Positions 1-37,482 of a DNA stretch of 37,482 nt are shown piece by piece. Within the stretch, counting starts at the first letter, position 1. Every line of letters starts with the position of its first letter. The stretch lies in the NCBI GenBank assembly GCA_003670925.1, contig QWQG01000212.1, forward strand, positions 1 through 37,482, written 5' to 3'. Both the position numbers and the translations under genes were made by a program. The notes below the pieces were generated by a model. It ran no database searches. It was not told the origin of the DNA and worked only from the letters and a program-made list of their open reading frames with translations. The DNA comes from Planctomycetota bacterium. Its GTDB lineage: Bacteria > Planctomycetota > Planctomycetia > Planctomycetales > Planctomycetaceae.

Positions 1-104
1 TCCACAAGCCCAACGATCATTCCTAAGACAAGAATCGTGCCAACGAGCACGATTTCTGCAGACAGGATTACCCCAAATTCATCGTGCCAAAGTTTCTTCA
101 ACAT
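1..104 (-). CDS. Small membrane protein, 3' part cut by window edge
   Basis: The reading frame starts at the ATG at 104..102 and is open for 34 codons to the left edge, so only the N-terminus is visible. It begins MLKKLWHDEFG, followed by a hydrophobic stretch (about residues 12-34) containing AEIVLV and ending VGLV, which is a probable membrane helix. From memory, planctomycete genomes carry many short proteins with this 'LW.DE.G..(V/L)S.E.VLV' start. It also loosely resembles the Flp/Tad pilin start, with an acidic residue before the hydrophobic core, but I cannot assign a function. A weak purine stretch (AAAGAAGA) lies upstream of the ATG. The remainder of the gene is outside the window. 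Confidence 0.55.
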   Translation of the reverse strand, partial: MLKKLWHDEFGVILSAEIVLVGTILVLGMIVGLV

Positions 105-1062
105 TGTGATCTTCTTTAAGTAATAGAGTCCAAGTGAGTTACCAGATTTTCGATGCGTCACAGATGGTTGCGACGTGAACTTCAATCTTCGACAGGAGTG
201 TCGAGTCTGGGAACGACTTCAAGCAGACCCCGTGCCAAATCACAGCGACAATGCTTGTGGGAAAAAAGCAGCACACCCGGTTTAGCCGGTCGGCATCAGG
301 GCGGCAAAATAAAATTGAGCGACACCGCGGCGGCGCATGCTGTAAACAGGTTGCAAAATGGCAACGATGGATATCAACCCAATTAACAAAAGGTATTGAC
401 ACTCAACTGGCAGCCTGAACACCGTGGAAGAACGCGCGTTGCCAAAGTGCAACATCAAGGCTGTCGCCAACTTCGAAGCAGGGCAACATTGTACGTGGAA
501 AGTAACTCCAGAAAATTCGCAGACTTGAGCAACAGACATTACTCGTTTTGCAGTTACTCACTGATGGCAGAGTCACCGGGATAACACACCCCATGTTAGC
601 GAATTTGCCTTGCCGCAAGCGAAGTGTTGATTTTCCATCAGATAAGCTGCCAAAATTTCGTAGTTGGCCCAAAATATGGAGTTTTCTGCAACCGCGGCCA
701 CACGTGAGGCGTCCGCCGCCCTCAATTCGGACGAAATCAACGATTTGCGTGCCACCGGCGTGTCGCCGCGGGGGCGATAAACCCTTGGGACTATGGGCGG
801 ATCAGGACGCTCAAGCATTGACAACCGGCCTGTTCCGAGTTGTAGTGCTTCTTAGCACAGCGTTCTTGAAAAAGTTCGCTTGTTGAAAAGTAGTCGGTGG
901 ACGTGTGTTGTTCGGTATGAGTCAGACAAACGGCGGGTGTCGGCATGGTGGCTTGGCTAAGTGTTGCTGCTGTCGTCACTGTTGATTGAAAGTTGGCAAA
1001 GTACAACAAGGGAACAACTGGTGTCGCAGGGGCCTTCTCAATTTCATCTTTGGGTTTTAAAG
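105..1062. other. About 950 bases without a convincing gene
   Basis: No frame here has convincing coding character or a recognisable domain; the open frames are short and overlap each other on both strands. The only stretch with somewhat codon-like composition is a 34-codon plus-strand ORF at 676-780 (starts MEFSATAATREASAALN), with no ribosome binding site I would trust. The region separates a leftward gene from a rightward one, so promoters for both may lie here, but I see no clear -35/-10 pair. Confidence 0.4.
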
Positions 1063-2016
1063 ATGACACAACTACCAATCATCTGGTTGAAAAGCCGATC
1101 TGGTCAAGGTGTGATCTTGGCGCTGACGCTGATCTTGAGTAACTCGTCGATCGCTCAGGATGCAACGCCACCACAGCCTCTTGTTTCGAAAGCCGTCCAG
1201 CCGATTTCGCAAACCACGCAGGCAGCACAAACATCAGCAGTCGCTGATGAGAGTGGACTAAACAAAAATGAGTTTGAGACTATTGATTTGTTGACGGATG
1301 ATCTGACTCAGCGCTGGAAAATTTTTAGTTCTGCACCTGAGACACCAGACATGCCAGTCTGGAAAATTATGCGCGAGGGTGAGGATAAGGAACTCATTTT
1401 GATCTGTTCCGGCCAACCCAAAGGTTTCCTGTATACAACGGAGACTTTTTCTGAGTTTGAACTAACGCTGGAATGGAAGTACCCCAAAGATCCCGATGGC
1501 AACAGTGGCGTGCTCGTCTACACGCAGGACGAGCCACGAATTTGGCCGACATCCATCCAGGTGCAGCTGCATCAACCAAAGGCGGGCAGCGTGTTTCCAA
1601 GTGGCGATGCCATGAGTGATCATTCCAGCGAAGCGGAGGCCGATCTTGCGCGACCAGTAGACACGTGGAACGAAGGCAGAATTGTCAGCCAAGGTGGCCG
1701 GCTGAGCGTAGAAGTCAATGGCAGAAAAGCAGGCGAAGTGAGCGGTGCTAAACCAAGTACTGGCAGCATTGCCTTACAGTGTGAAGGCTCACTCGTACAT
1801 TTTCGTCGAATTCGCCTCCGCAAGCTGCCAGTTGTGGCTCCAGAAAAAAACGGCGATGCAGTGCCTAAGAATGAAACCGCCGCTGCTTGTTCCGAGCGGG
1901 TAATTCTAGGATCACCAAGTCTTCCGCGGTGGTCCAGCAGTGAACGCAGCAGTAGAGCCACGGTGCGTCGTAATTCCAAAGTTACCCCGACAGTCTCCCG
2001 TAATCGGCTTCCATAA
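1063..2016 (+). CDS. Exported DUF1080 (3-keto-disaccharide hydrolase type) protein
   Basis: The frame is open from 961, but the ATG at 1063 gives a classical signal peptide: basic MTQLPIIWLKSR, hydrophobic core VILALTLILS, then a likely cut after SIAQ. The start is therefore placed there, giving 317 residues. After a Gln/Ser/Ala-rich linker of about 50 residues comes a concanavalin-like DUF1080 domain (about residues 75-260). It includes WKIFSSA, the FELTLEWKYP strand, DGNSGVLVY, the IQVQLH strand and a C-terminal GSIALQCEGS..HFRRIRLR. This family is hugely expanded in planctomycetes and acts on glycans outside the cytoplasm; the substrate here is unknown. The last 50 or so residues (after KLPVV) are Ser/Arg-rich and do not look domain-like, so a frameshift near the 3' end is possible. 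It lies just upstream of tdh but is probably functionally unrelated. Confidence 0.8.
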   Translation: MTQLPIIWLKSRSGQGVILALTLILSNSSIAQDATPPQPLVSKAVQPISQTTQAAQTSAVADESGLNKNEFETIDLLTDDLTQRWKIFSSAPETPDMPVWKIMREGEDKELILICSGQPKGFLYTTETFSEFELTLEWKYPKDPDGNSGVLVYTQDEPRIWPTSIQVQLHQPKAGSVFPSGDAMSDHSSEAEADLARPVDTWNEGRIVSQGGRLSVEVNGRKAGEVSGAKPSTGSIALQCEGSLVHFRRIRLRKLPVVAPEKNGDAVPKNETAAACSERVILGSPSLPRWSSSERSSRATVRRNSKVTPTVSRNRLP

Positions 2017-2176
2017 TTTTGAACTGGCACGCACGATACCCTATCAAGCCCCGTCTAGTTTTCCGCAAACCGGAATGGTCTCCGCCGCTGACGGCACTGT
2101 GGCTACTGCAAGCGTAAAGTGATATTCTCAAGGCGAAGCGAGTAGTCTCCACAATTTTTAGCCTGAGGATCTATAC

Positions 2177-3199
2177 GTGAAGGCATTGGTGAAACGGCAT
2201 GCCCAAAAGGGGCTCTGGCTGGAAGATGTTCCTGAACCGAAAGTCGGCGCCAATGATGTCCTGATCAAGGTTGATCGGACTGGCATCTGTGGCACGGATG
2301 TGCATATTTATGAATGGGATTCGTGGGCGCAGAAAACAATCCCCGTGCCCATGGTCGTCGGGCATGAATTTGTCGGCGAAGTGGTCACCGTGGGATCGAA
2401 TGTCGTCGATTTTCATCCCGGCGAAGTGGTCAGCGGCGAGGGTCACGTTGTCTGCGGTCGCTGTCGGAACTGTCTGGCGGGCCGACGTCACCTTTGCGCA
2501 AAGACGCAGGGGATCGGCGTGAATCGACCAGGAGCTTTTGCCGAATACATCGCTTTGCCGATGACCAACGTGTGGCATCATCACAGCGCAATTGATCGCG
2601 ACATTGCATCGATTTTTGATCCGTTCGGTAACGCCGTGCATACGGCATTGGCGTTTCCGGTTCTGGGGGAAGACGTCCTGATCACGGGAGCCGGGCCAAT
2701 CGGACTGATGGCCACCGCCGTCGCGCGTCACGCCGGGGCTCGATTTGTCGTAGTGACGGACGTCAATCCGTGGCGTCTGGAGCTGGCGAAGAAGATGGGC
2801 GCGACACGCGCGGTGAACGTGAAAACTGAAACGCTGGAAGACGTGCAGCGTGAGCTGGGAATGGCGGAGGGATTTGACGTTGGCTTGGAAATGTCGGGCA
2901 ATCCATCAGCGTTTCGCGACATGCTGAAAAACATGGCGCACGGCGGAAAAATTGCCATGCTCGGCATTCCGTCGGAAGATATCGCCATCGACTGGAATCT
3001 GGTCGTGTTCAACATGCTCACAATCCACGGTATCTACGGTCGTGAGATGTATGAAACGTGGTACAAGATGACGGTCATGCTGCAAAGCGGACTGGATATC
3101 AGTCCGGTTATCACACATCGTCTGCACTACACGGAATTTGAACAGGGCTTTGAGGCGATGAAGTCCGGGCAGTCGGGAAAAGTGATCCTGAAGTGGTAA
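2177..3199 (+). CDS. tdh: L-threonine 3-dehydrogenase
   Basis: Zinc-dependent medium-chain dehydrogenase that oxidises L-threonine with NAD+ to 2-amino-3-ketobutyrate in the cytoplasm. It has 340 residues, against 341 in E. coli Tdh. Catalytic zinc ligands are visible as C38 ([13 protein letters not shown]) and H63-E64 (VGHEFVGEV). The structural zinc cysteines are C93, C96, C99 and C107. The Rossmann turn is TGAGPIGLM at about 170-178. The start is a GTG at 2177 preceded by GAGG at 2166-2169. No kbl (2-amino-3-ketobutyrate CoA ligase) gene is adjacent, which is unusual for this pathway. A second, 5'-truncated copy of the 3' half lies 8.2 kb downstream in the same orientation (11369-11863). 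Function is well supported by length and residues. Confidence 0.95.
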
Positions 3200-3520
3200 C
3201 TTCTGTAGCACTGGCGTTGAAGATCTTCGCACAGCGCACAAATCTCAGCCCGCATAAACGAAGAACACTCATCGAGGCTGATCTGAGACGTCTTCAAACT
3301 GCTGCAAGTTGAGTGTCATGGGCTTGGTGCGATCTTTTGAGTGCCGATCAGGCATCTGATTCAGCGTCTGTCCAAAAGCGGCTTTGAAGTCGGCGAGATG
3401 TTGTAAATTCCGGTTCCGTCAGAGTTGGTATTGTGTAAAAAGCCCGCTCCTAGCGATGATATGGAAGCCCTCCCGTCTGCTCATGGAAATTGATTGACTT
3501 TCTGCAGAAAAGCAGCAGCC
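3200..3520. other. Intergenic stretch with a possible gene remnant on the minus strand
   Basis: No complete gene is present. On the minus strand, 3418 down to 3269 is open for 49 codons and reads like real protein (contains FKAAFGQTLNQMPD, ends QQFEDVSDQPR before TGA) but has no start signal. It could be the degraded 3' end of a lost gene or chance. No terminator with a T-run is evident after tdh. Confidence 0.25.
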
Positions 3521-4471
3521 ATGTCCGTAAACACAATGCCGAAGAACTCAGTTTCGACTCCGAACTTTACGGGAAAGCGACCACCACAAGTGGCCGTGGA
3601 AGCGTTTCCAATCTGCCCGGCATGTGGTCGCCCCGAGCAACAAGACACCACTCGACTGCGAATTGACTCAGCGCGGGGCAAATCATCGTGGGCAAAGTGT
3701 AACAGCTGTCGGGCGTACTACCTGACAGGCGAATATGATACTGCTGCGGAAGCGTGCCATACAGTTGATATGCCGTGGGGACAAATGCAGGCTGGCGTTC
3801 GCCTGAACGACTTCAAGAAACGCATGTATGATGCAGCGCTGGCCGGAATCAAGAAGCATGCTCCCGATGCAAAAAAAATCCTTGATGTGGGATGTTCATT
3901 TGGCGGATTTCTGATGGAAGCTCGCAATCAGGGTTATGATGGATCGGGCGTTGACATCGTCCCGGAAGCTGTTGACTATGTTCAGCAACAGGGTTTTGCG
4001 GCAGAGAAATGCGGATCTTTGGAGCATTGCCAACTTTTTTCTGACAAAAATCCAGTCGATGTACTGGCCGTTCTTGATGCCCACATCTACTGGCCAAATC
4101 AGCCAGCTGAACTCTCTGCGGCCTGGAGATTGATTAAGCCCGGTGGCTTGCTGGTTATGCGCGTCATCACAAAGTCACACTTTGTGTCGATTGGCAGGGT
4201 CATTAAACCCATCGCACCGAATTTCAGCAACCAGTTGATTCGGCGTTCGATTGGTGATCATCGCTTCTGTATGCCGCTCAAAACTCTGCTACAGACTATA
4301 GAATTCAGTGGATTCCGGATTGAGGATGTCGTGCCGCGAGACGCGCGGCACAGCGATGATTCGTCGATCGCCGTCCGAGCACTGTTTAAGATCGGCGATC
4401 TATCATGGAAAATGCTGCGGTGCCATCTGGCTCCGGGAGCGATGATCTATGCCAGAAAGCCGAACGCATGA
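3521..4471 (+). CDS. Zinc-ribbon class I SAM-dependent methyltransferase
   Basis: Cytoplasmic methyltransferase of 316 residues. A zinc ribbon lies at the N-terminus (C32-x2-C35 ... C60-x2-C63, motifs CPACG and CNSC). It is followed by a Methyltransf_23-like Rossmann domain with the SAM-binding motif ILDVGCSFGGFL (about 119-130), an acidic GVDIVPEA strand, and the post-motif LIKPGGLLVMRV. Members of this type sit in polysaccharide clusters and are usually presumed to methylate sugars or sugar nucleotides; the acceptor here is unknown. The frame is open from a TTG at 3494; the ATG at 3521 is preferred because it is the first ATG, though its ribosome binding site is weak. Its TGA overlaps the ATG of the next gene by four bases (ATGA), so the two are almost certainly co-translated. 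Confidence 0.82.
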   Translation: MSVNTMPKNSVSTPNFTGKRPPQVAVEAFPICPACGRPEQQDTTRLRIDSARGKSSWAKCNSCRAYYLTGEYDTAAEACHTVDMPWGQMQAGVRLNDFKKRMYDAALAGIKKHAPDAKKILDVGCSFGGFLMEARNQGYDGSGVDIVPEAVDYVQQQGFAAEKCGSLEHCQLFSDKNPVDVLAVLDAHIYWPNQPAELSAAWRLIKPGGLLVMRVITKSHFVSIGRVIKPIAPNFSNQLIRRSIGDHRFCMPLKTLLQTIEFSGFRIEDVVPRDARHSDDSSIAVRALFKIGDLSWKMLRCHLAPGAMIYARKPNA

Positions 4472-5757
4472 TCCCGCGACACCGGCCACCTTTCAGAATG
4501 GCCGCACTTACCGCCTCCATGCTGCCAGGTTTTGGCCCTCGCAGCGTCGAACAGCTTGAACAGGACTATGCTGACACACTGAATGTGCCACATGCGATAT
4601 GGCTGCCATCCGCTCGATACGGAATCTGCCAGGCCATTGACTTCGGGCTGGGCTCTCAGGATCGAGTCTATTGTCCCGCTTTTACATGCAAAGTGGTGCA
4701 TCAGGCGATCCGTCGATCCGGACGTACAATGGAACTCGTGGACTGCAACGACAACAGCCTGTTGATGGACACACGTTTTCTGCAGACGCAATTAGGGCCT
4801 GATCGTCAGCCACCTCAAACAACCTCCGCAGATGGCCGTCGGAACATACGAGGATACGGAGTCGTACTTTCGGAAGTCTTTGGTCATCGATATCCCAACT
4901 TAGATGGGCTCCCTTTATTGCGTAATGCTGGCCTGCGGATCTTCGACATGGCCATGTGTATTCCGACGGCGAGAGATATGCAGCGACTTGTCGACCGCGA
5001 TGTTGCGTTGCTTAGTTTTGGTCTGGGAAAGTCCTTATATGCCGGTTGGGGTGGTATGGCATTTACCAAAGACGACTGGATGGCAGATCGATTGCGAGAG
5101 CAACGAGATCAGGATCTTCGCGCGAATACGAAGGTGGCCAATGTACGCCAAGTCGCCAAGGTCTGGCTTCGAACGTTCGCTCATTCAGCGTGGCTGTACA
5201 AACTTTCCCGCCGGCTTGTCGAAAGTCGATCATCAGTCTCCAGTGACAACAGCAACCCACTGTCTGCTGAATCAGAACTACTGACACCGGAGTGGTCGAA
5301 CGCGCCCACGACCTTTCACTTAAAACTCGCGGCTGAAAACTTGAAGCAGTCCGCATCATTTTCACGTGATCGTCTCGAATACGCGGAGATCTACAGGTCG
5401 GAATTGGACCATTTGACGCACGATGCCGCACCTGGAACAGAAGGCTGGCTAACCCTGCTGGCTGATAGCCAGGCTGCGTTGAGTCACTTCTGCCTTCGCT
5501 CTTCCCTGCGGGATCCCCTGAGACAATATCTGTGGCTCAAGGGAATTGATACTTCGGTCCTGTTTCCGTTTCCCGAAGGTGCAGACTCAAATCAGTTGCA
5601 AAACACGCATCGCCTGACGCTGCAGATCATCGGATTACCATTGTCAAATGGGCTGGGTAGTCAAAACATTCGCCGTATCTGTTCGCTGATCAGAGACTTT
5701 ATCGCCACGGAATACGCGGCATCAAACCGACCACACGTATCACGCAACGCTGCATGA
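4468..5757 (+). CDS. DegT/DnrJ/EryC1-type sugar aminotransferase, divergent
   Basis: PLP-dependent aminotransferase fold of 429 residues, presumably adding an amino group to a keto-sugar nucleotide. The Schiff-base lysine is K188 in LSFGLGKSLYAGWGGMAF, which matches the family position (S..K....G.GG). The PLP-nitrogen aspartate is probably D160 in GLRIFDMAM, and the N-terminal substrate/PLP loop is at WLPSARYGI and YCPAFTCKVV. The ATG at 4468 is chosen over an upstream ATG at 4405 because it overlaps the stop of the methyltransferase gene as ATGA, the classic coupled arrangement. The family call is by motif, and the sequence is far from textbook members, so the product is uncertain. The protein ends VSRNAA, one of the Ala-Ala tails shared by unrelated enzymes in this locus. 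Confidence 0.75.
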   Translation: MIPRHRPPFRMAALTASMLPGFGPRSVEQLEQDYADTLNVPHAIWLPSARYGICQAIDFGLGSQDRVYCPAFTCKVVHQAIRRSGRTMELVDCNDNSLLMDTRFLQTQLGPDRQPPQTTSADGRRNIRGYGVVLSEVFGHRYPNLDGLPLLRNAGLRIFDMAMCIPTARDMQRLVDRDVALLSFGLGKSLYAGWGGMAFTKDDWMADRLREQRDQDLRANTKVANVRQVAKVWLRTFAHSAWLYKLSRRLVESRSSVSSDNSNPLSAESELLTPEWSNAPTTFHLKLAAENLKQSASFSRDRLEYAEIYRSELDHLTHDAAPGTEGWLTLLADSQAALSHFCLRSSLRDPLRQYLWLKGIDTSVLFPFPEGADSNQLQNTHRLTLQIIGLPLSNGLGSQNIRRICSLIRDFIATEYAASNRPHVSRNAA

Positions 5758-5942
5758 CACAGACCAACGCCCGGCTATGGGGCGGGCTTTCGCCGGGAAC
5801 TTGCAGTCTTCAGGCAAGCGGCAGAAATAAGCTGACCTGTCGTAGACGAAGTGGCCACGCTTTGCACGGGCAAGCCGATCTTTGAAGAGACACTCGCGAC
5901 GGCACAAAAATGCCTGCTGCCCGCCCAGGCAACAATCGCTTA

Positions 5943-6830
5943 TTATGCTGTCCGGCGGATTGGTGGTTGATTTGCATAGACGGACAAAGCTCCGGCCAAG
6001 CGGGCTGCGTATTCGTTCTGGACGCAGCCTACAGCTTTTCCCGCAAGTTGGGCTAAAGTACGTGGTACCGCAAATCCAAATGGTACTCGCAATTCAATTC
6101 GCTGCCCAATCGGCTGCTGTTCAAACCCCATTCGCCGCTTAAATAAGTCCAACGAAGTCATGGCAGACTGCAGAGACTGCAGGCCGATGCAGACTTCAGT
6201 TGTCTCTGCACGACTGAGCGTCTGTTGCAGGAATGTAAACAGCATGGCGTTGTTGGGGCGGAACTTGAGCAATTCTTCGCGTGATCGAACAATGCAGATG
6301 TTCTCCACACTGCAGATCCGAAATGAGATCAGAAACGAAGCCAAAATGCCTTGATAACGTGCCGCCCAGACAGTCGCTGACGGACACCTTGAAACCGCGT
6401 CAAAATATTTCCGCCAGTGAACCTCGTATCCGTCCGAGATCTTTCGTCCCTGACGTTGAAGCGTCTGCGCGTGCAGTTCGATCCCTTCGGTCGCTATTTC
6501 GCGAGCATCTTCTGGACCGTATGTGCAGTTTTCAAGCCCCTGGCGCGTTTGGTTACGTGCCTTCGGATCAAGGGAAGACAGACTGTAGTTTTTATCGGCA
6601 ACGACATGCCGAAAGCTGCTGAAACCTGATTCAACACTGCAGCAAAAACGTGCCATGACGTCGCGATCATGCATGATTTTCGATAAATCAATCGTTGCCG
6701 GGTTCAACTGGGTCTCCAGCGGGAAGCTGATCCAGGCACGCGAAAAAACGTCAAACCAATGGACACCACTGGATTCTCGTACCGTATGACCCATCCGCTC
6801 AAGGAACGCAGCATAATGGTGAGGCTGCAT
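5943..6830 (-). CDS. GNAT/FemAB-like N-acyltransferase
   Basis: Protein of 295 residues with the look of a FemAB/BioF2-type GNAT protein. It has an N-terminal half carrying SVESGFSSFRHVVADKNY and SLSSLDPKARNQTRQGLE, and a C-terminal acyltransferase-like half with ASFLISFRICSVENICI, LLKFRPNNAMLFTFLQQ and a final FKRRMGFEQQP. Such enzymes transfer acyl groups to amino sugars or amino acids, which would fit the neighbouring aminotransferase. The start ATG at 6830 has a good ribosome binding site (AAAGGA, 7 bases upstream). It lies 47 bases downstream of the methyltransferase gene 6878-7852 on the same strand and converges with the aminotransferase gene. It ends IRRTA, close to the Ala-Ala tails of its neighbours. 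Family assignment is moderate; no catalytic residue can be named. Confidence 0.6.
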   Translation of the reverse strand: MQPHHYAAFLERMGHTVRESSGVHWFDVFSRAWISFPLETQLNPATIDLSKIMHDRDVMARFCCSVESGFSSFRHVVADKNYSLSSLDPKARNQTRQGLENCTYGPEDAREIATEGIELHAQTLQRQGRKISDGYEVHWRKYFDAVSRCPSATVWAARYQGILASFLISFRICSVENICIVRSREELLKFRPNNAMLFTFLQQTLSRAETTEVCIGLQSLQSAMTSLDLFKRRMGFEQQPIGQRIELRVPFGFAVPRTLAQLAGKAVGCVQNEYAARLAGALSVYANQPPIRRTA

Positions 6831-6877
6831 AGTTCAATCCTTTCATTTTCAAATAAAGCGCGACTTCTGCGGTACAA

Positions 6878-7852
6878 TCACCCCGCACGAAGAGTCGAAT
6901 TTTGAAGGGCAGCGGTCGTTGAAGATGAACCAGAATGACATGGTGAGTGTGGCTTTTGAAAGATACACAGTTCTTTCGCACAGAAATTCCGGCGACCGTG
7001 TGTCGCTCGGTACAAGGCGTCTGAAACCCTGTCGAATGGATTACGCGCCAGCTGCGTCAATCGATTACCAGATGTTGGCATACTCTCGGGATGTGATTCT
7101 TTGAACTCAAGACCTGCCAGCGCGGCAAGCTGCGTTAGTGTCGCTCGTGTGTAATAAAAGAAATTCACCCCCGCATTCAGTCGCAGTGACCGACCGGTAA
7201 AGGTGCGGTAAAGCCATCCAGATCCCGTCATCATGCGAAACCGATGCCTAGGGATCTCAATTGCCAGCTGCCCTCCAGGAGTAAGGATCCGATTGAATTC
7301 CTGCATGTCCTCATGAGGTTGCCGATGACAGCCAAATGCGTCCAGCGAACAGACGACATCGTAGGAAGATGCACGAAAGTTTTGTTCCGACAAAACCCCT
7401 TCATGCACTCTCAGGCCAAACTGCTGACGTGCAAACTGAGCCGAGACTCTGGACGGTTCCACGCCCTCCACTTGCCAGTCACGGTGTCCATGAAATTGCC
7501 TGAGAAAAAAACCGGAAGCGGTTCCGACATCAAGCAGTCGCCCCCCCTGCGGCAGGAGTCCACGAATACGGACCGCTTCTCGCTCCAGACTTTTCTTTCG
7601 ATGGTCAACGTAGGCCACTTGCGTTGACCGGCTGTCTTTCATGTGCTCTTTGCGGAACAACTCCAGCGTGTCGTCCATTGACGGGCATTCGGACACATAC
7701 ATCAAATTGCAGCCTTGACATGTCACGATCGGCAGTCCGTTGGAAACCCCAACCGGCGAAGTCTGATTCGGGCCACAAATCGGGCAATGAACGCGTGCTT
7801 TTTTCTTACTGGAAATGTTCGCAATTGCAGGCTGGTCGCTGCTGTGGTCCAT
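6878..7852 (-). CDS. Zinc-ribbon class I SAM-dependent methyltransferase
   Basis: Protein of 324 residues with the same architecture as the gene at 3521-4471. The zinc ribbon is C23-x2-C26 ... C45-x2-C48 (CPIC, CQGC), followed by a Methyltransf_23-type domain with motif I RLLDVGTASGFFL (about 105-117), an EGVEPS acidic strand and ILTPGGQLAIEIP. The frame is open further upstream to 7927, but the ATG at 7852 is preceded by a strong ribosome binding site GGAGGT with proper spacing, so the start is set there. It is probably transcribed with the GNAT-like gene downstream and diverges from the GT2 gene at 8213. Likely role: methylation of a sugar in the polysaccharide pathway; the acceptor is unknown. 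Confidence 0.8.
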   Translation of the reverse strand: MDHSSDQPAIANISSKKKARVHCPICGPNQTSPVGVSNGLPIVTCQGCNLMYVSECPSMDDTLELFRKEHMKDSRSTQVAYVDHRKKSLEREAVRIRGLLPQGGRLLDVGTASGFFLRQFHGHRDWQVEGVEPSRVSAQFARQQFGLRVHEGVLSEQNFRASSYDVVCSLDAFGCHRQPHEDMQEFNRILTPGGQLAIEIPRHRFRMMTGSGWLYRTFTGRSLRLNAGVNFFYYTRATLTQLAALAGLEFKESHPESMPTSGNRLTQLARNPFDRVSDALYRATHGRRNFCAKELCIFQKPHSPCHSGSSSTTAALQNSTLRAG

Positions 7853-8212
7853 ACTTGACCTCCATGCCGGAATGCTTCCAAATGTATGTGCCAAATGGCT
7901 TGTAAACACTTGTCCTAATCCCTGCAAGACATGAATGGCTGAAGATACCGGATTCGCTGTACAGTTTCCTTAATGATCTCAGCCAGCCCTGCAGATAACC
8001 TGATCATATGCTTATATTATTCAGCACTGCTTCCGTTGGTTTGTTGGTTCAGGGGTAACTGGAATAACGTTTCGACTCAAGGTCGGTCCATCCGACAGGC
8101 CGCTTCTGCCGGTTTCCGGATCAGATCTATCTCTCATGCGACCATTCCAGTAGCTTTCTCGCTCATTCAGGTATTTCAATCCCGCAATTGACCATGAAGT
8201 CTGGAAACTGGC
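7853..8212. other. Divergent intergenic region, 360 bases
   Basis: Lies between two divergently oriented glycan genes, so it should carry promoters in both directions. An AT-rich patch (CTTATATTATT, around 8010-8020) could be a -10 region for the rightward GT2 gene, but I find no convincing -35 partner. No coding potential is seen. Confidence 0.35.
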
Positions 8213-9382
8213 ATGTTTCTGTGGGCTATCACCCTCACTTCCACTGCAATCCTGTACTGGATTTACGACGGATACGGTCGCGCGCTGTTTCTGATGAACG
8301 GACTTCGAAAAGTAATTCGCGGTCCATTCGCAGCCTCGTTCGCTGAACAGGCTGACGAAACTCTGCCCTCCATCACAATTCTGTTGACCGTACACAACGA
8401 AGATTCGGTGATCCGTCAGCGTATCGAAAATATGTTACTGTGCGAATATCCGCCTGAACGGCTGTCGGTTGTTGTCGCATCGGACGGTTCCACCGACAAC
8501 ACAAATTCCATCATTCGCAGTTTTGGCGATCGAGGCGTACGGCTGCACGAAAGTTCGGGACTCGGTAAGACGGCGACTCAGAACGCGGCGATTGACACAA
8601 TTGAGAGCGACGTGATTGTGTTCACCGATGCGGATGTCACGTTCGAGCCCCGGTTTCTCCGTGTCATTGCCCGGCATTTCAAAAATCCTCGGGTGGGCGC
8701 TGTTGATGGCCGTCTGCTTTACAGTTCAGAGCCGACACTCGATGTGCAGACATGCCAGGGTTATTACTGGAACTACGAACTGCGTCTGCGGGATCTGGAA
8801 TCGCAGCTTGGGATTCTGGCTGTCGTTGCCGGAGCCTGCTTCGCTCTTCGTCGCAGCCTCTTTTTGACCATGAATCCCGCAATCGGTGAAGACTGTATTG
8901 TTCCGCTCGACGTGGCGGCACAGGGGTTTAAAGTCCTGCACGAACCGACGGCGATCGCGTGGACGCGACTGGACGACGACGACGCCATGACCATGCGACG
9001 GCGCATCCGCATGACTCTGCGAAACTGGCAAGGCACCTGGACTCGCCATGAATTGCTGAATCCGTTTCGTTCGCCCGGCTATGCACTTGCGCTCTGGTCG
9101 CACAAACTGCTGCGCTGGCTGTCGCCCGTTTTTCTGGCCGCCGCCACTGCCTCGTCAACTCTGCTGCTGGCGACTCAGCCATCCTTCGTCACTTTGGCGG
9201 CGTTCCTGCCATTCGGATCGCTGTTCGCACTGGCAGCTTTTGGCTGGCTGTCTCTGCACTACAGGATCAGAATCCCCGGAGCGGGAACAGCGTACAGTTT
9301 TGTCCTCGCAAATACCGCATTCCTGATTGGCGTCTGGCGCGCGATCATAGGACACCAGATTCATGCGTATCGCCGCAACTAA
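8213..9382 (+). CDS. Membrane-anchored family 2 glycosyltransferase
   Basis: Inverting GT-A glycosyltransferase of 389 residues. One membrane segment lies at the N-terminus (about residues 2-18) and two or three at the C-terminus (about 295-385). The catalytic domain between them has ITILLTVHNED (about 55-64), the nucleotide-sugar aspartate in VVVASDGSTDNT (D91), the metal-binding DAD motif at 139-141 (VFTDADVTF), a GED acidic motif in AIGEDCIVPLDV and the later RRRIRMTLRNWQGT stretch. This topology is like cell-wall and exopolysaccharide chain-extending GT2 enzymes. Donor and acceptor are unknown. The start ATG at 8213 lacks a strong ribosome binding site. It converges with the deacetylase gene. 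Confidence 0.88.
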   Translation: MFLWAITLTSTAILYWIYDGYGRALFLMNGLRKVIRGPFAASFAEQADETLPSITILLTVHNEDSVIRQRIENMLLCEYPPERLSVVVASDGSTDNTNSIIRSFGDRGVRLHESSGLGKTATQNAAIDTIESDVIVFTDADVTFEPRFLRVIARHFKNPRVGAVDGRLLYSSEPTLDVQTCQGYYWNYELRLRDLESQLGILAVVAGACFALRRSLFLTMNPAIGEDCIVPLDVAAQGFKVLHEPTAIAWTRLDDDDAMTMRRRIRMTLRNWQGTWTRHELLNPFRSPGYALALWSHKLLRWLSPVFLAAATASSTLLLATQPSFVTLAAFLPFGSLFALAAFGWLSLHYRIRIPGAGTAYSFVLANTAFLIGVWRAIIGHQIHAYRRN

Positions 9383-9507
9383 TTCGTCAGCTGCATCGAT
9401 GCATATTGGTTGAGCTTTTGCCTGCCTTTGCAGCATTGCTGCGGGTTTCTATGGAAAGGGCGATTCCGCTCAGGAACTGAATCACTTGAGGAGTTATTCT
9501 GTCGGCT

Positions 9508-10293
9508 TCATGTATCGTTCCTTGAACTGCTTATCCTTCTGGGCCCGCAGTTGCAGGCCTTCGCGGTACATGTTGATGAAGTTTTCCGGCGTTTCCACGC
9601 GCGCTGGAACTTATCGTTGACTTCGGTAAACAGCAATGCCGACCAGTCCCAGCCGAAAGGATGCCAGATATATTCGTGCGTCAGCAAATGGATGTGGTTG
9701 TACGTCGCCAGATTTTCCGTCACCACGCCTTCGCGCCAGGCCTGCGTACTGTCGCTGATGTATTTCATTTCGGTCAGATACATCGGGTCGTATGTATCGA
9801 TCACGCCGGGGATCGAAAACGTCTTGCCGGAACGCATGGGCATGTGCGATGACATCGCGTGAATCTTTGTGCGAAAGAATGTCTGAAACAATTCGATCTG
9901 GGCTTTTGCAGTATCGAGTGGATCGACGTTGAGACGTTCAAACAGTGCGGCGTCGTAGTGCAGTCCGATATCGTGCCCCAAGTCAAGAATCCGGCGAATC
10001 TGCACCGCGTCTTCCTCTTCAAACGGGTTGTAGTCGCTGGTCTGCAGCAGAAAGAATGTGGACTGCACCCCAAACTCGGCTTCGATCTCGGCCATCCTCA
10101 AAGCCGCCGGAATACTGAATTCCACATCGTGCCGCATGACGACGAATTTCGGAATCTCAAAGACCGCCCGTCCTAGTTTGTGGATGTCACGAAAGCAGAT
10201 GGTTTTGTGAGACTGACAGATTGCAGCGACGATCTCTCGATAGTGGTCGGTGCTGAAATCGCGTATCGGTTCGGTATTGCGGATGAGTTTCAT
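9508..10293 (-). CDS. Polysaccharide deacetylase-like (NodB/CE4) protein with 3' frameshift
   Basis: The reading frame gives 261 residues with NodB-homology features: RHDVEFS (motif 1 aspartate, about 54-60), GVQSTFFLL, and DIGLHYDA (motif 2 region). Such enzymes remove N- or O-acetyl groups from sugars using a metal. From about residue 230 the protein becomes implausible (Ser/Cys/Arg-rich). In the neighbouring frame the same DNA reads ETPENFINMYREGLQ and ends ERYMKPTE at a TAA at 9496..9494, a much more natural tail. A single lost base near 9602 explains this. The ATG at 10293 overlaps the stop of the formyltransferase gene as ATGA, so the two are translationally coupled. Whether the frameshift is real or a sequencing error cannot be told here. 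Confidence 0.72.
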   Translation of the reverse strand: MKLIRNTEPIRDFSTDHYREIVAAICQSHKTICFRDIHKLGRAVFEIPKFVVMRHDVEFSIPAALRMAEIEAEFGVQSTFFLLQTSDYNPFEEEDAVQIRRILDLGHDIGLHYDAALFERLNVDPLDTAKAQIELFQTFFRTKIHAMSSHMPMRSGKTFSIPGVIDTYDPMYLTEMKYISDSTQAWREGVVTENLATYNHIHLLTHEYIWHPFGWDWSALLFTEVNDKFQRAWKRRKTSSTCTAKACNCGPRRISSSRNDT

Positions 10294-11228
10294 AGTCCTA
10301 ATCTTGGTCCAGGTTTCAGCGGGAGCGGCAGATCGTGCTGCAGCAGATGCACACTTTGGTTCTGTTCACAAGCGACAAAGCAGGTACCGTCCCGGAAACT
10401 TTCCACGATTGTCCCTGCCCGGGCATTGTGTTCCAGTCCTGTCGGACCGCAACGCCAGATGCTGTAACGCTGACTGTCGAGTAATGTAAATGCTCCGGGG
10501 TATGGATGTGTCTGAGCCCGCACCCAGTTGGTAATTTGCTGAGCCGACCACGTCCAGTCAATGAGTCCGTCGTGTTCCGCCCGCTTCGGATAAAATCGTT
10601 CGGGTTCGCCGGAACTGTTGAGCGGCTGCAGTCTGACGGTGTCGGACAGCAGTTCCTGCCAGCGGCATATCACCTCCCTGTTGAAAACAACGCGGGCCTT
10701 TTGCTGCAGTGTCTGAATGTCATCATGTGACTCGATCGGGATGATCGGCACGCTCAGCAGATCCCCGGCGTCCGGCTCGTCGTTGTACCGAAAAATATGC
10801 GAGTGCAATCGGGATGCACCTTCAATCACGCTCCAGTTTATCGGGGACCGACCGCGTCCGTTGGGCAGACGATTTGCACAGGCATGCATGCCAAATACGC
10901 CGTTGCGGTGCAGGCTCAGGAACCATTGTGGTAACGGGCGCTGCCAGCCGATACAGAACCCGACGTCGGCTTTCGTCGCACCTAGAACTGTGATGTCGGT
11001 CGGTGTTTCCAGCTTGTAGCCCTGCGAGGTGTGGACGGGGATGTGCTGGCCGAATTCGAGCGACAGATCAATCCAGCTGGGGACCTGATTGCGATCAGCG
11101 GTCGCCCGTGAAATCGTCACGACACCAGCGACAGGGCAATGACTGCTCAGCAGTTTTTCGATGAACTCAGCGGTATTCTCGCGGCACCCGATCACTACGG
11201 CTCCGCTTTGCCAAAGTGCAGGCGACAT
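10290..11228 (-). CDS. Formyltransferase family protein (sugar N-formyltransferase-like)
   Basis: Protein of 312 residues resembling the methionyl-tRNA/sugar formyltransferase fold, which transfers a formyl group from N10-formyl-tetrahydrofolate to an amine. Visible are an N-terminal Rossmann strand AVVIGCRENT, the catalytic region NGVFGMHACANRLPNGRGRSPINW with its histidine, and DEPDAGDLL, matching the family's D.G.IL aspartate motif. A C-terminal domain follows, with IDWTWSAQQITNWVRA and HPYPGAFT typical of the formyltransferase C-domain. Its place beside a deacetylase, an aminotransferase and sugar enzymes argues for an amino-sugar formyltransferase rather than fmt. The start is the ATG at 11228 (AGGA six bases upstream) although a GTG directly precedes it. 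The stop overlaps the deacetylase start by four bases. Confidence 0.8.
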   Translation of the reverse strand: MSPALWQSGAVVIGCRENTAEFIEKLLSSHCPVAGVVTISRATADRNQVPSWIDLSLEFGQHIPVHTSQGYKLETPTDITVLGATKADVGFCIGWQRPLPQWFLSLHRNGVFGMHACANRLPNGRGRSPINWSVIEGASRLHSHIFRYNDEPDAGDLLSVPIIPIESHDDIQTLQQKARVVFNREVICRWQELLSDTVRLQPLNSSGEPERFYPKRAEHDGLIDWTWSAQQITNWVRAQTHPYPGAFTLLDSQRYSIWRCGPTGLEHNARAGTIVESFRDGTCFVACEQNQSVHLLQHDLPLPLKPGPRLGL

Positions 11229-11368
11229 CACGATTCCTTTCGACTTGTCTGATTCATGTCATACTTGTGCGGGGCTGAATTCATAATGGCTTGACGATTC
11301 GTTGACAATCAGATCAGGATGGTTCGTCCATCACGAATCAACCATTGACAAAGTCTGACTGGATCTGG

Positions 11369-11863
11369 CCGATGGCAATGACCGTTGCTCGTCACGCGGG
11401 TGCATGCTTTGTCAAAGTGACGGACGTCAATCCGCGGCGTTTGGAACTGGCGAAGAAAATGGGCGCGACACGCGCGGTCAACGTGAAGACTGAAACGCAG
11501 GAAGACGTGCAGCGTCAGCTGGGAATGGCCGAAGGGTTTGACGTCGGTATGGAAATGTCTGGCAATCCGTCTGCGTTTCGTGACATGCTGAAAAACATGG
11601 CGCATGGCGGAAAAATCGCGATGCTTGGTATTCCGTCAGAGGATATCTCCATCGACTGGAATCTGGTCGTGTTCAACATGCTCACGATTCACGGAATCTA
11701 CGGTCGGGAAATGTATGAAACCTGGTACAAAATGACCGTCATGCTGCAGAGCGGACTGGATATCAGTCCGGTGATCACGCATCGCCTGCATTACACCGAA
11801 TTTGAACAGGGCTTCGCGGCGATGAAGTCCGGGCAATCCGGCAAAGTCATCCTGAAGTGGTAG
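11369..11863 (+). pseudogene. tdh: 5'-truncated second copy of tdh (3' half only)
   Basis: From about the codon equivalent to M178 of the intact tdh at 2177-3199, this stretch is homologous to the end of the gene and finishes with the same GKVILKW. By hand alignment I count about ten amino-acid differences over about 163 residues, while the first 200 bases differ at roughly one base in eight. The changes are therefore mostly synonymous, which means the copy evolved under selection before it was cut. The N-terminal catalytic domain and all zinc ligands are missing, so it cannot be an active dehydrogenase, even though an ATG-started ORF runs in from 11345. The abrupt homology boundary marks a recombination junction. 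Confidence 0.9.
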
Positions 11864-11880
11864 TCAAATCGCTGCGATAC

Positions 11881-11977
11881 ACTGTGCGCGGCCAGAAATG
11901 AGTCCGGCGAGCGGAGTGGCGTGAGCCCTCCGGTATCACGTTTTTTGTATCGGCAAGCTGACGCATGCCGCTCGCCA
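11881..11977 (+). repeat. REPIN-like inverted repeat element, left copy flanking fkbM-type gene
   Basis: About 97 bases matching, in inverted orientation, the element at 13038-13133 with roughly 90 percent identity by eye; nearly all differences lie in the central loop. Internally it is a doublet: GGCGAGCGGAGTGGCGTGAG...CCGGTA on one side and, inverted, GGCGAGCGGCATGCGTCAGC...CCGGTA on the other, joined by a T-rich loop. It has an outer tag, CAGAAATGAGTCC. This is the architecture of REPIN/REP-doublet elements mobilised by RAYT-type transposases elsewhere; none is seen in the window. Confidence 0.85.
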
Positions 11978-12021
11978 GGTCAGCCCGTGTAGTGAGCCAC
12001 CTGAATCCAGCGGCTCAGCGT

Positions 12022-12852
12022 TCAGGCCGCTTCAGGAATGGACACCAATTCGGACCGCCAGTCCCGGAGCGCAACGTGTTGCGCAAACGCAACGACGTTG
12101 CTGCGGTCATCTTTGAAATAGAAGCAGCGGAAGCCATGTGACTGGAGTAACCTGAACACAGCCGCCGAGCAACTACCAAACTTCTGAAGCGTATGTTCCA
12201 GCACTTCGATATAGATGCTGTCGACCATTTGGAGGATCGATTCACCTCCCCGCAAAACCTGCATTTCAAAACCCTCGACGTCAATTTTCATGACAGCAAT
12301 TCTTGAAATCGCATGTTCGTTAACCAGACTTGCGAGTGTCATACAGGGAACTCTGATTCCGGATTCAGCGTTCAGTGCGACGCAATTGTTATCGTCTTTC
12401 CGGCGTTCGTCAGTAAAGTTTACGATTCCAGCTTCGGCACCCAGTGCGATGTTGAGACTTGTCACGTTTGTGCAGTGATTAATGGCGATGGTCTTCTCAA
12501 GATGCTTGTACGTCTGCGGATGAGGTTCTACGGAATAGACATGTCCCGTTTCACCGACCGCCAGTGAGCCTGCGGCTGTGACGCAGCCGATATTTGCCCC
12601 GACATCGATCAGAGTATCTCCAGGCTTCAGGAAGTCGTACACAAATTCCTCGGCGCGATCGACATGATTCGGGTCCACCCACAGCGTCAGTGCCATGTTG
12701 CTCTTGGCAAAAAACGGGATCGTGTATTGTGAACGTTTCAGCTGGATGCGTTCTGAGAATCCGCTATTCTGAAGTGCATAGCCCCACAAGGCTCGGAACG
12801 GCCTTTTGAGTTTCGGACTTTCTGAACGGGCAAGTTTCTGGAGCAGATTCAT
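12022..12852 (-). CDS. FkbM family methyltransferase
   Basis: SAM-dependent O-methyltransferase of 276 residues, of the FkbM type common in glycan clusters. Motif I is DTLIDVGANIG (79-89), VYSVEPHP marks the end of strand 2 (about 105-112), and the family signature MKIDVEGFE is at 188-196. The start ATG at 12852 has a GAGGGA ribosome binding site. The gene is isolated from its same-strand neighbours by inverted REPIN-like repeats on both sides (11881-11977 and 13038-13133), which suggests it entered or moved as a cassette. The protein ends SIPEAA, another Ala-Ala tail. Confidence 0.88.
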   Translation of the reverse strand: MNLLQKLARSESPKLKRPFRALWGYALQNSGFSERIQLKRSQYTIPFFAKSNMALTLWVDPNHVDRAEEFVYDFLKPGDTLIDVGANIGCVTAAGSLAVGETGHVYSVEPHPQTYKHLEKTIAINHCTNVTSLNIALGAEAGIVNFTDERRKDDNNCVALNAESGIRVPCMTLASLVNEHAISRIAVMKIDVEGFEMQVLRGGESILQMVDSIYIEVLEHTLQKFGSCSAAVFRLLQSHGFRCFYFKDDRSNVVAFAQHVALRDWRSELVSIPEAA

Positions 12853-13037
12853 CGCAATCCCTCTCTGTACCCTGCAGCAATTGCCGGGCCGAACATCCTT
12901 GTCGGAAACGTGACTGCGGGAGTATCTTGCACTTTCAGTGAATGAGTCAATACAGGTGTTGGCGTAGAGTGCGGCAGGTTTTGGCAGAGCAAGGTCGCCG
13001 GTAGTGCGGTAACTTCATAGATCGCAGCGGTTGGCAT

Positions 13038-13133
13038 TGGCGAGCGGCATGCGTCAGCTTGCCGGTACAAGAACGAGGTACCGGAGGGCTCACGCCACTC
13101 CGCTCGCCGGACTCATTTCTGGCCGCGCGCAGT
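13038..13133 (-). repeat. REPIN-like inverted repeat element, right copy
   Basis: Inverted counterpart of 11881-11977. The orientation is opposite, so the FkbM-type gene is bracketed. A more diverged copy in the same orientation as this one lies at 27904-27997, and a half-copy core at 25687-25718. Confidence 0.85.
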
Positions 13134-13169
13134 ATATTTGAGATTTCGTATTTGAAATTTGAAATACGA
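13134..13169. repeat. Heptamer-like AT-rich repeat with hairpin
   Basis: Directly next to the right REPIN-like copy is an AT-rich stretch with units such as GAGATTT, CGTATTT and GAAATTT, a 7-base period. It includes a hairpin with arms CGTATTT/AAATACG around an 8-base loop (13147-13168). It resembles the heptamer spacers farther right (for example 23087-23149). Confidence 0.55.
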
Positions 13170-13290
13170 AGCGCGCGGCGTTGCCCACGCGGTTAGACGA
13201 ATGTGCCGCTCATGCGGGGCGGATCCTGAATGGTTTGACAGTTTCTGCACCCGAGTAGCCCGAAAGCCGCAGGTCGCAGAATACACGGGC

Positions 13291-13808
13291 TCAGCGATCC
13301 GCAAGCGGCAGATTGTTAAGATGATCAAGCAGTGTGCCTTCCTGATCAAGGGAAGTATGAGTCAGAATCTCAATGGATGCGGTGGCAAGTCGATCGTTTG
13401 ATCGAAAGTGGGCAAAGTTATCGACCGTGCCGAAGTCGTCTGTGCCGCGCAGTCCGTGAAACGCGATCCAGCGGTTAAAGCATGACTTGGCAATGCGTTT
13501 TCGGGATGTAACGGGCAGCGAATCCATATTCCGCGAAATCCTGAGATGCCGGATTCCAAGGCGTTTAAGCACGGGCTGGATCGCCAGAAAAACCATCGGT
13601 TCATTGTGAACATGCTGATGCGAATCCGCGTGTGTTACCGGGAGTCCTGCGTCGCGACATCTCTGGATCTGAGCGGCCACCTCTGCGGCAATCATGGCTC
13701 GATCAGACTTCGAAATCAGAAGCGACGAAATCTGCCGGATGCCTCACACAACGCCGGATTGCTCCGCAGTTCAGGCAACAGAGGCCAGCCGTGGTGAGAT
13801 AGCTGAAA
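13291..13808 (-). pseudogene. YdjC/ChbG-type carbohydrate deacetylase remnant, 5'-truncated and frameshifted
   Basis: The frame starting at 13695 encodes the C-terminal part of a YdjC-family protein: AAQIQRCRDAGLPVTHADSHQHVH carries the family's metal-binding SHQHVH motif, followed by HLRISRN and, near the end, IEILTHTSLDQEGTLLDHL. Further upstream, in another frame (13808 down to about 13722), the DNA reads SHHGWPLLPELRSNPAL and EASGRFRRF, the segment expected just before in this family. One missing base near 13722 would rejoin the frames. The true N-terminus with the first aspartates is absent, replaced by the end of the HAD-type gene. I read it as a non-functional deletion product. Confidence 0.7.
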
Positions 13809-14764
13809 CGTCGCCTCCGTGGTTCGTACTTCACCGGAACATCAAACGCCGTGTCATCCATCAACGACGGGCCGACGACCGGGTCATAAACTCGGACCTG
13901 AGGCAGAGCATTGCTGATTTCACGCCGTTCGAAAGGTGAGTCACCGATCACGGCAAATGTATCGACGTTGATATTCAGTTCGTCCGCGATCTGCTGCACG
14001 CTGCGGCTCTTTGGTCCCCAGTGAATGGCGGGATACAGAAAATAGTCGGCGAGTCCCAGTTGTTCGATTTTTGGCCAGGCTGTGTCGTAATGATTCTTGC
14101 TGACGATGGTCTGCAGAATGCCACGTTCATCCAGGCGCTGCATCAGATCGATCATATCACGGTTCGGCGTCACGCCCGATGCCCCTGCGTCGCCGATCAC
14201 ACCGTGCCAGAGGGTATTGTCCAGATCCCACGCTACGCACTTGATCTTCCTTGCCGGGCCAGGTTGTTTCTGAGTGGCAGTCGATCGCTTCGCAGCACCG
14301 TTGAGCTGCGGGATGGAACTGAGTCCCTGCTGCAGGCTTACAAAATCCAGCCATGTGAAAATGAGCCGGACTTCCCGATCGTTTTCAATCGACAATCGCA
14401 GGATGCCGGGCTTGTCAGCTGCCAGCGAGATCAGTTCCGCTGCGTCGAGATAATGTTCATTCCAGCCCGGCTCAATGTGCAGGCTCGTGCGAAATACAGG
14501 GACATCGGTTACGAGTTCCAGCTGGATGCGAAACGCCGTTGCTTCGCCGGAGAAGCATTTCACATAGAAGGCATGAGGATTTGACTCGCGCTGTGAAAGC
14601 AAAGCCGACTGATGTTCAAGCAGCTTGCGACGTGCCAGTGTGAAAGCTCCGTTGAGGCGTCGCTTGGGAGACCAGCGTTTGATCATTGCTGCCACGCTAC
14701 TGACGGCTTTCTCCGCCCAGTCGAGAATCGCAGTCTGCGTCCGAATGGTGCTGGTGCCGAGCAT
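13703..14764 (-). CDS. HAD-IIIC (FkbH-like) phosphatase, truncated at the C-terminus
   Basis: The FkbH-type HAD domain is clear: VAWDLDNTLWHGVIGD (nucleophile motif I), LQTIVSKNHYDTA (motif II region), FAVIGDSPFERREI (motif IV region) and then FDVPVKYEPRRRRFSY. Normal FkbH-like proteins continue with more helix or an extra domain; here the sequence turns into unlikely Cys/Arg-rich text (TTAGLCCLNCGAIRR), and the same DNA in another frame is a YdjC-like protein. The real gene is therefore cut at about 13800. About 175 residues precede the HAD domain and contain VFRTSLHIEPGWNEH and IENDREVRLIFTWLDFV. The ATG at 14764 is in the same frame as the Cys-rich ORF upstream, separated only by a TAG, so this is probably the back part of one longer gene. 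Confidence 0.7.
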   Translation of the reverse strand: MLGTSTIRTQTAILDWAEKAVSSVAAMIKRWSPKRRLNGAFTLARRKLLEHQSALLSQRESNPHAFYVKCFSGEATAFRIQLELVTDVPVFRTSLHIEPGWNEHYLDAAELISLAADKPGILRLSIENDREVRLIFTWLDFVSLQQGLSSIPQLNGAAKRSTATQKQPGPARKIKCVAWDLDNTLWHGVIGDAGASGVTPNRDMIDLMQRLDERGILQTIVSKNHYDTAWPKIEQLGLADYFLYPAIHWGPKSRSVQQIADELNINVDTFAVIGDSPFERREISNALPQVRVYDPVVGPSLMDDTAFDVPVKYEPRRRRFSYLTTAGLCCLNCGAIRRCVRHPADFVASDFEV

Positions 14765-14779
14765 CGCCAATCGTCCCGG

Positions 14780-15079
14780 CTAGGCCGTCTGTAATTTCGC
14801 CCAGCGTCGAAATCGGATGTCAGCGCCAAAGCGAAACAAGCCTTGCACCTGACGATTCGGCATGATGCCGTACACGAACCGAGCGCACTTCCTGTCAGGG
14901 CGGGCGACGAACAGGGAACACGTCGCATAACATTGGGGCATGGAACATTCCACGCAGTGTTCTTCCCAGCAGAGCAGCCCGACCGCTGTCACGGCTGGAT
15001 CAGGAGGCGGAGCGGGCACAGCCTGGTTGCCTCCCTGCCCCTTCCATGCGGTGGCATCCTGCCACGTCACTTGAAACAC
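14780..15079 (-). CDS. Cys-rich N-terminal piece of the split HAD-IIIC protein
   Basis: The 99 residues start at a GTG (15079..15077) that has a good ribosome binding site (AGGAGT, five bases away). A cysteine cluster, C37, C42, C45, C50, C54 and C65 (CWEEHCVECSMPQCYATC ... RKCARF), suggests a zinc or Fe-S site. It is followed by GADIRFRRWAKLQTA and a TAG at 14782..14780. The next codons (PGRLAMLGT) continue in the same frame into the HAD ORF. From memory, this 'EHC.EC..P.CY..C' module occurs at the start of long HAD-IIIC proteins in glycan clusters, so I infer one gene broken by a nonsense change. No function can be assigned to the fragment alone. Confidence 0.6.
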   Translation of the reverse strand: MFQVTWQDATAWKGQGGNQAVPAPPPDPAVTAVGLLCWEEHCVECSMPQCYATCSLFVARPDRKCARFVYGIMPNRQVQGLFRFGADIRFRRWAKLQTA

Positions 15080-15211
15080 CGCACACTCCTTTGCAAAATT
15101 CGCACGCCATTCTACCCGGCGAACCTTAGGTATTACTGGAGATCTGGTCAAGCAGAAGTTCCTTGGATACACGTGCCGGACTAGTACTCTGTCACGTATT
15201 CATTGATGGTT

Positions 15212-15277
15212 TGTGTGCCACTGGCTTTGCCAGTACTCCCCATTTGCAGGAAGCACTGGCAGAGCCAGTGGCACACA
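15212..15277. repeat. Inverted repeat (CACTGGC type), REPIN-like
   Basis: Arms of 23 bases at 15212-15234 and 15255-15277 are complementary at 22 of 23 positions, and each contains its own smaller palindrome (CCACTGGCTTTGCCAGT). The 20-base spacer is unremarkable. It sits between the remnant sulfotransferase gene and the Cys-rich/HAD gene. Confidence 0.85.
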
Positions 15278-15299
15278 TCAATACACGATTGACAGGGCA

Positions 15300-15542
15300 C
15301 TAGAGATGGGTGGCCTGTTTTCCACGCAGGCGTTTGAGGGAGCGATTCGCGAGGTCTTTGATCATCGATTTCAGCAGCCGAATACGGTTTTCGCGAATCA
15401 GCGGATGTTCGTGCCACCCGGTTGGTTCGTAGCCGGACGCCAACATGCCATGCTGAGCAATCTCTTCAATCGCCTGAATCTGTGCTGCGGTGAGTTCCGA
15501 CTTGTAGCGGCCCACGCGACTGGGGGAAATGGGTGCAGCAAT
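15300..15542 (-). pseudogene. 3' remnant of a sulfotransferase gene
   Basis: The open frame encodes the C-terminal segment of a protein homologous to the intact sulfotransferase at 16646-17614. Shared blocks are SPSRVGRYKSELTAAQIQAI against SPNRVARYRSELTTAQIQAI, HPLIRE(N/D)RI and LKRLRGK. The PAPS-binding motifs are missing and an in-frame TGA lies at 15545..15543, just before the homology begins. The divergence is substantial (I estimate about a quarter of bases), so it is an old paralogue remnant rather than a fresh duplicate. The end runs on past RGK by four residues (QATHL). Confidence 0.75.
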
Positions 15543-15619
15543 TCAAGTGTGCGTGCCAGGTTTCGAGGGGAAAACACGCAAGAAATGGGATAAGTTCAGG
15601 AAAGTACAGCTTTGTGTGT

Positions 15620-16579
15620 TCACATCGCCTTTTCGATATAGAACGAGTCAGGATCGCGATCCTGCATCAGAAAAGGACATGCCGCTTTTAGCTGTGCATA
15701 GTACTCGTGAAACAGGAAGTTCAAGGCACCGATAATTTTCCATTGTGGATTTCCGCTCAACAATGCCTCCATCAGATACTGTTCGTTCCATAGTCGAACT
15801 TTGTCCACAACCCATGCTCTGGGATAATCGCGAGGCGTGAAAATATCGTGGATGTGTACTATCACGCCCTTCTTCAGGATCGGCAGGATTTCAAGAAACT
15901 CACAAAGCACGTCGCCCTGAGGGCGAATGATATGGGATGAATCGATGAACAACAGATCTCCCGCTTCGAGTTGTTGAAAAACTGCCTTATCCACTGCTTC
16001 AACTAGTTGGCGACGTACGGTCACTCCTGATCGTTCGAGCCACGGCATTTCATAGGGTTCAATGCAGATGTGCTCACATACATAATTCGACTGCGATTGC
16101 TTATTGTTGCGAATCGCTTCGATCACCAAGAGCGTTGAGTTGCCGCTACCGATTTCAATCACTCGCTTCGGCTTCCTGACACGAACAAGGTTATACAGAA
16201 ACTCAGCGTCGCCAGAATCGAAGTATCCATTTCCAAAGCTGTAGGTCAATTCGTCCCTTTTCGGCGCGGTGAAGGGTCTGAGTTCTTCGCTATAGCGGAA
16301 TTCCTTCAGCAGGTTCAGTTGCTCCGCGACATTCATGTCAATGCCCGGCAGATTTCGTGGCTGATCGAGCGGACGGGACAACAGGCTGAAATCAATCAGC
16401 GGCTCGTAGTAATGATTAGTCAGAGGGAAGACGCCGACCGCTGAGAGGATCCTGCGACAAATCGGCATACGTTCCGCACCCGCTCGACGCAGGAGTCTCA
16501 TCAGGACGGCCGCAGGAATCAGAAACGGAGCGAGAAGCAAATCGAAGCAAGGAAGCAATGACTTGAGGATTTTTTTCAC
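15620..16579 (-). CDS. SAM-dependent methyltransferase, Methyltransf_24/CmcI-like
   Basis: Protein of 319 residues. A hydrophobic N-terminus (ILKSLLPCFDLLLAPFLIPAAVLMRLL) may be a membrane anchor. The catalytic domain includes KRVIEIGSGNSTLLV (motif I, about 140-153), a HICIEPY acidic strand, DLLFIDSSHIIRPQGDV and GVIVHIHDIFTPRDYP. The last two are typical of the class in which an Asp/His-rich strand binds a metal for O-methylation. The start is a GTG at 16579 with AGGATGG upstream; no in-frame ATG exists nearby. It is on the same strand as, and 66 bases downstream of, the sulfotransferase gene. The acceptor is unknown, presumably a glycan or glycolipid. Confidence 0.8.
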   Translation of the reverse strand: MKKILKSLLPCFDLLLAPFLIPAAVLMRLLRRAGAERMPICRRILSAVGVFPLTNHYYEPLIDFSLLSRPLDQPRNLPGIDMNVAEQLNLLKEFRYSEELRPFTAPKRDELTYSFGNGYFDSGDAEFLYNLVRVRKPKRVIEIGSGNSTLLVIEAIRNNKQSQSNYVCEHICIEPYEMPWLERSGVTVRRQLVEAVDKAVFQQLEAGDLLFIDSSHIIRPQGDVLCEFLEILPILKKGVIVHIHDIFTPRDYPRAWVVDKVRLWNEQYLMEALLSGNPQWKIIGALNFLFHEYYAQLKAACPFLMQDRDPDSFYIEKAM

Positions 16580-16645
16580 GAAACCATCCTGTGATAATAT
16601 GAATCGCCACTGCGTCGTGGCCAGATAACTCTGTAACTGCAGTGA

Positions 16646-17614
16646 CTACTTCCCACGAAGGCGTTTCAGGCCGCGGTTCACGAGGTCGCGAAACATGGAT
16701 TTGCAAATGCTGATTCTGTCTTCGCGAATTAAAGGATGTATATGCCATTTCGATGGCTCATAACCATAAGCCAACATACCGTTCTGCGCCATTTCTTCGA
16801 TGGCTTGAATCTGGGCTGTCGTCAATTCGGATCTGTAGCGTGCGACCCGATTGGGACTCAATGGTTCCGTGAGGCGCGCGTGGTGCGACACGGATGCCAC
16901 CTTTTCGAATCCAGTGTTGGATTTTGATCCGTCACCGGCATGCTGTGCAAGCGCTGCGGCTGCGTCAGCTTCTGTGTGGTTCAGGAACTTCGCTAGGTCG
17001 GCAAACGTTTGCTCGGGCGAGGTACATAGTTCTTCGTAGCGACATTCCATTCGCCGGTCTGCAGAAACGAGTCGCTCTGCCATCATCCAGCAGCCCACAT
17101 ACAACTGCCATTCCATCGCTGCGACGGCAGGATCATCCGCGCCAAATCGCATCTTAAGCATCGAACATACGACATCCCGCGGGTCACGAACCATGTGAAT
17201 AAAGCGTGCGTTTGGCAGGAGTTTCTGAATAGCAGGAATTGCCATCACGTAGAGCGGCGTATTGTCTCCGATGAAAGCCAGCTCGTGCCATGGCTTCGGT
17301 GAATCGAGTTGCCAGACATAGTGCAAAAACGCGCTGGCACCGTGAATGTCATTCTGCCTGCAGAATCGTTGAAACTCATCAAGACTGGCTCGATTCTCCC
17401 ATTGGTTATCCTTCAGCCATGAGTTCGTTTCTTCGATCAGCCGGTTCAGCGATTCGGGAATGCCGATGTCCTGCAGCAGTGTCAGATTCTGACCGATGTA
17501 CCCCGTCTCTTTGGCGATCTGAACACCCGGCAGTTGACTCAGCAACGACGCGGTAATTGTCGTGCCGGATCGACCACTGCCGAGAATGAAAACAGGTGTA
17601 GGATGCTGAGACAT
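16646..17614 (-). CDS. Sulfotransferase family protein
   Basis: PAPS-dependent sulfotransferase of 322 residues, expected to sulfate a carbohydrate hydroxyl or amine in the cytoplasm. The 5'-phosphosulfate-binding loop is ILGSGRSGTTITASLL (P-loop 12-19). The 3'-phosphate-binding motif is ARFIHMVRDPRDVVCSML (about 138-155). A conserved AFIGDNTP segment precedes it, and RYEELCTSPEQTFADLAKFL follows, as usual for the Sulfotransfer_3 group. The ATG at 17614 is followed directly by the P-loop strand, fitting the family. A 3' remnant of a relative lies downstream at 15300-15542. Together with the second sulfotransferase at 23156-24100 it suggests the polymer is sulfated. Confidence 0.9.
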   Translation of the reverse strand: MSQHPTPVFILGSGRSGTTITASLLSQLPGVQIAKETGYIGQNLTLLQDIGIPESLNRLIEETNSWLKDNQWENRASLDEFQRFCRQNDIHGASAFLHYVWQLDSPKPWHELAFIGDNTPLYVMAIPAIQKLLPNARFIHMVRDPRDVVCSMLKMRFGADDPAVAAMEWQLYVGCWMMAERLVSADRRMECRYEELCTSPEQTFADLAKFLNHTEADAAAALAQHAGDGSKSNTGFEKVASVSHHARLTEPLSPNRVARYRSELTTAQIQAIEEMAQNGMLAYGYEPSKWHIHPLIREDRISICKSMFRDLVNRGLKRLRGK

Positions 17615-17733
17615 GCGTAGACAGACGGTTTAGAAAAATATGAAAAGGAAAGCGGTAATGGGACAGGAATGCCAGCCACATCCAGACTACAGAACCTGAA
17701 TGTAATGTGTGGCCAGCGTGCTGTAAGACATTT

Positions 17734-17928
17734 TTCACCACAGAGGACACAAAGGAGCACAGAGGAATCGCGGTGCGGTTCGTCGTCTAACATCATACAT
17801 CCGCACGAGGCAGATGGGGTCTTGAAGATCTGGGTAACGACAGGGCTACCAACCACGGCTGCTTCGCAGCCAATCGCAGAGTCTTTCACTTTTGCTCTCT
17901 GTGTACCTCCGTGCCCTCCGTGGTAAAA
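17734..17928. mobile_element. MITE-like element with CCACAGAGG-type terminal inverted repeats
   Basis: Imperfect terminal inverted repeats of about 32 bases: ACCACAGAGGACACAAAGGA at the left (17734-17766), and at the right (17896-17928) the complement of ACCACGGAGGGCACGGAGGT. They enclose about 130 bases without a gene. This CACGGAGG/CACAGAGG type of repeat recurs in many environmental bacterial genomes and often yields spurious 'FYHGGHGGTQ' ORFs, as it does here. A solo end (ACCACAGAGG) also occurs near 24151. No transposase or clear target-site duplication is seen. Confidence 0.6.
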
Positions 17929-17951
17929 CAATCACGACAGCGTCGGGTCTC

Positions 17952-19076
17952 TCACGCGGCTTTGCGACTGACGATACCGGTTTGATGGATTCGGCTCCAT
18001 TCGTGTTCCCATGTCATTTCATCGCTGGACATCAGGGCCGTAGCATTGCGGGAAAACTGATCGAAGAGGGCCGTGTCTTCCGACAGCTTCTGCATCTGTA
18101 TCGCCAGTTGTTGTAAATTCAGGTCGCCGCCGATGAGCAATCCCACCTCTCGGCCATCGATCCACTCTGGAAATTCTCCCACGCGCGTGCCGATCACCGG
18201 CATCCCTAGCGCTAGGTACTCGAACAACTTTGTGCAATTAGTTCCGACAAGGTTGTAGCGTGGTGTGTTGGCCAGCAGTGCCAGTCCGCAACAGCGATGT
18301 GTTGCGGTGAAATCCTGAAACACTGAAGGTGTAACGCCGTTGTGAACCGTAATCCCCGGCATTTTCCGCAGTCGTTGGATCAGATTGGCGTCTCCTTCGC
18401 CAAAGACATGCAGTTCGGAATTCTGCTGAACGTGCTTCGACAGCAGTTGAAACGCTGCTGCGGCCGCGCCCACACCTTTCTCGGTGTAGACTCCACCGAT
18501 GTAGACGAAGCAGAGTTTGCCTGCCGGGGCGCGTGTGCGCCCGGATTCACGCCACACGGACGCCGGGAAATTGTGAATTTCCAGGACCGATGGTTGCCAA
18601 CGTTCCAAGTGGCGTTTGAGCGTCTGTTTGTCCATGTGAATACATGTGACAAGCGAAACCCACGGGAGGCAAATCCGATGAATCGAACGCACTAGCAGAC
18701 TGAAGACAATGCACTTCAGCCGTGAGCCACCGCCTTCGAGCGTATTGATTTCGTAATGATCGTGTTCATCGTAAAGGACAGGGACGCGGCGCATGAAACC
18801 GATGATGACCGCCAACGGTAGTACGATCCAGTGGAAGCACATGACTGCGGACAGCTTTGCCTTCGCGACCTGTCCAATGTCGACCGACATGCGTCCGATG
18901 CGACTGGGTACGGTGGGATTTTCAGACTTATCCAAGACCCACGCACCTCGCGGCAGTGCCCATGTTCTGATTCCCAGTCCATTCGACTGAATGCCCTCAA
19001 TGAACAGCGCCATGCGTTTGTTAACGACGCGGGATCCGTTCACGCAAAGGACGTAATGACTGGTCGTCGGCAACAC
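17952..19076 (-). CDS. GT-B glycosyltransferase (family 1/4-like)
   Basis: Retaining-type GT-B glycosyltransferase of 374 residues. The N-terminal domain has PVLYDEHDHYEIN and a hydrophobic stretch around WIVLPLAVIIGFM. The C-terminal donor domain has LCFVYIGGVYTEKGVGAAA, ELHVFGEGD, GITVHNGVTP, and the donor-binding acidic motif NCTKLFEYLALGMPVIGTRVGEFPE with the E-x7-E-like arrangement. The start is a GTG at 19076 with GGAAGA upstream. It is the most downstream gene of the minus-strand run and is followed by the MITE-like element. The protein ends IVSRKAA, an Ala-Ala tail. Donor and acceptor are unknown. Confidence 0.85.
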   Translation of the reverse strand: MLPTTSHYVLCVNGSRVVNKRMALFIEGIQSNGLGIRTWALPRGAWVLDKSENPTVPSRIGRMSVDIGQVAKAKLSAVMCFHWIVLPLAVIIGFMRRVPVLYDEHDHYEINTLEGGGSRLKCIVFSLLVRSIHRICLPWVSLVTCIHMDKQTLKRHLERWQPSVLEIHNFPASVWRESGRTRAPAGKLCFVYIGGVYTEKGVGAAAAAFQLLSKHVQQNSELHVFGEGDANLIQRLRKMPGITVHNGVTPSVFQDFTATHRCCGLALLANTPRYNLVGTNCTKLFEYLALGMPVIGTRVGEFPEWIDGREVGLLIGGDLNLQQLAIQMQKLSEDTALFDQFSRNATALMSSDEMTWEHEWSRIHQTGIVSRKAA

Positions 19077-19203
19077 GGGAATCTTCCATGATTTCCAGGG
19101 ACGAGGCTGAGAGTCGGGTTTCTGCCCTAGGCAGGAGAACCGGAACAGAATTTGAACCAGCGAAGAATATCAGCGGCAGCGAACTGACGCCAGAGAAGTT
19201 GAT

Positions 19204-20421
19204 TCAGTCGCCGCAGCCATGAAACAAAGTTGACTCCTGCGCTATCCTGTCATGCCGCTTTTGCCGAACGTCCTGTTGGAAATACCTGCGGTGAACCACG
19301 GGATTGCCCGGCAGTCTGACTTTCGCGCGAATCGCTATTCGCGCCTCATGCACGCAGGCCGCCAAAAGCAGCGTCATTCCCGGATACGTAAATGGCATTG
19401 CAGTCCACGAGTAGGACGCATAGGCGAGAATTGGAAGCGTCACGACAAATCGGTCTCGAGTTTGCAGGAGCGTTCTTGCTGGTAACGCAAGCAACAGCAG
19501 GATAAGCAATGAAAAAATGGTAGCGGACGGAATCCCCGTCTCCAGTGCAACCTGCACAAAATTGTTGTGCGCGTGATAGGTATCAATCACGGCGAGGGCT
19601 TTTTTCGGGCCGCCCGGGCCAACGCCCAGCATGGGATGCGTTTTGACATGATCCCAGGCCACGCGCCAGATCAAGGAGCGAGGCGCGACAGGTTTATATC
19701 CCACGAATCGAAGTCTGACCAGCACATTATAAACGAGCGGAATCTGAAGAATGCCGTCGAGTGAAGAGGCGACTCCAAAGATGACACCAACTACCACGAC
19801 CGCCATTCGCTTGTGATTGAACAGGAAGTACAACGTCAGAATAATCAGCATCGCTCCGATGCCATTTCGTGACATGACGACCACCACGGCGATACAATTG
19901 AGACAGATCAGTGCGATATAGGCCAGTCTCTTCTGTCCGGTAGATGCACGAATCCGAACGAGAATGAGTGGCAACGTCATGTTGATCTGCGCTGCCATTA
20001 CATTCGCGCCTCCGGTCGGATTGGAGATTTGCCATGCCTTCAACGGTTCCGCATCATATCCCTGGTACAGAACCCATCCTGTCAGCAGCAGATTGGTTCC
20101 CATCATCAGTTGCTGACAGAAACTCGAAAGATCCCGCGACGAAAACGCCAGGCCGATGAGAGCCACATACATGGACAAAACATGAATGGTGCTCGAGAAT
20201 GGTGAAGTATTTGCTTCCGACGATACCAGGGCGATCACGACCATGGAGATCGTCCCGATCAGAAACACCGGGTAAACGCTGGCGTCACGTCGAACAATTG
20301 TCGATGCGGCGAAAATCACAGTCACGATACTTCCACCCACAATCGTAATGTCATGCGACACGGCGGATGTCATTCCGGTGGTGATCAACGTGGCAAAGAG
20401 GGCGGCGATCGTTGTGGACAT
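19204..20421 (-). CDS. Wzy/WaaL-like polysaccharide polymerase or ligase, 3' frameshift
   Basis: Integral membrane protein of about 400 residues with ten or more hydrophobic segments. It has the conserved O-antigen ligase/polymerase loop: WDHVKTHPMLGVGPGG followed by VIDTYHAHNNFVQVALETGIP, whose HAHN motif is typical of the Wzy_C/WaaL family. Such proteins polymerise or ligate lipid-linked repeat units at the periplasmic face. The ORF is open upstream to 20460, but those 13 residues are encoded by heptamer repeats; the ATG at 20421 gives a natural membrane start. The last residues (HRRYFQQDVRQKRHDR...) look wrong. In the next frame the DNA reads SPQVFPTGRSAKAA and stops at 19252..19250. One missing G near 19291-19305 would give that end and another Ala-Ala tail. 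Confidence 0.82.
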   Translation of the reverse strand: MSTTIAALFATLITTGMTSAVSHDITIVGGSIVTVIFAASTIVRRDASVYPVFLIGTISMVVIALVSSEANTSPFSSTIHVLSMYVALIGLAFSSRDLSSFCQQLMMGTNLLLTGWVLYQGYDAEPLKAWQISNPTGGANVMAAQINMTLPLILVRIRASTGQKRLAYIALICLNCIAVVVVMSRNGIGAMLIILTLYFLFNHKRMAVVVVGVIFGVASSLDGILQIPLVYNVLVRLRFVGYKPVAPRSLIWRVAWDHVKTHPMLGVGPGGPKKALAVIDTYHAHNNFVQVALETGIPSATIFSLLILLLLALPARTLLQTRDRFVVTLPILAYASYSWTAMPFTYPGMTLLLAACVHEARIAIRAKVRLPGNPVVHRRYFQQDVRQKRHDRIAQESTLFHGCGD

Positions 20422-20428
20422 CGGAGGA

Positions 20429-20479
20429 GGATTGAGGATTGAGGATTGAGGATCCGTCACTAGCTACTAGCCACTATGA
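20429..20479. repeat. Two different heptamer tandem repeats filling an operon spacer
   Basis: Plus-strand units are GGATTGA three times plus a partial fourth unit (20429-20456), then ACTAGCT, ACTAGCC, ACTATGA (20459-20479). Both have an exact 7-base period. They occupy nearly all of the gap between the flippase stop and the Wzy-like start. Confidence 0.85.
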
Positions 20480-20481
20480 AT

Positions 20482-21897
20482 TCAGGCGGCTCGGGCTGGT
20501 GCAACGGGAACGTCGGGGACTGAGGAATTCTTCCACAAGCTTTGTTTTGGGCGGCTGCGTATTGTTTGTTCCAATGCGGGCGGACTTTCATGGAATGCCT
20601 GCGTAACACGCAAATAAGGCAGCATTACGAGACCTCGATGCTGATAGATCGTTGTAAAGACAATAATATTCCACAGACAACGCGCTGCGAAGTACGAAAA
20701 TGCGGTGCCTTCAATTCCAGCGACTTTGCCGAACCCATAGACCAGACACAATTGAATTGGAATAAACGCGAAGAGGGCCCGTGAATAATTTCGTTCCATC
20801 TTCATCGTTTGCATCACCGGGATCGTAGGTCCCGTCAGGCTGTCCACTATCACTCCCAATAGCAACGGTGCCAACAGGCGGCAGACCATTCGGAATTCTT
20901 CTCCAAGAACGGTCAGCAGTAGAGGTGAGCAGATCCAGATCATGATGCTAAGCACAGCGGCGAGCAGGAAAGTCACGGTGGCCGCGCTGCGGACAGCATG
21001 GCTGGTTGCAGCAAACTCTCCGCGATTGTAGTGCCGGGCACAGCGAGGAATTATGGAAAGGTTGAAAACCCCTAAAGGAATCGACGCCAGCGTAGCGTAT
21101 GGCAACGCCAGCGAGAAATACGCGGTTTCTTCAAAGCCGCATGTCGCCGCAATCACGAGCGGCATACACGACTGTGTCAGCAGGCTTCCGATGCCAATGC
21201 ATACGAATGGCCGACCGTCTCGAAACTGTCTACGAATATCCGATCGACCAACGCTCAGAATAGCGTTCCACGCTGAACGATACACGCTGCGAATCGGCTC
21301 CGCCTGCAGCGATCCGATCCAGACTATTGACATCACGATTGCATACGTCGAAGCCGCGATTGCAGCATTCGGCTTCCAGCCAGCCGCAGCCAGCAGCAAC
21401 AGGCTTGTCGTAAAAACGAGCGGAAGAATTGTTTGTTCCGGGATCAGAGCGCGACGACTGCCAATGAGCGGTATCGCCAGCCATTGTCGCAGATAGACGA
21501 CAGCCAGCGGCACAAACATACCTGTGGCCAGCAAGCAGGTTCGAGCACATGGTGGGTTGTAAAATACAAAACTGTTGACGAACCATGCTGTCAATATCCC
21601 GCACAGCAGCAATGTAGCGACAATTGCCGTACACAGATGAGCGATCGTGGTTTCGCGACCTGTTTCTTCCGGACATTTTGGGCTGGACAGACTTCGGACA
21701 AGAATGCGATCGGTTCCCAGTGGGGCGAGTGCTGCCAGCAACACCGCCAGAGCCAGTGCGGCGCTGTAAGTCCCGTATTCCTCAGGACCGAGGAGTCGGG
21801 CAGTGACAGTCGTCGATACGAACATGAGCGCAATGCCAACCATTCGCACAACAAATGTGCCGAAGGCGTCGGAGAGCGTTGTAGATGGTTTGGGCAT
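20482..21897 (-). CDS. Wzx-like oligosaccharide flippase
   Basis: Polytopic membrane protein of 471 residues with about 12 to 14 hydrophobic segments, of the MOP/PST flippase type that moves undecaprenyl-linked repeat units across the inner membrane. The N-terminus (SDAFGTFVVRMVGIALMFVSTTVTARLLGPEEYGTYSAALALA) matches the typical Wzx start, with a GPEEYG turn after helix 1. A cluster of hydrophobic helices continues to about residue 430. The remaining tail is polar and ends VAPARAA. The ATG at 21897 has no Shine-Dalgarno; a pyrimidine-rich heptamer repeat lies directly upstream on the coding strand. Paired with the Wzy-like gene, it makes this a Wzx/Wzy-type locus. Confidence 0.88.
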   Translation of the reverse strand: MPKPSTTLSDAFGTFVVRMVGIALMFVSTTVTARLLGPEEYGTYSAALALAVLLAALAPLGTDRILVRSLSSPKCPEETGRETTIAHLCTAIVATLLLCGILTAWFVNSFVFYNPPCARTCLLATGMFVPLAVVYLRQWLAIPLIGSRRALIPEQTILPLVFTTSLLLLAAAGWKPNAAIAASTYAIVMSIVWIGSLQAEPIRSVYRSAWNAILSVGRSDIRRQFRDGRPFVCIGIGSLLTQSCMPLVIAATCGFEETAYFSLALPYATLASIPLGVFNLSIIPRCARHYNRGEFAATSHAVRSAATVTFLLAAVLSIMIWICSPLLLTVLGEEFRMVCRLLAPLLLGVIVDSLTGPTIPVMQTMKMERNYSRALFAFIPIQLCLVYGFGKVAGIEGTAFSYFAARCLWNIIVFTTIYQHRGLVMLPYLRVTQAFHESPPALEQTIRSRPKQSLWKNSSVPDVPVAPARAA

Positions 21898-21902
21898 GGG
21901 AA

Positions 21903-21937
21903 GGAATGAGGAATGAGGAGTCAGGAATGAGGAATGA
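21903..21937. repeat. Heptamer tandem repeat (GGAATGA, five units)
   Basis: Plus-strand units GGAATGA, GGAATGA, GGAGTCA, GGAATGA, GGAATGA in exact 7-base register, starting six bases upstream of the flippase ATG and filling more than half of the gap to the dehydratase stop. Confidence 0.88.
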
Positions 21938-21963
21938 GTTTCTCTCCATCCTCGATCCTTTCC

Positions 21964-23073
21964 TCATGCGGCGCGGCGGGAGGGTCTTGCGGCGGAAACC
22001 GGGATTGTGGTTCGCATGTAGGGGGCCAGCAGATCGTGGTTCAGGCAAAAATCGCCAAGATCTTCAAGAGACATCGAATTACCTGGCGAACTGACGTACG
22101 GATCGGTAACGTTGGTGTTCACGATATCCGCGTAGTCATACGCGATATCTTCGTAGACGTTGCGGAAGGCCGGCATCACGGCGAACATCTCGGTCAGTTC
22201 CACCGTGCGGCGAGTTTCTTCGTCGCTCATCAGTTCTTCGTACAGCTTTTCGCCGGCCTTGGCTCCGATTTCCGTGATCGGCATCTTTGACGGGTCGATG
22301 CCGTTCTGCGGTGCCAGCTCATCGATCATCACTCGAGCGAGGTCTGCAATCTGAATTACGGGCATTTTGGTGACGAACACTTCGCCGCCACGAGCTTTTT
22401 CAGCGGCCGACAGTACCAGCCGACAGCTTTCTTCGAGTGTCATGATGAAACGCGTCATCCGTCTGTCGGTCAGCGTTACCGGACCTCCGGCTTCAATCTG
22501 TCTCGCAAAAATCGGGATGACGGAGCCCCGTGACCCCAGCACGTTTCCGAATCGCGTCGAGCTGAAAATTGTACGGCGACCCATCTTCAGGCTGTTGGCG
22601 GCAGTAATCAGTCGTTCGCCCATCAGCTTGGATGTTCCCATCACATTCGTGGGATTTACGGCCTTGTCCGAACTGGTGAAGATGACGCGTTCCACATCGT
22701 TCAGGAGTGCCGCCTGAATGACATTTTTGACCCCCATGATATTGGTCTGCACGGCATCAAAGGGGGCTCGCTCGCAGAGGATGACGTGCTTCAGAGCGGC
22801 GGTGTGCAGAACAATATCCACCCCGACGCACATCATATTGAGTTTGTCGGCGTCCCGAATATCGCCGATCTGACACAGGCTGGAGATATTGCTGCTCGGG
22901 TTGTGGCGGCGATGGTCCATCAGTTCCTGTTCAAGGAAAAAGATTTCCGACTCGTTCGTATCCACGACGCGGATTTCGCGGGGATCATGATCCAGCAACT
23001 GCCGGACAATTTCGCGACCAACTGTGCCGCAGCCACCGGTGACGAGGACGGTCTTGTTAAAGAAGAATGACAT
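21964..23073 (-). CDS. CapD/PseB-type UDP-sugar 4,6-dehydratase/epimerase (extended SDR)
   Basis: NAD(P)-dependent sugar nucleotide enzyme of 369 residues. The cofactor loop is VLVTGGCGTVGREIV (about 9-23). HTAALKHV is the family's A-A-x-K-H-V motif. The active-site segment is FTSSDKAVNPTNVMGTSKLMGE, in which Met replaces the usual Tyr of the YxxxK motif, as in CapD/PseB/FlaA1 relatives. FSSTRFGNVLGSRGSVIPIF and TDRRMTRFIMT follow and are also typical. Such enzymes convert UDP-GlcNAc to 4-keto-6-deoxy sugars, the substrate for DegT-type aminotransferases such as the one at 4468-5757. The exact stereochemistry cannot be read. The C-terminus has an extra tail of about 25 residues ending PSRRAA. 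An upstream heptamer repeat replaces any obvious ribosome binding site. Confidence 0.88.
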   Translation of the reverse strand: MSFFFNKTVLVTGGCGTVGREIVRQLLDHDPREIRVVDTNESEIFFLEQELMDHRRHNPSSNISSLCQIGDIRDADKLNMMCVGVDIVLHTAALKHVILCERAPFDAVQTNIMGVKNVIQAALLNDVERVIFTSSDKAVNPTNVMGTSKLMGERLITAANSLKMGRRTIFSSTRFGNVLGSRGSVIPIFARQIEAGGPVTLTDRRMTRFIMTLEESCRLVLSAAEKARGGEVFVTKMPVIQIADLARVMIDELAPQNGIDPSKMPITEIGAKAGEKLYEELMSDEETRRTVELTEMFAVMPAFRNVYEDIAYDYADIVNTNVTDPYVSSPGNSMSLEDLGDFCLNHDLLAPYMRTTIPVSAARPSRRAA

Positions 23074-23086
23074 GGGAGCAGGCCTT

Positions 23087-23149
23087 GAGATTTGAGATTT
23101 GAGATTTGAAATTTGAAATTTGAGATTTGAAATTTGAAATTTGAAATTT
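23087..23149. repeat. Heptamer tandem repeat (GARATTT-type, nine units)
   Basis: Nine plus-strand units of GAGATTT or GAAATTT in exact 7-base register (three GAGATTT, two GAAATTT, one GAGATTT, three GAAATTT). They fill most of the gap between the thioredoxin-sulfotransferase stop and the dehydratase start. Confidence 0.92.
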
Positions 23150-23155
23150 CAGTCA

Positions 23156-24100
23156 CTACGCTGCTCGATGCCGGTAGAGGGCGGGATCTACCGTCGCGGC
23201 CATTGCGTTCAGGTCGAGGGATTCATTAAAGTGACGATTGATCTGAGCGATCACCGACTCGGGACGAGAAAGAAGTTCGTTGTAGCTGACGTTGATGAGT
23301 TTCAGGTGTGTCTGTGATGGGAGCCAGATGTAGAATTTTCGAAGTTGGCGTTCAAACAACGTCTTCATCGTGTTGTCAGCAATATCAGTCTCGATGCCGT
23401 TGCGTTGCAGCATTGCCTTTTGAGACTGCAGGATTTCACCGACATCACGCCGCATAAAGACGATGCGATAGTCGAGGTCGGTGGGCAGATGTTCGAGGAG
23501 GCTGTACACCATTTTGACCGAATGTCCGGGGGCTCGATCAATCCAGGTCGTATAGTTTTCGATGCTCTTCACATCTTCGAATTCGTAGTAGCCGTTCGGA
23601 TTGTCTTCGTCCGGTGTTCGCAATTCGTCCGTGAGTGCCGGGATGCCGCCGGCCGCTAGCATTCGCATCATCATGGATGTGCCGGAACGCGGCAGACCGG
23701 AGACGATCGTGATGTACGGCCGCTCAGAAATCTCCTCTTCGGATTCAGCCTGTTCCGCGACAGAATCGTCGGCGATCTGCGGCATGGATTCCTCCGCTTT
23801 TTTCAGGAGAGTCATCATTTGCCCTTCCGTGAGTGCACCGGTCCTGCGATCGACCGGCTTGCCGTCTGCGAAGGCGATGAATGTGGGAACTCCGCTGACC
23901 TCGTATTGTCCGGCCAAGTTGGGGCAACGGTCGATGTTGACGGAATATACGTCAGCCCAGTCGTCAACCGTTGTCGCCATTCGATCGACGACTGGTTGCA
24001 TCATCTTGCACGGCGGGCACCACGACGCCCAGAAATCCACCAGCACCGGCCGGGCGGACTTAAGCACCATTTCTTCGAAATCAATCTCGCGAATTTCCAT
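23156..24100 (-). CDS. Thioredoxin-sulfotransferase fusion protein
   Basis: Protein of 314 residues with two domains. Residues 1-105 are a complete thioredoxin: VLVDFWASWCPPCKMM with active-site WCPPC at 27-31, the cis-proline loop SGVPTFIAF at 69-77, and a C-terminal helix. An acidic linker (about 107-127) leads to a sulfotransferase domain with P-loop IVSGLPRSGTSMMMRML (GLPRSGTS at 135-142), a DENPNGYYEFE segment, RIVFMRRDVGEILQSQ as the 3'-phosphate site, and VSYNELLSRPESVI. No signal peptide is visible, so both parts act in the cytoplasm. The thioredoxin could couple redox state to sulfation or serve the sulfur supply; this is inference. It ends LYRHRAA. The domain assignment is firm, the reason for the fusion unknown. 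Confidence 0.9.
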   Translation of the reverse strand: MEIREIDFEEMVLKSARPVLVDFWASWCPPCKMMQPVVDRMATTVDDWADVYSVNIDRCPNLAGQYEVSGVPTFIAFADGKPVDRRTGALTEGQMMTLLKKAEESMPQIADDSVAEQAESEEEISERPYITIVSGLPRSGTSMMMRMLAAGGIPALTDELRTPDEDNPNGYYEFEDVKSIENYTTWIDRAPGHSVKMVYSLLEHLPTDLDYRIVFMRRDVGEILQSQKAMLQRNGIETDIADNTMKTLFERQLRKFYIWLPSQTHLKLINVSYNELLSRPESVIAQINRHFNESLDLNAMAATVDPALYRHRAA

Positions 24101-24113
24101 GGGAAGGAGTCTT

Positions 24114-24141
24114 CAGTTTTTAGTTTACAGTTTTCAGTGAA
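24114..24141. repeat. Heptamer tandem repeat (CAGTTTT-type, four units)
   Basis: Plus-strand units CAGTTTT, TAGTTTA, CAGTTTT, CAGTGAA in 7-base register, lying in the spacer between the SQD1-like gene and the thioredoxin-sulfotransferase gene. Confidence 0.7.
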
Positions 24142-24173
24142 TCGCAGGGTTTACCACAGAGGTCATTCTGCAG

Positions 24174-25652
24174 CTACGCCGCTGGCCGCCATGTTTCCAG
24201 CACTTCCAGCTTGCCATGTTCGCCCGACCATTTTGTTTTCGGGAACAGCGTGTCGCGCTGCGACAGGATGCGCGCACGCGCCTCGGGTTGTGTGAGGACT
24301 TGAAACAGATGCCGCACTTCGGATGCGAAACCCGATTCGGACTGGAATCCGAAACGTTCGCTGAGTTTCTCGTGAATGACCTCGTAGGGATGCTCTTCCG
24401 CCTCGACACGAGGATTTTCGATTCGCTGGACTTCGACATCCAGTCCGAATTCAACGCCAATCGCGGCCACCATTTTGGCAATCTGCAGCACGCTGAACAC
24501 ATCCGTGACCTGATTCACGACATCATACTGACCGGGTTCCGGCGGAGCCGCGATCAATCGCGTAATACACTGCATGGCGTCGCGGAGCGTGATGTAACCG
24601 CGTTTTTGATTCCCGCTGCCGTAGATCGTCAGGGGCATCCCGATGACAGCCTGAGCCACAAAGCGATTGACGACCGTGCCCCACCATTCGTCGATATCCA
24701 GCCGTGTATTCAGATCCGCATGAGCCGTCAGTTCTTCGGAGTAGTTGCCGTAGATGACTCCCTGCATGACGTCGTAACTTCGCAGCCACCAGTATTTGCA
24801 GGCTTCGTAAACACTGTACGTGCCTTGGACCTTGCTGACGTGATAAAAACTGACCGGATCGCGCGGCGTGAGTTCTCCGCCAAGGCTCCATTCCTTCCCC
24901 TGATATTGCAGCACTGCATCTCCGGGGAAGAGGCCTTCGAACAGCGGGCGACCGGTGAGGGGACTGCCGTATTCACCCATGGTTCCGAGCTTGATGATGC
25001 AGGCATCCGGAGCGTGATCGCGGACACCGAACAGCAATCCCAGTGTTCCTACGACGTTGTTCTGAATCGTGTTCACCGCCTTTTCGACGGACGCCATGCT
25101 GTAGGGAGCACTTGGGATTTCTGCGAACTGCACGATGGATTCCGGCTGGACTTCTTTGATATACGCAAAGAGCGCCTCACGATCCATCAGATCGATTTCG
25201 CGGAATTCGATGTCAACACCCAGATGTTGATTGGCCGCTTTGATCCGGTCTGCCATCGATTGAATCGGCGTGACTGAATGTGCACCGCGTTCTTCCACGA
25301 GTTTTCGTCGCAGCATGTTGTCGATGCCGTAGACTTTGCAGCCAAGTTTTGCCAGCTTGAGCGCGAGCGGCCAGCCCAGATATCCGTCCATGCCGAGGAT
25401 GAGCACGCGCATGCCGTCGAGTAGATAGCCGCTGTCAGTCTTCTTCCATTCCGAGCACGATTCAAACGTGATCGACATCGGATCGAAGTAGCCAATTTCC
25501 GGACGTCGCTTGCATTCCACAACCAGCTGCCCCTGAGCCGCCTTGCGAAACGCCGCCTGTCCGCAGGCGCGAAAATCGACGTGGCCCTTGAATTCCACCG
25601 CCGGACAACTCCAGCAGGTCTGATTGGCATTATGGCAGGATGATTCAGTCAT
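24174..25652 (-). CDS. SQD1-like NAD-dependent sugar nucleotide enzyme (UDP-sulfoquinovose synthase-like) with Cys-rich N-terminus
   Basis: Extended SDR of 492 residues. From residue 81 it closely follows the SQD1 pattern: MRVLILGMDGYLGWPLAL (NAD loop), IDNMLRRKL, HSVTPIQSMADRI, IPSAPYSM, IIKLGTMGEYGSP with T224, SFYHVSKVQG with Y270 and K274, VMQGVIYG, RGYITLRDAMQCI and NPRVEAEEHPYEV. SQD1 makes UDP-sulfoquinovose from UDP-glucose and sulfite, so a sulfonated sugar is plausible; another epimerase activity is the alternative. About 80 extra residues precede the domain and carry Cys 6, 13, 16, 30, 47 and 66 (including TCWSC), perhaps a zinc or Fe-S module. If M81 were the start, the protein would have canonical length. 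It ends ETWRPAA. Confidence 0.82.
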   Translation of the reverse strand: MTESSCHNANQTCWSCPAVEFKGHVDFRACGQAAFRKAAQGQLVVECKRRPEIGYFDPMSITFESCSEWKKTDSGYLLDGMRVLILGMDGYLGWPLALKLAKLGCKVYGIDNMLRRKLVEERGAHSVTPIQSMADRIKAANQHLGVDIEFREIDLMDREALFAYIKEVQPESIVQFAEIPSAPYSMASVEKAVNTIQNNVVGTLGLLFGVRDHAPDACIIKLGTMGEYGSPLTGRPLFEGLFPGDAVLQYQGKEWSLGGELTPRDPVSFYHVSKVQGTYSVYEACKYWWLRSYDVMQGVIYGNYSEELTAHADLNTRLDIDEWWGTVVNRFVAQAVIGMPLTIYGSGNQKRGYITLRDAMQCITRLIAAPPEPGQYDVVNQVTDVFSVLQIAKMVAAIGVEFGLDVEVQRIENPRVEAEEHPYEVIHEKLSERFGFQSESGFASEVRHLFQVLTQPEARARILSQRDTLFPKTKWSGEHGKLEVLETWRPAA

Positions 25653-25686
25653 GTTTCGAAAACCCGTTTCCGTGCACTCAGCGATT

Positions 25687-25718
25687 CGGCGAGCGGGGTG
25701 GCGTCAGCCCCCCGGTAC
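25687..25718 (+). repeat. REP-like half element
   Basis: Core GGCGAGCGGGGTGGCGTCAG followed by CCCCCCGGTAC, matching one arm of the REPIN-like elements at 11881 and 13038. An inverted partner, CCCGAGGGCTTACGCCGCTC at 25845-25864, overlaps the stop codon of the next gene. Another repeat pair (25752-25833) is nested between them. Confidence 0.7.
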
Positions 25719-25751
25719 ATTGCAATTCATTGGATATTTAGTGATTGAAGT

Positions 25752-25833
25752 AGGGTGTGTGCAGCGCCAGCGGAACACACCAGTTTCTCACGGCTTCCTA
25801 AAATGGTGCGTTGCGCTCCGCTGCACGCACCCT
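25752..25833. repeat. Inverted repeat with GGTGCGTGCAGCG-type arms
   Basis: Arms of about 30 bases (25752-25782 and 25804-25833) are imperfect inverted copies: AGGGTGTGTGCAGCG on the left against the complement of AGGGTGCGTGCAGCG on the right. They are separated by about 20 bases. Each arm is itself nearly palindromic (GGTGNGT...ACNCACC). It is a REPIN/MITE-like structure without coding capacity. Confidence 0.7.
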
Positions 25834-25853
25834 CCGACGAAGTACCCGAGGGC

Positions 25854-27140
25854 TTACGCCGCTCGGCTTACCAACTGCGATTGGCGTGGCATAACAACGT
25901 CCAGCACGTTTTCGACTTTCATGTCGGCGGGAATCTTTCCGAGACGTTCGCCTCGGACAAAGAACGAAGATTCTTCATACGTATGCTTCCCGTTAATACG
26001 TGTCGTTTCCACAAGTTCAGATAGATTCACGCGGCCTGAAAGTGCGATGTCCTTGGCAGCCATCACAATGAGATCCGGGGCCCGGTGAGCGAATGGGCCG
26101 CTGTAAACGTCTTTGCCGCGAATCACTTCGCTGGCGATGGGCTGACCGTTGACGCTGGCGTTCTGGAAGAAGGTCGTCAGTTGCTGCATCAGTGATTCTG
26201 CTTCGTCGGCGGCCACAGTGCCACCGGGATAGCGTCCCTGACGATGCAGGTAGATTCGACCCGGATCCATCGCGAATGCTTTAGTTTCCGGCAGCATGTC
26301 GATATAGGACGGTCGCTGAGATTCTTTAAGCCGCAGGAAGCCATTTTCCGCCAGCAGACAGTTCAGGTTTACACTCATACGTTGCCGCGCAAACCCGTGA
26401 TCGGAGACGGCAGCGAGCGTGACGTCGTCGTCGAGTCGTTCCAAGATGCGGCCGATCTGATGATCCACTTCGTGATAGTAATCTAGAAATGTTTGATGGA
26501 ACGGCGATGTTGTGTCTTCGTAATCTTCCCACAGGTAGTGATTCAACCGATCGGTGCCAGTGAACACGAACATGATGTTCTGCCACGGTTCCCGATTCCA
26601 ATGATGATGCAGAGCCTGACAACGCGCGGCCATGACGCGATGCAGTTCGTCCACGAATTTCTGCTTGCCCTTTTCAACCAGCGACATGTCAGCATCGACC
26701 GCGTAGCCAATACTTTCCAGCCATGCGAGTTCTTCCGGCGGATGGACGGCTCGCTTGAGATCCAATGCCACAAAGCCGGATACCAGCATCCCGGGCATAG
26801 GCTGAGCCGGATACGTCTGCGGCACGTTCAGGATGAGACTGGGGCCAGCCCCCTCGCGCGCCCAGAACGGTTTGGATCGAAACGTGCGCGACGACGTGAA
26901 GCCCAGTGTATAGCTGCCGTCCATCAGATCCGTGAAACCGAAAACATTGTGACCACCCGAGTTTTCACCCGTCACAATTGAGGCCCAGGCGGCGGATGAG
27001 ACTTCCGGCAACGCGGATTTCATGGGAACCAGCGTACCTGTTTTCAGCAACTGCTGACTGTGAGGCATCACACCGGAATTGGCAAATTGCTGCCACATCC
27101 AGCGCGGGAGTCCGTCGATTCCGAGTAAAAACATGTTCAT
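25854..27140 (-). CDS. Alkaline phosphatase superfamily (type I phosphodiesterase/nucleotide pyrophosphatase-like) protein
   Basis: Metal-dependent phospho- or sulfo-ester hydrolase fold of 428 residues. Visible sites are FLLGIDGLPRW (first metal Asp), PEVSSAAWASIVTGENSGGHNVFGF around the nucleophile position, FVFTGTDRLNHYLWEDY (metal Asp and His), VTLAAVSDHGFARQ (metal Asp-His) and a late NGKHTYEESSFFVRG histidine. No signal peptide is seen, so it is cytoplasmic. The AP superfamily also includes sulfatases and phosphoglycerol transferases, so the substrate is open. Three starts are possible (GTG 27146, ATG 27140, ATG 27134); ATG 27140 is eight bases from GGAGG and is preferred. It ends LVSRAA, encoded where the gene runs into a REP-like repeat. 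Confidence 0.8.
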   Translation of the reverse strand: MNMFLLGIDGLPRWMWQQFANSGVMPHSQQLLKTGTLVPMKSALPEVSSAAWASIVTGENSGGHNVFGFTDLMDGSYTLGFTSSRTFRSKPFWAREGAGPSLILNVPQTYPAQPMPGMLVSGFVALDLKRAVHPPEELAWLESIGYAVDADMSLVEKGKQKFVDELHRVMAARCQALHHHWNREPWQNIMFVFTGTDRLNHYLWEDYEDTTSPFHQTFLDYYHEVDHQIGRILERLDDDVTLAAVSDHGFARQRMSVNLNCLLAENGFLRLKESQRPSYIDMLPETKAFAMDPGRIYLHRQGRYPGGTVAADEAESLMQQLTTFFQNASVNGQPIASEVIRGKDVYSGPFAHRAPDLIVMAAKDIALSGRVNLSELVETTRINGKHTYEESSFFVRGERLGKIPADMKVENVLDVVMPRQSQLVSRAA

Positions 27141-27173
27141 GATCACGGCCTCCGTTCCGGGATCTCACTTTTT

Positions 27174-27278
27174 CAGATCTCAGATCTCAGATCTCAGATC
27201 TCAGATCTCAGATCTCAAATCTCAAATCTCAAATCTCAAATCTCAAATTAGAAACTTCAAATCGAAAATCGAAAATCA
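27174..27278. repeat. Heptamer tandem repeat, fifteen units in register
   Basis: Six CAGATCT units (27174-27215), four CAAATCT (27216-27243), then CAAATTA, GAAACTT, CAAATCG, AAAATCG and AAAATCA, all in unbroken 7-base register to the stop codon of the upstream gene. It fills most of the spacer. The unit resembles the reverse complement of the GARATTT repeat at 23087-23149. Confidence 0.93.
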
Positions 27279-27692
27279 AATGTATCCCAATTGCCGGAGT
27301 CGCTCGGTCACGGCCTCAGTATCTTCTTCATCCATGAAGGCATCGGAGTCGCAGACGCACATCAGAGTGCAGTGCAGATGCGGAATTCCGTGAGTATCGA
27401 GTTCTCGTGTCACAACAGCAGCGTCGCTGCAGTTTTCATCCGAAATCACAACGATCCGATCAACTATCGAGGACTGAAGCTGCAGAAGCCAGCGTGACAT
27501 TCCGAGACGCCAATGCACCGCTGACGGTGTGTCGCGGAAAGTGAGCCGGTCGTCATGGGCGGCAATATAGAGTGTTCCCGCGACCGTATTGAGCGGCTGC
27601 TGCGAGAGATTCAACACGGCGTCGCCAGCCATTAAGACGCCAGTGATCGCATCGGCGGTACTCGAACACTCGATTGTCATAGTCATCACCAT
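27276..27692 (-). CDS. Uncharacterised protein, 138 residues
   Basis: I do not recognise this protein. It reads as a compact globular sequence with alternating hydrophobic and polar stretches (AGTLYIAAHDDRLTF, SSIVDRIVVISDENCSDAAVV), three cysteines close together near CTLMCVCDSD, and an acidic C-terminus (FMDEEDTEAVTERLRQLGYI). No signal peptide or membrane segment is seen. The region VDRIVVISDE...VVTRELDTHGIPHLHC could be a Rossmann-like strand-helix-strand. Several in-frame starts cluster at 27692-27678 and no good ribosome binding site is present. It is the first gene of the minus-strand run leading into the phosphodiesterase gene, so it probably belongs to the glycan operon. Confidence 0.6.
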   Translation of the reverse strand: MVMTMTIECSSTADAITGVLMAGDAVLNLSQQPLNTVAGTLYIAAHDDRLTFRDTPSAVHWRLGMSRWLLQLQSSIVDRIVVISDENCSDAAVVTRELDTHGIPHLHCTLMCVCDSDAFMDEEDTEAVTERLRQLGYI

Positions 27693-28052
27693 CCGTGGTG
27701 GAAAACGCGTTAATGCTCAATCCTTGAGCGCTCTGAAATCGCACGATCCCAAAGTTCCTGCGGGAATTTAACAGTCCGGCGGAAATGAGACAACACAGGT
27801 TTTGAAAGGCAAAAACTGCCGAACATTTGCTCAAGCAGGTTTCGCGGTGCGGAACCTGTGACTCGCGTCGCCGGGTTTCCCGTAATTCGCTTGTAAACTC
27901 ACAGGCGAGCGGCATGCGGCTTGCCCTGACAAAAAACGCGATACCGGACGGCTCACCCCCCACTCCGCTCGCCGAACTCATTTCTGCCCACACGCAGGAT
28001 AAACATGGGAAAGTCGCAGCAGGCAGGAAAAACTGCGAGGGTTCGAGGCGCT
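27693..28052. other. Intergenic stretch with a diverged REPIN-like element
   Basis: No convincing gene. Bases 27904-27997 are a diverged copy of the REPIN-like element at 13038-13133: they start GGCGAGCGGCATGCGGC, have a CCACTCCGCTCGCC arm, and end with an ACTCATTTCTG tag. An ORF spanning the region on the minus strand reads through this repeat and the upstream gene in the wrong frame and is not believed. Confidence 0.7.
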
Positions 28053-29243
28053 TCAAAATTCCGCCAAAATCGCCACAACGGCAGTCTGAATGGGGCCGCC
28101 CGTGACCTCAACCGTACCGTCGGCGTGGATGTAGATGTCGATTTCGCTGCGAACGCCAAACTCTGAAAGGTAAATGCCGGGTTCGATGGTGAACAACGAA
28201 CGCGGCAGGATGCGGCGGGTTTCGTGAGTTTCCAGATTATCAATGTGCGTGCCATTACCGTGGGTTTCCTGAGCCATATTGTGACCCGTGCGGTGGCAGA
28301 AGTCGGGACCATATCCGGCGGCTTCGATGACGCCTCGGACGGCATCATCCACTTCCCAGCCCTGAAGTTCCCGGCCCGCAGCGAACGCAGACTTGACGCA
28401 TTCGATGCCGGCATCGCGCCCCGCAGCGACGATGTTGAAGACTTTGGTGAATTTCTCAGGGACAGAAGTACCGACATAACCAGTGCGCGTCAAATCGCTG
28501 TACACCGAGCCCGGCTTATCTTGTTTGGCCCACAGATCGACGAGCACGAAACTGCCTTCGACGATTTTCGTAACAGCCCCCGTGCCGGTTTCGTAATGCG
28601 GATTGCCGCCATTTCCATTCACACCGACGATCGGAGGATGGTAGGTCGTCATCCGGTGTTCGGCGAAATGTCGCATGATCTCATCCGACACCGCCATTTC
28701 TTCGACGAAACCGTGAGTTCGCACCTGATCAGCGATAAATTTCCAGACACGTCCATAGGCAGCGTTCGTCACTTCAGAAGCTTCGAGATGACTTTTCAAC
28801 TGTGCGTCGGTGAGCGTTGATTCGAAGAGCGAAATCAGATCCCCGGACGAAACGACTTCCGAGCCAAACGACCGCACGAGTTCGACCGTGCCGGCATCGA
28901 CTCTGGAAATGTACGGATTTCCGTTCCGAGGCGAATACTCCATCGCGACGCTTTTGTGACCGGTGACGACTTTTTGAATGGACGCTTCAAGTTCCTGCCA
29001 CCGAAGATAAATAGATTTTTCGCCGGGAAGATGATCCAAAACGTCAGATTCAATGCGGTGCACAAGTTTTGTCGGCGTGCCCTTCGCAGGAATAAAATAG
29101 TAGTAACGGCGTGACCCCGCGAAGCCATGCGGCATCTGCAAAATGCGTTGAGCCAGTACGTTGCTGCCTCGGAAGTCATACAACAGCCAGCCGTCGAAGT
29201 GGAATTCGCACAGGGCTGCCTGAATTTCTGCCAGATCAAACAT
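28053..29243 (-). CDS. M24 family metallopeptidase (Xaa-Pro aminopeptidase-like)
   Basis: Cytoplasmic aminopeptidase fold of 396 residues. There is an N-terminal creatinase-like domain (about 1-150: GWLLYDFRGSNVLAQ, KSIYLRW) and a pita-bread catalytic domain. The metal ligands can be matched to VLVDLW (Asp), VYSDLTRTGYVG (Asp), HRTGHNMAQETHG (His), FTIEPGIYL (Glu) and GVRSEIDIYI (Glu), the expected D-D-H-E-E order. It probably cleaves N-terminal residues before proline; creatinase-like or other roles are possible. The ATG at 29243 lacks a strong ribosome binding site. It appears to be a housekeeping gene outside the glycan locus and ends ILAEF, without the Ala-Ala tail. Confidence 0.88.
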   Translation of the reverse strand: MFDLAEIQAALCEFHFDGWLLYDFRGSNVLAQRILQMPHGFAGSRRYYYFIPAKGTPTKLVHRIESDVLDHLPGEKSIYLRWQELEASIQKVVTGHKSVAMEYSPRNGNPYISRVDAGTVELVRSFGSEVVSSGDLISLFESTLTDAQLKSHLEASEVTNAAYGRVWKFIADQVRTHGFVEEMAVSDEIMRHFAEHRMTTYHPPIVGVNGNGGNPHYETGTGAVTKIVEGSFVLVDLWAKQDKPGSVYSDLTRTGYVGTSVPEKFTKVFNIVAAGRDAGIECVKSAFAAGRELQGWEVDDAVRGVIEAAGYGPDFCHRTGHNMAQETHGNGTHIDNLETHETRRILPRSLFTIEPGIYLSEFGVRSEIDIYIHADGTVEVTGGPIQTAVVAILAEF

Positions 29244-29773
29244 TGACGATGACTTTCTGATGAATGAATATGCGGCCCATGCTAAGTTGGGTTAACCATA
29301 AGGAATTGTGGCAGCCAAAACCACGATGTACCCAAGGAATCTCAGTCGGAGGAGCGAGCGTTAGCGCGAAAGCCCGCAGAATGGCAATCCACAAGAAGAT
29401 CCTCCGTGGGGGTTTGCGGGAGATGTTTTGTTGTCGCAGGATTCGGCAGAATTAAGCCATGAAACAGCCCCATCTCCGAATGCTTCCTAATCCGGCGACA
29501 CACCACTGGGGGCCGGCCTCGGGGAAAACATTAAGGGATGAAAAGTGGCACGCTAACATCATTTAAGAAAAAGCGTGGGAATTTATCGGTTCGTTCGTCC
29601 AGATGAAACGCGGTGAATTCCACTCATGTTTAGCGGCGAAACAACGTCAGTGCTGCCACGCATGGATTTTTTTTGAATTGCAGGTGGATTTTGAGTTTAT
29701 AACACCGAGAATGCAGTCGGAAACCTAGGTCGGAAGTTTTTTATTAGGATGCGTCTAAGGAGCAGGTGCGACA
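29244..29773. other. 530-base upstream region of the surface protein gene
   Basis: No gene is visible. The stretch separates the leftward peptidase gene from the rightward surface protein gene and should hold promoters for both. A GAGCGAGCGTTAGCGCG segment near 29353 is a short palindrome-like repeat common in such spacers. A strong promoter candidate is listed separately. Confidence 0.5.
29673..29701 (+). promoter_or_regulatory. Candidate sigma-70-type promoter of the surface protein gene
   Basis: TTGAAT (29673-29678), a 17-base spacer and TTTATA (29696-29701). This gives a transcript start near 29708 and a leader of about 65 bases. A ribosome binding site AAGGAG (29757-29762) lies 11 bases before the ATG. 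Motif match only. Confidence 0.4.
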
Positions 29774-32221
29774 ATGTGGTTCGAGAGACTCATGCAGCCA
29801 AACCGACGGCGAACCTCCTCGACGCGAGCATTCCGCAAGGATGCCGTGGAACTTTTGGAGCAACGCTCCCTGTTAAGCGCTTTGACGGTGCAACTGGGCG
29901 CAGAGCATGACAACACAATCTACGATGTCGTGCCCGGTGACATGTCAAATGGCTCAGGCCAGTACATTGTTGCTGGCGGTGCGACGGGAACCGCAGCGGC
30001 GCGACGCGGTCTGGTGTCTTTTGATATTGCATCAGCCAAGATCCCCGTTGGTTCCACAATTTTAGATGTGGTTTTTAGCATGAATCTGGCGGAAACCAGC
30101 GGGGGTTCGGCCAGCGTGAGTATGCATAAATTGCTCAAGAAGTGGGGCGAGTCTGGATCAAACGCGGCGGGCAATGAGTTTGATGGTGCGGCGGCTCAAC
30201 AATTTGACGCGACCTGGCTGTTTTCCATGTTTGACCAGACAGCATGGTCCAATGCAGGCGGCGATTTTTCAGGCAGTTCAGCGTCGGTTTCAGTCGATTC
30301 ACGCGGCATCTATGAATGGATTGGCGGCGGCTTGATTGGTGATGTGCAGGAATGGTTGGATAATTCAGGATTGAATCACGGATGGCTGATTCAAGGCGGC
30401 GAAGTTGCCGGCAACGTCAAGGGTTTCGATAGTCGTGATTCGCCAAATGCAGTCCTGCGACCAACATTGGAAATTACTTACGAAGAACCGGTGCTACCAT
30501 CGATCGTGGAGGGTCGTAAATTTCTAGATCGCAATGCTGACGGGATTCATCTTTCGACCGCCGTCGCCAATTTGCAATTGGCATATAATCAGGAGAAAAA
30601 TTATTTCAACGCCTTTGGTGGTCAGGAATACTGGTATCGTTCGACGGCGAATAATTCTTGGTACTTTTTGCAATCGTCAGGAAGCTTGACGAAGTGGGAC
30701 GGCAAAACGAAAAGCCTCACCGGGCAAAAATTTGAATCGCTCGACACTCACGTCTGGTACACACCATCGACTTTAATTTCGAAAGATCCAAGTGCAGCGG
30801 AACCATGGTTGAATGGGTTCAAGTTTGAACTTGTGAATTCTGTCGGCACTGTTGTCGCTGTATCGACTTCGGGAGACATTGACCGAAATGGCGACAACAT
30901 TATTCAGGAAGAAACCGAACGCGGTTGGTATCGGTTTGAAAATGTGAAAGCAGGCGCATTCACGATCCGAGAAGTGCCTATGAGCGGATGGACTCAAAGT
31001 GCTTCTAGGACTTCACCGCTTGCCACGACCGTGTATGCCCTCGACACGTCTTTGGGACTCACATTCACAGGGAACTATGATGAAAACCGCGGTGGTCGAG
31101 GCGAACGCTGGCTGGGGACAGTCGAAAAAGTGTCCTACTACGTGACTCCGAACGGCGATCTCTACCAATGGAACGGAGCGGAAATTTCCAAAAGCGTGTT
31201 GGTTGAAGGAACGCTCATCGCTTCACTGGGAATGTCATATTACAAAGATCCAACATTGATTTGGGCTGCCTCGAATCCGACTCTCATTGTGACAGCAGGC
31301 TCGGTTGTGCAAGGCGGAAATTTCGGCAATTACCAACCAGCCGTCATCAGTGGTCGAAAGTGGCACGATCGCAATCCGGACGGCGTGCGAAACACGGTGG
31401 TCTATAATGACGCCCTCCCGATTCTGCAGGACTCGAAAAGTTCACGCGAACGCTCGGGCTACCGAGTTTGGGTCAAGAATGTGCTGACTGATCAACAGGC
31501 GCAGGTGACGTACTCTCTGAATTCCACGACTAATCTCATAAGCTACCCAAACAGCATTGGCACGATGCTAACTGTCAGCCTGCCCGGCATTGTGGGATCC
31601 AGTCCGGCAGCAGTGTCCGCATATCTGTTCGCAAATGAACCTTGGTTGAACGGCTGGACATTTCAATTGCTCAACGATCGTGGTTATGTCGTGGCTAGCT
31701 CCGTTTCCGCAGATCGTGATCTCAATCAAAGTTTGACCATCGAACCAGAACAGGAACGTGGCTGGTACTTATTCGATGGTCTCTTGCCTGGTAAATATAC
31801 CATCCGTGAGGTGCAGCAGTCCGGTTGGCTTCAGGTCTCTCCGCCGTCTATAGCTCTGCAGCCAAAGGTGGCTGATCTACAGACGCAGTATGGCTTCAAA
31901 CCCGCAACGAAAGATTTTTATAATTTTGGTGCTCTTAACGAACGCTGGTTCCAAAGTTCTACAAACGCATGGTTTTACCTTTTACCGAGCGGCATGCTTC
32001 ACGAATGGGACAAAAACAGTGGCGGTATGAAAGGTCTTGCTCGAGGTAAAATAATTGCCCAACTGTCCAGCAGTGTCTACCTCAATCCCCGCCTGTTGTA
32101 TTCACCAGCGAATGCCACGGTCAATGTTTTGAGCGGTTCAATCATCAACGATCGCCATTTCGGAAACCATAAGCTGCTTGACGGCTTATTCTCGTCACTC
32201 GTTGGCCAGATCATCTACTGA
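29774..32221 (+). CDS. Large planctomycete surface protein: LEPR-XLL-type N-terminus, DNRLRE-like and SdrD-B-like domains
   Basis: Protein of 815 residues. The N-terminus RAFRKDAVELLEQRSLLSA is the planctomycete LEPR-XLL-type export signal (here LEQR). About residues 35-240 form a DNRLRE-like beta domain (RRGLVSFDIA, GDVQEWLDNSGLNHGWLIQG, LRPTLEITYE). Two SdrD-B-like modules follow, beginning GRKFLDRNADGI and GRKWHDRNPDGV and each containing EPWLNG(F/W), an Asp/Asn-rich calcium-like stretch, ERGWY and (F/Y)TIREV...SGW. Inside and after them a roughly 50-residue unit recurs three times (NNSWYFLQSSGSLTKWDG, VSYYVTPNGDLYQWNG, NAWFYLLPSGMLHEWDK), with a fourth, degenerate copy in the second module. 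It is probably exposed on the cell surface. The start ATG at 29774 has AAGGAG upstream. Confidence 0.85.
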   Translation: MWFERLMQPNRRRTSSTRAFRKDAVELLEQRSLLSALTVQLGAEHDNTIYDVVPGDMSNGSGQYIVAGGATGTAAARRGLVSFDIASAKIPVGSTILDVVFSMNLAETSGGSASVSMHKLLKKWGESGSNAAGNEFDGAAAQQFDATWLFSMFDQTAWSNAGGDFSGSSASVSVDSRGIYEWIGGGLIGDVQEWLDNSGLNHGWLIQGGEVAGNVKGFDSRDSPNAVLRPTLEITYEEPVLPSIVEGRKFLDRNADGIHLSTAVANLQLAYNQEKNYFNAFGGQEYWYRSTANNSWYFLQSSGSLTKWDGKTKSLTGQKFESLDTHVWYTPSTLISKDPSAAEPWLNGFKFELVNSVGTVVAVSTSGDIDRNGDNIIQEETERGWYRFENVKAGAFTIREVPMSGWTQSASRTSPLATTVYALDTSLGLTFTGNYDENRGGRGERWLGTVEKVSYYVTPNGDLYQWNGAEISKSVLVEGTLIASLGMSYYKDPTLIWAASNPTLIVTAGSVVQGGNFGNYQPAVISGRKWHDRNPDGVRNTVVYNDALPILQDSKSSRERSGYRVWVKNVLTDQQAQVTYSLNSTTNLISYPNSIGTMLTVSLPGIVGSSPAAVSAYLFANEPWLNGWTFQLLNDRGYVVASSVSADRDLNQSLTIEPEQERGWYLFDGLLPGKYTIREVQQSGWLQVSPPSIALQPKVADLQTQYGFKPATKDFYNFGALNERWFQSSTNAWFYLLPSGMLHEWDKNSGGMKGLARGKIIAQLSSSVYLNPRLLYSPANATVNVLSGSIINDRHFGNHKLLDGLFSSLVGQIIY

Positions 32222-32460
32222 GAGACCTTGTCCCATTCGAATTGAACCCGAGGAATGACTCCAGACGGGCGACCGTGTGGATGTGAGGCATGGAGTATCA
32301 CATGCCGCGAATGGATTGATTACAGACCAAGGTCTTCTCACGCCTGCAGGCTTCAAGATCCGCTTTGGACGACATTCGCGAGGACATCTGCGGCCGAGAC
32401 CATGCATACCTGTGGTGTGAATTCGCGTGCTAAGTAAGCGTAGAAATCTCGATCATAATT

Positions 32461-33681
32461 TCAGCCTTCCGATAAACTCACAAGCGATTCCCGCATTTTA
32501 GTCGCGTTGCCAAATCGACAACTTGGATCATGCGCTAGACCGCGATTCAAAAACTGGATTAGTTGCGCCGTGGCTTGGGGCACATGCTGCTGAATAGGGG
32601 TCGGCCCGTTGCTCAGGATCGTGTCAATTGATACACGACCGTTACTGCAGGCATAAACTGGGGCATCACTGATCAATGTGTACAAAGTCGCTGCCACAGA
32701 AAACAGGTCGGACTGCGGTGTGGCGTCGCGACTGCTTCGCATCTGCTCAGGCGCCATATACGAAAGCGTACCCTTGATTTCATGTTCGCCGCTGAAACGG
32801 TCAAGCCCGGCATCTGCGAAGCATTTCGCTAGACCGAAATCTGCTAGCTTTGCTTTGAGACCACCGTCTTGCTGCGACACGAGGATGTTTCGAGGCTTGA
32901 TGTCGCGATGAATCACACCCTGTTCGTGGACATGACTCAGTCCGTCAAGAACCTGACGGATCAAGCCACAGGCAACGCGAATTCGGACGGATGTCGTCAT
33001 TCCACGGAGAATAGCCATCAAATCTATGGCAGCCACATATTCCATAATCAGAAAGACATGACCGTTTGCAACTCCGGTATCGATAAACCTCACGATCCGT
33101 TTATGACTAAGTTTGCACAATACGGAGGCCTCGCGAACCATGGAGTTGATGATCAGATCATTTGTGATCATTGATGGCGCGATCAGCTTGACCGCAACGA
33201 TTTTCCCCGTCTCCTGCTGAACAGCTTTGTAAACAACTCCTGTTGTTCCGCTCCCAATCTGTTCCTGCAACTCATATCCACCGACACAGGCTGGCGGAAG
33301 TTGCATCAAATCTGTTTTGCCCAATGACACGAAAACGTCGCCAGTCTCAGTGACCCCCAAAGATGCTTTATCGGTTTCCTCGATGCGAACTCGAATGAAC
33401 GTCCTGCCGCCACTAATGGTGTCACCATTGTCCAGCCAACGCTCGACAATGCGTTCCCCGTTGACGAACGTCCCATTGGCACTCTTCAGGTCGCGCACAA
33501 AGCAGCGTGGCGGGTCAATTTCGATCTGTAAGTGATTCCGCGAAACTACTAGATCGTCGTCTAGGCACAAATGGGAATTTTCTGAACGTCCCAATAAGAA
33601 CGTCTCGATTCCGCGAAACGTAAAAACTTTTCCCGCCGCAGGACCCTCCAAAACCTCAAGCACCACTGATCCCGAAGGCAT
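32461..33681 (-). CDS. FHA domain Ser/Thr protein kinase
   Basis: Protein of 406 residues. An N-terminal FHA domain (about 5-100) shows LLGRSENSHLCL, VVSRNHLQI and SANGTFVNGERI, the phosphothreonine-binding signature. The kinase domain (about 136-400) shows the glycine loop IGSGTTGVVYKA (142-153), lysine K165 in IVAVKL, catalytic VIHRDIKPRNIL (HRD 258-260), DFG at 281-283 and MAPEQ at 309-313. It is soluble, with no transmembrane sensor region as in many Hanks-type kinases, so the FHA probably reads phosphorylated partners. The start is the ATG at 33681 with AAAGGAG seven bases upstream, rather than the first in-frame start at 33735. A short ORF overlaps this start. Confidence 0.92.
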   Translation of the reverse strand: MPSGSVVLEVLEGPAAGKVFTFRGIETFLLGRSENSHLCLDDDLVVSRNHLQIEIDPPRCFVRDLKSANGTFVNGERIVERWLDNGDTISGGRTFIRVRIEETDKASLGVTETGDVFVSLGKTDLMQLPPACVGGYELQEQIGSGTTGVVYKAVQQETGKIVAVKLIAPSMITNDLIINSMVREASVLCKLSHKRIVRFIDTGVANGHVFLIMEYVAAIDLMAILRGMTTSVRIRVACGLIRQVLDGLSHVHEQGVIHRDIKPRNILVSQQDGGLKAKLADFGLAKCFADAGLDRFSGEHEIKGTLSYMAPEQMRSSRDATPQSDLFSVAATLYTLISDAPVYACSNGRVSIDTILSNGPTPIQQHVPQATAQLIQFLNRGLAHDPSCRFGNATKMRESLVSLSEG

Positions 33682-33745
33682 GCCACTCTCCTTTAGTTTT
33701 GATGCGAGCAATCCCAAAAGCGTCGCCACCACCAATTTCCAGCAT
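33656..33745 (-). CDS. Possible 29-residue ORF overlapping the kinase start
   Basis: ATG at 33745 with GGAAGG four bases upstream and TGA at 33658..33656, so it ends inside the kinase gene in a different frame. The protein begins MLEIGGGDAFGIARIKTKGE. The same frame is open for about 20 more codons upstream (contains IYDDRVRTLPTQPSEG), so it could instead be the tail of a decayed upstream gene. Translational coupling to the kinase is conceivable; the evidence is slight. Confidence 0.25.
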   Translation of the reverse strand: MLEIGGGDAFGIARIKTKGEWHAFGISGA

Positions 33746-33903
33746 CAGCCCTTCCGACGGTTGAGTAGGCAAGGTACGAACTCGATCGTCATAAATTGTG
33801 ACTGCGCTGGATCAGCAGCAGCATCCCGAGAACGTAAAATTTGTCGACGTGCAATTCAGTAATGCCACACTAGGCCGTCTACGCTTCGACGCTAGTCCTG
33901 CAC

Positions 33904-36054
33904 TTACGGCACAATTCCGCCGACTCCCGGAATTCCTCCAGGAAATTTATCAAAGTGCGGAGGCATGGAGGCGTCGCCGGGTTTCGCTGCTTCTTTTGGA
34001 CCGACGACGTCCACTCGAGCTGGCCGCAATTTTTCAAAACTGTCGGCTGAAATGACGTAGTACCATGCCTCGAAGCGAGCCGACAATTCTTTCGCAAGTT
34101 TTTTGCCGTCCTTGCTGCGATCTTCCCACGACTTCAACGCATCTGCGAATCCTGATTTCTCCGCTTCATATTTGCCGAGTGCCTGCAGGTACTGCTTCTG
34201 AGCTTCTGCCTTCGGATCAGCAGGGGGTGCTGGTTCCTGCGGAGTTGTCGCTGGGAGCACTGGTTTTTCGGCTCCATCAACGGCAGGAGTATCAGTTTCG
34301 ACCTTTGCCGATTCTGATGGCACTTCGTTCGCAGGAATGATTTCGGGAGTTTCATCGCTCGTGGCTGGTTCTATCGTGGCTGGTTCTATCGTGGTCGCCT
34401 GTGAGTCGTTGGCGGCGGCATCGGCAGGCTCACTGCTCGTCGGCTCGGGGTCCACGACGTCGGCTGCGGCAGGTTCATCGCATGCTGATTCAACCGGTGC
34501 GGGCTCGCTGGCCTCATCCTGTCCGGCCTCTGTCGATGCACTTTCGTCTGCTGGTTTCTCTCCGGCCTCAAGAGGAGCTTCCTCCTTCGGAGTTGCAGCA
34601 TCGTCTAGTGGAGGAGCAGCATCTGCAGGTACCGCATTCTCGGGGGCAACTCCATGGCTAGGCTGCGCGTCATTGGCTGGCGTTTCTGCTTTGGCATCTC
34701 CGGGCGTCTCGCTAGGAATTACTCCTTCGTTCAGAATGGCTGGCATTTCTGGTGCGACGGGCTCAACGGGTTTCTCACCCATTAAGGCTTCATCAAAATC
34801 AACCTTCACGAGCAAATACCGCCGAGGTCCGGATTCAACATCACCCGGTTTGCCTGCCGGCTTCGTTAGATCGTCACTGCCGTCTGCCGTGGCATCCTGC
34901 TTCTCTTCGTCAACATCGGCCTTTGCAGCGTCTCCTTCAACTCCCGATTTTTCATGCAAGCCAGTTTCAAGATCTTTGGCTGTACCCCGCGCCACTTCGC
35001 CGAAATACAGGGTGTAACGAACGCCGTTCTTTGTCCCCGCAACGAGTTCACCTTCGTTCGAAACGAGTTTCTTCTGACCATTCTCGCCGCGTGCAATAAA
35101 AAATCCTTGGCGTTGCATGTCGGCTTGAAGAATCTGCATGACAACAGGATTCCCTGCCATCTCCTCAGATACGGTCAAATCAGCATTCAGGCCTTCCGGC
35201 TTGGGACGCACACCCACAATTTTCAACTGATCTAGGTTTTTTGCCAGATCATTGACGGGAGCTTCCTTTACCGATTCTGTTTCGACATCTAACCCAGTGA
35301 CAGTCCATTTGTTGTCCGTCGTATTTTTATCGAACTCAAGCGTGTCTCCCCGGAGAATTTCTCCTTTGTCTTCGTCAACTGAATACTTATCAACGATCAC
35401 CTGCACAATATCTGCCTCACTGAGCTTGAGTAGATCGGGTTCGATCCAGTCACTGAACTTCGCCGAAAGATCCGTCCCAATTTCAGCAATGTAGACATTG
35501 TTTTTTTCTGGCTGACGCACATAATAACGCTGGTTCTGACCTTCCACTGGCTTGCCAATGATCAGATCAACCAGAGGATTGCCACCGACATCTCGGAGCG
35601 TCACCCGCGTGCCACGCGATTCATCTTTTTCGCCATCTTTGGCCGCTAAATCAACAGCCACATCGTCGTCTGGATCAGCCACTCCGTAACGTCCCCAGTC
35701 GTCTTTATTACGACTCTGCAACGCCATCTTTTTAGCGCCGATGAAAGACGATGCAGTCCGCGCCAGACGATCAGCTGCTTCCGCAGGGTAGTTGTGATGC
35801 GAGGGGATTACCCAGAGGCCCTTGTCGTCCTGCTTCACAGAGAACGCCATTGGCTCCTTGGCCTCGGTGTCGTACTTCGCTACGCTCAGCGATGTGGCCT
35901 TCAGTGGGTCGGTGAATTCCGCAAAGAACTCCTGACCAACGTCAGCAAAGTCAGCATTCGTGACAGGACGATTGATGTATTTCACACCCATCGCGGACAG
36001 AACTGCAAATGCGGCAACGGCACCAAATGTCAATGTACGATTCGTTGTGTTCAT
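33904..36054 (-). CDS. DUF4340 domain-containing membrane-anchored protein
   Basis: Protein of 716 residues. A single N-terminal membrane segment (about 8-25: LTFGAVAAFAVLSAMGVKYI) places the rest on the outside. The following part has DUF4340 features: FSVKQDDKGLWVIPSHHNYPAEAADRLARTASSFIGAKKM, then VTLRDVGGNPLVDLIIGKP, RYYVRQPEKNNVYIAEI and FSDWIEPDLLKLSEADI. A long low-complexity region rich in Pro, Ala, Glu and Thr (about 440-620) follows, then a charged segment of KYEAEK type and a C-terminal block ending GGIVP. The GldG-like gene ends 62 bases upstream on the same strand, the usual pairing in gliding-type ABC systems. The function within that system is unknown. The start ATG is at 36054. 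Confidence 0.88.
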   Translation of the reverse strand: MNTTNRTLTFGAVAAFAVLSAMGVKYINRPVTNADFADVGQEFFAEFTDPLKATSLSVAKYDTEAKEPMAFSVKQDDKGLWVIPSHHNYPAEAADRLARTASSFIGAKKMALQSRNKDDWGRYGVADPDDDVAVDLAAKDGEKDESRGTRVTLRDVGGNPLVDLIIGKPVEGQNQRYYVRQPEKNNVYIAEIGTDLSAKFSDWIEPDLLKLSEADIVQVIVDKYSVDEDKGEILRGDTLEFDKNTTDNKWTVTGLDVETESVKEAPVNDLAKNLDQLKIVGVRPKPEGLNADLTVSEEMAGNPVVMQILQADMQRQGFFIARGENGQKKLVSNEGELVAGTKNGVRYTLYFGEVARGTAKDLETGLHEKSGVEGDAAKADVDEEKQDATADGSDDLTKPAGKPGDVESGPRRYLLVKVDFDEALMGEKPVEPVAPEMPAILNEGVIPSETPGDAKAETPANDAQPSHGVAPENAVPADAAPPLDDAATPKEEAPLEAGEKPADESASTEAGQDEASEPAPVESACDEPAAADVVDPEPTSSEPADAAANDSQATTIEPATIEPATSDETPEIIPANEVPSESAKVETDTPAVDGAEKPVLPATTPQEPAPPADPKAEAQKQYLQALGKYEAEKSGFADALKSWEDRSKDGKKLAKELSARFEAWYYVISADSFEKLRPARVDVVGPKEAAKPGDASMPPHFDKFPGGIPGVGGIVP

Positions 36055-36116
36055 AGCAAGAAACCTGACTCAACAGGATGTGATCACGAATAAAAGTCAA
36101 ACAGCACACACGAAGG

Positions 36117-37482
36117 TCAACCCTTCCGCCGATTTGGATTGATCGACTGGTTCTCAGCCAGATTTCGCAGGCCCAGAAACAGCATTCCAAAACAGATCGG
36201 GAGAATGATAGGAATGATGCATGCCACAATGCGGACCGTGTTTTCAATCCGGCGAATTTCACGTTTCATTTCAAGGCCGGATTTACGAACCTTGGAATTC
36301 AGTTGGCGTTCAAGGGTTTCACTCTCCAGCTTGAGGCGTCGATTCACCTGCTGCTCTTTTTGTTGCAACTGGGTGTCTTTACTGCGAGGATCTAGGGTCT
36401 CATCTTCGCTGATCTTCTTGATCTCAGCACGCAAGTCTTCTTCCGCCTTCTTCAGACGTGCATCTAGTTCCTCTTGCGCATTCTTCTCTTCCTTATTCAA
36501 TGACGTCCGCAAGGCGCTCGTCCGATTTTCAACAAACTTCAATGTTCGCAGACTCTGGCGGCGGGATCGAAGCGAGATAAATGTCTCATCACTCGCCAAT
36601 GCATCCACTGCGTTCAATACAAACGTGACATTGTCAAACTTGACTTCGAGATTGCCGCGATTACGTTCTAGAAAAAACCAATCCGTGATCATGTCAATAT
36701 CCGAGCAAAGCACTACGTTAAGAGGCGTTTCCGAACTTTTGTTTCGGATCTGAGCCGCCAAAATATGCGTCTTCCCGTCATCACTCCGACGTGGGTTCGG
36801 ATTGATTTCTGTGCCGCCCTGTGAGAATGGATTGAAACCGGCTTGCGACGTAAATTTCTCCCACGGCAGGAGTCCTGATTCGTTACTGGTCTTTAGTAGC
36901 GGAATAAACTCCTGCTCAGAGCGTCCCGCTCGATCAACAATCGTCCCCGGATACAGCATTACCAAGTCTTGGAGGTTTTGGCTGATCTTACTGTCCGGCG
37001 AAAAGGGACCTTCAACACCCTCCTTGTAGCCAGATCGTGAAACAAAGATGTATTCTGGGGGTAGCGTTGCAAATTCAGAATGCGGATTGTTTCGGTCATA
37101 GACGATCTGATCGTACTGCCACGACACGTTCAGCAGTTTCATCAATGCGGTCAATTCACCGCCATCCGCTTTTTGTTCGGGAGGTGCACCACCGCCGAAC
37201 ATCTGATTGCCTCCACCCGGCTTTGGCAATCGTGGTGCCATGGCTAATCCAGATTGATTCTGAAAGACAAACGGACATGGATCATCAAAGATCAAGGTCG
37301 GTTTTCCCGCCTTCACGTATTCTAAGAAATTCACCATTTGTGGTTCCGTCAGCGACGACGGCATGACCGCAATCAACACATCAAAATTCTGTTTGGCGGA
37401 GTCGGGCTTCGCCTCCGTAACGGCAGACTCCTTTGCTGCGGCTTCGTCGTCGACTGGTTTTTCGTCCGGCTTCGTGGCGTCA
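36117..37482 (-). CDS. GldG-like ABC transport auxiliary protein, 5' end cut by window edge
   Basis: The frame is open from the right edge to TGA at 36119..36117, about 454 residues visible; the N-terminus lies outside. It resembles the ABC_transp_aux (GldG/Gtr1-like) family: DVLIAVMPSSLTEPQMVNFLEYVKAGKPTLIFDDPCPF is the typical 'cannot restore, remove' lobe. This is followed by LLNVSWQYDQIVYDRNNPHSEF and a C-terminal FVLNAVDALASDETFISLRSR. A long coiled coil (about 110 residues, KKAEEDLRAEIKKI...) and one membrane helix (IVACIIPIILPICFGMLFLGL) precede a basic tail. A Gly/Pro insertion (KPGGGNQMFGGGAPPEQ) is present. The acidic/Ala/Pro-rich stretch at the right edge is part of the same frame. 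Together with the DUF4340 gene it forms one operon; the ATPase and permease genes should lie to the right. Confidence 0.88.
   Translation of the reverse strand, partial: DATKPDEKPVDDEAAAKESAVTEAKPDSAKQNFDVLIAVMPSSLTEPQMVNFLEYVKAGKPTLIFDDPCPFVFQNQSGLAMAPRLPKPGGGNQMFGGGAPPEQKADGGELTALMKLLNVSWQYDQIVYDRNNPHSEFATLPPEYIFVSRSGYKEGVEGPFSPDSKISQNLQDLVMLYPGTIVDRAGRSEQEFIPLLKTSNESGLLPWEKFTSQAGFNPFSQGGTEINPNPRRSDDGKTHILAAQIRNKSSETPLNVVLCSDIDMITDWFFLERNRGNLEVKFDNVTFVLNAVDALASDETFISLRSRRQSLRTLKFVENRTSALRTSLNKEEKNAQEELDARLKKAEEDLRAEIKKISEDETLDPRSKDTQLQQKEQQVNRRLKLESETLERQLNSKVRKSGLEMKREIRRIENTVRIVACIIPIILPICFGMLFLGLRNLAENQSINPNRRKG

Follow-up and report, generated by a model that had tools for sequence, protein, structure and literature searches.

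The ssrA (tmRNA) tag, which is added at stalled ribosomes, ends in a free C-terminal Ala-Ala, as do the ssrA-type ClpX degrons of class C-M1. E. coli LpxC, a classic FtsH substrate, is recognized via a short nonpolar C-terminal signal. Within the ssrA tag, Ala-Ala-COO(-) is the element most important for ClpXP, and it is contacted by six ClpX residues, Y153, V154, T199, V202, R228, and H230 in E. coli numbering (excerpt of PMC7652416). A native Ala-Ala end is present in 67/71 orthologues of the Streptomyces regulator sigma-AntA, which ClpXP degrades and which is stabilized by Asp-Asp (excerpt of PMC7142297). In Caulobacter, ClpXP and ClpAP act on cell-cycle proteins such as FliF, TacA, and CtrA, and CpdR, RcdA, and PopA serve as adaptors of this type of proteolysis. 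The excerpts of PMC8973945 and PMC8119881 describe FliF and the sigma-54 activator TacA as Clp protease substrates, with ClpAP as the main protease for FliF (PMC8119881). No tagged glycan assembly line was found in the literature searched, nor was any description of degrons in planctomycetes, most subscription papers lying outside the coverage of that search.

We analyzed a window of 37,482 nucleotides from a Planctomycetota bacterium, in which 8/18 called ORFs of a glycan locus end in Ala-Ala (Table 1), compared to 17/979 ORFs in a sample of the same genome (Fisher P = 2e-9) and 0/9 of the other called ORFs of the window. Unlike the ssrA tag, this ending is gene encoded and is found on many unrelated proteins. 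A native conserved Ala-Ala is shared with sigma-AntA; however, the degron is proven there (excerpt of PMC7142297), whereas here it is proposed from sequence, and in place of one regulator we find a locus-long, genome-spread set that includes biosynthetic enzymes and flagellar parts. With the substrates in the Caulobacter excerpts, the set has in common the MS-ring protein and, likened by protein type only, a sigma-54 activator, but SspB was not found here. In contrast to E. coli LpxC, Ala-Ala closes LpxC in 12/16 family members and 10 of these 12 read [RK]AA, among the best 30 of 55 matches.

Table 1. Ala-Ala ends and related features of the glycan locus (positions in the window)
Feature	Position	Strand	C-terminus	Ala-Ala codons
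DegT/DnrJ-type aminotransferase	4468..5757	+	VSRNAA	5749-5754
GNAT-like ORF	5943..6830	-	RRTA (near-match to the signal)	
FkbM methyltransferase	12022..12852	-	SIPEAA	12025-12030
GT-B glycosyltransferase	17952..19076	-	VSRKAA	17955-17960
Wzy-like gene (long ORF)	19204-20460	-	HGCGD	
Wzy-like gene (alternative frame)		-	GRSAKAA-stop	19253..19258
Wzx-like flippase	20482..21897	-	APARAA	20485-20490
CapD/Polysacc_synt_2 enzyme	21964..23073	-	PSRRAA	21967-21972
Thioredoxin-sulfotransferase fusion	23156..24100	-	YRHRAA	23159-23164
SQD1-like NAD-dependent epimerase/dehydratase	24174..25652	-	ETWRPAA	24177-24182
Type I phosphodiesterase-like enzyme	25854..27146	-	LVSRAA	25857-25862

The genome sample comprised 100 stretches (1,600,536 bases, about 28% of the genome), in which ORFs were called with a home-made hexamer caller. 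Its 17 Ala-Ala ends (1.7%) compare to the 9.2 predicted when the frequencies at positions -1 and -2 are taken separately. The count of 18 leaves out a dehydrogenase fragment inside the locus (11345-11863), which was placed among the nine other ORFs, and a methyltransferase ORF (3494-4471, ending PNA) was uncalled and is absent from both window counts. A sequence-only reading of the window had reported nine of about sixteen genes at a chance near one percent per protein. All eight intact ends that it named are present, as is RRTA on the GNAT-like ORF; its gene count becomes 8 of 18 plus Wzy in another frame and its chance was set slightly low, both without consequence for its conclusion. Its remark that the visible non-glycan genes lack the ending fits the 0/9 found here, and an equal frequency of Ala-Ala genome-wide, which it had set as a refutation, was not observed. 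Ala-Ala was chosen post hoc as the test ending, and the relatives, a separate test, agreed strongly. Genes preceding the locus in relatives carried it in just 3/99 cases, and of eight homologues that the locus genes have in other parts of the genome sample, only one did. A search of the genome for the [RK]AA pattern (204 matches, compared to 258 with a reversed control pattern) was uninformative alone, and in the 30 loci only a single ORF ending in the motif, the known long CapD gene (L180), had a positive coding score.

Relatives were assessed in 28 near-relative loci chosen from 79 by record label and identity, after merging identical tails of the last 25 residues. A locus labelled Gemmatimonadetes (L071, 71% identical, no terminal Ala-Ala) was left out, and Phycisphaerae records (57-59% identical) were treated as outside the set. 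The enrichment expected for homologous glycan loci was indeed strong in near relatives: 25/25 homologues of the phosphodiesterase, 22/22 of the CapD-like enzyme, whose tails otherwise diverge, 24/27 of the thioredoxin-sulfotransferase, and 5/5 of the GT-B glycosyltransferase, the window's own included, end in Ala-Ala. Five loci encode thioredoxin and sulfotransferase separately; both proteins are Ala-Ala-ended in four of these (L064, L065, L066, and L068), and the thioredoxin alone is in L069. For the SQD1-like enzyme, the ending was found in 16/19 unique tails from near-relative loci and in 0/48 full-length homologues beyond them; sulfotransferase matches from other genera or families (L037-L040 and L042-L048) lacked it in all 11 cases. 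The aminotransferase has a single relative with a homologue (L054, 55% identical, ending PVAA), and the FkbM methyltransferase has a sole homologue among the loci (L073), which is 26% identical and lacks a terminal Ala-Ala.

The first reading took the tail to mark the whole assembly machinery, a claim that does not hold. Only 4/14 homologues of the Wzx-like flippase and 2/6 of the counted Wzy ORFs carry it, and the family-2 glycosyltransferase and the second sulfotransferase of the locus are inconsistently tagged or untagged. In Wzy, the long frame aligns with a relative's Wzy over residues 1-379, and this relative ends in KSARAA. Together with the alternative frame, this supports, in line with the earlier suggestion, a probable frameshift, caused by sequencing error or real mutation.

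The last two residues are conserved while the tails drift. With the tails aligned at their right ends, columns -1 and -2 had an identity of 1.00 in the phosphodiesterase (n = 25), CapD (n = 22), GT-B (n = 5), MotA (n = 12), sigma-54 activator (n = 17), and, among the best 30 of 56 matches, ClpX (n = 11) families, and most columns from -5 to -12 in these six families had identities of 0.05 to 0.36. Seven families of these loci that served as controls, with divergent tails and no Ala-Ala, reached only 0.00 to 0.33 at -1 and -2; three more families without Ala-Ala were excluded as controls because their entire ends are conserved. In the phosphodiesterase and the CapD-like enzyme, the ten residues preceding Ala-Ala are only 20 to 24% identical among relatives, and past residue 334 of the CapD alignment no column is invariant except the final two. 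SQD1-like tails vary in length, all closed by Ala-Ala (WKPAA, WKPSEVAKGAA, WKPEIKDKAA, WKPSMEAGDDQAEAA). All four alanine codons and all three stops are in use at these ends, and the phosphodiesterase family alone has 12 distinct Ala-Ala codon pairs among 26. The differing tails and codons exclude a copied DNA end, and the pattern is at the protein level, as had been proposed; the genome sample and the column statistics likewise rule out chance or composition as its source. The ending is thus enriched, limited to certain genes, and conserved amid diverging surroundings. In the CDP-alcohol transferase, it occurs in 8/17 same-genus genomes with a match and is absent from the rest.

Position -3 is Arg or Lys in 23/25 phosphodiesterase, 19/22 CapD, and 17/17 sigma-54 activator tails, with SQD1-like tails (2/16) and ClpX (0/11, among the best 30 of 56 matches) as exceptions. 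In a structure model of CapD, the last 14 residues have pLDDT values below 50, yet the model is poor overall (mean, 60.8). PEP-CTERM tails combine a C-terminal PEP motif, a transmembrane helix, and a basic cluster on secreted proteins; an exosortase-type sorting tail of this kind was rejected here, as the tails by eye do not fit and, judged by Pfam type, most of the proteins are cytoplasmic enzymes. The sorting tail named as an alternative in the sequence-only reading gained no positive support.

The Ala-Ala ending extends beyond glycan genes, to which it had been thought peculiar: FliF, MotA, LpxC, a sigma-54 activator, ScpB, and ClpX share it as a conserved end. FliF carries it in 11/13 family members, compared to 0/6 in sister families of the class (L247 and L261, which are cut, and L265, a family member whose gene was not resolved, were left out; weak sister-family matches L262-L264 were uncounted, and none of the ORFs listed for them has it). 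The corresponding values are 12/12 and 1/7 for MotA, where weak paralogues L344-L348 and L350-L355 were left out and L349, a second copy in G012, was kept; for LpxC, 2/12 in sister families, among the best 30 of 55 matches; and 11/11 and 0/15 for ClpX, among the best 30 of 56 matches and omitting L304, L311, and L323, for which no full-length ORF was obtained. All 17/17 family members of the sigma-54 activator end in Ala-Ala, or 16/16 without L383, which was retained despite 32% identity, having a variant of the REYGYPPRGGPGSN stretch. L372, cut by a contig end, was omitted, as were L379 and L382, taken to be paralogues at about 34% identity since they lack REYGYPPRGGPGSN, and both without a terminal Ala-Ala; weak sister-family matches (L375-L378, L380, L381, L384, and L385) were uncounted, none being Ala-Ala-ended. 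ScpB, chosen as a negative control (Ala-Ala without Arg or Lys at -3), failed as such, with 20/20 family genomes examined keeping the ending (24 other family genomes had a match, of which G006, G019, G023, and G024 were left out; the frame assigned in L458 and L459 depends on a weak match). The signal is therefore broader than [RK]AA, no Ala-Ala-ended family provided a clean negative, and families without an Ala-Ala end serve as controls.

The degradation machinery of the genome makes the parallel with ssrA and ClpX, drawn beforehand, an apt one. The genome's own tmRNA tag is AKPQFSLAA, thus ending in LAA. The ClpX zinc finger has one match in the genome, and the GYVG, SITRDV, and GGRKHP stretches of this ClpX are identical to those of a chain of 6wr2/6wrf, presumably E. 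coli ClpX. All six of the tag-contacting residues listed in the excerpt of PMC7652416, located in the aligned sequences by their letter and spacing, are present. The SspB adaptor (PF04386) was found in 0/40 genomes, the positive controls in E. coli and Caulobacter being detected. The native tails mismatch the tmRNA tag at -3, which is mostly Arg or Lys and not Leu, so the affinity of ClpX for them may differ from that for the tag.

We propose, with a probability of roughly 63%, that the terminal Ala-Ala-COO(-) is a native, gene-encoded degron of the ssrA/C-M1 type read by ClpXP. In this planctomycete family, unrelated cytoplasmic or cytoplasm-facing proteins would carry a tail that drifts fast, is probably flexible, and closes with Ala-Ala, preceded in most tagged families by Arg or Lys. 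Besides the core of the glycan assembly line, the tagged set would include LpxC, the sigma-54 activator, ScpB, ClpX, and, from the flagellum, the M-ring and motor proteins. The ClpX pore would bind the free Ala-Ala carboxylate and ClpXP would then degrade the protein, jointly lowering the levels of envelope- and motility-building enzymes, for instance, at a growth or cell-type switch. We infer that the tails are flexible and cause turnover, and that this turnover is timed; the reader would be ClpXP instead of FtsH, ClpAP, or Lon.

Reading of the degron by FtsH (or ClpAP or Lon) is unlikely in our estimate. Several tagged proteins lie in the membrane (FliF, MotA, and Wzx) or are the FtsH substrate LpxC, and in Caulobacter it is mainly ClpAP that degrades FliF (excerpt of PMC8119881). 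However, CapD, the SQD1-like enzyme, the phosphodiesterase, ScpB, and the sigma-54 activator, all expected to be soluble, have the same end, and Ala-Ala-COO(-) matters most for ClpXP (excerpt of PMC7652416), with the contact residues kept in the ClpX present here. The membrane proteins and LpxC would, for their part, suit FtsH equally well.

A scaffold or PDZ-like protein that binds Ala-Ala-COO(-) and gathers enzymes at one site could account for tagged glycan enzymes of one pathway and, presumably, for MS-ring and motor proteins sharing a site. We regard such docking as quite improbable, though on weak grounds: a single site would not be anticipated for ScpB, LpxC, ClpX, and a transcription activator, and the signal is just two residues matching the best-known bacterial degron end. 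Selection at the RNA or translation level, such as for efficient termination, could draw on the influence of the last two residues on termination and of C-terminal composition on bacterial expression (excerpt of PMC7246954), but every Ala codon and stop is used within the phosphodiesterase family and only 1.7% of sampled ORFs, in particular gene families, have the ending, which makes it very improbable. That the ending has no function and reflects common descent and alanine-rich composition seems hardly credible: about nine ends are expected by chance, so some of the 17 may be chance, and orthologues within the genus share kinship, but at least eight families keep -1 and -2 invariant or nearly so while the preceding tail has little identity.

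Beyond the ClpXP degron itself, a wider scheme is possible, and we put it forward tentatively: a proteolysis code of the Planctomycetaceae in which about 1 to 2% of proteins, selected for what they do (assembling surface glycans, forming the flagellar base and motor, committing to lipid A, condensing the chromosome, or acting as a sigma-54 regulator), would carry clade-specific [RK]AA or acidic-AA tails read by ClpXP without SspB, the tag on ClpX would form a self-limiting loop, and one protease switch would reset surface and motility. A tag on ClpX itself is odd unless self-limiting. The kind of signal is already known; its spread over an assembly line and over envelope and motility proteins looks new. 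If the proposal is true, planctomycete proteins that are deliberately destroyed could be listed from two residues and their conservation, and a biosynthetic line would be tagged enzyme by enzyme, the cases compared here (Caulobacter regulators and sigma-AntA) being mostly single regulators. The GNAT-like ORF, which has no Pfam match, shares its RRTA end with two sister-family LpxC tails (L269 and L271).

Eight of the 18 ORFs called in the glycan locus of the window end in Ala-Ala (AA), while none of the nine other called window ORFs does, which bears out the sequence-only reading that this end is shared by many unrelated enzymes from a single glycan locus and that the non-glycan genes of the window lack it. 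ORFs were taken from an ORF listing and a simple, home-made hexamer gene caller. Pfam supports the protein types: DegT aminotransferase, FkbM methyltransferase, GT-B, Wzx, CapD/Polysacc_synt_2, thioredoxin plus sulfotransferase, type I phosphodiesterase, and NAD-dependent epimerase, the last being the protein earlier named SQD1-like. The frameshift suspected in the Wzy gene is also likely: the other frame gives GRSAKAA followed by a stop, and the Wzy of a relative's locus (L053) ends in KSARAA.

As a background, we sampled 100 stretches of the window's genome (1,600,536 bases, about 28% of the genome). AA ended 17 of the 979 sampled ORFs; multiplying out the individual frequencies at positions -1 and -2, counted from the C terminus, would give 9.2. 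The AA share of the glycan locus is far above that of the sample (Fisher P = 2e-9, AA having been chosen post hoc), and the ending is thus not equally frequent in all proteins of this genome (17/979 sampled versus 8/18 in the locus). Position -3 was Arg or Lys in 7 of the 17 sampled AA ORFs, compared to 13.6% expected (binomial P = 0.005). The [RK]AA ends accordingly numbered 7 versus 1.2 expected, and the remaining ten AA ends were near their expected number (7.9).

Scanning the named genomes with the SQD1-like protein yielded 79 loci, 28 of which (titled planctomycete, SQD1-like identity of at least 65%) formed our near-relative set, in which genes were then called. Conservation was counted on unique tails, that of the window included, with two slightly different collapsings. 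All phosphodiesterase (25/25 or 26/26, depending on the collapsing), CapD (22/22 or 23/23), and GT-B (5/5) tails ended in AA, as did 24/27 thioredoxin/sulfotransferase and 16/19 or 19/22 SQD1-like tails. In the comparison that had been suggested, AA is therefore enriched in the homologous glycan loci of near relatives, these five core families being mostly or wholly AA ended. Same-genus rows are interdependent, and the weight of the comparison comes from the divergence of the tails: in phosphodiesterase, CapD, and GT-B, the last two residues are 100% identical versus 20 to 24% for the preceding ten, while identity at -1/-2 is 0 to 33% in seven control families, drawn from the same loci, whose tails diverge and lack AA. 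In the CapD alignment, the two terminal alanines are the sole invariant columns past residue 334. SQD1-like proteins end mostly in WKPAA or WRPAA, others in WKPSEVAKGAA, WKPEIKDKAA, or WKPSMEAGDDQAEAA, and a few exceptions in PAE, PVA, or PSA; across the AA-ended forms, the tail has changed length while keeping its end.

Where thioredoxin and sulfotransferase are unfused, both end in AA in four loci (L064 to L066 and L068), and in a fifth (L069) the thioredoxin does and the sulfotransferase does not. The two are separate adjoining genes in these five loci, whereas the window and the relatives closest to it have them fused; in distant bacteria and archaea, too, thioredoxin-like ORFs directly follow SQD1-like genes. 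Outside the near-relative set, AA was found in 0/48 full-length SQD1-like homologues (archaea, varied bacteria, and some Phycisphaerae), and in 0/11 sulfotransferase matches from other genera or families among the genomes searched. Within the near-relative loci, AA ended 3/99 genes upstream of phosphodiesterase and 110/193 from phosphodiesterase onward, the latter count falling to 13/90 once the five core families are set aside. The ending thus mostly leaves out the flanking genes, and its presence varies among accessory genes (Wzx, 4/14; Wzy, 2/6; family-2 glycosyltransferase, 0/6).

Features of the window and of other loci, with coordinates
Sequence	Positions	Feature	Observation
Window	2177-3199	Zinc dehydrogenase	
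Window	11345-11863	Truncated second copy of the zinc dehydrogenase (3' half)	Inside the glycan locus; 500 bases aligned, 87.6% identical to 2177-3199
Window	13291-14770 (region)	YdjC-like ORF	Only profile positions 99-229 of 266 matched; looks truncated
Window		HAD/FkbH-like ORF	Adjoins the YdjC-like ORF; may also be incomplete
Window	19204-20460	Wzy-like ORF	Frame break near the 3' end likely by comparison with L053; error or true mutation
Window	23156-24100	Thioredoxin-sulfotransferase	Fused
L069 (record titled Pirellulaceae)	493-2973	Wzz plus ParA-type ATPase protein (Pfam), beside the locus	Ends RRAA
L069	6156-8072	CapD-like long protein beside the locus	Ends RRAA
L013	2204-4122	Two genes after lpxC	End ERKVA and AAKVA

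By Pfam, the 17 sampled AA ORFs include another CapD-type enzyme (a long one), FliF, MotA, LpxC, ClpX, a sigma-54 activator, a DegT aminotransferase, a hexapeptide-repeat protein, ScpB, and a CDP-alcohol transferase; those without an obvious link are a P450, an ABC ATPase, an AAA_22 ATPase, an APH-type kinase, a class V aminotransferase, a CxxCxxCC protein, and an ExbB-like protein. Relatives were compared for seven of the 17 families, the counts leaving out some cut, weak, or paralogous rows. AA was present in the window's family versus sister families of the class in 11/13 versus 0/6 FliF, 12/12 versus 1/7 MotA, 12/16 versus 2/12 LpxC (best 30 of 55 matches), and 11/11 versus 0/15 ClpX (best 30 of 56 matches), all 15 of the latter ending in SA. 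The sigma-54 activator carried it in 17/17 proteins of the family. ScpB, picked as a negative control, proved conserved (20/20 family genomes examined); the residues before its AA are mostly acidic, not basic. Of 17 same-genus genomes in which the CDP-alcohol transferase was matched, eight had it ending in AA and a ninth had an AA-ended fragment, the rest lacking the ending; its AA tails differ (SETKAA, SETRAA, DSEAA, and DTDAA). When locus genes had homologues in other parts of the genome sample, 1/8 of these ended in AA. Because AA is mostly kept in FliF, MotA, LpxC, the sigma-54 activator, ClpX, and ScpB, and largely missing from these homologues, it is not specific to glycan enzymes. The idea of a shared tail of glycan enzymes holds for the core families but has to be widened: the ending belongs to particular chosen proteins throughout the window's family and not to glycan enzymes as such.

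Of the roles proposed for the tail, degron or sorting signal, we favor a native degron, with ClpXP as its most likely reader. The main rival is that FtsH reads it, and E. coli LpxC is indeed turned over by FtsH via its C terminus. ClpXP is favored by analogy, since, according to PMC7652416, Ala-Ala-COO(-) is the main ssrA-tag element for ClpXP, is contacted by six ClpX residues, and ends other native degrons. The tmRNA tag of the window's genome is AKPQFSLAA. Judged by letter and spacing, this genome's ClpX has the six contact residues, lying in stretches (GYVG, SITRDV, and GGRKHP) identical to those of E. coli ClpX. SspB was not found in the 40 genomes searched. A precedent is sigma-AntA of Streptomyces, a proven native degron with AA in 67/71 orthologues (PMC7142297). 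In Caulobacter, Clp proteases degrade FliF and the sigma-54 activator TacA, the loss of TacA being cell-cycle dependent and FliF being among the listed cell-cycle substrates (PMC8973945 and PMC8119881). We infer that the AA set comprises proteins whose amount should drop at a change of growth or cell type. Planctomycetes of this group alternate between swimming and attached cells, and FliF was matched in 25 of 57 genomes searched, so some members may be without flagella. Several findings count against a degron: position -3 is mostly Arg or Lys versus Leu in the ssrA tag, for some genes AA presence varies among relatives, and the 11 sulfotransferase matches from other genera or families lack AA. 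The predicted CapD structure is poor (mean pLDDT 60.8), its last 14 residues scoring below 50, as do core stretches, so the tail is only possibly flexible.

The C-terminal Ala-Ala degron is already known; its proposed clade-wide, multi-gene use looks new. A literature search, run mostly without subscription papers, retrieved neither planctomycete degrons nor any glycan assembly pathway whose enzymes are tagged for ClpXP.

Several variants of the ending were seen. ClpX (L296 to L325) ends in SAAA in 11/11 members of the family and in SA in 15/15 of sister families, inner residues varying, and these terminal residues are a possible self-degradation signal. The VA ends after lpxC in L013 may be a variant of the signal; the lpxC loci of two relatives (L285 and L287) hold ORFs ending in KAAA and ERKAA. 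LpxC itself is Ala ended in 10/12 proteins of sister families (L266 to L289), for example, RRTA, RRSA, or LLSA; this may be a separate signal related to AA.
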